Source: Eutreptiella sp. 'Long Island Sound 2002'
Lineage: Eukaryota > Euglenozoa > Euglenophyceae > Eutreptiales > Eutreptiaceae
DNA: 64,000 nt
Direction: 5' to 3'
NCBI GenBank assembly: GCA_964036045.1
Contig: OZ038382.1
Span: 89,699,795-89,763,794, forward strand
The notes beneath the pieces were generated by a model, which was not told the DNA's origin, did no database searches, and saw only the letters and a list, made by a program, of their open reading frames with translations. Positions 1-64,000 of this stretch are shown piece by piece (position 1 is the first letter of the stretch; each line of letters starts with the position of its first letter). The position numbers and the translations under genes were made by a program.

Positions 1-3000
1 GATGTAGACCCCCAAAATATTGGACGGATGTACGTCCGTGAAATATTTGGGGGTCTACACCCCCAAAATATTTGACGGATGCATGTCCGTCAAATATTTG
101 ACGCATGCCCATGCCTCAGTTGTCGGGGGGGTTTAGCCCCAAAATAATTGACGGATGTATGTCGGTAAATATCTGGGGGGTCTACACCCCCCAAACATTT
201 GACGAATGTATGTCCGTCAAATATTTGACACATGCCCATGCATCAGTTATCTCGGGGGTGTAGACGACCAAAAAATTTGCCGGATGTATGTCCGTCAAAT
301 ATTTGGGGGGTCTACACCCCCAAAAAATTGGACGGATGTATGTCCGTCAAATATTTGACGCATGCCCATGCGTCAGTTATCTGGGGGGTGTTGACCCCCG
401 AAATATTTGACGAATGTATGTCCGTCAAATATTTAGGGGGTCTACAGCCCCAAAATATTTGACTGATGTATGTCCGTCAAACATTTGACGCATGCCCATG
501 CGTCTGTTATCTTGGGGTTGTAGACCCCCAAAATGTTTGACGAATGTATGTCCGTCAAATATTTGGGGGGTCTACGCCCCAAAAATATTTGACGGATGTA
601 TGTCCGTCATATATCTGACGCATGCCCATGCGTCAATTATCTAGGGGGTGTAGACCCCCCAAATGTTTGACGGATGTATGTCCGTCGGATATTTGGGGGG
701 TCTACACCCCCAAAATATTTGACGGATGTATGTCCGTCATATATCTGACGCATGCCCATGCGTCGATTATCTGGGGGGTGTAGACCCCCCAAATATTTGA
801 CGGATGTATGTCCGTCAAATATTTGGGGGGTCTACGGTCCCAAAATATTTGACGGATGTATGTCCGTCAAATATTTGACGCATGCCCATGCGTCGGTTAT
901 CTGGGGGGGGTAGACCCCCAAAATATTTGACGGATGTAGGTCCTTCAAATATTGGGGGGTTTACACCCACCAAAACATTTGACGGATGCATGTCTGTGAA
1001 ATATTTGACGCATGCCCATGCGTCAGTTATCTGGGGGGTGTAGACCCCCAAAATATTTGACGGATGTATGTCCGTCAAATATTTGACGAATGCCCATGCG
1101 TTGGTTATCTCGGGGGTGTAGACCCCCAAAATAGTTGACGGATGCACGTCCGTCAAATATTTGAAGGATCTACACCCCCAAAATATTTGACGGATGTATG
1201 TCCGTCAAATAATTGAAGGATCTACACCCCCAAAAAATTTGACGGATGTATGTCCGTCAAATATTTGACGCATGCCCATGCGTCAGTTATCTGGGGGGTG
1301 TTGACCCCCGAAATATTTGACGAATGTATGTCCGTCAAATATTTGGGGGGTCTACAGCCCCAAAATATTTGACTGATGTATGTCCGTCAAACATTTGACG
1401 CATGCCCATGCGTCTGTTATCTTGGGGTTGTAGACCCCCAAAATATTTGACGGATGTATGTCCGTCAAATATTTGACGCATGCCCATGCGTTAGTTATCT
1501 AGGGGTGTAGACCGCCAAATAATTTGACGGATGTATGTCCGTCAAATATTTGGGGGGTCTACACCCCGAAAATATTTGACGGATGTATGTCCGTCAAATA
1601 TTTGACCCATGCGCATGCGTCGGTTATCTGGGGGGTGTAGACCCCCCAAATATTTGATGGATGTATGTCTGTGAAATATTTGGGGGGTCTACACCCCCAA
1701 AATATTTGGCAGATGTGTGTCCGTCAAATATTTGACGCATGCCCATGCGTCAGTTATCTAGGGGGTGCAAACCCCCAAAATATTTGACGGATGTATGTCC
1801 GTCAAACACTTGGGGGGTCTACACCCCCAAAATATTTGACGGACATGCATCCGTCAAATATTTGGGGGGTGTACACCCCCAAGATATTTGACGGATGTAT
1901 GTCCGTCATATATCTGACGCATGCCCATGCGTCGATTATCTGGGGGGTGTAGACCCCCCAAATATTTGACAGATGTATGTCCGTCAAATATTTGGGGGGT
2001 CTACGGCCCTAAAATATTTGACGGACATGGATCCGTCAAATATTTGGGGGGTCTACACCCCCAAAATATTTGACGGATGTATGTCCGTCATATATCTGAC
2101 GCATGCCCATGCGTCGATCATCTGGGGGGTGTAGACCCCCAAAATATTTGACGGATGTATGTCCGTCAAATATTTGGGGGGTCTACGTCCCCAAAATATT
2201 TGACGGATGTATGTCCGTCAAATATTTGACGCATGCCCATGCGTTGGTTATCTGGGGGATGTAGACCCCCAAAATATTTGACGGATGTAGGTCCTTCAAA
2301 TATTGGGGGGTTTACATCCCCAAAACATTTGACGGATGCATGTCCGTGAAATATTTGACGCATGCCCATGCGTCAGTTATCTGGGGGGTGTAGACCCTCA
2401 AAATATTTGACGGATGTATGTCCGTCAAATATTTGACGAATGCCCATGCGTCAGTTATCTGGGGGGGTAGACCCCCCAAATATTTGACGGATGTATATCC
2501 GTCAAATATTTGGGGGGTCTACAGCCCCAAAATATATGACGGATGTATGTCTGTCAAATATTTGACAAATGCCCATGCGTTGGTTATCTCGGGGGTGTAG
2601 ACCCCCAAAATAGTTGACGGATGCATGTCCGTCAAATATTTGAAGGATCTACACCCCCAAAATATTTGACGGATGTATGTCCGTCAAATGATTGAAGGAT
2701 CTACACCTCCAAAATATTTGACGGATGCATGTCCGTCAAATATTTGACGCATGCCCATGCGTCAGTTATGTGGGGGTGTAGACCGCCAAATAATTTGACG
2801 GATGTATGTCCGTCAAATATTTGGGGGGGTCTGCACCCCGAAAATATTTGACGGATGTATGTCCGTCAAATATTTGACCCATGCGCATGCGTCAGTTATC
2901 TGGGGGGTGTAGACCCCCCAAATTTTTGACGGATGTATGTCGGTGAAATATTTGGGGGGTCTACACCCCCAAAATATTTGACGGATGTGTGTCCGTCAAA

Positions 3001-3846
3001 TATTTGACGCATGCCCATGCGTCAGTTATCTGGGGGGTGTAAACCCCCAAAATAGTTGACGTATGTATGTCCGTCAAATATTTGGGGGGTCTACGTCCCC
3101 AAAATATTTGACGGATGCATGTCCGTCAAAAATTTGACGCATGCGCATGTGTCAGTTATCTGGGGGGTGTAGACCCCAACAATACTTGACGGATATATGT
3201 CCGTCAAATATTTGGGGGGTCTACACACCCAAAAAAATTTGACGGATGTATGTCCGTCAAATGTTAGACGCATGCCCATGCGTCAAATATTTGGGGCAGT
3301 AGACCCCCCAAATATTTGACGGATGTATGTCCGTCAAATATTTTGGGGGGTCTACACCCCCCCGAAAATATTTGGCGGATGTATGTCCGTCAAATATTGG
3401 GGGGGGGTCTACACCCCCAAAATATTTGACGGATGTATGTCCGTCAAATATTTGGGGGGTCTACACCCCGAAAATATTTGACGGATGCATGTGTGTCAAA
3501 TATTTGAAGCACGCCCATTCGTCAGTTATCTACGGGGTGTAGACCCCCAAAATATTTGACGGATGTATGTGCGTCAAATATTTGGGGGGTCTACATCCCC
3601 AAAATATTTGACGGCTGTATGTCCGTCAAATATTTGACGCATGCCCATGAGTCAGTTATCTGGGGGGTGTAGACCCCCGAAATATTTGACGTATGTATGT
3701 CCGTCAAATATTTGGGGGGTCTACACCCCCCAAATCTTTGACGGACGTATTTCCGTCACATATTTGACGCATGCCCGTGCGTCAGTTATCTGGGGGGTGT
3801 AGACACCCAAAATATTTGACGGACGTATGTCCGTCAACTATTTGAA
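1..3846. repeat. Satellite A: tandem array of three palindromic modules
   Basis: The whole stretch is a tandem array, cut by the window's left edge. Three modules alternate: an AT-flanked palindrome around GACGGATGTATGTCCGTC, a second around GACGCATGCCCATGCGTC, and a G5-6/C5 hairpin around TCTACA or TGTAGA. Unit order varies, giving periods near 50 bp (modules 1 and 3) and near 130 bp (all three). Copies differ by scattered substitutions that often spare the palindrome arms. Short open frames occur on both strands because the modules lack stops; they show no protein-like conservation and I do not call genes. The array stops abruptly at about 3846, where satellite B begins. Confidence 0.93.
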
Positions 3847-4635
3847 CGCGCTTGAAAAGTCCTTGCGACCACACCACGGCTCAAAACCGGCATCCAAGTG
3901 GCTCAAAACGACCGGGGAGCCAAGGCGCATCACCACAAACAAGTTTCGTCGCATTTGGAGCCGTCTAGCCCGTTCTACGGCCGATTTAGTGTGCAAAAAA
4001 GGCCGTTTTTGGGCTGTTTTTGGCTGTTTTCAGGACGATCGTCCTGAAAATTCAGGACGATCGCCGCTACGCCAAGCAGGTGTTTCCGATGAGGGCCGTT
4101 GTTCTTTCATGGCGCTTGGGCTATCAAAGGATGGCAAATGGGTGTTCAATAAGGCGTGCACCACGCCGTGGTGCCACGCAGTGGTCCATTTTGAGGTTAA
4201 AATGAGTCATTTTCCAGCCGCATTTCAGGACCATCGCAACAAACATCAGCAGGCGCTTAAAAACTCCTTGAGACCACACCGCGGCTCAAAACCGGCATCC
4301 AAGTAGCTCAAACTGACCGCGGAGCCAAGGCGCATCACCACAAACAAGTTTCGTTGCATTTGGTGCCGTCTAGTCCGTTCTACGGCCAATTTAGTGTCCA
4401 AAAATGGCCGTTTTTAGGCTGTTTTTGGCCGTTTACAGGACGATCGTCGTGAAAACTCAAGACGATCGTTGGTTTGTCTAGTAGCCGCTATATTGTGGCT
4501 GACACCGGCATCAAGTAGCTCAGGGAAGCAAACGCGCATCACGAGAAACAGGTTTTGTACCGTTCCGATCTGTCTAGCCCGTTTTACGGCCGAATTAGTG
4601 TCCAAAAATGGCCGTTTTTGGGTTGTTTTCATGCA
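3847..4635 (+). repeat. Satellite B, truncated forward units
   Basis: This is the first copy set of the family that fills the next 16 kb. Marks are the CAGGACGATCGTCCTG-type palindrome, a 'fixed-arm' block ending in CTAGCCCGTTCTACGGCC, and a block reading GGGTGTTCAATAAGGCGTG. The units are shortened to about 150-400 bp and lack the CAG-rich tract and the CTAGGACC hairpin of full units. They sit between satellite A and the left unique arm. Confidence 0.85.
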
Positions 4636-4654
4636 TACACTCTTTTGAAAAATG

Positions 4655-4674
4655 GCAAGTGGGCTTTCCCTTGC
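4655..4674. repeat. Constant-loop hairpin (arms GCAAG/CTTGC)
   Basis: Five-base arms flank loop TGGGCTTTCC, the reverse complement of GGAAAGCCCA seen at 21014-21023. A degenerate sibling with loop TGGTCTTTCC and arms CAAG/CTTG is at 4760-4777. Confidence 0.7.
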
Positions 4675-5229
4675 TACTTAACAAAGCATTAGGTGAGGTC
4701 AACAAGCATGGATTGAACGTTTGTACAACGTGGATTTTGTGGGGCAATGTTCGGATGGCCAAGTGGTCTTTCCCTTGCTGCTGAACATAGGTTGCAACTT
4801 CACCAACTCCAAGATCTCCAAGGGGTTTGGAAGTGTTCGTATCCATGTTGTATGTGGTTTGGCGCAACCATCATACATCATGGGCCACATTTAGGAAGAA
4901 CCTCTGCCATGAAAAATGTGCATGTCTCAAGATATCTAGGTTTACCAAGTCTTGTGGTTTTGTGCCAACGGCACGGAGGCTAGGGGGCAACGGGTGCTAT
5001 GCTCTTGGCCGGTGGGAAGCGGCCCCTCCGGTATACAAACAACCCATCGGAGCAACGTAGCACCTAAGACCGGGGGATTTACTCTAGTCGGGGGAGTAGA
5101 GTTAGGTCATCGTGACCTTATGGGCTGTATACCAACATTGTACTAATTTTCCAATTGTTCATGTACATTTGTGTGCCCGACCATGTTATACCACAATGAC
5201 AAGATTGCCACAAAACGTGGCACATAAAG

Positions 5230-5257
5230 CATGGCAAGTAGGCTTTCTCCTGCCATG
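5230..5257. repeat. Constant-loop hairpin (arms CATGGCA/TGCCATG)
   Basis: Seven-base perfect arms flank a 14-nt loop containing TAGGCTTTCT, the reverse complement of the AGAAAGCCTA core. The counterpart in the right arm, at 20522-20545, has different arms. Confidence 0.75.
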
Positions 5258-5430
5258 TCATTGGGGAGTCAATGTATATGATGTCTTTTCAGATGCCTTG
5301 ACATGTTACAAATTTGATTACCAATTTTCGACTCACAACCACTCCCACAATCCATTACATAGGATCGCTTGGTATGCGTTGTGCAAGACTAGGACCCAGC
5401 TCGGTCCTAGTTCGAGTCTTATTTACCGAG

Positions 5431-7796
5431 CTAGGTTTACCCTGTCGAGGTTTTACATCACCTTTTAGGGGCCAAGGATGACCTACACGTTTTAGCAGCA
5501 ACAGCAGCAGCAGCTGCAAGCAAGCAAGCAAGCAGGCGCTTGAAAAATCCTTGCGACCACACCGCGGCTCAAAACCGGCATCCAAGTAGCTCAAAACGAC
5601 CGGGGAGCCAAGGCGCATCACCACAAACAGGTTTCGTTGCATTTTGAGCCGTCTAGCCCGTTCTACGGCCAATTTAGTGTCCAAAAATGGCCGTTTTTAG
5701 GCTGTTTTCGGCTGTGTTCAGGACGATCGTCCTGAAAGTTCAGGACGATCGCCGCTACGGCAAGCACGTGTTTGCGATGAGGGCCGTTTTTCTTTCATGG
5801 CAATTGGGCTATTAAAGGATGGCAAATGGGTGTTCAATGTGGCATGTAGCATGCCGTGGTGCCAGACGGTGGTCCATTTTGAGGTAAAAATGAGCCATTT
5901 TCCAGCCGTGTTTCAGGACAATCGTCGTAACCATGGAGGCACATCTCTAAAGCAAGCGGTCTTTCCTAAACGGTGATTTCAAATGTGTTACGCAAGACTA
6001 GGACCCAGCTCCGTCCTAGTTCGAGTCTTGATCACCGAGTTGGGTTTATCCTGTCGAGGTTTTACACCACCTTTTAGGGGCAAAGGGTGAGCAACACGTT
6101 TTAGCAAGCAGCAGCAGCAAGCAAGCAAGCGGCAGGCGCTTGAAAAGTCCTTGGGACCACACCGCGGCTCAAAACCGGCATCCAAATAGCTCAAAACGAC
6201 CGGGGAGCCAGGGCGCATCACCAAAAACAAGTTTCGTTGCATTTCGGGCCATCTAGCCCGTTCTACGGCCGATTTAGTGTCCAAAAATGGCCGTTTTTGG
6301 GCTGTTTTTGGCTGTTTTCAGGACGATCGTCCTGAAAGTTCAGGACGATTGCCGCTACGCCAAGCAGGTGTTTCCGATGAGGGCTGTTGTTCTTGCATGG
6401 TGATTGGGCTATCAAAGGATGGCAAATGGGTGTTCAATAAGGCGTGTACCATGCCGTGGTGCCACGCGGTGGGTCATTTTGAGGTGAAAATGAGCCGTTT
6501 TTGTGCCGTGTTTCAGGACAATCGTCGTATATATTGAGGCACATCTCTAAAGCAAGCGGTCTTTCCTCAAAGGTGATTTCCAATGCGTTATGCAACACTA
6601 GGACCCAGCTCGGTCCTAGTTCGAGTCTTGATTACTGAGTTGGGTTTACCCTGTCGAGGTTTTACACCACCTTTTAGGGGCCAAGGGTGAGCAACACGTT
6701 TTAGCAAGCGGCAGCAAGCAGCAGCAGCAACAGGCGGTCAAAAAGACCTTGCGACCACACCGTGGCTCAAAACCGGCATCCAAGGAGCTCAAAACGACCG
6801 GAGAGTAAAGGCGCATCACCACATCCAAGTTTCGTTGCATTTTGAGCCATCTAGCCCGTTCTACGGCGAATTTAGTGTCCAAAAATGGCCGTTTTTAGGC
6901 TGTTTTCGGCTGTTTTCAAGACGATCGTCCTGAAAGTTCACGACGATCGCGGCTACGCCAAGCAGGTGTTTCCGATGAGGGCCTTTGTTCTTTCATGGCG
7001 ATTGGGCTATCAAAGGATGGCAAATGGGTGTTCAATAAGGCGTGTACCACGCCCCGGTGCCACGCGGTGGTCCATTTTGAGGTGAAAATGAGCCGTTTTT
7101 GAGCCGTGTTTCAGGACAATCGCCGTAAGCATGGAGGCATATCTCCAAAGCACGCAGTGTTTCCTCCACGGTGATTTCCCATGCGTTACGCAAGACTAGG
7201 AACCACATCGGTCCTAGTTCGAGTCTTGATTACCGAGCCGGGTTTACCCTGTCGAGGTTTTACACCACCTTTTAGGGTCCAAGGGTGAGCAACACATTTT
7301 AGCAGCAGCAGCAGCAAGCAGCGGCAACAGCAGCAGCAAGCAGCAGCAGGCGGTTAAAAAATCCTTGCGACCAAACCGTGGCTCAAAACCGGCATCCAAG
7401 TAACTCAAAACGACCGGGGAGCAAACGCGCATCAGCGGAAATAGGTTTCGTGGTGCTTCGAGCCGTCTAACCCGTTCCATGGCCAATTTGGTGTCCAAAA
7501 CTGGCGGTTTTTGGGCTGTTTTCAGGACGGTCGTTGTGAGAACTCAGGACGATCGGCGGTGTGCCGAGTAGGTGTTTCCAATGAGGGCCGTTGTTCTTCC
7601 ATGGCGATCGGGCTATCGAATGATTGGAAATTCGTGTTCAACAAGGCACGTACCATGCTGTCGTGCCACGCGGCGGTCCATTTTGAGGTGAAAATGAGCC
7701 GTTTTTGAGCCGTGTTTTCAGAACAATCGTCCTGACCGTGGAGGCAAATTTCTAAAGCAAACAGCCTTTCCTCCACGGTGATTTGGAATGCGTTAA
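5431..7796 (+). repeat. Satellite B, forward block 1 (about four units near 600 bp)
   Basis: Unit order is: GTTTACCCTGTCGAGG block, a CAG/CAA-rich tract of 20-60 bp, the fixed-arm block, the CAGGACGATCGTCCTG palindrome, the GGGTGTTCAATAAGG block, a TCTAAAGCAAGCGGTCTTT block, and a CTAGGACC...GGTCCTAG hairpin. Every unit carries 60-110 codon open frames in several phases. They are shadows of one repeat, broken differently in each copy, so I call no genes. Confidence 0.92.
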
Positions 7797-10700
7797 TCAA
7801 CACTCGAACTAGGACCGAGCTGAGTCCTAGTCTTGCGTAGCGCATTGGAGATCACTGTTGAGGAAAGACTGCTTGCTTTCAAGATGTGCCTCCACGGTCA
7901 GGACGATGGTCCTGAAACACGGCTGAAAAACGGCTTGTTTTCACGTCAAAATGGACCACCGCGTGGCACCACGGCGTGGTACACGCCTTATTGAACACGC
8001 ATTTGCCATCCTTTGATAGCCCAATCGCCATGAAAGAACAAAGGCCCTCATCGGAAACACGTGCTTGGCGTAGCGGCGATCGTCCTGAACTTTCAGGACG
8101 ATCGTCCTGAAAACGGCCAAAAACAGCCCAAAAACGGCCATTTTTGGACGCTAAATCGGCCGTAGAACGAGCTAGATGGCTGGAAATGCAACGAAACTTG
8201 TTTGTGGTGATGCGCCTTGGCTCCCCGGTCGTTTAGAGCTACTTGCATGCCGGTTTTGAGCCGCGGTGTGGTCGCAAGTACTTTTTAACCGCCTGCTTGC
8301 TGTTGCTGCTTGCTGCTGCTGCTGCTGCTGCTGTTGCTAAAACGTGTAGCTCAGCCTTGGACCCTAAAAGGTGGTGTAAAATCTCGAGAGGGCAAACCCA
8401 GCTCGGTAATCAAGACTCGAACTAGGACCGAGCTGGGTCCTAGTCCTTGCGTAACGCATTGGAGATCACCGTTGAAGAAAGACCGCTTGCTTTGCAAATG
8501 TGCCTCCACAGTCAGGACAATCGTCCTGAAATATGGCTCAAAAACGGCTTATTTTCACCTCAAAATGGACCACCGTGTGGCACCACGGCATGGTACATGC
8601 CACATTGAACACCCATTTGCCATGATTTGATAGCCCAATCGCCATGAAAGAACAACGGCCCTCATTGGAAACACCCACTTGACACACCGGCGATCGTGCT
8701 GAACTTTCAGGACGATCGTCCTCAAAACAGCCCAAAAACGGCCATTTTGGGACACTAAATCGGCCGTAGAACGGGCTAGACGGCTCAAAACGCAACCAAA
8801 CTTGTTTGTGGTGATGCGCGTTTGCTCCCCGGTCGTTTTGAGATACTTGGTTGCCGGTTTTCACCCACAGCGTGGTCGGGACTTTTGGACCGCCTGCTGC
8901 GGCTGCTTGCTGCTGCTTGCTGTTGCTTGCTAAAACGTGTTGCTCACCCTTGGCCCCTAAAAGGTGGTGTAATACCTCGACAGGGTAAACCCAGCTCGGT
9001 AATCAAGACTCGAACTAGGACCGAGCTGGGTCCTAGTCTTGCGTAGCGCATTGGAGATCACCTTTGAGGAAAGACTGCTTGCTTTCTAGATGTGCCTCCA
9101 CGGTCAGGACGATGGTCCTTAAACACGGCTCAAAAACGGCTTGTTTTCACCTCAAAATGGACCACCGCGTGGCAGCACGGTGTGGTACACGCCTTATTGA
9201 ACACCCATTTGCCATCCTTTGATAGCCCAATCGCCATGAAAGAACAACGGCCCTCATCGGAAAAACCTGCTTGCCGTAGCGGCGATCGTCCTGGAATTTC
9301 AGGACGATCGTCCTGAAAACAGCCGAAAACAGCCCAAAAACGGCCTTTTTTGGAAACTCAATAGACCGTAGAACGGGCTAGACGGCTCCAAATGCAACGA
9401 AACTTGTTTGTGGTGATGCGCGTTTGCTCCCCGGTCGTTTTGAGCTACTTGGATGCCGGTTTTGAACCGCGGTGTGGTCGCAAGGACTTTTTACTCGCCT
9501 GCTGCTGCTGCTGCTTGTTGCTGCTGCTTGCTGTGGCTGCTAAAACGTGTTGCTCATCCTTGGCCCCTAAAAGTTGGGGTAAAACCTCGACAGGGTAAAC
9601 CCAGCTCGGTAATCAAGACTCGAACTAGGACCGAGCTGGGTCCTAGTCTTGCATAACGCATGGGAAATCACCGTTGAAGAAAGACCGCTTGCTTTAGAGA
9701 TGTGCCTCCATGGTTACGGCGATCGTCCTGAAACACGGCTCAAAAACGGCTCATTTTCACGTCAAAATGGACCACCGCGGGGCACCACGGCGTGGTACAC
9801 GCTTCATTGAACACCCATTTGCCATCCTTTGATAGCCCAATCGCCATGAAAGAACAACGGCCCTCATCGCAAACCTGCTTGGCGTAGCGGCGATCGTCCT
9901 GAACTTTCAGGACGATCGTCCTGAAAACGGCCAAAAACAGCCCAAAAACGGCCATTTGTGGACACTAAATGGGCCGTAGAACGGGCTAGACGGCTCAAAA
10001 CGCAACGAAACTTGTTTGTGGTGATGGGCCTTGGCTCCCCGGTCGTTTTGAGCTACTTGGATGCCGGTTTTGAGCAACAGTGTGGTCGCAAGGACTTTAG
10101 GACCTTCTGCTGCTTGCTGCTGCTGCTTGCTGTTGCTGCTAAACGTGTTGCTCAGCCTTGGGCCCTAAAAGGTGGTGCAAAACCTCGACAGGGTAAACCC
10201 AGCTCGGTAATCAAGACTCCAACTAGGACCGAGCTGGCCCCTAGTCTTGCGTAGCGCATTGGAGATCACCGTTGAGGAAAGACTGCTTGCTTTCTAGATG
10301 TGCCTCCACGGTGGGGACGATGGTCCTTAAACACGGCTCAAAAACGGCTTGTTTTCACCTCAAAATGGACCACCGCGTGGCACCACGGCGTGGTACACGC
10401 CTTATTGAACACCCATTTGCCATCCTTTGATAGCCCAATCGCCATGAAAGAACAACGGCCCTCATCGGAAACACCTGCTTGGCGTAGCGGCGATCGTCCT
10501 GAACTTTCAGGACGATCGTCCTGAAAACGGCCAAAAACAGCCCCAAAACGGCCATTTTTGGACGCTAAATCGGCCGTAGAACGAGCTAGACAGCTCGAAA
10601 TGCAACGAAACCTGTTTGTGGTGATGCGCCTTGGCTCCCCGGTTGTTTTGAGCTAACTGCATGCCGGTTTTGAGCCACAGTGTGGTCCCAAGGACTTTCC

Positions 10701-10815
10701 CAAGGACTGCTGCTTGCTGCTTGCTGCTTGCTGCTGCTAAAGCGCGTTGCTCAGCCTTGGCCCCTAAAAGGTGGTGTAAAACCTCGACAGGGTAAACCCA
10801 GCTCGGTAACCAAGA
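7797..10815 (-). repeat. Satellite B, reverse block 1
   Basis: The same unit reads on the minus strand. The switch from the previous block lies inside the CTAGGACC hairpin at about 7797-7830, so the two blocks form a head-to-head inverted repeat. Copies contain (CTG)n-rich tracts near 8300, 8900, 9500, 10110 and 10710. Confidence 0.92.
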
Positions 10816-13800
10816 CTACGACCCAGCTCGATCCTAGTTCGAGTCTTGATTACCGAGCTGGGTTTACCCTGTCGACGTTTTGCACCACCTTTTGGGGTCC
10901 AAGGCTGAGCTACACGTTTTAGCAGCAGCAAGCCGCAGCAGCAAGCAGTAGCAAGCAGGCGGTTAAAAAGTCCTTGCCACCACACGGCGGCTCAAAACCG
11001 GCATCCAAGTAGCTCAAAACGACCGGGGAGCAAAGGCGCATCACCACAAACAAGTTTCGTTGCGTTTCGAGCCGTCTAGCCTCTTCTACGGCCCATTCCG
11101 TGTCCAAAAATGGTCGTTTTTGGGCTGTTTTTGGCCGTATTTAGGACGATCGTCCTGAAAGTTCACGACGATCGCCCCTAGGCCAAGCAGGTGTTTCCTG
11201 TGAGGGCCGTTGTTCTTTCATGGCGATTGGGCTATTAAAGGATGGCAAATGGGTGTTCAATAAGGCGTGTACCACTCCGTGGTGCCACGCGGTGGTCCAT
11301 TTTGAGGTGAAAATGAGCCGCTTTTCACCCGTGATTCAGGACCATCGCCGAAACCATGGAGGCACATCTCTAAAGCAAGCGGTCTTTCTTCAACAGTGAT
11401 TTCCCATGCGTTACGCAAGACTAGGACCCAGCTCGGTCCTAGTTCGAGTCTTGATCACCGAGGTGGGTTTACTCTGTCGAGGTTTTACACCACCTTTTAG
11501 GGTCCAAGGATGACCTACACGTTTTAGCAAGCAGCAGAAGCAAGCAGCAAGCAAGCAGCAGCAGCAGCAGGCGGTTAAAAATTCCTTGCGACAATACCGC
11601 GGCTCAAAACCGGCTTCCAAGTAGCTCAAAACGACCGCGGAGGAAGGGCGCATCACCACAAACAGGTTTCGTTGCATTTGGAGCCGTCTAGCCCGTTCTA
11701 TGGCCGATTTAGTGTCTAAAAATGGCCGTTTTGGGGCTGTTTTTGGCTGTTTTCAGGACGATCGTCCGGAAAGTTCAGCACGATGGCCGCTACGCCAAGC
11801 AAGTGTTTCCGATGAGGGCCGTTGTTCTTTCATGGCGATTGGGCTATCAAAGGATGGCAAATGGGTGTTCAATAAGGCGTGTACCACACCGTGGTGCCAC
11901 ACGGTGGTCCATTTTGAGGTAAAAAATGTGGCATTTTTGAGCCGTGTTTGGGGACGATCGTCGTAACCATGGAGGCACATCTCTAAAAAAAGCGGTCTTT
12001 CGTCAACGGTGATTTCCAATGCGTTACGCAAGACTAGGACCCAGCTCGGTCCTAGTTCGAGTCTTGATTACCGAGCTGGGTTTACCCTGTCGAGGTTTTA
12101 CACCACCTTTTAGGGGCCAAGGGTGAGCTACACAATTTAGCAAGCAACAGCAAGCAGCAGCACGAGCAAGCGAGGAGGCGGTCCAACAGTCCTTGCGACC
12201 ACACCGGGGCTCAAAACCGGCATCCAAGTAGCTCAAAACCAACGGGGAGCAAATGGGCATCACCGCAAATAAGTCTTGTGCCATTTCGAGCCGTCTAGCC
12301 CGTTCTACGGCCGATTTACTGTCCAAAAATGGCCGTTTTTGGGCTGTTTTTGGCCGTTTTCAGGACGATCGTCCTGAAAGTTCAGGACGATCGCCGCTAT
12401 GCCAAGCAGGTTTGCGATGAGGGCCGTTATTCTTTCATGGCGATTGGGCCATCAAACGATGGCAAATGGGTGTTCAATAAGGCGTGCACCACTCCGTGGT
12501 GCCACGCGGTGGTCCATTTTGAGGTTAAAATGAGCCGTTTTCCAGCCGTGTTTTTAGGTCAATCGCCGTAACCATGGATGCACATCTCCAAAGCAGGCAC
12601 TGTTTCCTCCACGGTGATTTCCAATGCGTTACGCAAGACTAGGACCCAGCTCGGTCCTAGTTCAAGTCTTGATTACCAAGCTGGGTTTAACCTGTGGAGG
12701 TTTTACACCACCTTTTAGGGTCCAAGGATGAGCTACACAATTTAGCAAGCAACAGCAAGCAGCAGCACGAGCAAGCGAGCAGGCGGTCCAAAAGTCCTTG
12801 CGACCACACCGCGGTCCAAAACTGGCATCTTAGTAGCTCAAAACGACCGGGGAGCAAGGGCGCATCACCAAAAACAAGTTTCGTGCTGTTTCGAGCCGTC
12901 TAGCCCGCTCTATGGCCGATGTAGTGTCCAAAAATGGCCGTTTTTGGGCTGTTTTCGGCTGTTTTCAGGGCGATCGTCCTGAAAGTTCAGGACGATCGCC
13001 GCTACGCCAAGCACGTGTTTCCAATGAGGGCCGTTGTTCTTCCATGGCGATTGGGCTAACAAATGATGGCAAATGGGTGTTCAATGTGGCATGTAGTATG
13101 CCGTGGTGCCAGACGGTGGTCCATTTTGAGGTGAAAATGAGCCGTTTTTGACCCATGCCTCAAGACGATGGTCCTAACCGTGGAGGCACATCTTCAAAGC
13201 AAGCGGTCCTTCTTCAACGGTGATTTCCAATGCGTCACGTAAGACTAGGCCCCCCCTTGGTCCTAGTTCGAGTGATTACCGAGCTGGGTTTACCCTGTCG
13301 AGGTTTTACACCACCTTTTAGGGTCCAAGGGTGAGCAACACGTTTTAGCAGCAACAACAGCAAGCAGCAGCAGCAGCAAACGCCAGAAAAATCCTTGCAC
13401 CGGCACTGTGGCTCAAAACCGGCATCCAAGTAGCTCAAAATGACCGGGGAGCAAAGGCGCATCACCACAAACAAGTTTTGTGCCGTCTCAAGCCGTCTAG
13501 CCCATTCTATGGCCAATTTAGTATCCAAAAATGGCCGTTTTTGGGCTATTTTCAGGATGATCGTTCTGAAAATTCAGGACGATCGTTGGTCTGCCACGTA
13601 GGGGTTTCCGATGAGGGCCGTTGTTGTTTCATATCGATTGGGCCACCAAAGGATGGCGAATGGGTGTTGGTTAAGACATGTACCATGCCGTGGTGCAACG
13701 CGGTGGTCCCTTTGGAGGTGAAAATGAGCCGTTTTTGAGCCGTTTTTGAGGACAATTGTCCTTACGTGGAAGCACGTCTAAAAAGTAGTAGTGTTTCTTC

Positions 13801-15095
13801 CACGCTGCTTTCCATTGCATTACACAAGACTAGGACCCAACTCGGGCTTGGCTGGAGTCTTCATTACCGAGCTGGGTTTACCCTGTCGAGGTTTTACACC
13901 ACCTTTTAGGGTCCAAGGGTGAGCTACACGTTTTAGCAAGCAGCAGCAAGCAAGCGCTCAAAAAGTCCTTGAGACCACACCGCGGCCCAAAACCAGCATC
14001 CAAGTAGCTCAAAACGACCGGGGAGCCAAGGCGCATCACCGCAAACAAGTTTTGTTGCATTTCGAGCAGTCTCGCCCGTTCTACGGCCGATTTGGTGTCC
14101 AAAAAAGGCCGTTTTTGGGCTGTTTTCGGCTGTTTTCAGGACGATCGTTGTGAACGTTCAAGACGATCGCCGCTACGGCAAGCAGGTGTTTCCGATGAGG
14201 GCCGTTGTTCTTTCATGTCGATTGGGCTATTAAGGGATGGCAAATGGGTGTTCAATGAGGCGCGTACCACGCCGTGGTGCCACGCAGTGGTCCATTTTGA
14301 GGTGAAAATGAGCCGTTTTCCCGCCGCGTTTCAGGACCATCGCCGTAACCATGGAGGCACATCTCTAAAGTAAGCGGTCTTTCTTGAACGGTGATTTCCC
14401 ATTGGTTACGCAAGACTAGGACCCAGCTCGGTCCTAGTTCGAGTCTTGATTACCGAGCTGGGTTTACCCTGTCGAGGTTTTACACCATCTTTTAGGGTCC
14501 AAGGATGAGCAACACGTTTTAGCAGCAGCAGCAAGCAGCAGCAGCAGCAACGCAGCAGCAGGCGAGTAAAAAGTCCTTGCGACGACACCGTGGGTCAAAA
14601 CCGGCATCCAAGTAGCTCAAAACGACCGGGGAGCAAAGGCGCATCACCGCAAACAACTTTCGTTGCATTTTGAGCCGTGTATCCCGTTCTATGGCCGATT
14701 TAGTGTCCAAACATGTCCGTTTTTGAATTGTTTTCGGCTGTTTTGTGGACGATCGTCTCGAAAGTTCAGGACGAATGCCGCTACGCCAATCAGGTGTTTG
14801 CGATGAGGGCCGTTGTTCTTTCATGGCGATTGGGCTATCAAAGGATGGCAAATGGGTGTTCAATAAGGCGTGTACCACGCCGTGGTGCCACGCGGTGGTC
14901 CATTTTTCGGTGAAAATGAGCCGTTTTCCAGACGTGTTTTAGGACCATCGCCGTAACCATGGAGGCACATCTCTAAAGCAAGCGGTCTTTCTTCAACGGT
15001 GATTTCCCATGCGTTACGCAAGACTAGGACCCAGCTCGGTCCTAGTTCGAGTCTTGATTACCGAGCTGGGTTTACCCTGTCGAGGGTTTACACTA
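10816..15095 (+). repeat. Satellite B, forward block 2 (about seven units)
   Basis: Orientation returns to forward within a palindromic junction at 10790-10875, where CCCAGCTCGGTAA and its complement lie about 50 bp apart. Units are near 600 bp with CAG-rich tracts near 10930, 11535, 12150, 12750, 13350, 13935 and 14530. Confidence 0.92.
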
Positions 15096-18000
15096 AATCG
15101 GCCATAGAACGGGCTAGGCGGCTCGAAACGGCATAAAACCTGTTTGTGGTGATGCGCCTTTGCTCTCCCGTCCTTTTGAGCTACTTGGATGACGGTTTTG
15201 AGCCACAGTGTGGTGCCTACTGGACAAACCAACGATCGTCGTGAGATTTCACGACGAATGTCCTCAAAACAACCCAAAAAGGGCTATTCGTGGACACTAA
15301 ACGGGCCAAAACTTGTTTGCCGTGATGCGTGTTTGCTCCCCGTTCGTTTTGACGTACTTGGATGCCGGTTTTGAGCCGCGGTGTGGTGGCTACTGGACAA
15401 ACCAACGATCGTCCTGAGTTTCTAGGACGATCGTCCTGAAAACAGCACAAAAACGGCCATTGTGGGACACTAAATCGGCCGTAGAACGGGCTAAACGGCT
15501 TGGAACTAAACAAAACGTGTTTGTGGCGATGCGCCTTTGCTCCCCGGTCCTTTTGAGCTACTTGGATGCCGGTTTTGAGCCGCGGTATGGTCGCAAGGAG
15601 TTTTTAACCGCCTGTTTCTGCTGCTACTGCTGCTGCTGCTGCTTGCTGCTTGCTGCTTGCTAAAACGTGTTGCTCACCCTTGGAACCTAAAAGGTGGTGT
15701 AAAACCTCGACAGGGTACACCCACGTCGGTAATCAAGACTCGAACTAGGACCGAGCTGGGTCCTAGTCTTTCGTAACGCATTGGAGATCAGCGTTGAAGA
15801 AAGAACGCTTGCTTTAGAGGTGTGCCTCAACGGACAGGACGATGGTCCTGAAACACGGCTCAAAAACGGCTCATTTTTACCTCAAAATGGACCACCGTGT
15901 GGCACCACGGCATGGTACACGCCTTTTTGAACACCCATTTGCCACCATTTGATAACCCAATCGCCATGGAAGAACAACGGCCCTCATTGCAAATGCCCAC
16001 TTCACACCTTGGCGATCGTCCTGAGTTTCAGGACGATCGTCCTGAAAACAGCCCAAAAACAGCCTTTTTTGGAGACTAAATCCGCCGTAGAACGGGCCAG
16101 ACGGCTCCAAATGCAACGAAACCTGCTTGTGGTGATGCGCCTTTGCGCCCCGGTCGTTTTGAGCTACTTGGATGCCGGTTTTGAGCCACGGTGCCGTCGC
16201 AAGGACTTTTGGATCGCCTACTTGCTTGCTGCTGCTGCTGCTTGCTGCTGTTGCTGTTCAGCCTTGGACCCCAAAAGGTGGTGTAAAACCTCGACACGGT
16301 ACACCTAGCTCGGTAATCAAGACTCGAACTAGGACCGAGCTGGGCCCTAGTCATTTGCCATCCTTTGATAGCCCAATCGCCATGAAAGAGCAACGGCCCT
16401 CATCGGAAACACTTGCTTGGCGTAGCGGCGATCATCCTGAACTTTCAGGACGATGGTCCTGAAACGAGCCGAAAACGGCTCAAAAACGGCCTTTTTTGGA
16501 CACTAAATCGGCCATAGAGCGGGCTAGACGGCTCGAAATGGCACGAAACCTGTTTGTGGTGATGCGTGTTCGCTCCCTGGTCGTTTTGAGCTACTTGTAT
16601 GCCGGTTTTGACCCACGGTGTCGTCGCAAGGACTTTTTACTCGCCTGCTGCTGCTTGCTGCTTGCTGCTGCTGCTGATTGCTGCTTGCTGCTGCTGCTGC
16701 TTGCTGCTGTTGCTGCTGGTGCTTGCTAAAACGTGTAGCTCATCCTTGGCCCCTAAAAGGTGGTGTAGAACCTCGACAGGGCAAACCAAGCTCGGTAATC
16801 AAGACTCGAACTAGGGCCGAGCTGGGTCCTAGTCTTGCGTAACGCATTGGAGATCACCGTTGTAGAAAGACCGCTTGCTTTGCAGATGTACCTCCACGGT
16901 TAGGACGATTGTGCTAAAACACGGCTCAGAAACGGCTCATTTTCACCTCGAAATGGACCACCGCGTGGCACCACGGCATGGTACACGCCTTATTGATCAC
17001 CCATTTGCCATTCTTTGATAGCCCAATCGCCATGGAAGAAGAACGGCCCTCATTGCAAACGCCCACTTGACACACCGGCGATCGTCCTGAACTTTCAGGA
17101 CGATCGTCCTGAAAACGGCCAAAAACAGCCCAAAAACGGCCATTTTTGGACACTAAATGGGCAATAGAACCGGCTAGACGGCTCGAACCGCAACGAAAGT
17201 TGTTTGTGGTGATGCGCCTTAGCTCCCCGGTTGTTTTGAGCTACTTGGATACCGGTTTTGAGCCACGGTGTGGTCGCAAGGACTTTTGGGGTGCCTGCTG
17301 CTGCTTGCTACTGCTGCTAAAACGTGTTGCTCACCCTTGGCCCCTAAAAGGTGGTGTAAAACCTCGACAGGGTAAAACCAGCTTGGTAATCAAGACTCGA
17401 ACTAGGACCGAGCTGGGTCCTAGTCTTGCGTAACACATGGGAAATCACTGTTGAAGAAAGACCGCTTGCTTTGGAGATGTGCCTCGACGGTGAGGACGAT
17501 CGTCTTGAAACACGGCTCAAAAAGGGCTCATTTTCACCTCAAAATGGACCACCGCATGGCACTACAGCGTGGTACACGCCTTATTGAACACTAATTTGCC
17601 ATCCTTTGATAGCCCAATCGCCATGAAAGAACAACGGCCCTCATCAGAAATACCTCCACGGCGTAGCGGCGATCCTCCTGAACTTTCAGGACGATCGTCC
17701 TGAAAACAGGCGAAAACAGCTCAAAAACGGCCATTTTTGGAAGCTAAATCGGCCGTAGAACGGGCTAAACGGCTCGAAATGCAACGAAACTTGTTTGTGG
17801 TGATGCCCCTTGTCTCCCCGGTCGTTTGAGCTACTCGGATGCCGGTTTTGAGCCCGGGTGTGGTCGCAAGAACTTTTTATGCGCCTGCTTGCTTGCTGCT
17901 GCTTGCTAAAACGTGTTGCTCATCCTTGGACCCTAAAAGATGGTGTAAAACCTCGACAGGGTAAACCCAGCTCGGTAATCAAGACTCGAACTAGGACCGA

Positions 18001-20334
18001 GCTGGGTCCTAGTCTTGCGTAACGCATTGGAAATCACCGTTGAAGAAAGACCGCTTGCGTTAGAGATGTGCCTCCATGGTTACGACGATTGTCCTGAAAC
18101 ACGGCTCAATGACGGCTCATTTTTACCTCAAAATGGACCACCGCGTGGCACCAACCGCGTGGTACACGCCTTATTGAACACCCACTTGCCATCCTTTGAT
18201 AGGCCAATCGCCATGAAAGAGCAACGGCACTCATCGGAAACACCTGCTTGGCGTAGCGGTGATCGCCATGAACTTTAAGGACGATCGGCCTGAAAACAGC
18301 CGAAAACAGCCCAAAAACGGCCATTTTTGGACGCTAAATCAGCCGTAGAACGGGCTAGACCGCTCAAAACGCAACGAAACTTGGTTGTGGTGATGCGCCT
18401 TGGCTCCCCAGTCATTTTGAGCTACTTGGGTGCCGGTTTTGAGCCACCGTGTGGTCGCAAGGACTTTTTATGCGCCTGCTGCTTGCTGCTGCTGCTGCTT
18501 GCTGCTGCTCCTTGCTAAAACGTGTTGCTCAGCCTTGGCCCCTAAAAGGTGGTGTAAAACCTCGACAGGGTAAACCCAGCTCGGTAATCAAGACTTGAAC
18601 TAGGACCGAGCTGGGTCCTAGTCTTGTGTAACGCATTGGAGATCACTGTTGAAGAAAGACCGCTTGCTGTGCAGATGTGCCTCAACGGTTAGGACGATCG
18701 TCCTGAAACACGGCTCAGAAACGGCTCATTTGCACCTCAAAATGGACCACCATGGGGCACCACGGCATGGTACACGCCACATTGAACACCCATTTGCCAT
18801 CATTTGATAGCCCAATCGCCATGGAAGAACAACGGCCCTCATTGCAAACGCCCACTTGACACACCAACGATCGTCCTAAAATTTCAGGACGATCGTCTTG
18901 AAAACAGCCGAAAACAGCCCAAAGACGGCCATTTTTGGACACTGAATCGGCCGTAGAACGGGCTAGACGGCTCGAACTGCATCGAAAATTGTTTGTGGTG
19001 ATGCGCCTTGGCTCCCTGGTCGTTTTGACCTACTTGGATGCCGGTTTTGAGCCGCGGTGTGGTCCCAAGGACTTTTTAAGCGCCTGCTTGCTGCTTGCTG
19101 TTGCTGGCTAAAACGTGTAGCTCATCCTTGGACCCTAAAAGGTGGTGTACAACCTCAACAGGGTAAACCCAGCTCGGTAAACATATCAAGACTCGAACTA
19201 CGACCGAGCTGGGTCGTAGTCTTGCGTAACGCATGGGAAATCACCGTTGAAGAAAGACCGCTTGACTTAGAGATATGCCTCCATGGATACGGCGATGGTG
19301 TTGAAACGCGGCTGAAAAACGGCTCATTTTCACCTCAAAATGGACCACTGCGTGGCACCACGGCGTTGTACACGCCTTATTGAACACCCATTTGCCATCC
19401 TTTAATACCTCAATCGCCGTGAAAGAACAACGGCCCTCATCGGAAAAACCTGCTTGGCGTAACGGCGATCGTCCTGAACTTTCAGGACGATCGTCCTGAA
19501 AACGGCCGAAAACAGCCCAAAAACGGCCATTTTTGGACACTAAATCGCACGTAGAATGTGCTAGACGGCTCGGAATGCAACGAAACTTGTTTGTGGTGAT
19601 GCACCTTGTCTCCCTGGTTGTTCTGAGCTACTTGGATGCCGGTTTTGAGCCACGGTGTGGTCTCAAGGACTTTTTAAGCGCCTGCTTGCTGCTATTGCTG
19701 CTGCTTGCTGCTTGCTGCTGCTAACACGTGTTGCTCACCCTTGGCCTCTAAAAGGTGGTGTAAAACCTCGACAGGGTAAACCCAGCTCGGTAACTACCGT
19801 ATCAAGAATCGAACTAGGAACGAGGTGGGTCCTACTCTTGTGTAAAACATTGGAAATTACCTTGGCGGAAATACTGCCTGCTTTTGAGACGTGCCTCTAC
19901 CGTAAGGATGATCGTTCTGAAAAAGTGCTCAAAGACGGTCATTTTCACCTCAAAATGGACCACCACGTGGCACCACGGCATGGTACATGCCTCATTGAAC
20001 ACCCATTTGCAATCCTTTGATGGCCCAATCGCTATGAAAGAACAACCGCCCCCATCGGAAACACCTACTCGGCACACGGGCGATCGTCCTGAGTTGCCCA
20101 CTTGACACACTGACGATCGTCCTGAAAACAGCCCAAAAACGGCCTTTTTTGGACACTGAATCGGCCATACAACGGGCTAGACGGCTGAAAATGGCAGGAA
20201 ACCTAGTTGCGGTGATGCGCCTTTGCTCCCCGGTCGTTTTGAGCTACTTGGATGCCGGTTTTGAGCCACGGTGTGGTCCCAAGGACTTTTGGACCGCCTG
20301 CTGCTGCGTGCTGCTGCTGCTTGCTGCTACTGCT
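15096..20334 (-). repeat. Satellite B, reverse block 2 (about nine units)
   Basis: The orientation flips again near 15095, inside the GTTTACCCTGTCGAGG block, next to two shortened units. Full units follow to 20334 with (CTG)n tracts; the longest is at 16646-16728. The palindrome CAGGACGATCGTCCTG recurs in most copies, sometimes with one mismatch. Confidence 0.92.
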
Positions 20335-20521
20335 ATCAAGACTTGAACTAGGACCGAGCTGGGTCCTAGTCTTGCACAACGCATACCAAGTGTTTGTACG
20401 TAATGGATTATTGGAGTGGTTGCGAGTTCCTAGTCGAAAATGATGCAGAAAATTAATAATCAAATTTGTAACATGGCAAGGCATCCGAAAAGACATCATA
20501 TACATTGACTTCCCAATGACA

Positions 20522-20545
20522 TGGCAAGAGAAAGCCTACTTGCCA
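20522..20545. repeat. Constant-loop hairpin (arms TGGCAAG/CTTGCCA)
   Basis: Seven perfect base pairs enclose the 10-nt loop AGAAAGCCTA. Confidence 0.8.
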
Positions 20546-21008
20546 CGCGTTGTGTGCCATGTTTTGTGGCAATCTTGTCATTCTTGTCATTGTGGTATAA
20601 CATGGTTGGGCACACAAACATACACGAACAATTGGAAAATCCTTACAACGTCGGGATGAGGCCATAAGGGCACGATGACCTAACTCTACTCCCCCGACTA
20701 GAGTAAATCCCCCGGTCTTAGGTGCTACACTGCTCCGATGGGTCGTTTGTATACCGGAGGGGGTGCTTCCCACCGACCAAGAGCATAGCACCCGTTGCCC
20801 CCCAGACTCCGTGCCGTTGGCACAAAACCACAAGATTTGGTAAACCTAGATATCTCGAGACATCCACATTTTTCATGGCTGAGGTTCTTCCTAAATGTGG
20901 CCCATGGTGTATGATGGTTGCGCCAAACCACATACAACATGGATAGGAACACTTTCAAACCTCTTGTCCCCACTTGAGAGCTGGTGAAATTGCAACTTAT
21001 GCTAAGTA

Positions 21009-21028
21009 GCAAGGGAAAGCCCACTTGC
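21009..21028. repeat. Constant-loop hairpin (arms GCAAG/CTTGC)
   Basis: Five base pairs enclose loop GGAAAGCCCA, which has the same G-AAAGCC-A core as the other hairpins. Confidence 0.75.
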
Positions 21029-21187
21029 CCTTTTTCAAAAGACTGTATTCAGGCTTGTTGACCCCACTTCCATGCTTTGTTTAGTAGCAAGGGAAAATTT
21101 TTTCACTGGTAACTAGAAATGATTTCGATTGGTGACGGTTGGAATAACGTTGTGAATTGGTTCAAAAATTAGTATTCATCACCCAAA

Positions 21188-21213
21188 ATGGCATGGGAAA
21201 GCCCACATGCCAT
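21188..21213. repeat. Constant-loop hairpin (arms ATGGCATG/CATGCCAT)
   Basis: Eight perfect base pairs enclose loop GGAAAGCCCA. The surroundings (21050-21640) are AT-rich, with no convincing gene. Confidence 0.85.
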
Positions 21214-21432
21214 GGGAACAGACTATGTTGTTATTATGTGTGCATGCACAAATGCGCATTGGCAAATCGGACATTGGAAAGGCATTTTGTGTTTTCACCA
21301 ACAATAGCCATGGGGGGAAGACCATGGGGTGCGAGACGGATTGGCCATAGAGTACATATATGTGACTAGCTTTTGAGCTTGCAATAAAACGAATGGAAGC
21401 AGAAAATTTTATGGAAATGTTGTAAATAGATC

Positions 21433-21456
21433 ACACATGAGAAAGCGTACATGTGT
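21433..21456. repeat. Constant-loop hairpin (arms ACACATG/CATGTGT)
   Basis: Seven base pairs enclose loop AGAAAGCGTA. A relative at 21602-21626 has loop AGAAAGCCTA, with arms ACGC(AC)ATG/CATGCGT containing a two-base bulge. Confidence 0.8.
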
Positions 21457-21657
21457 ATGCGGCGTTATGTGCATAACTGAATCAATGCCCGACAAAATCA
21501 AGAGAAACCCCAGTTGGCATGCTTTTAGGCATGTAGCCGCATTCGAATTCCTAACATGGTAAGGCGCACAGGTTAGTTTTTGATTGGATATCTCATTCAC
21601 ACGCACATGAGAAAGCCTACATGCGTATGTGACGAGGCACACAAATGATGAACGGAA

Positions 21658-22531
21658 CTACTCATCATCCGTATCATTGGCTTCACCCAATCTCGGGACC
21701 TCTAACATTTTTGGAGTTTTTTTTTTGGAGTTCTCGGGAGTGACACTCTTCCTTTGTGCCGCGGACATGGCTGGTGCGCGATCCTTTTCCAAACAGGGCC
21801 TTTTTGGCGATTTTTCTGTTGAAATACTTTTCTTCTCGGATGCCCCTTTTTGCGGTGAGTCCTCCTCCTTGCCATCCTCATCGGATGGGAGTTCGAAAGG
21901 AATCACTGAAATTTTGCAGCTTGGATTCGCCGGGGTGTTTGGTGTTTGTGGTGATGGTGTCACGGGTGGCGCCAATGTGGGGATGAGCTCGTTCATGCAT
22001 TTTACTGTCATTCCATCCAAGAACGATTCCAATTCCGGGAATGGAAAATTGGAGCAATGTGCCATGAGCACATCAACCCGGTCATTGGGATTGGTGACGT
22101 GTAAGATCCGAGAGATAAGATCTTGGAAAATATCAATGTCCAATTGTACATTGGCACATTTTTGCAAGAGCATTGTCACATCAAAATGCCCACCATGCTT
22201 GCGCAAAAAGGCATTGATACTACTAGTGCTTGTATGACGGCTCTTCGGAAGCGGCGTTGATGAAGGTGTCTTCATCCAATGTAACTTGCAGCACCGTGTC
22301 AATGATATCCCCTTCCATTTCTTGTCTTTCACGGGTGTGTGTATGTGTACCCGTACATTGCCTTTTGCGGGCTTCTGGAGACGTTGTATTGATGGGTCGT
22401 TTGCCAGTCGAGTGGGGCTTGACGTTGGAAGCATGTGGTACGTTCTCCTCTTGGCCGGCATTGCTGGGGTTATGTTTGCAACTTGCTTCATGTAGTCGCC
22501 GATGATGTGGAGTGGCGAACACCCAACTCAA
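21658..22531 (-). CDS. Hypothetical charged protein, probably two frames or exons
   Basis: The downstream frame (21658-22220) encodes about 180 residues. It has a segment rich in hydrophobic and acidic residues (INAFLRKHGGHFDVTMLLQK, LMAHCSNFPFPELESFLDGM), then a proline-rich and acidic/lysine-rich tail (SDEDGKEEDSPQKG, KKKTPKML) ending in TDDE before TAG. The upstream part reads best in another frame (22223-22531; EGDIIDTVLQVTLDEDTF), so a short intron or frameshift lies near 22215-22230. No known domain is recognised; the tail resembles a nuclear protein. The same frame stays open past the TAG into the hairpin region, which I regard as non-coding. Confidence 0.5.
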
Positions 22532-22608
22532 CCAATGGACAATTGGAAGAAATGAGCATGGTCAAACAAACATTGGTGTTCTCCACCGGACAAGGTCAAT
22601 TCGTTTGA

Positions 22609-22634
22609 TTGCCGTGAGAAAGCCTACACGGCAA
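22609..22634. repeat. Constant-loop hairpin (arms TTGCCGTG/CACGGCAA)
   Basis: Eight perfect base pairs enclose loop AGAAAGCCTA. It lies immediately upstream of the 93-bp array, whose units carry the same loop with different arms. It could be the founder of that array. Confidence 0.88.
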
Positions 22635-22637
22635 CCA

Positions 22638-23750
22638 AAGTACGTACATAACAGCCACTTGGATGCCATGAGAAAGCCTACATGGCAACAAAGGCACATA
22701 TGGATCACGAGGTGTTGCGAGCTGCGACCAAAGTATGTACATAACAGCCACTTGGATGCCATGAGAAAGCCTACATGGCAACAAAGGCACATACGGATCG
22801 CCAGGTGTTGCGAGCTGCGACCAAAGTACGTACATAACAGCCACTTGGATGCCATGAGAAAGCCTACATGGCAACAAAGGCACATATGGATCACTAGGTG
22901 TTTCGAGCTGCAACCAAAGTACGTACATAACAGCCACTTGGATGCCATGAGAAAGCCTACATGGCAACAAAGGCACATATGGATCGCCGGGTGTTGCGAG
23001 CTGCGACCAAAGTACGTACATAACAGCCACTTGGATGCCATGAGAAAGCCTACATGGCAACAAAGGCACATATGGATCAGCAGGTGTTGCGAGCTGCAAC
23101 CAAAGTACGTACATAACAGCCACTTGGATGCCATGAGAAAGCCTATATGGCAACAAAGGCACATATGGATCACGAGGTGTTGCGAGCTGCGACCAAAGTA
23201 TGTACATAACAGCCACTTGGATGCCATGAGAAAGCCTACATGGCAACAAAGGCACATACGGATCGCCAGGTGTTGCGAGCTGCGACCAAAGTACGTACAT
23301 AACAGCCACTTGGATGCCATGAGAAAGCCTACATGGCAACAAAGGCACATATGGATCACTAGGTGTTGCGAGCTGCAACCAAAGTACGTACATAACAGCC
23401 ACTTGGATGCCATGAGAAAGCCTACATGGCAACAAAGGCACATATGGATCGCCAGGTGTTGCGAGCTGCGACCAAAGTACGTACATAACAGCCACTTGGA
23501 TGCCATGAGAAAGCCTACATGGCAACAAAGGCACATATGGATCGCCAGGTGTTGCGAGCTGCAACCAAAGTACGTACATAACAGCCACTTGGATGCCATG
23601 AGAAAGCCTACATGGCAACAAAGGCACATATGGATCGCCAGGTGTTGCGAGCTGCGACCAAAGTACGTACATAACAGCCACTTGGATGCCATGAGAAAGC
23701 CTACATGGCAACAAAGGCACATATGGTTCGCCGGGTGTTGCGAGCTGCTT
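22638..23750. repeat. 93-bp tandem array, 12 units, each with a constant-loop hairpin
   Basis: Each unit holds TGCCATG-AGAAAGCCTA-CATGGCA, preceded by ACGTACATAACAGCCACTTGG and followed by CAACAAAGGCACATATGGATC. The period is exactly 93 bp (31 codons), so long frames stay open: 422 codons on plus, 386 and 399 on minus. Units 1-3 and 6-8 share the same variant bases, pointing to duplication of a five-unit (465-bp) block. One unit, near 23150, has CATATGGCA and thus a mismatch in the stem. I do not call a gene: the reading is periodic on both strands. Confidence 0.93.
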
Positions 23751-23827
23751 GCCCCTACCGTATGCGCTCTTGAACACTAACTCAAAAACACCCATTGTTC
23801 ACCCCAAATGGACTACCGGAAGACACC

Positions 23828-24400
23828 GCGGTCTTGCGTAACGCATTGGTAATCACCGTCGAAGAAAGACCGCTTGCTTTAGAGATGTGCCTCCACGGTC
23901 ATGACGATGGTCCTAAAACGTGCTCAAAACTTGCTCAAAAACGGCTCGTTTTCGCCTCGAAATGGACCACCGTGTGGCACCATGGCATGGTACACGCCTT
24001 ATTGAACACCCATTTGCCATCATTTGATAGCCCAATCGCCATGGAAGAACAACGGCCCTCATTGCAAACGCCCACTTGACACACTGGTGATCGTCCTGAA
24101 TTTTCAGGACGATCGTCCTGAAAACAGCCCAAAAATGGCCATTTTTGGACACTAAATGGGCCGTAGAACGGGCTAGACGGCTCAAAACGCAACGAAACCT
24201 GTTTGTGGTGATGCGCATTCGCTCCCCGATGGTTTTGAGCTACTTGGATGCCGGTTTTGAGCGACGGTGTGGTCATTGGACCTTGTGCTTGTTGCTGCTG
24301 CTACTTGCTGGTGCTGCTGCTGCTTGCTAAAACGTGTGGCTCACCCTTGGCCCCTAAAAAGTGGTGTAAAACCTCGACAGGGTAAACCCAGCTCGGTAAC
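23828..24400 (-). repeat. Satellite B, isolated reverse unit
   Basis: One unit lies directly after the 93-bp array. It starts at TCTTGCGTAACGCATTGG and ends at the AAACCCAGCTCGGTAA block. The (CTG)n tract is at 24290-24330. Confidence 0.9.
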
Positions 24401-24529
24401 TGCCATCTTAAATGTTTAAAGGGTTAAAGGGCCTCCCGGAGCCGGACTCAACCGGCTGCGATGAGGCGAGCCATTTCACCTTGGTACGGCGAGCCAGACC
24501 TAAGTGCTGGTGGTAACTGGAAACAATGG

Positions 24530-25145
24530 GGGCAATGTGGGGCTTAGGTGTGTGCGCCTATGGTGTGTTGGCCTTTGGACTATCAAGCTGGGGTGTGTGG
24601 GGTTGTGGGTGTGGTGATGCAGCGTAGGAGCTGGGTTGTGTGGACCTGTGGTGTATGCGGTTGTGGCTTGTGCGGCTGTGGTGTGTGGGGCTGTGGGGTG
24701 TGGGGCGGTGGGGCGTGGGGCAGTGGGGGGTGGGCCGGTGCTATCTTGGGCTGCGGGGTGTGAGGCTGTGATGTGCTGGGCTGTGGTGCTTGGGGCTGTG
24801 GTGCCTCCGCCTTTGGGGTGTGGGGCGCCGTGGTGTGGGATTGTGGGGTGGGGTGTTGGTGTGTGGGGTTGTAGTGTATGGGGCAACGGGGGGTTGAGCT
24901 TGTGGGGTGTGGGTCTATAGGGTGTGGGCGCCAAGTGTCAAGGGTTGTGTTGTGTTGGGCTGCGGGGTGTGTAGCCATGGCGTGCCATGCTGTGGTGTTT
25001 GGGGCTGTGGTGCTTGGGGTTTTGGGGCTTGGGGCTGTATGGTGTGGGGCTGTGGCATGTGGGGCCGTGGAACATGGGGCGGTGGCGTGTGGGGCTGTGC
25101 AGTGGGGAGTGGGCCTGTGGTGTGTGGTGTGCAGTGGTGTGGCCG
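24530..25145. repeat. G/T-rich low-complexity tract (GGGGCTGTGGTGT-like)
   Basis: The plus strand is made of degenerate GGGGCTGTGG and GTGTGGGGC units, with many runs of three or more G and quadruplex potential. The open frames on both strands are compositional. A C-rich counterpart (CCCCACACACCACAACCCC type) lies at 25560-25690, so the two could pair. The 400 bp between them is AT-rich and holds no gene I can support. Confidence 0.85.
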
Positions 25146-25559
25146 CCCCTATACGTGTTGCATGTGCGAAAAAAAGACAAAAAACAGAAAGTTAAGTTCT
25201 TTTCGCTCCCTGGTATCAGATTTTGCAAGTTAATATTATCGGACCAAATGTTAATTAATATGTCAAATACTAATCGTCACTAGCGTTAATATGCACCAAC
25301 ACAAATTAACTCACCGCTTCAAATATTAACCGGAACAAAAACATGCACAGCACAAAGCCAAACACACCAAGGGGCATGCATCATTGTTGTGCCACACCAT
25401 TTGGGGACGCCGGAGGGGGGTTTGTGAGGCCCTTGTGTGTGTGGCGGGGGGGTACCTACCACGGGGACACCACACAACACTATAACACGCCCTACTTGGT
25501 TCCGGGGGTGGGGGGGGGTTGCTGCAGGGTGTTACAGGACCTTTTGACCCAGACGCCAA

Positions 25560-25690
25560 GAAACTACACTCCCACACACCACAACCCCAGAGATCACAGC
25601 CCCTCACACCACAGCCCCACACACCGCAACCCCACATGGCACACCCCTAAAACCCATACCCCCACGCCTCAGAGTCCACGCACAGCACAA
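25560..25690. repeat. C/A-rich tract, mirror of the G/T-rich tract
   Basis: Units such as CACCACAGCCCCACACACC read as the reverse complement of the tract at 24530-25145. Confidence 0.75.
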
Positions 25691-25993
25691 TCCCAAGGGG
25701 AGGGGGGGGTTGGCAGTGTAAACAAAGCATGAACTAGCGGCTTTATCAGCTTTGGGGCTATCTGCACCCTACAATCTGGCCAAAATGGAGACACGCACAC
25801 CCACGCACACATACCTACCAACTTTTTTCATTGGTCCCATGATCAATACATCTTACGTCCATCTCCAAAAGACCTGCAGAAATAAGGGGTGTAGCCTTCC
25901 AATCGTTAACCACAAGAACAGGGGGAGGACACAGGGAGGAGGTAGGAAGCATGTGTGTGGGAGGGGACGGGTGTGTGGGGTTGCCAATATCAT

Positions 25994-26016
25994 TGTGTGT
26001 GTGTGTGTTTGTGTGT
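25994..26016. repeat. (GT)n microsatellite
   Basis: A GTGTGTGTGTGTGTTTGTGTGT run. Between 25690 and 26290 I see nothing else that I can support. Confidence 0.9.
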
Positions 26017-26293
26017 GCATTGGTGCTGTATATCTTTTATGTAGAGCACACTATGGGGGGGGTAGAGGCGACAATGGGACGGCGCACAAGTAGGTGGTCA
26101 CCCTAAATGGCTAGCACACCGCGTAACTAGCGTGATGCCCAATACAATCCCTTGCGGTCATTAATGTGCTGCAAAACGTACAAAAAAGGGGGAATTAATT
26201 TTTGCATTAATTTTTTGAGGGTAATATTGGATTAATCTTTTAGGCGGCGTTCATATCCGCGAAACGTTAAATAGGAACCTCGAGAACTTAAAA

Positions 26294-27643
26294 CTAAAAC
26301 GAAAGCGAAACGAAACGGCCGTGCACCTGCAGGTTTTTGGACCATATTGTTGCTAGCGGGGCCATGTCCAGATCCCCGCATACGGCCATCCTAATCACCC
26401 ATAGGTAGGCGGGTGTGCGGGCCCGTGCAATGTTGTTGAGGAGCCCAATGAATACTTGGGTCCCACTTCCACCGGCGCATGGGTAGGCATCCCCACGGAG
26501 TAGGAGAGTGGGTGGCCGCTTCCAATCGATGGTGGCCACAAGGGGTGCACGCGATTGGATGGAGGGGGCCCACAATTGCAACGGCCAAGAGCGGCCGCTT
26601 GTGGGGGGTTCCGCCACGGACACGGGTCGAGCTAGCGCAAGCGGCTTCCCCAACTCCTTACAGGTGTCCGCCCTTGGGGACATTCAAGTCCATAAGTAGC
26701 CCGATCACTTCAGGCGCCGGTAAGAGGACGGAGGCATATTGCTTCAGGGCATCTATTTGCCTGTTGCGGATGAGCGGGAGTTGGGCAACCTTGGTGGCCG
26801 CGTACCATCGGGCCTTGGCCAAAGGGGATGAGGCTGACCACTCACCAAGGAGTTGAGAGACCAAAAGGGTCCCGCAAACTCTTGGCCCCACTCGAACGTG
26901 TGACCGTCATACTAAGCTGGAGAAGGGTGTCCCAAGAGAAAGGCATAACAAGAGGTACAGTAGGGCCCCATTGAACCCCTGGGCGCTGCACATGAGCGCA
27001 CTGGGGCCTTATACTAAATATCGCTGGTGTCAGCGATCTCCAACCCAAATTGTCTAGCGGAAGTATCCAGCTTTCCGGTGGCTTGCCGGCACACATCGTG
27101 CACAGCATCCACCGGAAAGCGGAAGCGGATGGCCTGCAGGTTTGGATGTAACGAGCGCAACTTATTGTTGACCCGGTACATGCAACCCTAACCTAGAAGG
27201 GTCGCATCAACAACGTTGATGTGGACCACATCTAGGGGGGAGGGAAGCTGCTTCGCCGACGTGGCCCACGGCTGTAGGTGTTCGGTAGGCACTCCTGTGT
27301 ACCCGGCCTCACGGAACCAGTAGGGTGCACAGAGGTGCCTTAGAAAAGCCTCCAAGGCCTTGACACGCGTATGGTCCCGTTGACTGCAGATGTTGGGGTC
27401 ACAGAGGTTCCATTCAAAAAGGGGCTCCTTCCGCACCTCCTTCACACCGTGGGAGTGGTAAATGGGGACTGATGGAAAAACGCTCCGTGTGTGTCCCATC
27501 GTACCGGAGTGGACCCACGTTGTCCCCGACTTTACTACCCCCGCGGTGTTCACTTCGGAGGAACCCTGGGGTGCGCCGCTGGAAGCGCTCCGCTGGAACC
27601 CCCCCCTTCTAGCACAAATTTTGATCACATCTTGGTTTCCCAC
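26294..27643 (-). pseudogene. Transposase-like gene, copy 1 (5' exons only, decayed)
   Basis: Minus-strand coding segments are spread over three frames. They include one ending near 27188 (LEAFLRHLCAPYWFREAGY), one at about 27000-27150 (LHPNLQAIRFRFPVDAVHDV), one at 26658-26800 (QYASVLLPAPEVIGLLMDL) and one at 26310-26683 (PPTLLLRGDAYPCAGG, ARTPAYLWVIRMAVCGD). The last two align with 40565-40710 and 40139-40465 of a second copy, in the same order. Conserved residues include D-Y-PCA, GLLN and ARTPA-LWV. Both copies leave the exon at ...LQ with CTGCAG followed by GT. The 3' exons found in copy 2 (an LHCCMAFGRL-type block) are absent downstream here, so this copy is truncated. Assignment to a transposase rests on the repeat-like copy number and an acid-rich motif layout; no family is proven. 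Confidence 0.55.
27568..27607 (-). repeat. 40-bp intron module, inverted copy of 34316-34355
   Basis: The sequence is the exact reverse complement of 34316-34355: a G run, TTCCAGCGGAGCGCTTCCAG, then CGGCGCACCCC. Near 27612 the minus strand reads ATTTGTGCTAG, a possible donor, so the module probably lies in an intron of the gene at 26.3-27.6 kb. Confidence 0.8.
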
Positions 27644-27749
27644 ACAAAACCTGTTGACTTGACCTAATGCACCCCCAAATGTCTTACACTATGACCCCCT
27701 AGCTAGTACAAATCTTGGCCGTTCCCGGTCACCCCGCCTTTGTGGAGCA

Positions 27750-27946
27750 CTGGGGGGCACAAAAAACGCTGGGACCCCTGCTAGAACCCCCTTCTAGCGG
27801 GCTTCCAGCGACTTTTTAGGCCCCCTTCTAGCGTTGGAACCCCCGCTGGAACCCCCTTCCAGCGCCCCCTTCCAGCGCTGGAAGGGGGTTCCAGCGGGGG
27901 TTCCAGCGGGGGTTCCAGCGCCGGAACCCCCCCTTCCGGCACATAC
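27750..27946 (-). other. Candidate 197-bp intron filled with GGAACCCCC minisatellite
   Basis: On the minus strand it starts GTATGTGCCGG and ends TTTTTTGTGCCCCCCAG, which are good donor and acceptor signals. The interior is about six copies of TTCCAGCGGGGGTTCC and CCTTCCAGCGCTGGAAGG words, which are self-complementary. It lies just downstream of the 549-residue frame, so it would be in a 3' extension of that gene or in its neighbour. Confidence 0.6.
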
Positions 27947-28026
27947 CCCAACTTCACAACAACATGGATTGGGGGCACAAACACATTCAATGTGGATTGA
28001 CTTGTTCAGCACAACATCCTTGCCGA

Positions 28027-29676
28027 TCAACGGCGTTGTCGTTTCAAAAATGCATGACCCTTGCGTGCCACATAGTGACGCAAGCCAATTTGCGTGGTCT
28101 CCATGTTGAGGACATGGCGCAAGCCCCGTTTTGACACACGGGGCTTTTGTAGCGACCATCCACGCATGGAGTTTTTCACCTGCACCTTAAATCGGCGGTG
28201 CCGGTGTTCGGCCGGCACACTTGAAAACAAATATAACGTGCGATATTTGGCGAGGAAGTAGTGGGAATGGGCCACAGTCCAATGGACCCATGGTGTGGGC
28301 TTCCAACCCAACGCTTGCCAACATGTGCCAATGCTTTGGCACAAAGTTTTGGCAGACGCCACCTCAACATCTGTTAGGGGTTCCTTCTTACGCCATAGCT
28401 TTTGAAGTGCACAAAAATCGCGCAAAAAAACAGCAACTAGAACATACATACATACACCGTTGCAAACAATAGTTGGAAAGTGGGTTTGGAGGGCGGAGAT
28501 AAGCCGTTGTTGAAGCCGTGGTCGTTCCCAAAAAAGTCGAGCAGTGCTGATGTCAAACGTTCCCTCCTTTGCCTTTCGAGGGAGAAGCTCCTTGCGCTCC
28601 GCGGCAGGAATAGAGCGGGCCTCATGCAGCAACTCAGCCCAAATTTCATGAAATTCGCGAGCCATGGCACGCTGGCCAACTACACCAACCAACCACGGTG
28701 CAATATTATCAGACAACCGTTTTTTGAAAGCGTTGGTCACTCGGCAAGCACCATGGACCACATCTCCTACCCGACGATCCGTCTTGATAGTGCGCAAGAA
28801 AGAGCCCCAGCGAACATTCGCAAGGACATGATCCAATGGAACTAGAATAGTCACATCGTCACAACACCAACATTTCCCCCCGCCGTTGGTTACTGCCATT
28901 AACTTCCCATCCCGAGACAAGAACACCACAAACCGCCAGGACTCACCATCAATGAACACAGTGGTGTCCCTTTGCAAAGCAACCACTTGTTCATTGAGTC
29001 TGCCAATGTCATCGATAGCCAGCAGACGGACGGCATCGTCCGGCCCATCCATGCACCACCACATTGCCCAACGGGCAATGTGGCCAGCCGCTTTCACCCC
29101 CTCCCCCCAAAAATGGACGAACACGTCCGCTTTGGAAACACTAGTTTTCCACAAAGGGGTTGCATCGGGCACCACAACCACCCAGATGCACTTTTCAGTC
29201 CCATTATGTTTAAAATTCCCCTCCGCTATGGCAAGTTGAACTTGGTTTACCGCCACGTCCTTCAAGTGCGTCACAGCTGCGCTCCTCTGGTGCATGGAGC
29301 CTCCACTGACGGTCAATGCTTCTGCCGTGTAGCGGGTCAACCGTGTCCTCTTGTCGGCAAGGTCGCGTTGCGTGCAATGCCGCGGCAACCGTAGTGTTTG
29401 CCGGATTGAGAGGTTGGAGTCCAAGGCGTACTTCCACACCCGAATGGCGGCCCGGTACGCGTGGCTATCCTCCCCCTTAGCGTCAGCCTTGCTGCGCACA
29501 AACAACCCATCTACGGTTTCTTGGACTAGCGGGGTGTCCTCCACAAGAAGGGCAGCTAGAACTTTGGCGATGTGCCCACGCCGCTCATGTCGGGCACGGT
29601 CCTTCAGTTGGGAATAGGCCGTCAGCGGTGGCAATGAATGCAGAAACGCTGCTACAGCCTTGTCCATGGGGTCCAC
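28027..29676 (-). CDS. Transposase-like protein, 549 residues
   Basis: One uninterrupted frame, the longest protein-like frame here together with family X. The first Met codon sits 6 bp inside an exon whose acceptor is CTGGTCTTTAG (29677), so upstream exons are likely. The middle has VVVVPDATPLWKTSVSKADV and VFIDGESWRFVVFLSRDGKL, then CWCC and GDVVHGACRVTN. Near the end is a block PWVHWTVAHSHYFLAKYRTL followed by LFSSVPAEHRHRRFKVQVKN. This order (acid-containing strands, a CxxC, an H-containing helix, then a late E/H-rich K-N segment) is what I would expect of an RNase H-like transposase superfamily protein, but I cannot name the family. The tail is strongly basic (KRQRR, then TGA). Intact length and one frame suggest it could still be functional. 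Confidence 0.6.
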   Translation of the reverse strand: MDPMDKAVAAFLHSLPPLTAYSQLKDRARHERRGHIAKVLAALLVEDTPLVQETVDGLFVRSKADAKGEDSHAYRAAIRVWKYALDSNLSIRQTLRLPRHCTQRDLADKRTRLTRYTAEALTVSGGSMHQRSAAVTHLKDVAVNQVQLAIAEGNFKHNGTEKCIWVVVVPDATPLWKTSVSKADVFVHFWGEGVKAAGHIARWAMWWCMDGPDDAVRLLAIDDIGRLNEQVVALQRDTTVFIDGESWRFVVFLSRDGKLMAVTNGGGKCWCCDDVTILVPLDHVLANVRWGSFLRTIKTDRRVGDVVHGACRVTNAFKKRLSDNIAPWLVGVVGQRAMAREFHEIWAELLHEARSIPAAERKELLPRKAKEGTFDISTARLFWERPRLQQRLISALQTHFPTIVCNGVCMYVLVAVFLRDFCALQKLWRKKEPLTDVEVASAKTLCQSIGTCWQALGWKPTPWVHWTVAHSHYFLAKYRTLYLFSSVPAEHRHRRFKVQVKNSMRGWSLQKPRVSKRGLRHVLNMETTQIGLRHYVARKGHAFLKRQRR

Positions 29677-29897
29677 CTAAAGACCAGGAATGGGTGCTAG
29701 AACCCCCGCTGGAACCCCCTTCCAGCGTTGAACCCCTGCTGGAACCCCCGCTGGAACCCCCTTCCAGCGCTGGAACCCCCCCCCCCTTCTAGCGCTGGAA
29801 CCCCCCCCCTTCCAGCGCTGGAACCCCCCCTTCCAACGCTGGAACCGCCTTCCAGCACCCCTTCCAGCAGTGAACCCCCCCCCAACCCCTCTTGCAC
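29677..29897 (-). other. Candidate 221-bp intron filled with GGAACCCCC minisatellite
   Basis: Minus strand: donor GTGCAAGAGG, acceptor TTCCTGGTCTTTAG. The interior repeats GGTTCCAGCGCTGGAAGGGG words. It has the same repeat vocabulary as the introns at 27750, 31569 and 33929. Confidence 0.6.
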
Positions 29898-29964
29898 CTA
29901 TTGCGAACCATTCCGTCCCCTAGCACGCTTTGCACAAAGAAAGGCTTGGGACAGTATTTTGGGC

Positions 29965-30022
29965 AATCTTGCAATTCGTAGTTCGTAATTCGTAATTCGC
30001 AATGCGTAATTTGCAATTCGTT
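29965..30022. repeat. AATTCGTA-type short tandem words
   Basis: Degenerate repeats of GTAATTCGTAATTCGCAA, partly self-complementary, lie about 70 bp from the exon end at 29898. Confidence 0.7.
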
Positions 30023-30051
30023 TCATGAAACGACCCCCATACCATGGGACG

Positions 30052-30349
30052 TTAGGAGCATGGACCTCCGCCCGCACTGCAGCACCGGCACACATCGCGC
30101 AAGGCGAGTAGAAGTGCTTTGTAATTTGTCAAAAAAGTCTTTGCCACACAGAATGCAAACTGTGGCCTGAGCGTTAAATCAGTGGATCAAAACATAATAG
30201 TAAAACAGTAGGAGCATGCACCTCCGCCCGCACCGCAGCGCCGGCACACATCGCGCAAGGCGAGTAGAAGTGCTTTGTAATTTGCCAAAAAAATCTTTGC
30301 CGCACAGAATGCCAACTGTGGCCTCGGCGTTAAATCAGTGCATCAAAAC
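30052..30349. repeat. Two direct ~140-bp repeats
   Basis: The segment 30052-30192 recurs at 30211-30349 with about 90% identity; both start AGGAGCATG(G/C)ACCTCCGCCC and run to GCGTTAAATCAGTG. No coding potential is evident. This is the 3' flank of the gene ending at 30465. Confidence 0.85.
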
Positions 30350-30464
30350 TTCCTAAGGGCAACACTGGCAGCGGCAGTCTGGAAGCGAGCATGCTGTACC
30401 AAGCGCATTTGCCCCCAGTGGCCAGACTGACAAACACCGGTACCACCAAACAAAAATAGCCCCC

Positions 30465-31568
30465 CTACTTCTGCTTCTCCAAAATGGTGAGGTACTTGGA
30501 GGACCGCTCCTTCTCCTCCTCCCACTTCTCTCGCATGTGCATCAGCTCACCCTCTACCTCTATCTTCTGCCTCTTGCTATCCTCAAGTGCGTCCTGGAGG
30601 TCCTGTGCTCGCTTCTTTGCGGCCTTTGCCTGACTCTTGGCTACGGCCAATTCATTTTGAAGCTTCTGCATTTCACGGGTGGCCCGGGTTGAGGACTCTG
30701 TCTTCATGGCCTCACGAACTGCCGCGGGCAGAATATCCCGCAATGTGGACTGCACATTTCCCTCCAACGTACGCATCACCCCATCCGAAATGCCACGAAC
30801 CATCTCCTCCATGGTGAAGGGGATTGGGTCGGGGGTCGCTGGTGGGGCTGTGACCTTCGCTGGTGGGGCTGTGACCTTTGCTGGTCCCTTGCCCTTTGGT
30901 GCGGGCTTTGGTGTGGCCCTTGGTGTAGACCCCTGCTTGACAGCGGTCCTCCCCTTGGGGGAACCCTCAGACTTCACAATCTCAGTATCATCAGCCTCAT
31001 CATCGACAACCATGGGGTCAGCCTTGTACCCCCGCCCTGTCAACGGTTCAGCCACCCGCTCAGCCACCCAATCACCGACACGAGTCTGGACGTCGGCTGG
31101 AACCCGTGCACCACCGACACCGCCAAACCGCTTCAAAGAGTGCCAAACCTCCCACTCATTCGCCTCAGCATCCCACAATTGATAGGTGTATGACTTGTGT
31201 TTCGTTGCAGTGGCAGCAGCACACAAAAATAACTCGGGCCGTGATGGATGACGCAGGTCTGTGATGCGCAAAGGCAAATGCAAAATCAGCACACGTGGAG
31301 GCTGCGTTTTAACCCGCAAACTTAGGCACCGGTACCAATTAGTCTGCCCCTTCAAAAACAAGCTCTCCGACCAATCCTCGGGACTCAAAGAGGCTGTTGG
31401 TGGCCACGTAATTGGCTGCGTATCCACTTGCCCACCGATCTCGCTGGACACCGCCTTGGGCTTCGCAACCACACCCGTTGATGAAACCGGAGCCCTGGCT
31501 GTCTCATCGGCCTCCTCAGGGGCACTGCCCTCCGTATAAGTCACTGATGGCCTGATGTCCAGTGTGGC
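30465..31568 (-). CDS. 3' exon of the dioxygenase gene: linker plus C-terminal coiled coil
   Basis: The exon starts after acceptor CTTGTACCTCAG (31569) and encodes about 367 residues to TAG. An acidic N-terminal part and a WYRCLSLRVKTQPPRVLILH segment come first. Then come a proline/lysine linker with a duplicated APPAKVT, a short helix (FTMEEMVRGISDGVMRTLEG), and a final ~75-residue coiled coil rich in K, E, A and Q (MQKLQNELAVAKSQAKAAKK) ending in ILEKQK. This looks like an oligomerising C-terminal tail. The frame also stays open upstream through the minisatellite (to 31793), but that part is repeat translation. Confidence 0.6.
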   Translation of the reverse strand, partial: ATLDIRPSVTYTEGSAPEEADETARAPVSSTGVVAKPKAVSSEIGGQVDTQPITWPPTASLSPEDWSESLFLKGQTNWYRCLSLRVKTQPPRVLILHLPLRITDLRHPSRPELFLCAAATATKHKSYTYQLWDAEANEWEVWHSLKRFGGVGGARVPADVQTRVGDWVAERVAEPLTGRGYKADPMVVDDEADDTEIVKSEGSPKGRTAVKQGSTPRATPKPAPKGKGPAKVTAPPAKVTAPPATPDPIPFTMEEMVRGISDGVMRTLEGNVQSTLRDILPAAVREAMKTESSTRATREMQKLQNELAVAKSQAKAAKKRAQDLQDALEDSKRQKIEVEGELMHMREKWEEEKERSSKYLTILEKQK

Positions 31569-31795
31569 CTGAGGTACAAGGGGAGGATGGTCAATTGAGT
31601 AGGGGGATGGAATGCACCGCTGGAACCCCGGTACCCAACTGCTAGAACCCCCTTCCAGCGCTGGAACCCCTGCTGGAACCCCCGCTGGAACCCCCTTCCA
31701 GCGCTGGAACCCCCCCCCTTCCAGCGCTGGAACCCCCCCTTCCAGTGCTTGAACCCCCTTCCAGCACCCCTTCCAGCAGCGAACGTGGGACAAAT
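31569..31795 (-). other. Candidate intron filled with GGAACCCCC minisatellite
   Basis: The acceptor CCCCTTGTACCTCAG is clear at 31569. The donor is uncertain; GT dinucleotides near 31780-31797 do not give an obvious in-frame join with the exons on both sides. The interior holds the TTCCAGCGCTGGAA palindrome several times. Confidence 0.5.
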
Positions 31796-32527
31796 TTCAT
31801 TCTCGAAACGACACCAAACAGGCAAACGTAGTAATAAACGACAGTAGTGGTCGGCTACCTGCTGGCATGCGCACCAGTACTCGCCTGCCTCCTTGAGATT
31901 CTCCACCACTAGGCCTGCCTGCACTAGGATCATGGGGTCAACGACGTTTGGGGTCTCCAGTGGTACTTGATCCCATCGCAGCACGCGGAGTTCATCACCA
32001 TCTGGGTCCCCACAATAGGCCGTACCGCCAAATCTTCCCGAGCGGATGACCAGGATGGTGCCGGGGTTTGTTCTGAGCAGTGGGTAGCAGGCACTAGGTT
32101 GTGGAAGGCGCTCCTCCTCGTGGGTGTGTGGACCAAAAGGGCACTTCTCCGGGAGGCATGGTGTTGCTTCTACGTCAACGGGCTGTTGCGAGGTGATGAA
32201 CTCCGGAGGTTGTGGTAGGTGCTGTGTCAAGAGGACAGTGTTTCCGAGCGGCATGAGGCAAGTGGCGGCGAAGCTGCACACAAAAACGTCTCCAACAGAT
32301 GCTGCAGAGCCTGCAGAGCCTTGTGATAGTCCACGAAGGGGTGAATCCGGAGGAGGTGCTTCAAAGAGTTCGGGCGTGGGGGCAGTAAGTGTGGCGTCGC
32401 AGACTGAACAAGTACCGCTTGCATGGTTGGGGCACAGTGGGACCTTCTGACACATGAAGCATACGTACGGGGGCTGTGCGACATTCTTGCGGCAACCGGA
32501 ATGCCCACAATTCACCGAGTCTTGCAC
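31796..32527 (-). CDS. Cys-rich zinc-finger-like segment of the dioxygenase gene
   Basis: The frame begins after a candidate 43-nt intron with VQDSVNCGHSGCRKN. It holds a compact cluster: C-x4-C, C-x2-C (YVCFMCQK), LCPNH, then C-x2-C (GTCSVC), with spacing typical of small treble-clef or B-box-like zinc binding. A long loop-rich part follows, with FVCSFAATCLMPLGNTVLLT, a second group of Cys/His (CLPEKCPFGPHTH) and GTAYCGDPDGDELRVLRWDQ. The end (EYWCACQQVADHYCRLLLRL) runs into the minisatellite intron. The family is unknown; zinc binding is inferred only from spacing. Confidence 0.5.
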
Positions 32528-32570
32528 CTCCGATTCGGCATAGGCCCACGGTTGGGGGGGAAATGGGGAC
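32528..32570 (-). other. Candidate 43-nt micro-intron (or homopolymer frameshift)
   Basis: Minus strand starts GTCCCCATTTC and ends GAATCGGAG. Removing it joins ...HYNNT to VQDSVNCGHSG in frame. A C7 run inside it offers the alternative of a single-base sequencing or evolutionary frameshift. Confidence 0.45.
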
Positions 32571-33010
32571 GGTGTTGTTGTAGTGCACGTTGTAATTTGC
32601 CAGCGCAATGAAGGCAATTATGCGAGGAGTGCCTGCAGGCAGCCCAACGGGAACAGCTCCTCCAGCGTGGATCAACTCCGACGAGAAGACGGTCATATCC
32701 CCAACCTCCATATCCATCGGGCACTCGAACCAGGGCTTAGGCACCCCCTCATGGGACAATGGCACGTATCTACCACAAGAGGCGTCGGCCGGGATGTCCA
32801 CATTGCACGGCACAAATACTGAAAGGGCTCGGCCCTTAAATTTGTGTGTCAAGGGGCGATCGCGGTGCCAGTGTTGCTGCCTGTTGTTTGTTGCCCGAAC
32901 ATAGCCGGCCCGAACAACCACAACATCCTCGAAGTCCTTCACCTTTTGAATCTCCCGCTGCACCTCCTTTGCAAGAGCCTCCAAAGCAGGCAGGTCGTAC
33001 CCCTCTCCAT
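32571..33010 (-). CDS. 2-oxoglutarate/Fe(II)-dependent dioxygenase-like domain
   Basis: About 146 residues carry the double-stranded beta-helix signature. They include QQHWHRDRPLTHKFKG with the H-x-D metal pair, SVFVPCNVDIPADASCGRY, a turn MEVGDMTVFSSELIHAGGA with the distal metal His, and GTPRIIAFIALANYNVH with the Arg that binds the 2-oxoglutarate carboxylate. The layout resembles phytanoyl-CoA-dioxygenase-like proteins. Relatives of this fold oxidise small molecules or modified nucleic-acid bases; the substrate here is unknown. Catalytic residues look intact. It is joined upstream by a candidate 41-nt intron and downstream by a 43-nt one, so it forms part of a larger multi-domain protein. 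Confidence 0.72.
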
Positions 33011-33051
33011 CTGTAGTGGCAATCCCAAACGACCGTAGCAGGCACTTCTAC
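33011..33051 (-). other. Candidate 41-nt micro-intron
   Basis: Minus strand starts GTAGAAGTGCC and ends TGCCACTACAG. Its removal joins ...RAQDSP to DGEGYDLPALEAL with a codon completed across the join, restoring one frame into the dioxygenase domain. Confidence 0.6.
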
Positions 33052-33928
33052 CGGGGCTGTCTTGTGCACGGCCTGGAGCCGGCGCATTGTCGTTGAAAAT
33101 TGATCCCCACATCTGGCCCGGAATGGTGAGGCACTCGTCCTTGGCGGCACTGTGGACCGGGGAGTCGACAAAAATACCACGGTAGCGGCAAAGCCCAAAG
33201 TCCGAGATGGCATTGGGGTTCTCGTTCGTGGCGGTACCAGTTGCAGGGCCAGGAACAACCTTCTCGTTACTGCCAATCAATGGAAGGGGGTGACACATAG
33301 GAAAGGGTAGGAAGGGCTCCGCATCGGTAGTGGACATCATGGTGGGAGTGGTAAGGCCAAAGCGGTCGTCAGGTTTCCAGTGCACTTGCTTGGGCGTGGG
33401 CAAAGAGTAGATTGGGATCTGCCTGTGTGCGTCTTTGAGGGAGAGGAAGCGGAGCGTGTGGGTGGTCGGTTGGGGGAGTAAATAATTGTCCTTGCCCAGC
33501 TTCTTGCTCGTGGGGCGCCTCCTAGCAAAGAGGACGTCACCGGACTGGTCGTCCCCCACATGGAGCTTCACAGTGCCGTTGGAGTCGGTGGGGAGCCTGC
33601 AGGTGATGCTGAGGTTCAAATCCTCTTGGTCCTTGGGGGAAAGGGTGAACTGGAAGATGGGGACGTGGGGGTTCTTGCCCATGACCTCGGCGATGTAATC
33701 GCTCACCACGCGCGGCTGCCTGTCATGCATGATGGACCCCTTGACGTGAACACGACCAACGGTGGTGGTGGGCTTGAAAATAACGGCGGCACCTGTGGTT
33801 GCGGCTGTGAGGGATTCTAGTTCACAACCAACAGGGGCTGCATATCCACGCGTCCCCACGAAGCCCTTGGCCTTGTCAAACCATGATGCAAGGACCGGAA
33901 AGTCCGACCACTTCATGATGAAGCTATG
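33052..33928 (-). CDS. N-terminal exon of the dioxygenase gene, unknown domain
   Basis: The exon starts after acceptor TTGTTGTGTCAG (33929) and encodes about 290 residues. Recognisable features are FPVLASWFDKAKGFVGTRGY, a beta-rich stretch (PIFQFTLSPKDQEDLNLSIT) and a Pro/Thr-rich linker. It ends LTIPGQMWGSIFNDN before the 41-nt intron. I do not recognise a domain. The run of sense-like codons in one frame over 290 codons, and clean joins at both ends, support it as coding. Confidence 0.6.
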
Positions 33929-34191
33929 CTGACACAACAATGTGAGAAATGTGGTGCACGCATGAGGGCGGTGGATGTACTGCGCCTAGGGGATGTAGTG
34001 TGCCTAGAATCGGTGCTGGAACCCCCGCTGGAACCCCCGCTGGAACCCCTTCCAGCGCTGGAACCCCCCCCCTTCCAGCGTTGGAACCCCCTCTTCTAGC
34101 GCTGGAACCCCCCCCTTCTAGCGCTGGAACCCCCCTTCCAGCGGAGTGCTGGAAGGGGTTCCAGCGGGGGTTCCAGCGGTTTTGAACCTAC
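33929..34191 (-). other. Candidate 263-bp intron filled with GGAACCCCC minisatellite
   Basis: Minus strand: donor AAG|GTAGGTTC (strong) and acceptor CATTGTTGTGTCAG. Inside, words such as GGTTCCAGCGCTGGAAGG run in both orientations. Confidence 0.65.
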
Positions 34192-34278
34192 CTTAAATTA
34201 AGCACCCGGGCAACGGCACACCTTGTTTCCACCACAAACGAACACCATACACAACATATTTGCACCCCGAGTGAATGT
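34192..34278 (-). CDS. Short internal exon of the dioxygenase gene
   Basis: An 87-bp exon between acceptor GGTTACCATTAG and donor AAG|GTAGGT. It encodes HSLGVQICCVWCSFVVETRC... in one frame; the true phase is uncertain. It is supported by splice signals on both sides and by flanking introns that share the minisatellite words. Confidence 0.45.
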
Positions 34279-34315
34279 CTAATGGTAACCTCCACCCACC
34301 ATGTGTGCCAAAATG

Positions 34316-34355
34316 GGGGGGGGGTTCCAGCGGAGCGCTTCCAGCGGCGCACCCC
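34316..34355 (+). repeat. 40-bp intron module, inverted copy of 27568-27607
   Basis: Exact inverted match to 27568-27607, lying within a candidate 89-bp intron (34279-34367, minus strand: GTGGGAAGCGG...ACCATTAG). Confidence 0.85.
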
Positions 34356-34367
34356 ACCGCTTCCCAC

Positions 34368-34560
34368 CCCTTCGCGCATCCGGCATTGGGGGCAGTTCTT
34401 CGCCTTTGGCCAAGGACTGCAGGGCACGGTCGGCCTCTCCAGCATGCGGCTGTTCGAGGCTGTAAGGCCCTCAACGGCCCCCTCGTACAAGGCCTCCTGC
34501 CCAGGGTCATACACCGCCCCCAAAATGGATTCCCGAGGGGATGCACTCCAACTTGTGCCC
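34368..34560 (-). CDS. Upstream exon of the dioxygenase gene (5' limit unknown)
   Basis: The minus frame reads GAVYDPGQEALYEGAVEGLT, then LERPTVPCSPWPKAKNCPQC before the donor at 34367. It contains a CxxC. Further upstream (34742-34960) a segment reading LPWVQEALDSGYSPDAPPF could be another exon. The start codon is not identified. Confidence 0.4.
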
Positions 34561-35829
34561 GGAGCGCTGTAGCTTCACCCACCCCCCTTTCCTCCCAAGG
34601 GAGGAAGCACAGTTCCCAATGGGACCCCCGCATCAAGGCCCCCCGCGGGCCCGTAAAAACTATGGCTTGCGTCGAATCCCCGGCACCAATTGGTTCGGGG
34701 ATGCGGTCTTCGCGGCAGGGGTTTCGATGCCCATGCCCCCCCTATGTGCCCCCCGCACCCTTGTTGCGGATGTGGTGCCGCGAAAGGTGGCGAAATGCGC
34801 AGCGCAGCGTGATGTATGTCACCTCGGGGCTCGAAAACGGGGGGGCATCGGGGGAGTACCCACTGTCAAGCGCTTCTTGCACCCAGGGGAGGGTCAGCAC
34901 GTTGCGCTGGTTAGCGTGGCTTAGAGCCATGCATGGCCGCCGCCCCCCCCCCCCCTCAACCACGGGGTCACAGCCCCCCCCCCCCCCTTCCGTCCTCCAC
35001 TACCACGTGCTCCATCTCGGCATTCATGTCCTTGATGTCGGTCGCGGCATCCACCTCCTTCACACCCCTCCCCCCCGCTGCCTCCTTCTTCTTCCTCTTT
35101 ACCCTCCTTCTTCTTCTCCTTCTTCCTCCTCTTCCTCTACCTTAGGAGGCCTTAATTGCCCGGGGGGTGGGGGGGGGGGGGGTCTGCGAAATGAAGGCCA
35201 TTCATGGGGCGGAAAAAATGGTGAATTACTACCCCCTAATTGCACACAGCGCACAACGTGTGAAGTTTTCGATTGAAATCATGCCGCATATTGTCCGCTT
35301 GGCCCTTTTTGCCTGCAATTGAGGACACTCGCAAAGGATCCAAAATAGGCATTCAAATTCAAAGAAATAGCACTCAAGGACAAATTGCATTTTCCACTGA
35401 AGGGTTTCTGTTGTGTACAAATGACAATCTGTGAAACAGTACACTAAAGCATGGTGAAACAGACCACCATTTTCAGGGAATTTCAATGAGACGCGAAATT
35501 TCGCCATATTTGGCAAAAATGCAGCATAATGAGGTATGAAATACTGTCAGTGCATTGCCTGCTTGCCACAGTACACGATTGATACACAATATCACAAACA
35601 TACAATTGGATCCATAAGGAACTCTTTATAATCAATCAATACACAAACATACATCACAGAAACTACCAAATGTTGCCTACAAAAGGCGATTCCATGTGCC
35701 AACACCCACAAAGGGTGAGTCAGAATAAAAAATCAAATAAAGTAGGACGCAAATTAAAATTCAAGTCAACTGCTGAGAGGATGGTGGTTCTGCAGTCACC
35801 AATGTCTCATCATAGCGGTGAACAGCAAC
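34561..35829. other. Homopolymer-rich and AT-rich spacer, no gene supported
   Basis: Contains C runs at 34946-34958 and 34971-34988, a CTTCTTCTC tract (35085-35140) and a G run at 35161-35180. The 18-mer GGAGGCCTTAATTGCCCG at 35145-35162 recurs inverted at the edge of the element near 38520. A GACGCGAAATTTCGCC word at about 35480-35500 belongs to the set found in 36-38 kb. Long plus-strand frames here are compositional. Confidence 0.6.
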
Positions 35830-36153
35830 TCACCGTCGTCGTTTGCTCCCCAAACGTTTTCCTTTTTGAGGTTGCGGTTGTGGCTGAGCTGCTGGTGCGG
35901 TCCCACCACTCACCAAATTCGCAAAGTTGTCCAATCCCTCTGGTGACGGTGATTGTCCTCTCGGCTCAAACAGTGCATGTGTATTGCCTTTATGTGGCGT
36001 GACCAACTGCCGACTCTGCTGTTGTGTCTCCTCCTCATTATCTTGCGCCGCTGGAGCCTCAACAGAGGGTGATCAAGCCCTTTTTGTAGGCGTTGCTTGG
36101 GGCTCGGCACTGCCACGTGCATCGACACCGGGTGGATTGCTGGCAGTCAGCCC
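35830..36153 (-). CDS. Terminal exon: Q/P-rich protein with basic C-terminus
   Basis: After acceptor GGTGACCACAG the frame reads GLTASNPPGVDARGSAEP, meets one in-frame TGA (about 36080), then continues SPSVEAPAAQDNEEETQQQ, FEPRGQSPSPEGLDNFANL and ends PQKGKRLGSKRRR before TGA. It is low-complexity, acidic then Q-rich, with a terminal nuclear-localisation-like cluster. The internal TGA suggests decay or an unrecognised splice. Confidence 0.45.
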
Positions 36154-36602
36154 CTGTGGTCACCTCACAGCAAATATTCACACAATTGCCTCAGAACAGG
36201 GAACATACTGCATACCAAAATTGTCGGAATGTTCATAAAATTCAACAAGGGCACAAATTTTGGTACAAATCAAATCAAAGCAGCATACCCAAATGCAAAT
36301 ACACAATGAGGGCATTAAATCATCAAATAATGAAGGAGTGGCACAATTTCGCGTCTCATGAGTGAAAAAATGCATCAAAAAGGGGTATGATATTGGCCAA
36401 TTTCAAAGGAGTGGCGCAATTTCCCTTCATTTTGGAATTCGGTTGTTTTGGGGGTTGAAATTGACTATTCAGAATTGGAACATTGGTCTGGTTCAAAAAA
36501 TTGCTCATAAACTGAAACAGTGACCCCCCCCCCCCCCTTGCATTTCATACCCTAAAAAAACACCCCAGTTCACGGTAACAAATTCGACTTCTTGAGGTTC
36601 AC
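36154..36602 (-). mobile_element. Intron-like repeat element L (449 bp), sibling of 38051-38507
   Basis: Minus strand: donor CTG|GTGAACC, acceptor GGTGACCACAG. It shares roughly 85% identity end to end with 38051-38507, including an internal CAATTTCGCGTCTCATGAG word and a C14 tract. The ends form imperfect inverted repeats (TGGTCACCTCA at one end, TGGTGAACCTCA at the other). This suggests a non-autonomous DNA element that behaves as an intron, like known introners. The alternative is an LTR-like direct repeat. Confidence 0.65.
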
Positions 36603-36631
36603 CAGAGTGGGCAATTAAGGGCTGCTAAGCC

Positions 36632-36926
36632 ACGGGAGGTACCCGTGCCAAATCCTCCGGCCGCAGCTTCAGTCGGGTCTCACTAACCTTCGTGATTTGC
36701 CCATGCTCCCTGTTCACATCCACCCGCAGGACCTTATAGGATAACACCACTGTCTTCTGAACCACATGTGCTGGAGTGAATGTTTTCGAAGTCCTTTCTT
36801 GTTTGCACGGGTGTGCGGCGTCCGTTGACTTGGGGCCTCGGAGGACCCCTGCAACGGTTGTGACAATGAGGGTGGCTCTGGGGCCACACGCACATTGTTA
36901 TTTGATTTTGGGGGTACAGATGACAT
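36632..36926 (-). CDS. Internal exon(s) of unknown protein
   Basis: One frame (36790-36926) reads VRVAPEPPSLSQPLQGSSEA. The next (36632-36790) reads TFTPAHVVQKTVVLSYKVLR, then VDVNREHGQITKVSETRLKL, ending RVPPVA-TAG just before the element L donor. The change of frame near 36790 needs a short intron or frameshift. No domain is recognised. Confidence 0.45.
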
Positions 36927-37442
36927 GACAACGGGTCTGGAGGAAATTAGCGTGCTCTAGTCATGTATCTCAGTGACAGGCGGCGGTAATTTGTTGTTTT
37001 CGGTACCCACTATCCCTAATTTATAGCCTGTGCAAAGGGGAATCCAGGAGAATTGCACATTGTACCTTGAATCACACGTCATGTTATTGTCAGCAAAAGA
37101 TAGTACATCACACCAGCAAAGTCGGGATCACAGACAAAAAAAAGTAGCAAATTGTTGGTAGGACTAGCTGCAGCGTAACAATACCCTTTACCGGGCAGGC
37201 TTGAATCATACAAAACAGCAAAACATGCGAAATTTTGCGTCTCAATGCAAAAATGAGAAATGCAATACTGAAAACACCAATTATGCTAGATGTGGCGAAA
37301 TCTCGCCATCCAATGCAAAAACACCACAATCACAGGACAGTTTTTGGTACATTGTAAGGACAACAAGTATGTCAGTCCCATGTGGAAGTATCTTGTCCAA
37401 AAAACTCCTCTTCATCCAGAATTGTTACTAAATTGTCATCAT

Positions 37443-38047
37443 CTAACACACTACTGTTGTCACTGTCACTGTGGACTGCAAACAAGGCCACCTCAGGGCC
37501 ATCGTCCTCGTCATCGTTCGCATTATCCGCACGTCACTGTTGGTACAGTGAATCATGTCAAGAAGAGCATAAACCCGCCGAAACAAGTCCGCATGACGTA
37601 GTTGCAAAGCATCAACACTTGCCCTAATTGTCTGGACGGCATGAATTAGTGAGACGTGACCCGGAAATGGCGGTAGCATTGGCGGATGCAAGACGGCCAC
37701 AACTCTGCAATTTATGGAGTGGTCAGGATGCATTGGGTCCACCCCATCATTGAAATAGGCATTGGTGCATCCTGGGATTGTGCATGAGGGGCTGCCATCT
37801 TTCTCAAAAGTCGCCACAAGCATATCAATTGATTTGAGAAAACAGTGTACCAATGGGGCTTCTTCCGTAATCCATAGGCAAATAGCACCCGTGTAAGATC
37901 CTTCTGTGAACGTCGATTTGTTCGCATTGCCAAGGCCCACACAGCCAAAAACCTTGCACAGCCCCCATTGGTAACATCCGTCATGAGGTCATCAACGTTC
38001 CGAAACTCGCGTCTTGCCACAATCACCCTTAGCAGTGCCGGATCCAT
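37443..38047 (-). pseudogene. Family X protein, copy 2 (short, frame-broken)
   Basis: The first frame (37712-38047, starting MDPALLRVIVARREF) has AMRTNRRSQKDL, WYTVFSNQ and LLRKMAA. The second (to 37443) has DPMHPDHSINCRVVAVLH, PPFPGHVSL and LFRRVYALL. Each block aligns in order with the gene at 48495-50368 (PMRVNRRTRRSM, WYGVFARQ, LCRKMAL; DPVRPDCCLNVTAMSVLH, PMYPGFPTL). About 40 residues between the two blocks are missing and the C-terminal two thirds is absent. It starts immediately after element R's acceptor. Confidence 0.65.
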
Positions 38048-38050
38048 GCG

Positions 38051-38507
38051 CTGTGGTCACCTCACAGCAAATACTCACATATTTGCCTCGGAATAGGGAG
38101 CATACTACATACCAAGATTGTCGGAATGTTCATAAAATTCCCCAATGGCACAAATTTCGGTGCAAATGAACTCAAATGAGCACACAAATATACAAATACA
38201 CAACAGGGGCATTAATTCATCAAATAATGAAGGAGTGGCAAAATTTCGCGTCTCATGAGTGAAAAAATGCATGAAAAAAGGGTATGATATCGGCCAATTT
38301 CAAATGAGTGGCGAAATTTGCTTCATTTTTGGAATTTGGCTGATTTTGGGGTCGAAATTGACTATTCAGAATTGGAACATTGGTCTGGTTCAAAAAATGG
38401 CTTTTGAAATATAAACTGGAACAGTGACCCCCCCCCCCCCCCCCGCATTTCATACCCTAAAAAAACACCCTAGTTCGGGGTAACAAATTCGACTTCTTGA
38501 GGGTCAC
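38051..38507 (-). mobile_element. Intron-like repeat element R (457 bp), sibling of 36154-36602
   Basis: Minus strand: donor CTG|GTGACCC, acceptor GGTGACCACAG, then the family X copy at once. Its flank GGAGGCCTTAATTGCCC is shared in part with element L's flank, and with 35145-35162 in inverted orientation. Confidence 0.65.
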
Positions 38508-38670
38508 CAGGGCGGGCAATTAAGGCCTCCGAACTCTACTGCTTTGACCCGTCCGACGACTCCTCACTCGAGGAGTCCCCGGCGGGTGGGAAGGCGGGGT
38601 GAGCGGTGGGGGTTCGCCCGGAGGAGTGGGCTTGAGGGGGCGGAGGAGCTTGAGGTGGAGGTGGGGGTGG

Positions 38671-38717
38671 AGCTTGAGCTTGAGCTTGAGCATGAGCTGG
38701 AGCTTGGGTTGCCAGCC
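38671..38717. repeat. (GAGCTT)n microsatellite
   Basis: Six-base tandem words GAGCTTGAGCTTGAGCTTGAG. On minus it reads as KLKLKL within a proline-rich low-complexity stretch (38520-38740), which could be a poorly conserved exon. Confidence 0.8.
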
Positions 38718-38745
38718 GGTGCGAATGTGGACGTGGGGGAAGCTG

Positions 38746-38862
38746 TTCATAAATTGTTCATAAAACCGGTTCACAATTAATGAGTTCATAAATGGGTTGA
38801 TAATTCATTTATGATGGTAGTTTCAGCCTTATAAACGCCGAAATATGAACGCAATACGAACG
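38746..38862. repeat. TTCATAA word cluster 1
   Basis: Several TTCATAA/TTATGAA words lie 3' of a strong donor (CCGAG|GTGAGGAAG, near 38939) of the minus-strand gene above. The same words recur in two other gaps of that gene. Confidence 0.75.
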
Positions 38863-38935
38863 CGAAGAACAACAGACAGACAGCATGCCACTAGGGCGAC
38901 GGTCGCCTTTGACTCTCCTCGTGCAGCTTCCTCAC

Positions 38936-40891
38936 CTCGGCGGCGTGCATGGATGGGCGAACAGTAATAAAGCTGGGTCGCAGAGGGCGCTTGGGTAGAG
39001 GGTGCTTGGGGGGTGGTGCTTAGAAGTGAAGCGGTGGTGCACGCCGCGGTCTGTGGGGTGTTATAGTGCAACAACGGCATGGGAAAGGTTAGAAACCACC
39101 ATTCCCAAACCTGCTGGACGACCATTGCTTCCCGTTCCACTGCACTCTTACCCGCACTCCAACCCCTGGAAATATGCCCATTCTACCCTTTCTTCAAAAT
39201 GTAATTGGTGCTTTGCACAACGTCCCCCGACACGGCAGCCAATCCCACCCCGCATGCATCCGCACTCTCAAGCACTATATCACAAACCTCTTCTAGGAAC
39301 AACAAATAGTGCGACCCCGACTCCCCGCAGCAGTGTTCCCGAAACGCAGCAGCAACAGGTCGGCACGAAGCGCGTGGCACAACCGGAATCGGCGAGTACA
39401 AAGTGCGTAGCAATGTTCGCAGCCCCACAACCGCTTCCCATGTGGGGTCCTCCTCGACGTATGCAAGCAAAGGAGCAATCTGCTCCCAGGCCTAGAACAG
39501 GTAGTGGGCCTCCTCCCCGTCCGGTGCGTTGTGCGCCCCCAATCGCACGCCACACCGGTTGCGGTAAAGAATTTTCTGTACCACCCCTGTAACCTCAAGG
39601 GGATGATTTCCCACTTGGGCCTCTAGGAAAGCCACAACAAGCCTTCCGAAGGCCATGCAACAATGCAAAATAAACAAAAATACCCGGTTTATGGCTATGA
39701 CCAGCAGCGGCTCGCCGGTGCATCCTGCCACATCCACACTTTTGCCGGTCATCCGATACAGACGATGAGTGGTGGCATCCGACTGCGTTGTCCTCGGAGC
39801 AGTGATGCCATTCCACCGCTTGGCCGTATTGTCCCGCACGGCCTCATTGAAAATACTCCCCACTTGAGGAGGCACAATGATGCCCAGCAGCCGCCGGAGC
39901 CACGGCTGGTCCCCACCAAGGATGACCGCTGCCGGCACCCAGCTGTTGCACCAGTAAAGTTTGTCGCAGTCAATAATGGATTGCAGAACCAGTGTTCATC
40001 AAAGATTTTCATAATTCGTGTTCATAAAACGCGTTCATAATTCATAAATGGCAGCACGCCGTTCTATGACGGCATTTTACGAATGATGAACGCGCGAATT
40101 ATGAACAACATATGAACACAAAAATGCAAACTACGAACCTGCAACACCTGAGCACAAATTTGGCTTAGGGCAACCATATCCTTGTCCCCCGTGACGGCCA
40201 TGCCGAATACCCATAGGAAGGCGGGTGTTCGCGCCTTTACCCCATGGTTCAATAGCCCCACCGATAGCTGCGGCCAAGTGCCGGCGGCGCAAGGATACCC
40301 GTCACACCGCACCACAAAGGTCAGGGGGCGGGTCCAGTCAATAGACGGGCACAAGGCTGGCCGGGATTGCACATATTGTGCCGACGACCGCAGGGGCCAA
40401 CAGCAAGCCGACGACAGGGGGTCAACAAATTCAACCGGGGGGGACAACACAAGCGGAGCAGTCAATGACTTGCACGTTGCGTCAAATTGGTCCCGTGTGG
40501 GGATGGGCCGTGGGAAGGGCAGCCCAGTGCGGGCAGTGTAGGCATCGCCCTGCCGGGTAATGTACTAAGACAACACGTGGAAGCCGGACCGGGGTGCACT
40601 CAACTCCAAAAGGAGCCCTATCAGGTAGGGTGCGGGAAAGAGGGCCTCCGCATACGTGCGGATGGCCTGCACCTTGGTTTTGTGGATCGCCGGGAGGGGA
40701 CCGTGGTCCATTGCCTCAGTGAAAAGGGCCCGGATGAGGGGGGGTGATGACATCCATTGGGCAAACAGGTCAAAACACTTGCTGTCCCGAAGATGGGTGG
40801 CACCACTAAGACGAACAACCATCATGTTCCGCTCCATGAAGACGGGGTAGAAGTAAGACATCACAAAATCGGTGGACAAAGAAGCGTGCAT
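38936..40891 (-). pseudogene. Transposase-like gene, copy 2 (nearly full, two in-frame TAG)
   Basis: First exon segments: 40565-40891 (LFPAPYLIGLLLELSAPRSG) and 40139-40540 (SIDWTRPLTFVVRCDGYPCA, ARTPAFLWVFGMAVTGDKD). After a TTCATAA-filled intron, one frame runs from about 39960 to 38936. It reads WVPAAVILGGDQPWLRRLLG, RVFLFILHCCMAFGRLVVAF, NRCGVRLGAHNAPDGEEAHY, LEAQVGN, REHCCGESGSHYLLFLEEV, LAAVSGDVVQSTNYILKKG and VVQQVWEWWFLTF. TAG codons at 39492 and 39183 interrupt it without shifting frame. The HCC-rich centre and the late S-x-D-V-V-x-S-x-N segment suggest an RNase H-like transposase; the Q in VVQS stands where I would expect an acidic residue. It is a paralogue of 26294-27643. Confidence 0.65.
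39995..40138 (-). other. Candidate intron with TTCATAA words
   Basis: The donor CTGCAG|GTTCGTAG is at 40138, the same position in the protein as in copy 1. The interior repeats TTCATAA, TTATGAA and GAATTATGAACGCG; the acceptor lies somewhere near 39960 and is not clear. Confidence 0.6.
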
Positions 40892-40897
40892 AAAAGG

Positions 40898-40965
40898 TGT
40901 TCATAATTCATGGTTCATATATGAATCGTCCATAAATGAAAAATGAATTATGAACAATACTACTT
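40898..40965. repeat. TTCATAA word cluster 3 with 13-bp inverted repeat
   Basis: GTTCATAATTCAT and ATGAATTATGAAC are perfect inverses about 30 bp apart, just upstream of the first coding segment of the minus-strand gene. Confidence 0.85.
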
Positions 40966-40984
40966 TTCATACAGGTACCTAGGG

Positions 40985-41232
40985 CAGTTAGAACACTCCG
41001 ATCGTCCGCGTGTGTGCCACTAGGGGTGTTTTCCCCCCTTTTTTTGGGGGTGGGGGTTTAGGGCCGAAAATAGTTGCGACGAGGTCCATCGGGACTTTTT
41101 TTTTTCGAAAAAACCAATTTTTCTCACTTTTTGGGTAGAAAGTTTTTTTTGTTCTAATTGTGTTTTAGCGCTTTTTGGAGTGCCGCTGTTAGAACGCCGA
41201 TAGAACAGTTTCATTAGAACACATTAGGACAC
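40985..41232. repeat. GTTAGAAC/GTTCTAA word cluster, left
   Basis: GTTAGAAC, GTTCTAA, TAGAAC and ATTAGAAC words recur between a G-rich spacer and the 3' end of the lysine-rich gene. The partner cluster is at 42369-42472. Confidence 0.75.
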
Positions 41233-41260
41233 ATTTGCCGAAGGCACGCATCACCAAACA

Positions 41261-42354
41261 TCAAGTACTTTTCTTCACTGAAAGAGAGTCACATTTGCTG
41301 CCAGTCGTTCGAGAAAAGACCTGTGTGCTCGGGGGCCCAACGGGCGCCCCGAGGCTACCCCCAATCCCTTGCCCCTGCCCCTGACTTGGCCCCCGGCCTT
41401 GACCTTGCCCCTGCCCTGGACCCTGCCCTGCCCTGCCCCTGGTGTGCCGCTGTCTGACCCCATGTCCGGAGTCGGCGCGCTGGGGGCAGGGGGCTCTCCC
41501 CCATCCCACCTTTGTACGCATCCCCATGCCCACCCTCTTCCCCGTTGTCCCCATTGTCCCCCTCATCCCCGTTGTCCCCGTCCTCCCTGTTCCCCAACCC
41601 TGCCGAACGGAGGTAGGCCTCCGCCTCCTCCTTGGTCTTGAAGAGCAAGGCGGATGCAACTGTATACATGGCCTTGCTCTTCCTTTTCTTACCCTTCGCC
41701 TTCTTCACCCACTCCTCCACCTCCACGTACCACTCCCCCTCACCCAACCCATCATCCGACATCTCCACAACCACCCCCTCACTCACACTCCACTCCTCAT
41801 CAGCCCCCCCCCCGCCCCCCACGGCACCCACCGAGTTCTCCCTCCACAGGTGATTTCGCCACAGGCGTCTTTGGCCCTTGGGGAAATGGGAGCTGGCTTA
41901 CCGGCGCGGGTGGGTTTGGGGTGTGGGGTTGTGGTAGCGGGGGTAGTCTTCTTCTTCCTGGGCCGTGGGATAGCGGCGTCCGACTCGTCGTCGGACTCAA
42001 CCACATGGGGGGTGAAGGGCAGGGCCGCGAGTTGGGGTTTGGCTTTGCAGGGGGGGGGGTGTGCTGTGCCATGGGTTTGGGCTACGGGGCCTGTTCGGCC
42101 CTGGGCTCTGCAGCTGCTTGCTTATCCGAGGCCCACTCATCCAACCCCACCAAGGTTCCCCCCCCACTTAGCGTGCTCCGGCCCTTGGACCACCTCGCCA
42201 ACACCCCCAAAACCTCCAAGACCTGAAGCGGACACCGCATGACCATGCTGCGGAGCGACCCACGAGGCACGGCGGTCACTTGTCCTCCATGTCGACGAAC
42301 GAGCAACCGGACCCGATCCGGATGCTCAACATTGAGCTGCACATCGTCAACCTG
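41261..42354 (-). CDS. Small lysine/acid-rich protein of unknown function, multi-frame
   Basis: The first exon begins after acceptor GTTGTCACAG (42355) with VDDVQLNVEHPDRVRLLVRR, then LQVLEVLGVLARWSKG. A middle block in another frame reads DDESDAAIPRPRKKKTTPA. The last block (41355-41800) reads DEEWSVSEGVVVEMSDDGLG, VEEWVKKAKGKKRKSKAMYT and LLFKTKEEAEAYLRSAGLGN, then a G/D/N-rich tail. Frame changes coincide with C8-C9 tracts, so short introns or indels separate the blocks. The KKAKGKKRKSK cluster looks like a nuclear-localisation signal. No domain is recognised. Confidence 0.5.
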
Positions 42355-42368
42355 TGACAACACCAAAC

Positions 42369-42472
42369 GTTCTAATTGTGTTCTAATACAGGTGTTCTAC
42401 GCGTGTTCTAACAAAAAACGTGCCGGCGGTCGTTCCCTTTTGTTAGCACTTCGTTAGAACGAATTCGTTAGT
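42369..42472. repeat. GTTAGAAC/GTTCTAA word cluster, right
   Basis: About six GTTCTAA/TTAGAAC words and GTTAGAACGAATTCGTTAG lie in the upstream intron or flank of the lysine-rich gene, ending next to its acceptor. Confidence 0.8.
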
Positions 42473-43210
42473 ACAAAGACATTGGCTATGGAAGCCCTTC
42501 CTTGCATTGCTACACTCATGGAGAGCAGCAAGCACTCAGATTCCTTCGGTGCCATTAGCTTAAACGGCCCAAGTTGCACCCCCCCCCCCAAAAAGGACCC
42601 CCGACAAAAATGTCGCAGCTGATGGTCATCAAAAACGCGTCCTAGAGGGGTGAAATTTTGGCAACAAGCAGCGCACGTCTGTTTCCGCTCGTTTTTGACT
42701 ACCCCCATATACGTTTTTGGCACTTTGCGCACAACACCAACTTGAGGTTGGGCCATGTGAAATATGAGGAAAACAGTCAAATTTTGAGGAGGAACCCCAC
42801 GGAATGCATGTATGTCTATGCACGGTTCAATATCACTACACCAGCGGAGGCACTACTCGTCGACACATACCATTTTCATCAAAATTTGTTCTGCAGTCAG
42901 TGAAACACTGAAGATTGTGTCGAAACAGACAGGTCTCACCAAAAACCTGCTGCACAGGGACAAAAATCGCAAACAGTTGTCTGGTTCCAGACACACGACG
43001 CGTAACCTGGTGAAAAATTGCTGTATTCCACAAAAAGAACTGTGGTCCGCAACCAAATGACATAAAAAAGTGATAAAGGAATGTGAGTCTTGTTTTGGGA
43101 AAGGAAAAGTGCCAAAACAGGCCACTAGGACCCAGAGAGCGGACTGGCACGCCAACAGGGTGCCACAGTGTTTATATGTTATGAATGGATATCGTGGTCA
43201 CTGAGCAGGC

Positions 43211-43821
43211 TTACAACAACAGTGTGCAACCAACAGCAACTACAACAGAGCACGTTGAATTCTTTTTGGAGCCATTGAACCGGTCCTTCCATGCCTGAAA
43301 CCCAATCTTGGCCTTCTTGGAAGCAGACGACCGAGAATCGGTTGCCGCAGCTGCAGCTTCGGTGACAGGTGATGCCTGGGCTTTTTTGTTGCCTTTGCCT
43401 TTTGACTGTGATCCGGAGGCTCTGTTCTCGTCTCTTTTGCGTGTGCGACCACCTTTTTTGCCAGGGCCCCGTGACTGCTTCGGTGTACCATATACAGCGT
43501 TCTCTGGGGTGGCGCCCACCTCTTTCACTTCCTCCTCAGACTCCTGCTCTCCCTTTGCCTTCTCAGGCACACAGCTGCAGTCCACAGGGCAACCCTCCGC
43601 CAAATTTTCAAACACTGCATCTAGGGGATAGGGCTCAGCCCATCAGCGATGCGTAAATTGCTACACACGAGGGCACCAACGTCTGCAATAGACTCCTGCT
43701 CCGTGGGCAAACCCAAAACCACACTGATGGGTACCGGCATGCACACTGCCAGACTGCAGGCCAGCTGTACAGAACTACTGATCACCAGGTACCGCCAGGT
43801 GGTGCATGACAAATCCAACAA
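43211..43821 (-). CDS. Basic low-complexity 3' exon (possible end of the ParB-like gene)
   Basis: The minus frame after a TATCCCCTAG acceptor-like site (about 43622) reads FENLAEGCPVDCSCVPEKAK, then an acidic EESEEEVKEV-like part. It ends in a long K/R/S/A-rich tail (GKKGGRTRKRDENRASGS, KKAKIGFQAWKDRFNGSKK). Upstream, 43640-43821 reads YLVISSSVQLACSLAVCMPV in another frame. The tail looks like a nuclear, nucleic-acid-binding extension. Confidence 0.45.
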
Positions 43822-44026
43822 CCTCCGTAAACAGCTGGTTCACCATGGGACCACGAGAAAAGGCAAAGTAGCGAGGCACCTGTATAAGGGAACAGTGAGT
43901 CTGAGACCCCTACTGGTGCAGCTGGACTGGCCGATGTCCTGTGGTTTCCAAACAGCTTCCCACAATTTACCCTTCTGAGGACGCATTCTGCCTCATACGT
44001 GTTTGGTTCTAGACAAACTTTGGGAT

Positions 44027-45088
44027 TCAACGGTGCACACAACGTGACTGTGGTAGCAGGCAGCATGTCGCAACAGCTGACAGCGACACCTTCTTGGGCA
44101 GCGGATTTTTGGAAACAATCCACAGCTCAGTGAATCCCATCGAGTATTGCTGTGTGAGAGATCCCAGAATAAAGCAGGCCACGCAAATTGTTGTCAACCC
44201 CTCGTTGTTGTGCAACTTTCGGAGACCATCCAGCACTCCCAAGACGTCACAAGCGGCGCCAACAATGAGAACGAGCGTCCCAGACACCAAATTCCGGCTG
44301 ACAACGGAATGGATGCCTTCCATATGTCCCTTTGGAACTTCAACAATGATCAGGCAATACGGCATGTTGGCCACCGTAGAGGGCACCGGCGTACCAGATG
44401 CTATCCCAGTGATATGCATGACTCCATTCAGCCGCCTCTGGGGCCTCAGACCCATGTTCACGGTGATGAAGTTGACATCAGCAGCGATCTTGACCTCAGG
44501 GTTCACAAGGGGACGTTTCAGGGCATCACGGAGGGGAGCATACGTGGGGTCACTCCAGATTGCAGCAGTGACGACATACTTCCAGGGGGGCCAACAGTTC
44601 TGCTCAAACCATTTCCAATTCTACGTCTTGAAGGTGACATGGGTCTTCGACAAGAGACTCTGTTCACAACGGGCCCGTTCTGCAAGCGGTTTGCGACTGG
44701 GGTCAACCAGGTCGTTGCCCGGGTGGCAGAGATGATGTTCCCAGAGACGTGCAGCCTTCACTTGCTTTGCCTTTTTTGTAATCATTGGCAGTGACACATT
44801 GCTGGAGCCCATGTACTGCGTAACCTCCTCGAGGTTTGATGGGATGAGGCCTTCGATGCATTTCCAAAAGTGCAACTTTACTGGCGGTCCAGGCTTTTCC
44901 AATCCATCGACAGCAGCCACAGCCTTATCCCCCATCACTTGCACCCAGGCGGCTATCGGAAACCAGGCTTTTCTGACAGTGTCCTGCAGAGCAGACAGAG
45001 GTGTCAGCAGACACAATAGGAGGAATTCTGCTTCGACATGCTGCATCAGTGAAATGTTGTGTGGTTCCAGACACGGAGGTCCACGCAC
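44027..45088 (-). pseudogene. Methyltransferase-like segment with one in-frame TAG
   Basis: A single frame of about 350 codons is broken only by TAG at 44621. Before it: LEKPGPPVKLHFWKCIEGLI, EEVTQYMGSSNVSLPMITKK, RLWEHHLCHPGNDLVDPS. After it: NWKWFEQNCWPPWKYVV, VNFITVNMGLRPQRRLNGVM, YCLIIVEVPKGHMEG, TLVLIVGAACDVLGVLDGLR and FTELWIVSKNPLPKK. The IIVEVPKG stretch followed by a late tEL-ivsK motif is reminiscent of N6-adenine methyltransferases (usually DPPY-like there), but the key residues are not canonical. It probably belongs with the ParB-like part at 46.9-47.5 kb on the same strand. Confidence 0.45.
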
Positions 45089-45374
45089 AAGCTTTGACAG
45101 TGATTAAAAAGTTGTGTCTGGTACCAGACACAAACAGGAGGAATTCTGCTATGACAGGCCGCATCAGTGAAATGTTGTCCGGTTCCAGACATGGAGGTCG
45201 AGGTACAGGCTTTGACAGGGATAAAAAAAAAGTTGTGTCTGGTTCCAGACACAAACAGGAGGAATTCTGCTTTGCCAGGCTAAATCAGTGAGTTGTTGTC
45301 TGGTTCCAGACATGGAGGTCCTGGCACAGGCTTTGATAGAGATAAAATTACATCACGTGTCTGGTTCCAGACAA
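45058..45374. repeat. Palindrome cluster: six GTGTCTGGTTCCAGACAC sites, ~60-bp spacing
   Basis: Sites start at 45058, 45114, 45175, 45235, 45297 and 45357. Between them two spacer types alternate (AAACAGGAGGAATTCTGC and ATGGAGGTC...), giving a 120-bp dimer. Several sites have a matched or single changed arm base. Confidence 0.9.
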
Positions 45375-45390
45375 CTGTGACAGCCTTCGT

Positions 45391-45408
45391 TTAGGGTTAG
45401 GGTTAGGG
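45391..45408 (+). repeat. Interstitial telomere-like (TTAGGG)3
   Basis: Three perfect TTAGGG units preceded by T. They directly abut the start of a diverged satellite B copy (CACCGAGCTGG). Confidence 0.85.
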
Positions 45409-46535
45409 TCACCGAGCTGGTGGAACCAGTCTTGGTTTTATAACCCTTTTTAGTGTCTAGGGTGGACCTACCAAGTTTAGCAGCAAGCAAGCAAGCAGCA
45501 GGCAGCAGCACGCGCGAAATGGCTAAAAATCAGAACTCCGTCGTGGTGCTTTGGATTCTGGTGAAATTTTGGTGGATGATACCTATGGGTGTGAAGTACA
45601 ATCACATAAAGGTTGAGCAAGAAACTCAACGGTGGCGGCCGGGAACGGGATTCGCAAGTGGCAGACCTCAGTTGCAAGAACTGCAATTTGGGGCCAAAAA
45701 CAGCCATATCGGGCCAAAAAAGCCCTGGAACACATTCAAAACGGCCGAACGAAGGGAAACGGTGGGTACACCCCACGTGCGGCTTGACTTCCCCGTGTCA
45801 ACGAGCTCTTTGCAGCCCTCTAACTCCATGATATGTCCCGGAAACGGCCCCAAAAGGCCCCCAAAAGCTTCAAATGCCGACAGCCACAAACCAAGAACAG
45901 GCCATATATTTGGCTACATGGCTCAAAATGCGATTCCGAGGGCACCTACTGCACGCGCAATCCCCTACTTTTTGTGGTTTGCACCCCTCAGAATTGCCCA
46001 AACGGACGCCTAGACCACAATACCTAGGCCCAGTAGGCTGCGGCAAGCTGCAAGCTCAAGCCCAAACAGGTGGGTGCCCAAATGGGTCCGCAGGGTCCAG
46101 TAGGGGCAAAAAGATGATTTTTCTCAAAAATGATCCTAGACCATGTGCGACGCTAAAACAAGTGTTTTGGACCGTTTTGAGCTTGTGGTGGCGCATTTTG
46201 GTCCTCCGAAAATCCCAAAATGCCCTGAAAGTAGGCTGTTTTGGGTCCAAAAATGGGTCAAAAATGGGTCAAAAACGCATTCTTCCAAACCTCATCCTAG
46301 ACCATTTGGGGTGCACCAAGGGATGAAATGAGCCCATTTTGAGCCCATTTTGGGGCATTTTAGCCCCTCAGAAGTCCAAAAAGCCTTGAAAGTGGGCCTC
46401 GTGGTGATGAAGTTCAGTTGCAAGCTGATTTCACTTTGTCAAGAGGCATCAATGTGTGAATCATTCTTGATGTCCCTCACCAGGCATAGCTGTTGTTCCG
46501 TCCCCCACCAGCTCGGTCCCAATATTCAGTCTTGA
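45409..46535 (+). repeat. Diverged satellite B-related segment between telomere-like repeats
   Basis: The left end follows satellite B (ACCGAGCTGG..., ACC...TTTTAG, AGCAGCAAGCAAGCAAGCAGC). The right end (CCAGCTCGGTCCC...CAGTCTTGATTA) matches the CTAGGACC hairpin region. The centre is an unrelated stretch with repeated AAAATGGGTC words and no gene I can support. Confidence 0.6.
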
Positions 46536-46551
46536 TTAGGGTTAGGGTTAG
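46536..46551 (+). repeat. Interstitial telomere-like TTAGGGTTAGGGTTAG
   Basis: The second TTAGGG run, same orientation as 45391-45408. It overlaps the GATTA of the satellite B hairpin end. Confidence 0.85.
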
Positions 46552-46790
46552 TTGCATGGGACAACTTTCCTGGCCGGGACGCATGTGCACATAGTTCCTG
46601 TATTGCCCCCCTGTGCAACACCGGGCATACCAGTGTCCCCTCCTTCAGTGTATAGCCACCCTTCACGTACAACACTCCCAGGTGTTCTCGTATGGATTTC
46701 TCCTCCAGTTCATCGCGGTCCAGCTCGACACGCAGGAGTTCCATCCGTGTAGACAGCTTCGGTAGGGTCGTGGCAGACTGCACAGGCTGT
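46552..46790 (-). CDS. Possible exon of the ParB-like gene
   Basis: The minus frame reads LPKLSTRMELLRVELDRDEL, EEKSIREHLGVLYVKGGYTL, LVCPVLHRGAIQELCAHAS and runs into the telomere-like repeat (NPNPN). Helix-rich composition and position between the ParB-like and methyltransferase-like parts suggest it belongs to the same gene. Confidence 0.4.
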
Positions 46791-46929
46791 GATGCGGCGG
46801 ATGGTCACAGCAGTTTACCCCCCCCCCCCCCACGAAGCGGCCAGTCACGCAGGAGAACGGGCAGGTCGTGACGGACGTACAGGCGCAGGGTATTTCACTG
46901 GTGTGGGCATGCGGTATCACAGTGCATTG

Positions 46930-47451
46930 TCACAGTCGATATTCTTGTGACATGCCAGCGATTGACTCCCGTATGTGCAGAGTGACGTCCGTACGAACCA
47001 CCTGAGCAAGAAATTGCATTGACCATGTCGGCGGTTCAAGATGGGCATTCATATACTCCCGTGAGATTCATCGACAGGCCTCGGCGATATGCTGCCCCGA
47101 TAAGATCCAGTACTGCCCCACTGCGTCACGCCACACTATGATTCGGATTTTTCCTGCACCTGCTGGATTCCTGCGTAGTGCTGTCATCTTGTCCTGGACA
47201 AGATCCTCATCCGGCACTCTGATTTGGCCATGCTCCCTTTTTTTGTCCCATTGTAGTCTACTGAGGGGTAGCCGGACCTCTTAGTCTTCAGTATGGTCAC
47301 CAAGTTTCACTTGAGCATCTTTCCCCTTTGCTGTGTCACCGAGTTTCCGCTTGTGCTTGGAGGGGGCATCGTCCACGGCACTGAATTGGGATGCCAGATC
47401 AATTGAGGGGTCTGCAAAGGGTTCAATGCTACCTTGTGTAAGATCAGACAT
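46930..47451 (-). pseudogene. ParB/sulfiredoxin-fold-like domain, decayed
   Basis: The start ATG gives MSDLTQGSIEPFADPSIDLA, then a lysine-rich stretch and an in-frame TAA (47281). The frame goes on with WDKKREHGQIRVPDEDLVQD, KMTALRRNPAGAGKIRIIVW, GQYWILSGQHIAEACR, TGA, YMNAHLEPPTWSMQFLAQVV and LHIRESIAGMSQEYRL. The IRIIVWRD...WILSGQH-x2-A pattern fits the GQHR-type motif of ParB-like nuclease or partition domains. The stops argue for a pseudogene or missed introns. Confidence 0.5.
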
Positions 47452-47602
47452 GTTGGAACCAACTGGGCACAAAACGCAAAATGACACAAAGGCAGGCCTT
47501 TTAGCAATGTGCTTCTAACTTTCTAGGCTTGCCGACGTGAGCATACCGTTTTCACACTCAGACCACATCATGTGCAATACACAGGGGTGTAAAAAACACA
47601 GG

Positions 47603-48209
47603 CTGTCTGGTTCCGGACACAACAGTTTGCTTTTGGAGTGTGCGACCGGTGTGTAACAATTTAATGTCTAGTTCCAGACAAGCATGTATTGGTCTGGCAA
47701 TTGACACGGCATAAACAGTCAGAGTCTGTTTCTAGACACATTTGCAGTCCAATTCCGAGTTAGCTGGCTACCCAATGTGATTCTAGCCTTTCCCAAAGCA
47801 GAGGAGATGACGTTGCAGGCAATGGAGGGCACAACACGAAGTCTGTCTGGTTCCAGACACAACAGCTTGACTTTAGCAGATGGCATGGGTGCAAAACCAT
47901 TAATTGTCTGGTACCGGACGGCTACGGTACTTCTGTGGGCACTAGAGGGGATACAAATAGTTGGTGTCCGGTTCCAGACACACATGCATGCAGTGTTTAT
48001 TGTGCTGGCTTCGTAAACCGGGTATTCGGTTGGTGAGGGTCACATGCCGTGGTTTTGCGGTGAAACAGGGATGTACAGCAATGCAACAGTGCACGTACGC
48101 GCGCATCTCATCAATCCAGCACTGCGTTGGTTGACATTAGTGGCCCCTGCGGGAGTACCCCGACGCTGCTGTGGTAGCCAACTCCAGCCCTGTGTCTGGT
48201 TCCAGACAC
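47603..48209. repeat. Palindrome cluster: seven GTGTCTGGTTCCAGACAC-like sites
   Basis: Starts at about 47603, 47664, 47722, 47843, 47904, 47964 and 48192. Spacing is 58-61 bp; the 121-bp gap holds a decayed site near 47782, so the phase is kept. The cluster lies between the family X gene and the ParB-like gene. Confidence 0.88.
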
Positions 48210-48245
48210 ACACCTTTGACGCGCCCTGGCCACTTCGGCGGGGTG

Positions 48246-48452
48246 TCAGCAGTCCATTGAGTCATCCTCCGGGCTCACAACCTCATACTCCTCCATTTCT
48301 TGCAGTAGGACAACAAGTGGTGGTTCATCATCCTGTGCGTCCACGTCCACTATCAAATCCCCCACGGTCCGGTGTGAACTTGAATCCGAAACAATTGCAG
48401 CTTCCGGGTCCTCATCGTCATCATCTGCTAGCGCAATTGCTGCGTCCCGCAC
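48246..48452 (-). CDS. Acidic C-terminal tail of the family X gene
   Basis: The minus frame reads RDAAIALADDDDEDPEAAIV, then GDLIVDVDAQDDEPPLVVLL and EMEEYEVVSPEDDSMDC before its stop. It lies 40 bp downstream of the TGA that ends the long family X frame; an intervening block in another frame (AETPASMQAEMHRLSV) suggests short introns or indels joining them. Confidence 0.45.
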   Translation of the reverse strand: MRDAAIALADDDDEDPEAAIVSDSSSHRTVGDLIVDVDAQDDEPPLVVLLQEMEEYEVVSPEDDSMDC

Positions 48453-48494
48453 ACGCTAAGCCTGTGCATCTCGGCCTGCATGCTTGCGGGGGTC

Positions 48495-50368
48495 TCAGCC
48501 TGGAACAGTGGTTCTCAACAACCGTGAGACCGCATCGGTGGGCGAAAGCGCTGCACCTGTCAATGTGGAGAGTGATCTAGTCAACAGTCTCTGGTACGGG
48601 GCCACTCCGCCGTTGTCCAGCTGTTGCCCTGGGAATGTCAAGTCCTCAGGGACAGCGGTGAATGTTGCCTTCTTTCCTCTGTTCCATTCAACATGGACCA
48701 TGCGCTTCGTTGTAATGGCCAACAGGAACCTGCATACCCGCGACGACATGATCGCAACCAGTCCACTGCGGATCTTCCCCCGCGTCTTCTTTTCCCCACG
48801 CTTTGGTGGTGCCATGCTCAAAAACAGGTCCAATGTGTGGTCAAAAGTCTTCATCTTGGGGAATGCGCGGCACCTAGATCCGCGACGACTCAACATGGCC
48901 TCCAGGGGCTCCTCAACATGACAACGGCCCGGGACGGCGTCATTCCAGGGTAACCACAACAGAAGGGCAACACAAAGGGTGCGTACGTAGGGGACAATAC
49001 CGTCGGTGTCCATTGTCAAGGCTACAATCAATACCAAACTCAACTCCAATACTTTGCGGGCCGTACGGCCTGTTCCTGCTCGTCGACCATCCCAGTTGCA
49101 GTCCCGAACCAAGTTTCCAAGGAGGAACGCAGCCGGATTGTAGAAGTGCAGGAGGTTCTTCAGTCCAGTCAACCATACGAGCGGTAGCTTGCGGGATGCC
49201 TCTGGAAAGTGCATAATTGAAGTCTCCTTGTGTACAATGCGGTCCTCAACGTTGGGTGTGGCTAACAGTAGGGCACAAAATCGCTTCTCAATGTGCAACA
49301 GCTTCGAGTGGCACATGATCTCTTCATCTACTGCGGGCATTTGGTACCCAATGTAGCGCAATATGGGGAAGAACTTACGGTGGATCATGGTACACACATA
49401 CTTATAAGGGTGCCAGCAACCATACAACATTGGGAGAGTGGCATAGTGCTCAGACAACTTAAAGGGGTTGTATGTGCGACTGTAGATGAACTTGGCGAGT
49501 CTGTAGAATATATTTTCATCCATCAGAAGGGGCATGACGTGGCGTGTGTGAACCTGAATGGCTAGGCATTGTTCCATGATGTGGAGCGAATCCTCATTGG
49601 AGCTGGAGACCAGGTCGGGTAGCGTCAGGGGGTACCATTGCAGTGAATGAATGCTGTCCCGGTGCACATCTAGTGGAACTCGTACGTATTGGGCCTGTGG
49701 TGGATCTCGCCTCAAAGCGTCCACCGCTCGTGGGAACTCCCGGAAACTGGCTGCTATGGTCTGTGCTGTTTGCGGGATGCGTTGGAGAAGATCGTCAAGT
49801 GTAGGGAAACCCGGGTACATAGGAATCGCAGTTGTATGCAACACTGACATGGCAGTGACGTTCAGACAGCAATCAGGTCGTACCGGGTCACTGCAGTACC
49901 GTCTGCGATACCAGTTGTCAAACTGCACCACCACCTGCTTCCCTGCCATTGATCTCCAGATGGCGTTTGTTCTGGCATGTGCCTGTTGCCCCAAAGGCGG
50001 TAACCGGCCCGCGGCAAGACCTGCATGTGACAATTGGATGCACTTATCATTGAGCCAACAGCCTTTTCCTCTGGCAGAGCCATCTTCCGACACAGTTGCA
50101 TCATCGTGTACACCTGGCGTGCAAACACTCCATACCACCTTGGCCACGGTGTTTGCCCATGAGCTTTGGTCAACGTTGCCATACTGCGTCTGGTTCGCCG
50201 GTTGACCCTCATCGGTGCGCAGAACTCCACAAGCACGTTTGCACCTGGTTCCTCATCGCGTAAAGCGGCATCCATAAGCTCCAGCGGTGTACCATACTTC
50301 GCACCACGCAAGAAGTCACGCAGCAGACCAAAGGTACCTGTCGCAGCACTAGTCACCTGGCTCATCAA
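48495..50368 (-). CDS. Family X protein (unknown, element-encoded), longest copy
   Basis: The N-terminal frame (about 50040-50368) starts MMSQVTSAATGTFGLLRDFL and contains CAPMRVNRRTRRSM, WYGVFARQVYTMMQLCRKMA. The main frame (48495 to about 50045) continues with SHAGLAAGRLPPLGQQAHA, VVVQFDNWYRRRYCSDP, LNVTAMSVLH, PMYPGFPTLDDL, then about 400 residues with CHVEEPLEAMLSRRGS and KRGEKKTRGKIRSG, ending LLRTTVPG-TGA. The frames differ by one base. A possible 23-nt GT...CAG intron at 50020-50042 would join them. A shortened paralogue at 37443-38047 changes frame in the same direction at about the same place. The function is unknown; association with palindromic repeats and duplication suggests a mobile element gene. 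Confidence 0.6.
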
Positions 50369-50448
50369 CAGTGGAACAGAACCAGACTAAACGAAACGGT
50401 GAACAACAACGAAACAGACCTGCTCAGTGACCAGAGAATTGGTGGACA

Positions 50449-50698
50449 GTGCCTGAAACCAGACACTGTTCACTCAAATGAGGATCTGAATCACAAAATT
50501 TCAGCAAGATGTCTGGAACCAGACACGTTCTCCATGTTATGCGGGTGTACATAGGACGTATGACACTCGGGACAGACACCTGGTGACCCCCCCCTCAAAG
50601 GTTGAAAATTGTTTAGTTTGTGTGGAACCAGACACTGTGACCTCAAAAACTGGTTGTGACAGGGGTGGAATTTCAAAGAGTGTCTGGTTCTAGACACT
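50449..50698. repeat. Palindrome cluster: four GTGTCTGGTTCCAGACAC-like sites upstream of family X
   Basis: Starts at about 50449, 50509, 50619 and 50680; spacing 60, 110 and 61 bp. Three read in the opposite half-site orientation (GGAACCAGACAC). A single outlying site is at 42978-42993. Confidence 0.85.
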
Positions 50699-51118
50699 TT
50701 TCGAAATTCCAAGAGAAAGATACATAGGTGGACAAAAATAACACAACACAAAGCAAAACTTGTTCACTGAAGCGTAAAAATTGACCATGCGCAGTCACCT
50801 AGGTTTGTGTGCGTGGATATGAGAACCAAAAAACTAGACTGTCAGGCACTCAAATTCGTGTACGCGTCTGAATCACTAAAAAACAGGCTACGAAATTTCC
50901 CACCCGCCAAAATGGCCCTTTTTGGGTGTTTTGGGCTGATTTACCGGGGTGGGCAACTTGGGCCGTCTAAGATTAGGGGATGGCTATCGCCGAAGGGCGG
51001 GGGGGGGCAGAGTTTCGTGCCGCGCCGCTTCTCGCTACATGTGCGGCGCTTGCAGGGGGCATGAACAAGACACAAAGCTCTCCGCACATGCATATTGTGG
51101 CATGCATATGCGAAATTG

Positions 51119-51177
51119 TTAAGGTGTTTACCGAGCTGGGTTTACCCTGTCGAGGTTTTACACCACCTTTTAGGCAC
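51119..51177 (+). repeat. Satellite B fragment
   Basis: GTTTACCGAGCTGGGTTTAC through CACCACCTTTTAGG, about 58 bp, immediately upstream of the retroelement remnant. Confidence 0.85.
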
Positions 51178-51401
51178 CCAAATCGGAGTTGAGAGGAGTG
51201 TACCAAGGAATGGCTCGACGAACCGAGCCACATTAGCCCCAGAGCCCACCGACGTTGATGAGGAAGACCTAAGACCCGTTGGATGCGCAAGTGGGGAAGT
51301 CGCACCAAGACCGACCACGTCAGAGTTCATAAATTCACGGATGGGGGGACAGTTCCAAGGACGACCCGGAGCTATCACCCCCTGGCACACAAACTCTCGA
51401 A

Positions 51402-53456
51402 GTGGAACCGGCCTTGATGTTTCCCGACTGGGTGCCCTTGCCCAACGTGCAGCCCATCCCTCAGTTCAATGAGGATTGTCTGAGGGCACAAGCGATGCAG
51501 CAATTTCTGAATTCGAATAGGGGTTGGGGCTGGATTGAGGAAATTTCTAAAGGCTTGCGTTTGCACCCTAATCTTCGATCCCTTCTGCAAAGTAGGATTA
51601 GTTGCCTCTTGATGAGGGGAGACCGGGTGGCATGGATTTGGGTATGGTTAATGTTGATGAGTGTCTGCTTACCGCTCTCGACGCCCTGCGGGGAGATGTT
51701 TGGTCCCGTGTCTTGCGAGACTCCAGGCCCCCCTGTTACGCTGCTTTTGGGCTTGGACCCTCAGGTCTTGGATAGAGGTATAGGTCAAGTGGGACACATT
51801 CCCATCCGTGAATTTATTTGGGATCTCCTCGCCCCTCTGGACTTCCCCCACGTGGCTGCGAGCGACCTGGGGACCATGCCGGACATTTCACCAGAGGACG
51901 TGATCATGGCACTAGCTTTGGTGAGAGATGTTGTTTTGAAACCATGTGGGGGGGGGGGTCCGAATGGATACCTCTTTCCGGTTCCCCAAAATGCAACCAA
52001 GGCGTCAATGATAGTCCACCTGGTGCCTTTTATCGAGCAGCACCAATCAAAACCACACAGTTTTTGCTTGCCTTTTGTGGACGACTTGGCTTTTTTAGTC
52101 CAAGTCCATTCTATGCTCCCTCCCAAGTTTTCCATGCATAGTGTGTACTTGTCTTATTTGAATGATTCATTCTTAAGCGAGGTGGACAGCCTTAGGGTTC
52201 AAGCATCCGGAGATGAGGAGTCAGTGGCTTGCCACATTGACCTCACAAATGTGGTTTGGTCGCTGGTCCTGCCACAAGCTCCGCAGGGTAGCTGTCGTGT
52301 CCAGATAGACGGTTAGATCTATGGCTTCTCCTACTTGCCGTTTGGATGGCAGTTTTTACCCAAGATTGCTCAATATGTGTTGGGATTCATTTTAGATTCC
52401 GTTGGATTCTGTTCTTGTTTTGCAATATATTGATGAAATTTTGGTGGTGGGCTGCGGTAAAAATCGTGTTTGTACGGCCGTTGGGGTCTTGAGCGATGCC
52501 TTGCCGAGGGCAGGCGCCATTATAAGTGATAAGAGTGTTTTGGAACCGTTGCCTGAAATGCCATGGGTAGGCAACAATCTGGCTTTTTCTGGTCCCAATG
52601 CAGGGGTTTTCCCTAAAGGGCAGGGCTAGATTTCCTTGGTCTGCCTCTAGATTAGGGCAACAGTGTTGCCCCTCTCCAAGAAGCATGCACGGCGTTTACC
52701 GGGAAGGTATGTTTGGGCTCTGCGACCCGGTGCAGGATACGCCCCAATTCTGTTGGGCTGGTGGGCCCATTGCCAGTGGGGTGAGAACTGGGTACAAAAC
52801 TGCCCTCTCTCCTTGCTTACCAGCCTGCTACACTGCCTCATTCCATCTTTGAAAAGCTGGACCCCAAAATCTTTACTTCCCTTCTTAGTTTGTGGCGGGG
52901 TTGTTACATTTGTCAACGCAGTATTTGATGTTGACAGATTTAAGGTGGGGATTTGGGGTCTTGCGTTGGGAGGCAGGGGTTTTCACCGTTCCCTCTTTGT
53001 GAAAACGCAACAGGAGGCGGAACTTGAGGCCATGGTGCGAGGGATACGTCTCTGCATTAACGTGGGATGGCCAGTCTTGTGCCTCGCTGGCGACAACGAA
53101 TCCCCTCCCAGCCGAGTGTCGGCATTGAGGGCTGGAGCGGGCTTAAAGCGTCAAAATAGGCACCTCTGTAGGCTTTTATATTTGTTGCAACGCTTGAGTC
53201 TTTTGTATACCTGGAGTACGTCCCAGGAGACCTAAACCGAGCGGATCGCCATTCCAAGGTGGACTCAGATTTGGGCGGCAGTGTGCAGACTACATGTCAG
53301 GAGGCGGGGGTTCGTTTTAAGGCCTTGGAGGCTTACCCCGACGTACCATCCCCTGTATGCATCCCTAGATTTCCAAAGGGACGGCGTCTGGCGGCGTCCA
53401 ACCGGGAGCACCCTGTCATAGGCTCTGCAAAACCGTTGTGCGGTGAACTTTTTTGA
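51402..53456 (+). pseudogene. Decayed retroelement: reverse transcriptase plus RNase H
   Basis: The frame from 51402 carries YLFPVPQNATKASMIVHLVP (finger region), FCLPFVDDLAFL and CHIDLTNVVWSLVLP (motif A). After TAG at 52314 comes YGFSYLPFGWQFLPKIAQYV (motif B). A 10-bp tandem duplication (GATTCCGTTG) near 52395 shifts the frame, then QYIDEILVVG (motif C with E for the second D). Two more TAG codons (52627, 52648) precede the RNase H part. That part has VTFVNAVFDVDRFKVGIWGL, KTQQEAELEAMVRGI and LAGDNES, then in a new frame LEYVPGDLNRADRHSK. The RT-RNase H order and LPFGW motif fit LTR/DIRS-type elements; I see no integrase, recombinase or clear LTR. Confidence 0.8.
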
Positions 53457-53570
53457 TGCGAATGGACAGTAAATTCCTGTGTTCTCTGGATTTCAATTTC
53501 TGGGGCTACAGGTGGTCGGGTACTTGTCTACCTTTTTGGAGAGGCCTTTTTGGGGAAGGTGGGAAAAACA

Positions 53571-53880
53571 ACAGTCTCAGTGACCGTAATATGTGTGAAT
53601 ACTCTTGTTTTGCTTTGTGATTGAAACGACTTTTTGCTTTGCAAAATTTGGTTTCATGTCATGCATATTTTGTTTCATGAGTCAGGACTATTTTTAATAT
53701 TTGCCCAAGGGCCCACACGCCCACCCATATTGGGTAGGTGGTCCCGCCGACCCGCCGAGTGTAGTGGCTTGTGTTTCTATGGCAATTGAAGTGCCTTTGC
53801 GGACATGGACAGTCACGGTGACCGTAACATCCCTGAATGCTCTTGTTTTGCTTTGTGATTAAATTGACTGCTTGCTTGCA
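53571..53880. repeat. Two direct ~72-bp repeats 3' of the retroelement
   Basis: ACAGTCTCAGTGACCGTAAT... (53571-53645) recurs as ACAGTCACGGTGACCGTAAC... (53809-53880), both continuing CTCTTGTTTTGCTTTGTGAT. Their position just after the pol remnant suggests a terminal repeat of the element. 53456-54075 is otherwise empty. Confidence 0.7.
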
Positions 53881-54080
53881 AGCTGCGAGTTTTCCCTAAT
53901 CAATTGGGCTCAGCCTTCGGCAAAGTGACTCTTCGACCACGAGGGCGGTGCTGCGCCCAACTCGTGCTGTTCGATTTAAATCCAAGGTGGTTGACAAAGT
54001 AAGATCTCGGTAGCCGCAATGTACACATGCTTGGTAACGTGTGTATTATAGCAATTCTATGGCTCTGGCCATTGTGGAAG

Positions 54081-55143
54081 ATCAAGACTCGAACTAGGAC
54101 CGAGCTGGGTCCTAGTCTTCCGTATCACCGTTGAAGAACGACCGCTTGCATTAGACATGTGCCTCCACGGTCAGAATGATCGTCCTGAAACATGGCTCAA
54201 AAACGCCTCGTTTTCACCTCGAAACGGACCACCGTGTGGCACCACGCCATGGTACATGCCTTATTGAACACCCATTTGCCATCATTTGATAGCCCAATCG
54301 CCATGGAAGAACGACGGCCCTCATTGCAAACGCCCACTTGACACACCGGCGAGCGTCCTGAACTTTCAGGACGATCGTCCTGAAAACAGCCGAAAACAGC
54401 CGAAAACTGCCCCAAAACGGCCATTTTTGGACACTAAATCGGCCGTAAAATCGGCTAGACAGCTCCAAATGCAACAAAAGTTGTTTGTGGTGATGCGCCT
54501 TGGCTCCCCGGTCGTTTTGAGCTACTTGGATGCTGGTTTTGAGCCCCGGTGTGGTCCCAAAGACTTTTTATGCGCCTGCTACTTGCTGCTGCTGCTGCTA
54601 AAACGTGTTGCTCACCCTTGGACCCTAAAAGGTGGTGTAAAACCTCGACACGGTAAACCCAGCTCGGTAGTCAAGACTCGAACTAGGACCGAGCTGAGTC
54701 CGAGTCTTGCGTAACACATGGGAAATCACCGTTGAAGAAAGACCGCTTGATTTAGAGATGTGCCTGCATGGTTACGGCGATTGTCCTGAAACGCGGCGGG
54801 AAAACGGCTCATTTTTAACTCAAAATGGACCACCGCGTGGCACCACGGAGTGGTACACGCCTTATTGAACACCCATTTGCCATCCTTTGATAGCCCAATC
54901 GCCATGAAAGAACAAAGGCCCTCATCGGAAACACCTGCTTGGCGTAGCGGCGATCCTCCTGAACTTTCAGGACGATCGTCCTGAAAACAGCCAAAAACAG
55001 CCCAAAAACGGCCATTTTTGGACACTAATTCAGCCGTAGAACGGGCTAGACCGCTCGAAACGCAACGAAACTTGTTTGTGGTGATGCGCCTTGGCTCCCG
55101 GGTCGTTTTGAGCTACTTGAATGCCGGTTTTGAGCTGCGGTGC
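54081..55143 (-). repeat. Satellite B, two reverse units
   Basis: One full unit and most of a second, beginning at the CTAGGACC hairpin. The array ends abruptly at 55143 inside the fixed-arm block, where unrelated GC-rich sequence begins. Confidence 0.92.
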
Positions 55144-56210
55144 CCTGGTGGTGCGGCATCTCTCCTTGCTGGACCGGACCTCGATCTCACCATGACGTTT
55201 CCTAGTGAAGTCCCTCGCCACTTGTCGTCCCCGGGACTTTGCAACTTCGGCACCCAATGGCGGTTCGACCGCGTCTCCCTCCGAGTCGTCGTCGGCCCAG
55301 AACTCCCCCGGACGAATGGGAATTCAAGGGTGTGGCGTGACTCCCTTGGCTAGCCGGTAGTGGAGTGTGCCGGAAACAAACCCGGATTAAGAACTTGTGG
55401 CCACCCAGTCGCACGGCACTCTCGAAAATTAAACCCTTGCAGGCTCTTCGATGGTTTGGAAAGGGTGCGCTGACGTTCGCAGATCCGAGGATAGCCCGTA
55501 GGTACGTGGCCCCCGCTCTTCTTCATGTGTGCCACCTGGCATCATGCCGTGATGTGCCCTAGAGGAGTTGCGCCATACTTGTTTGGAGCGCGGGCGAGGA
55601 ACCTAGAGCCGGTGCTTCACCAGGGGCCCCTTTCTTGAGCCATGTCCACCACGCCAAAGCATACGGCCCCAAACGTCGCGTGACTTCTCGATCCCCACCT
55701 TTGAGTCCCTGGAATGTGATACCCACTCGGGTGATGTTCGATTTCCGTGAAGAAGCGATTTCGGCGTACCCTAGCAAGGGCAGGAAAGGACAGGACTGCC
55801 CCCACGAAGACCTTCCAGTCCCCCAATGTTTTACACTCTTCTCCTAGGAGTTGTAAAACTTCCGGCCCTCTGTAAGGCCTGTGACAGGGTGTCTCCGATG
55901 GAGCCTTGGCCAATCTCAACAACTATGGCCAATATACTTCTGGTGCCCATCCCAATTGGACCACCCTTGAGAGCCGAAACACATCCTCGTAATGATCCCG
56001 GCTGGTATCCGGAAGCGCAGGGAGGGGCTCCCGTTGGGGGTTTGGCGTTCGGGGCTGATACCCGACTTAGCTCCCTTCTCTGTTGCGGCTCGCCGGGTTT
56101 GGTGGCCGGTGTTATGGCCTTATACTGTACCTACCACAAAATTCTATTGCCTTCAGCAGTGCACCTCGAAGAGAGTCTAACAGTTAGCCAATTAGTCAGT
56201 TAGCCAGGCC
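55144..56210. other. Unassigned GC-rich segment, possible decayed retroelement
   Basis: Fragments such as LQALRWFGKGALTFADP (plus, 55440-55490) and LGDWKVFVGAVLSFPALARV (minus, 55750-55830) look protein-like but lie in short frames. I cannot assign a family; a decayed non-LTR element is one guess. Confidence 0.3.
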
Positions 56211-56270
56211 AGCAGTTAGTCAAACAGAAACACAAACACACAGTTTGGGTTTTTTGTCAGCGGCAAGCCC

Positions 56271-56484
56271 GGCTCCAAGCAGTGGGGAGGACTGCGGCTA
56301 TCAGGGCAAGCAGTGGCCGAATGGTAATGCAGCCGACCGCAGACTATTTGGTCGGTGGTTTGGACCCGGGTCGGGCGAAGATGGCGGCGGTGCCGCCGGC
56401 GACATTCGACCGACCAGGATTCGAACATTACCATTCGAAGGGGGTTTGATGTGACAGCAACGGGCCTCCCCACTGCTTGGAGCC
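56271..56484. mobile_element. 214-bp foldback element
   Basis: Perfect 20-bp terminal arms, GGCTCCAAGCAGTGGGGAGG at 56271 and its inverse at 56465. A second nested pair (CGAATGGTAATG at 56318, inverse at 56426) and further GGTCGGT/ACCGACC and GGCGGC/GCCGCC pairs make one long imperfect hairpin. No coding. It could be a MITE, or the source of a hairpin RNA. Confidence 0.8.
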
Positions 56485-57504
56485 TTTTGAGCGAGAACTT
56501 TTGACCCCCCCCCCTCAAAAAAAGTGATATCCAGTTTTCGGGGATAGAGGCCTCAGAATAAAAAAATCCATTGGGAATTGTCTTATTGGGCAAAATAATG
56601 ATTTTACAAGGGGTCGGACATCAAATATCATGCCTTGGGGTATGCTATGCGAAGGACCCCAAAAAAGGGGGGGTATACGACGCCCGCGCTTGCGCTTGAC
56701 CTAACAACCTCTCTTCGAGGTGATTTGTTAGATACATTAGCGGGGTTGGGTGGCACATGCCATGCGCTTCCCGACACCCATCATGGGCGCTCGCGAGGGA
56801 GCGGTGCCCCACCACGCATTCGTGGAGCGCTCTCCTCTTCAGCATCGTTCCAAGTGAGCCATAGGGGTAACAAAAAAAAGTAAAAACCCAAAGGGAAAGC
56901 GCTTGGGGCCCGAAGGCTCTTGCATGGAGCAATGGCTCTTACATGCAGTGGCGCTAAAACAACCATTGAAAACAGAAACTAAACAAACACAACAGGGAAG
57001 ACCCCGTGATTCTTGAAGTAAAAAGCGCGCGCGGGGGGGGGGGGGGGGATGCAAGTCCGACCGGGGCGCTGCACTACCCCGAAACCCGCCAGGTCCTCAA
57101 GCTCTCCCCATCAAGCGAGGGGCCTCCATACCGTTGGCCGTCACACCTGTGTGCATGGGCAGGCAGGTGGGCACAGGAGGGGGGGGGGTTTGGGCTGCAG
57201 GGGCCAGCTTGGGGGGGGGGGGGGGGTCAGGGGCTGCTGTGCGGGGATTCGTCGGCGGGGCAGGCATGTGTGGGGAGGAACATGAGGCGATGCGAGCCGT
57301 CCTCTCTAGGGCTCGCTGGCTGGTTCCTGGGACCCATAGGTCTGGTGCTGTGGGTTAGCAGAGTCCCTGGGGATGGTACTTTGTGCTGGAGCGCGCATAC
57401 ACCCGACGCTGTTTGCACACCGCTGATAGGCAGTGCCTGGGCCCTGTCGTGGCCGGCTTTGCACTTGGCACCCAGCCAGTGGGTCGGGCTGGGAAGTACT
57501 CAGG

Positions 57505-57604
57505 GTGTGGTGTGGTGTGGCGTGGTGTGGTGTGGTGTGGTGTGGTGTGGTGTGGTGTGGTGTGGTGTGGTGTGGTGTGGTGTGGTGTGGGGTGGTGTGG
57601 TGTA
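57505..57604. repeat. (GTGTG)n pentanucleotide microsatellite
   Basis: About 20 GGTGT units in a wider G-rich region (57030-57660) with G runs at 57036-57049 and 57212-57226. Long plus frames are compositional. Confidence 0.92.
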
Positions 57605-57816
57605 ATAGGATGCAGTGCAGCTCAGTGCATAGCAGTGTGGTGGGAATGTGGTGCGGTGTGAGGAGCAGAAACAGACGGCATTTGGACCTTCATACGATTC
57701 TTATGTCCGTTCATCTCCTCCATGTACAAGATGCGACCCCCAATGTTTTCTAAATTGACGTTCATCAGACCTCCAGTTTGGCGTAGCTTCAGACCCTACG
57801 AGAGAAGAGGTGTCAA

Positions 57817-58071
57817 ATGTTTGAGGGTGTGATGCACGTGGGCCACACCACATACATTGATAACGGTTCGCACTGGAGTGTGCCCACACCAATGACACAA
57901 TGCAATACTTTTTTACATGCCATTTCCCCACATCAACGACACATGAACACACTAGAGGAAACGGAACGCAGCCAATGCGTGATGTGTGTGTTACAGGGGA
58001 GCGGATGGAAAACTAGAAGATATCCTAGACCAGGGAAAGATGCTCATTTTGGTGCTCAAGGAGCATTCAAA
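57817..58071 (+). CDS. Candidate upstream exon of the plus-strand transposase-like gene
   Basis: The frame reads FEGVMHVGHTTYIDNGSHWS, FLHAISPHQRHMNTLEETER, SQCVMCVLQGSGWKTRRYPR and stops at a strong donor, TTCAAAC|GTGAGTACC (58072). A CxxC occurs in CVMC. The next coding exon on this strand begins at 61868. No domain is named. 58072-59105 is AT-rich with no other gene that I can support. Confidence 0.4.
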
Positions 58072-59104
58072 CGTGAGTACCAAAGCCCCCTGGCCACTGT
58101 GATGTTGTAATACATGCTGCTCCATCCCCCCGAACACATATATACACATATTCTCTAAACAACCGTGTTCTGGGGAATCCTTGTACTGCGTACGCAATGT
58201 ACACTACTTTTAAGAAACATTGCCCAACAGAGCCTCCAAACTGAACAGCTTCCAAATGTCCCCCCAAACCAACCTTTGAATAACTAAATTGCATGGATTG
58301 TTCCCTCTCCCCACCTCACCTGGCATGCTTGATGGATTGCTCCATACAAGGCCCGGAGGCATTCCCTGTCTGGGATTGATGGGCGCATCCACGCTGCGAA
58401 GGCACATACATGCACAAACAAATGTATGGCAAGAAGGTAACAAAAAAAGGCTCAAGCCATGCTAAAAAGCACAAAACACCTAAAACGAGTGTGGACTGTG
58501 GCGACACAACTCTCCTACACCCCCCTTTAGAGGGTGGAAACATGCAACAGCAGGTTTGCAACCATCTTTGGCTGGTATCAGGTGGCCAGATTACTAGTAT
58601 GTCCTACAAGTGGCACTGACAACGAGTCCTTGGTGTTACCTGACTACCAAATAGTTACAGGGCACCAAACCAGAAACCATCTAAAAACCACCCACCACTT
58701 CTTCACACCAGGGCAAAGCAACGAGAGAAACAAGTGTAATACCTACTATCTCCACAAATGCACTTGACTTGTACTTGTACCAATGAGAAAAATATAATGA
58801 ATGGCATCCAAGATGCAATGGCATCCAAGATGCACGCATGTTCGAGTGACAAGTGCCACACTCACATATATATATCACCTAGACGGTGCGCACACAATTG
58901 GCAACAGACACTGTCATCATTCCCTTCATCCTCTACAGTGGCTTCCTTTTATGCCCACACAGACTCATGCACACGAGGCCAGAGTCCAAAGGGTTGATAC
59001 CGGATACAAAACTAAGCAAAATGCGCACATGTCCATGCAACTCCTTGGTGGAACCCATCTAAAAAAAATATGGACCAAAAGTAGGCAAAGAGGTGCTCCG
59101 AGAT

Positions 59105-61830
59105 AGAGCATCCAGATACTATTGAGGGACAGCCCTAATTGTAGGAGACTTTGAACCATTGGGAATTTGCGATTCAAAGTACGTGGTTTTGAGCCACCGG
59201 AGCACGCAGATACTACTAGATACTACTGAGGGACAACCCTGATTGTAGGAGACTTTGAACCACTGGGAATTTGCGATTCAAAGTACGTGCTTCTTAGCCA
59301 CCAGAGTACCCAGATACCACCAGATACCAGTGAGGGACAGCCCTATTTGTAGGAGACTTTGAACCATTGGGAATTTGCGATTCAAAGTACGGGTTTGTGT
59401 GCCACCAGAGTACCCAGATACCACTGAGGGACAACCCTAATTGTAGGAGACTTTGAACCATTGGGAATTTGCGCTTCAAAGTACGGGTTTGTGTGCCACC
59501 AAAGTACCCAGATACCACTGAGGGACATCCTTGTTTGTGGGAGACTTTGAACCATTGGGAATTTGCGATTCAAAGTACGTGGTTTTGAGCCACCGGAGCA
59601 CGCAGATACTACTAGATACCACTGAGGGACAACCCTGATTGTAGGAGACTTTGAACCACTGTGAATTTGCGATTCAAAGTACGTGCTTCTTAGCCACCAG
59701 AGTACCCAGATACCACCAGATACCAGTGAGGGACAGCCCTATTTGTAGGAGACTTTGAACCATTGGGGATCTGCGATTCAAAGTACGGGTTTGTGTGCCA
59801 CCAAAGTACCCAGATACCACTGAGGGACAACCCTAATTGTAGGAGACTTTGAACCATTGGGATTTTGCGCTTCAAAGTACGGGTTTTTGAGCCACCAAAG
59901 CACCCACATACCACTGAGGGACAACCCTGCATGTATGAGACTTTGAACCATCAAGAATTTGCAATTCAAAGTACGGGTGTCTGTGCCACCAGAGCACCCA
60001 CATACCATTGAGGGACAGCCCTGGACGTATGAGACTTTGAACCAGTGGGAATTTGTGATTCAAAGAACGGGTTTCTTAGCCACCAAAGCACCCACACACC
60101 ACTGAAGGACAACCCTAATTATAGGAGACTTTGAAGCATTGGGACTTTGCAATTCAAAGTACGGGTTTGTGAGCCACTAGAGCAGCCACATACCACTGAG
60201 GGACAACCCTAATTCTAGGAGACTTTGAACCATTGGGACTTTGCGATTCAAAGTACGGGTTTCTTAGCCACCAAAGCACCCAGATACCACTGAGGGACAA
60301 CCCTAATTATAGGAGACTTTGAACCATTGGGAATTTGCGATTCCAAGTACGGGTTTGTGTGCCACCAAAGTACCCAGATACCACTGAGGGACAACCCTAA
60401 TTGTAGGAGACTTTGAACCATTGGGATTTTGCGATTCAAAGTACGGGTTTTTGAGCCACCAAAGCACCCAGATACCACTGAGGGACAACCCTGCATGTAT
60501 GAGACTTTGAACCATCAGGAATTTGCAATTCAAAGTACGGGTGTCTGTGCCACCAGAACAGCCACATACCACTGAGGGACAGCCCTGGACGTATGAGACT
60601 TTGAACCATTGGGAATTTTCGACTCAAAGTACAGGTTGGTGAGCCACCAAAGCACCCACATACCATTGAGAGAAAGCCCTGGATGTATGGGACTTTGAAC
60701 AATTGGGAATTTGCGATTCAAAGTACGGGTTTCTTAGCCACCAAAACACCCACATACCACTGAGGGACAACCCTAATTCTAGGAGACTTTGAACCATTGG
60801 GAATTTGCGATTCAAAGTACGGGTTTGTGTGCCACCAGAGTACCCAAATACCACTGAGGGACAACCCTATTTGTAGGAGACTTTGAACCATTGGGAATTT
60901 GCGATTCCAAGTACGGGTTGGTGTGCCACCAAAGTACCCAGATACCACTGAGGGACAACCCTAATTGTAGGAGACTTTGAACCATTGGGATTTTGCGATT
61001 CAAAGTACGGGTTTTTGAGCCACCAAAGCACCCACATACCACTGAGGGACAACCCTGCATGTATGAGACTTTGAACCATCAAGAATTTGCAATTCAAAGT
61101 ACGGGTGTCTGTGCCACCAGAACAGCCACATACCACTGAGGGACAGCCCTGGACGTATGAGACTTTGAACCATTGGGAATTTGCGATTCAAAGTACGGGT
61201 TGGTGAGCCACCAAAGCACCCACATACCATTGAGAGAAAGCCCTGGATGTATGGGACTTTGAACAATTGGGAATTTGCGATTCAAAGTACGGGTTTGTGT
61301 GCCACCAAAGCACCCACACACCACTGAGGGACAACCCTAATTCTAGGAGACTTTGAACCATTGGGACTTTGCGATTCAAAGTACGGGTTTGTGAGCCACC
61401 AGAGCTCCCAGATACCACTGAGGGACAACCCTAATTGTAGGAGACTTTGAACCATTGGGAATTTGCGATTCCAAGTACGGGTTTCGGAGCCACCAAAGCA
61501 CCCATATACCACTGAAGGCCAGCCCTAATTCTAGGAGACTTTGAGCCATTAGGAATTTGCGATTCAAAGTACGGGGTTTTGAGCCACCAGAGCACCCAGA
61601 TACCACTGAGGGACATCCCTGCATGTATGAACCATCAGCAATTTGCGATTCAAAGTACGGATGTGTGAGCCACCAAAACACCCACATGCCATTGAGGGAT
61701 AGCCCCGGATGTATGAGACTTTGAACCATTGGGAATTTGCTATTCAAAGTACGGGGTTTTGAGCCACCAAAGCACCCACACACCATTGAGAGAAAGCCCT
61801 CAATGTATGAGACTTTGAACCATGGGGAGT
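59105..61830. repeat. 94-bp tandem array, about 29 units with higher-order 564-bp repeat
   Basis: Each unit holds CTTTGAACCATTGGGAATTT...TTCAAAG (7-bp inverse arms) and AGGGACAACCCT. Variant patterns recur every six units: 60248-60570 matches 60812-61136. Units begin varying and shortening after 61500. Open minus frames of 60-160 codons are repeat translations. Confidence 0.93.
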
Positions 61831-61867
61831 ACGGTGCCTTTTTGCTATTTTGTGCCATTCCCTACAG

Positions 61868-63195
61868 TGACATGTCTTAGCATCACACATTGTACGTGGG
61901 CGATTTGGTGTACCAAGTGGAGACGACTGAAAGCCTTGAGTCAACCTTCTTCGCCGTCGTGTACCGCCACCAACGTGAGGGGCACGCCCAGCGGCCATGG
62001 TTGTTCCACGAGAAATTTGGGCAGCCCATGGGTCATACAGAGGAGGCGACCATGGAGTTCGATTCCTGGAGCCGGAAGCGGTACAAGACCACCATGCCCA
62101 AGTGACCTGGCTACAGGCGAAAGAAGACTCAGAAGGTTGAGGGAATCGCCCTCAAGGTGCGGCATGGACTGGCGCTCTCCCGTGGCGAGATGCGGGTTGT
62201 GCAACGGCTATACCCTAACCTACACTGCAACGCCCGCGCAGCTTGTAAAGGAAGAAAAAACAACACTCCCCTTATTTAACACGGACATCACAAACACACG
62301 GCTCCTTGTGGGTGTCTGCTTTTTTCTGCTCCACTTGGCATCCAGAAAAATGCAACTGTGCTCACAGCCATCAACCCCTTTGTCACTGTTTACTTTTGCC
62401 GATGGTGTTTATCCACGGGGGCGGGGGAATGTAAACTTGCAAGTAGCCGTCATAGACTGTCTGGGCAATTTGATCACCCACAGGGACACCGGTGTCCCTA
62501 GTAGCACCATGCTCGTTACATGGCGGAACATGCCAAAGAAGGCATTTAATATGTGGCGCATGGCGGGACGCATAGAGGAGCTGAACCTCCTGCACAAAAT
62601 GAAATGTCTAATATCACAGACCACCGCTGGGATAAGCCCTTATTTCATGTGTGGTGACCACCAGTATATTTGGTCTAATACCCGCACCAACCGGTGCTCA
62701 CTTTGTGACTCGTCTCGCACAGATAACATGCGAAAGCTCTTGTGGGGTACACACAGCCTCACCGGCAATCCCGGTCTCCGTCTAGGTGCCGTTGACAAGG
62801 TCGAGAACATGCAATTTGTGCAGCCCATCTTGCACAATTTGAACGGCAGAGTGTCCCGCTTTTTTGGTATATCTGGGCGTGCCCTGGATGGCACCCAGCA
62901 AGTTGCATTCCTGGCTGTGCTTTCAAAGGGGGCAAAGCGGTATGTTGTGTAGGACAATGCACAACAAGTAGCTATCAAAGCCCGGCAACGCCTTGCATCT
63001 GGATTGAGTCTCAGGGGGCGTGAGTCGCGTGAGCTGTTGGCCAAGGTTGTTTTGGGCATGATTTTGCCTCCGCCTTTCCACTGGGCTGCCTTGTCATTGT
63101 GCCATGTTGCGATGCTGCTTTATGCAAGTGACGTGAAAATGCCTATTGTTCAATGGAGAGCACCGGGTGCACTACACACCTTTCTGGCACTATGA
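61868..63195 (+). CDS. Transposase-like protein, interrupted, after a candidate giant intron
   Basis: The exon begins after acceptor TTTGTGCCATTCCCTACAG (61867). The first frame reads YVGDLVYQVETTESLESTFF, RPWLFHEKFGQPMGHTEEAT, then TGA (62103) and VEGIALKVRHGLALSRGEMR. The second frame, from about 62370, reads VNLQVAVIDCLGNLITHRDT, VTWRNMPKKAFNMWRMAGRI, CGDHQYIWSN, NRCSLCDSSRT, LRLGAVDKVENMQFVQPILH, NLNGRVSRFFGISGRALDGT and ends KGAKRYVV-TAG (62950). It then resumes in frame: DNAQQVAIKARQRLASGLSL, to TGA at 63193. The CxxC followed by an LHNLNG helix resembles the layout of the 549-residue protein at 28 kb. Stops suggest decay or missed introns. Confidence 0.5.
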
Positions 63196-64000
63196 GTCAT
63201 GGAGTTGGCAGAAGGCGGGAGTACATGCACATTGTATTGCCATTCTTTGTTGCACACATGGGGTCTGCCCACGTTGTCAATATGCACTAGCGATGAGGTA
63301 GGTGAGAGCAACCTTCGTCCCAGCAAACAATCCCCGATGACAGCATTCACGAATGCGGAACTCATGAATTATACATGAACTTGTTACACACCAATGCAAC
63401 TAGGCAGCAGGGTCACTTATGGCGCCCACAACGCCAGCCCATCATTTTGGAGCCTTGCATTTCCGGAACTGCTCAAGTGTGGCGGAACGGCATGGTGCAT
63501 GTCCTGACATTGTGGTCCATCATTGGGGATGCCACGATGTACATGGATAAGAGTGCCCACAGTTTGAAGTTGGGACTGCCACCGGTTCAGGGTTGCGGAA
63601 ACATTTGCTGTGTGTGGGCGATGTGTGCAGGTACAGAGCACCACGCGACTTTGGGAGCCATTTAATTGGAGCATGCTTCACGCTTGACCAATGACCCCTT
63701 GCACACCAAATCGTGTGTTTCAGTTCAGCAAGGAATGAAAAAAGTACACAATGGCGCACGACCGCCCGACCAGCACTCAGCAACCAGTGGCATCGGATGC
63801 TGAATTCAGTCACGCTGCTTCAGAGTCTAACGCCTTGTGGAAAAGCACAAGCCCTCTGCGCAAGTGCCGTGTGGCCTTGAAGGGCACAATATATAAAGAG
63901 CAGAGAAGTGACCGGGACTCCCACTAGGGTAGTAGTGGTGATGAGCTTCCACCCATGCCTACACAACGGTGCAAACACACCACCATCGTTGGCGCGAGTA
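63196..64000 (+). other. 3' flank, possible degraded continuation
   Basis: Short plus frames (ESNLRPSKQSPMTAFTNAEL near 63310; VLTLWSIIGDATMYMDKSAH near 63510) may continue the gene before, but no frame is long. The window ends without a recognisable feature. Confidence 0.35.

Follow-up and report, generated by a model that had tools for sequence, protein, structure and literature searches.

In CACTA/En-Spm and similar transposons, short protein-binding words are repeated near both ends, and in introners and other intron-forming transposons, repetitive sequence is found inside introns. To our knowledge, and within the limits of a narrow check of the open-access literature, the VANDAL elements of Arabidopsis are the only group in which a sequence-specific form of anti-silencing based on motif arrays has been elucidated. 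In this group, the VANC21 signal is located in introns, in intergenic regions and in terminal non-coding regions, and comprises motifs in tandem repeats that are variable between copies (PMC5735166).

The window analysed here is a stretch of 64,000 nt from Eutreptiella sp. 'Long Island Sound 2002' (GCA_964036045.1, OZ038382.1, positions 89,699,795-89,763,794, forward strand). It contains neighbouring units that each exhibit a short palindromic word of their own (Table 1). Two of them, A and E, are not host genes but DNA transposons bounded by inverted repeats and duplicated target sites. By analogy with VANDAL/VANC, the word arrays are probably family-specific palindromic binding sites of an element-encoded protein with an anti-silencing function.

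The window resembles the VANDAL/VANC system in its short family-specific motifs, which form tandem arrays between genes, at element ends and in introns (a placement defined by splice signals in A only), in the gain and loss of arrays between copies, observed here in four A copies, and in the different motifs of related families, observed here for A and A'', C and C', and B and E (PMC5735166, PMC10398659). The pair formed by A and A', unlike A and A'', has the same word. Several differences are nevertheless observed. The elements of the window are TIR transposons with target site duplications (TSDs) of 2 bp (A) and 5 bp (E), their words are long, regularly spaced palindromes, and no Pfam match to a MULE, VANC, VANC-like or Tet_JBP domain was found among the ORFs and relatives scanned. 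With regard to the KDZ/Plavaka transposons bearing TET/JBP dioxygenases, the likeness is the presence in A of a 2OG-Fe(II) oxygenase-like gene beside a transposase-like gene, but A matches PhyH and not Tet_JBP; the TSD of Zisupton elements is 8 bp, as against 2 bp in A and 5 bp in E (PMC12730594). In contrast to CACTA/En-Spm elements, the window words also occupy an intron and the gaps between genes. The difference from introners is that most words lie outside introns and that C and C' apparently have a gap position in common (on weak similarity) that is filled with different words.

Table 1. Features of the window, with positions counted from its first nucleotide
Feature	Position	Strand	Basis
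Unit C', C homologue with TTAAT-type words, boundaries approximate	25200..27566	-	homology to C; words by eye
Transposon A, whole element, 6790 bp, two minus-strand genes	27567..34356	-	other copies start and stop at the same bases
A left TIR, contains two CGCTGGAA half-sites	27567..27606	+	inverted match to 34317-34356
A word array, 3' end of element	27780..27940	.	word scan
Gene A2, transposase-like (inferred)	28027..29667	-	database relatives, alignment
A word array between A1 and A2, just upstream of A2	29696..29876	.	word scan; same place in A' and A''
Gene A1, frame broken in window copy	30465..33918	-	ORFs, relatives, PhyH match
Predicted GT-AG intron of A1, its centre being the word array 31641-31781	31569..31858	-	splice signals
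A word array upstream of A1	34015..34180	.	word scan
A right TIR	34317..34356	-	inverted match to 27567-27606
Transposon B, E relative, different word GGCGAAATTTCGC	35141..38533	-	TIR, flanks, transposase fragment
Unit C, transposase-like gene, provisional extent	38745..40960	-	word scan, homology to C'
Unit D, GTTAGAAC words flanking 41.26-42.35 kb on both sides	40987..42474	.	word scan
Transposon E, TIR CTTARACGGCCCAAGTTGC, 5-bp TSD (ATTAG in window)	42559..50971	-	TIRs, TSD in copies
E words, left end	42916..42993	.	word scan
Gene(s) E1, in-frame stop	43211..45043	-	ORFs
E word array, six words at intervals of about 60 bp	45058..45373	.	word scan
Later insertion in E, TTAGGG repeats at both ends	45392..46546	.	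uninterrupted copies
E word array between genes, just downstream of E2	47604..48208	.	word scan
Gene E2, transposase-like (inferred)	48245..50372	-	database proteins, alignment
E word array, right end	50450..50696	.	word scan

Distribution of the words in the window

A first-pass annotation of this DNA had proposed that each gene neighbourhood has a private palindromic word, and whole-window scans located all five word families where it had placed them. The A word TTCCAGCGCTGGAA has 15 sites with up to two mismatches, all at 27826-34116 and none elsewhere in the window. The E word TGTCTGGTTCCAGACA is confined to 42916-50681 when up to three mismatches are allowed, whereas three of the four sites with four mismatches lie outside this interval. 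The C word GTTCATAATT, with at most one mismatch, has 11 sites at 38745-40946 and four strays elsewhere. The D word GTTAGAAC has four exact sites at 40987-42453, its one-mismatch sites being numerous elsewhere in the window, and the B word GCGAAATTTCGC has four sites at 35493-38238 with at most one mismatch, looser matches being scattered. In addition, GCGTCTCA has four exact sites in the B region (35487-38248).

That the words are local, palindromic and non-coding was also borne out: 8-mer sharing between gaps is 13.3 times the expectation within a unit and 1.7 times between units. When the assignment of the window gaps was shuffled, the excess within units gave p = 5e-5, which is the floor of 20,000 shuffles, for 18 hand-drawn gaps in five units, one near-duplicate pair being contributed by B. 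The window gave no Rfam match at gathering thresholds. Among viral contigs, one exact match to an A-type word was found (L001) and none to the E word.

The annotation had placed the words in introns and flanks, as one word per gene spread through the introns of that gene. They are indeed non-coding, but they are not restricted to introns: of the four arrays of A, two belong to the element ends, a third separates two genes and the fourth is found in a GT-AG intron. Moreover, a single word spans more than one gene in A, and likewise in E, so the unit of word sharing is not the gene, and the words are carried by copies of the elements.

A and E as mobile elements

In the window, A is flanked by CC at 27565-27566 and 34357-34358, and a 2-bp TSD is present in six of the eight copies examined. 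The TSD of E is an exact 5-bp duplication in eight of nine copies, with four of five bases matching in the ninth; the ends of two copies (L033 and L036) were placed by eye. Position 45391 is joined directly to 46547 in seven E copies (L026, L028, L032, L034, L035, L037 and L038). No similarity between the two transposon types was detected.

We infer that A2 and E2 are transposase-like from their copy number and their place in the element. A2 has 20 database relatives, the best cluster having 34 members, and E2 has 31 database proteins, the window's own included; neither gave a Pfam match, and neither protein alignment gave a PDB match by sequence. A1 comprises an N-terminal region, a PhyH-like 2OG-Fe(II) oxygenase (Pfam PhyH, E = 1.1e-6), a Cys/His-rich stretch and a C-terminal region. 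The donor and acceptor of its predicted intron are present in the window copy, L006 and L009, whereas L007 has the donor only. The gap of E1 at 43643-44026 holds a single E word, at 44000.

In the window's own 2.28-Gb genome, the A word occurs at 668 places, compared with none for the reversed word used as control, and the E word at 618 places, compared with one. The A matches listed cover 50 of the 668 places and form 19 clusters (counted by hand, the window not among them), all of which correspond to A (9), a 79% relative (1) or A' (9). All 14 E-word loci examined, out of 26 clusters among the matches listed, hold E. The earlier suggestion that the word goes with the locus and not with the protein family is contradicted for A and E, in which it travels with the copies of the transposon family.

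Arrangement of the words and their possible roles

All 15 A words in the window lie outside coding sequence, even though this accounts for 71% of the element. In ten aligned E copies, this is the case for 171 of 173 words (coding sequence, 49% of the element), and the other two both belong to L036, which carries an inverted segment there. The spacing is regular: 57 of the 60 neighbour distances of 10-120 bp in A are 21-25 or 43-45 bp, and 124 of the 176 distances below 400 bp in E are 57-62 bp, the latter partly because the 45-kb array is in part a 121-bp tandem repeat (45008-45373). A faint 120-bp similarity was seen by eye in the 47.6-kb array.

One possible role of the words is in transposition only, as sites bound by the transposase for complex assembly, the intron copies being a spill-over of the subterminal repeats without any further function. 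The half-sites inside the TIR of A also fit such plain transposase binding, which counts against the anti-silencing reading; arrays are present at both ends of A and of E, and similar subterminal repeats occur in CACTA-type elements. However, the word is absent from the TIRs of E and B, and the arrays in the intron and between genes match the terminal ones in richness. Furthermore, in L015 and L016, for example, internal deletions have removed the internal arrays but left the ends, so that internal arrays seem unnecessary for spread. We consider a role restricted to transposition unlikely.

The core of the A1-intron array measures 165, 252, 232 and 188 bp in four A copies, differences which are compatible with growth by tandem duplication. 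Together with the 121-bp repeat of E, this variability is what would be expected if the words were neutral minisatellites, by-products of slippage or local duplication in fast-evolving non-coding DNA that are inherited without function. In the ten E copies, the conservation of the words (0.879) is no better than that of random 16-bp non-coding blocks (0.872; reached by 1729 of 5000 random sets) and exceeds that of spacers within 22 bp (0.831), in a test that is weak because many E copies have broken frames. Neutral inheritance is nevertheless quite improbable, since the word, its places and the array architecture persist from A to A' despite 43% transposase identity, most half-sites changed together in A'', and several families show the same pattern.

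A role at the RNA level, in which hairpins of introns and flanks pair and thereby aid splicing or fold transcripts, would account for the palindromes and for the array inside the GT-AG intron. Hairpins that covary do occur in Unit F (20.4-23.8 kb), and some compensated changes are found in A. Nevertheless, the arrays are mostly outside introns, and the arms of the E words exhibit four compensated and 266 uncompensated changes, which does not agree with the selection for intron-intron pairing proposed at first. The corresponding counts are 10 and 132 in A and 4 and 101 in A' for the central palindrome, and 64 and 475 in A and 39 and 492 in A' for the looped form; they are not independent, given the relatedness of the copies, the repetition of part of L007 in L003 and the overlap between looped pairs. 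By these counts, selection for pairing or hairpins is unsupported for E and weak for A, and we regard an RNA-level role as very unlikely.

The intron array of A and the array upstream of A2 have common borders and are about 94% alike, as could result if local gene conversion or hairpin-templated insertion had spread the word within one locus. In four A copies, however, the two arrays are no more alike within a copy (0.936-0.948) than between copies (mean 0.947), and A' already has both. Spreading within a locus, also put forward in the first-pass annotation, has hardly any probability left.

Relatives of A

The transposases of A and A' are 43% identical, and the same word is kept in matching places; the blastn matches shown between the two fall in the arrays only. 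This suggests that a word can survive the divergence of more than half of the residues of the protein. In A'', which is more distant than A', similar arrays are located upstream of the same gene as in A (A2), but their half-sites are mostly not TTCCAG, and the word is TTCCTGTGCAGGAA. The comparison covers upstream arrays only, in three short stretches (801, 301 and 306 bp) and one tail. TTCCAG accounts for 12 of 13 half-sites in A, whereas TTCCTG accounts for 14 of 16 in L040 and 11 of 14 in L042 (25 of 30 in the two arrays together). In L041, seven of nine half-sites are TTCCTA, and the cut-off tail of L039 exhibits one TTCCTG and one TTCCTA. The half-sites upstream of the matching gene have thus changed wholesale.

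Proposed function of the arrays

Each transposon family would bear its own palindromic word in regularly spaced non-coding arrays, at its ends, in intergenic spaces and in introns. A dimeric DNA-binding protein, presumably encoded by the element, most likely binds this word, and dense arrays would allow the protein to mark or act on its own family alone. The most likely purpose would be protection of the element from silencing, as provided by VANC in VANDAL. The arrays may have been enlarged by tandem duplication, and word and protein would change together. A more extended version is tentative and, on balance, doubtful: unrelated transposon types would each have a private palindromic code recognised by a dimer that the element encodes; the 2OG-Fe(II) oxygenase of A might be coupled to it as an anti-silencing effector that demethylates DNA, and the code would switch symmetrically, in both half-sites and throughout an array, when families diverge.

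The same anatomy in two dissimilar transposon types of one other genome would suggest that transposons have repeatedly answered host silencing with private codes of this kind. The basis for such recurrence is the presence of hundreds of words genome-wide and of related families with a half-site shift from TTCCAG to TTCCTG. Such related families provide natural pairs for testing how dozens of sites change jointly with the DNA-binding protein that recognises them.

Other units of the window

The best explanation for the private words is that they belong to separate DNA transposons located close together, which include at least A, E and B. B has a TIR (35142-35162 and 38513-38533) resembling that of E, is flanked by CTCTAC on either side and carries an E-like transposase fragment (tblastn, 2.5e-8). 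Judging from the window copy, B is probably a DNA transposon related to E; the two are homologous, yet their words are different.

In Unit C, GTTCATAA words are present in both flanks and in an intron-like gap at about 39996-40138. The transposase-like genes of C and C' had been described as paralogues with different words and a shared intron position. The different words were confirmed, at 46-49% identity between the genes, but the shared position is weakly supported: the similarity picks up again past a gap at the same place (E = 0.026), and the words in the gap differ. C' is apparently interrupted by A at 27567.

Transposon units and their private words

The five palindromic word families described in the first-pass annotation were all present where it had placed them, and they are local. 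Its view that words are shared within a neighbourhood and largely not across neighbourhoods also held in a k-mer comparison within the window: 8-mers common to gaps of one unit reached 13.3 times expectation, versus 1.7 times for different units, the exact 13.3-fold factor not to be over-read since the 18 gaps were chosen and assigned to five units by hand and unit B includes one near-duplicate gap pair. None of 20,000 shuffles reached the observed within-unit level. A GTTC/GAAC core is common to four words (A, C, D, and E; 26-51 kb of the window), which could reflect chance or a shared type of DNA-binding domain.

Features of the window
Feature	Position	Description
Minisatellite	1-3845	made of several palindromes (GACGGATGTATGTCCGTC, GGGGGTCTACACCCCC)
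Repeats of ~600 bp	4000-20400, 54100-55150	many carrying the GGACGATCGTCC palindrome
Unit F	20529-23694; further copies at 4660 and 5239	nearly invariant AGAAAGCCTA core flanked by complementary arms that vary among copies; hairpin with 9-bp stem, bulged A, and AAAGC loop
Unit A	27567-34356	40-bp terminal inverted repeat (TIR)
Unit B	35141-38533	E-like TIR, CTCTAC on both sides, E-like transposase fragment (window copy only)
Unit E	42559-50971	26-bp TIR
Insertion inside E	45392-46546	1.16 kb, TTAGGG repeats at both ends
Retroelement-like ORFs	51333-53235	RVT_3 match under its cut-off

Units A and E, and B as seen in its window copy, are transposons. Other copies of A in this genome, which include whole and internally deleted ones, start and stop at the same bases, with a target duplication of 2 bases in six of the eight copies examined and none in the other two (L010 and L015). 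The target duplication of E is an exact 5 bp in 8/9 copies and 4/5 bases in L037; the ends of copies L033 and L036 were placed by eye. The insertion inside E is absent from several other E copies, L028 presenting the uninterrupted site. C and C' carry homologous transposase-like genes (46-49% identical). The gap in C is labelled an intron because similarity to C' breaks at the matching place, the far side being weak (E = 0.026); no splice acceptor was found for this gap.

The exact A and E words occur at 668 and 618 places in the genome, versus 0 and 1 for the reversed-pattern controls. With regard to A, the 50 places listed form 19 clusters by our count, all on one contig (C1), and all 19 were fetched; among these matches listed, A was found in nine, a 79% relative in one, and the related family A' in nine, L017 and L023 being placed in A' by similarity to the gene A1-type protein and 80-84% DNA identity to the A' locus L011. 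The E word gave at least 26 clusters (our count), of which 14 were fetched, chiefly those with several words, and E was present in 14/14 among the matches listed. In the clusters fetched among the matches listed, the words thus travel with the elements. At 46.72 Mb of C1, the A copy in L007 has flanks that look like E by eye, with exact E words on both sides; it appears to sit inside an E copy, and this apparent nesting is useful for relative dating.

Placement and divergence of the arrays

In ten aligned E copies, words (with up to two mismatches) are non-coding in 171/173 cases, coding sequence accounting for 49% of E; both exceptions lie in L036, which carries an inverted segment there. In the window, A has 15 words, none of them in coding sequence, which fills 71% of the element; the arrays lie in a GT-AG intron (one), between two genes (one), and in the element ends (two). 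Spacing is regular: 57-62 bp in 124 of 176 E neighbour distances below 400 bp (15 loci), part of which follows from duplication, since a 121-bp tandem repeat makes up one E array, and 21-25 or 43-45 bp in 57 of 60 A distances of 10-120 bp (ten loci).

The core of the A intron array measures 165, 252, 232, and 188 bp in four copies, and an intron array resembles the upstream array of its own copy no more closely than that of another copy. The A' transposase is 43% identical to that of A; the word is retained upstream of gene A2 and in the intron, and one end in L011 differs from the A TIR at 2/18 bases. A second related family, A'', represented by protein P0048 (91 matches in the genome), is 35% identical to A and 31-36% to A' proteins. 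Its array lies directly upstream of the same gene with the architecture seen in A (GGAA, run of G, TTCC). The half-site, one arm of the word, is TTCCAG in 12/13 cases in A and in 6/9, 6/8, and 10/11 in three A' copies. In the upstream arrays, which the A'' comparison covers, it is TTCCTG in 14/16 (L040) and 11/14 (L042), and TTCCTA in 7/9 in L041, where the gene downstream encodes a protein 70% related to P0048; the partial tail of L039 holds one of each. Alteration of both palindrome arms across a whole array would be expected of a dimer binding site as its reader changes.

Proposed mode of action

In Arabidopsis VANDAL elements, the signal of the anti-silencing protein VANC lies in introns and in intergenic and terminal non-coding regions, and the motifs form tandem repeats differing between copies, with different motifs in related families (PMC5735166, PMC10398659). 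All three traits (location, copy-variable tandem repeats, and family-specific motifs) are matched here. In contrast, the proteins here include no MULE or VANC match, so the arrays can be said to work like that system, not to be it. By this analogy, the word arrays most likely act as VANDAL/VANC motifs do, through putative protein binding. The main rival explanation is that the words are plain transposase-binding sites. Conservation counts against a binding-site reading: in ten E copies, words scored 0.879 and random non-coding blocks 0.872, not a significant difference (1729 of 5000 random sets reached the word value), with 0.831 for the nearest spacers, below the words, and 0.893 for coding sequence. 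Above Pfam cut-offs, the proteins scanned gave no match except PhyH in gene A1.

Under the VANDAL/VANC-like reading, it is an attractive idea that A may encode a putative demethylation effector, proposed because an oxygenase-like gene adjoins. TET/JBP genes are present in fungal transposons (PMC12730594), whereas the A domain matches PhyH and not Tet_JBP.

Also against the binding-site reading, some arm changes in A words are compensated: 10 versus 132 that are not (looped form, 64 versus 475). Unit F, by contrast with A and E, resembles a hairpin that was either selected or copied. In nine chosen copies, both-sided changes occur at 6/9 pairs and 93.8% of cells are paired, a level reached by 0/500 shuffles. 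The unit F sequence GNNNNGAGAAAGCCTACNNNNC is found at 1002 places in the genome versus 5 for the reversed control, and 12 of the 15 matches with letters listed have perfect 5-nt arms.
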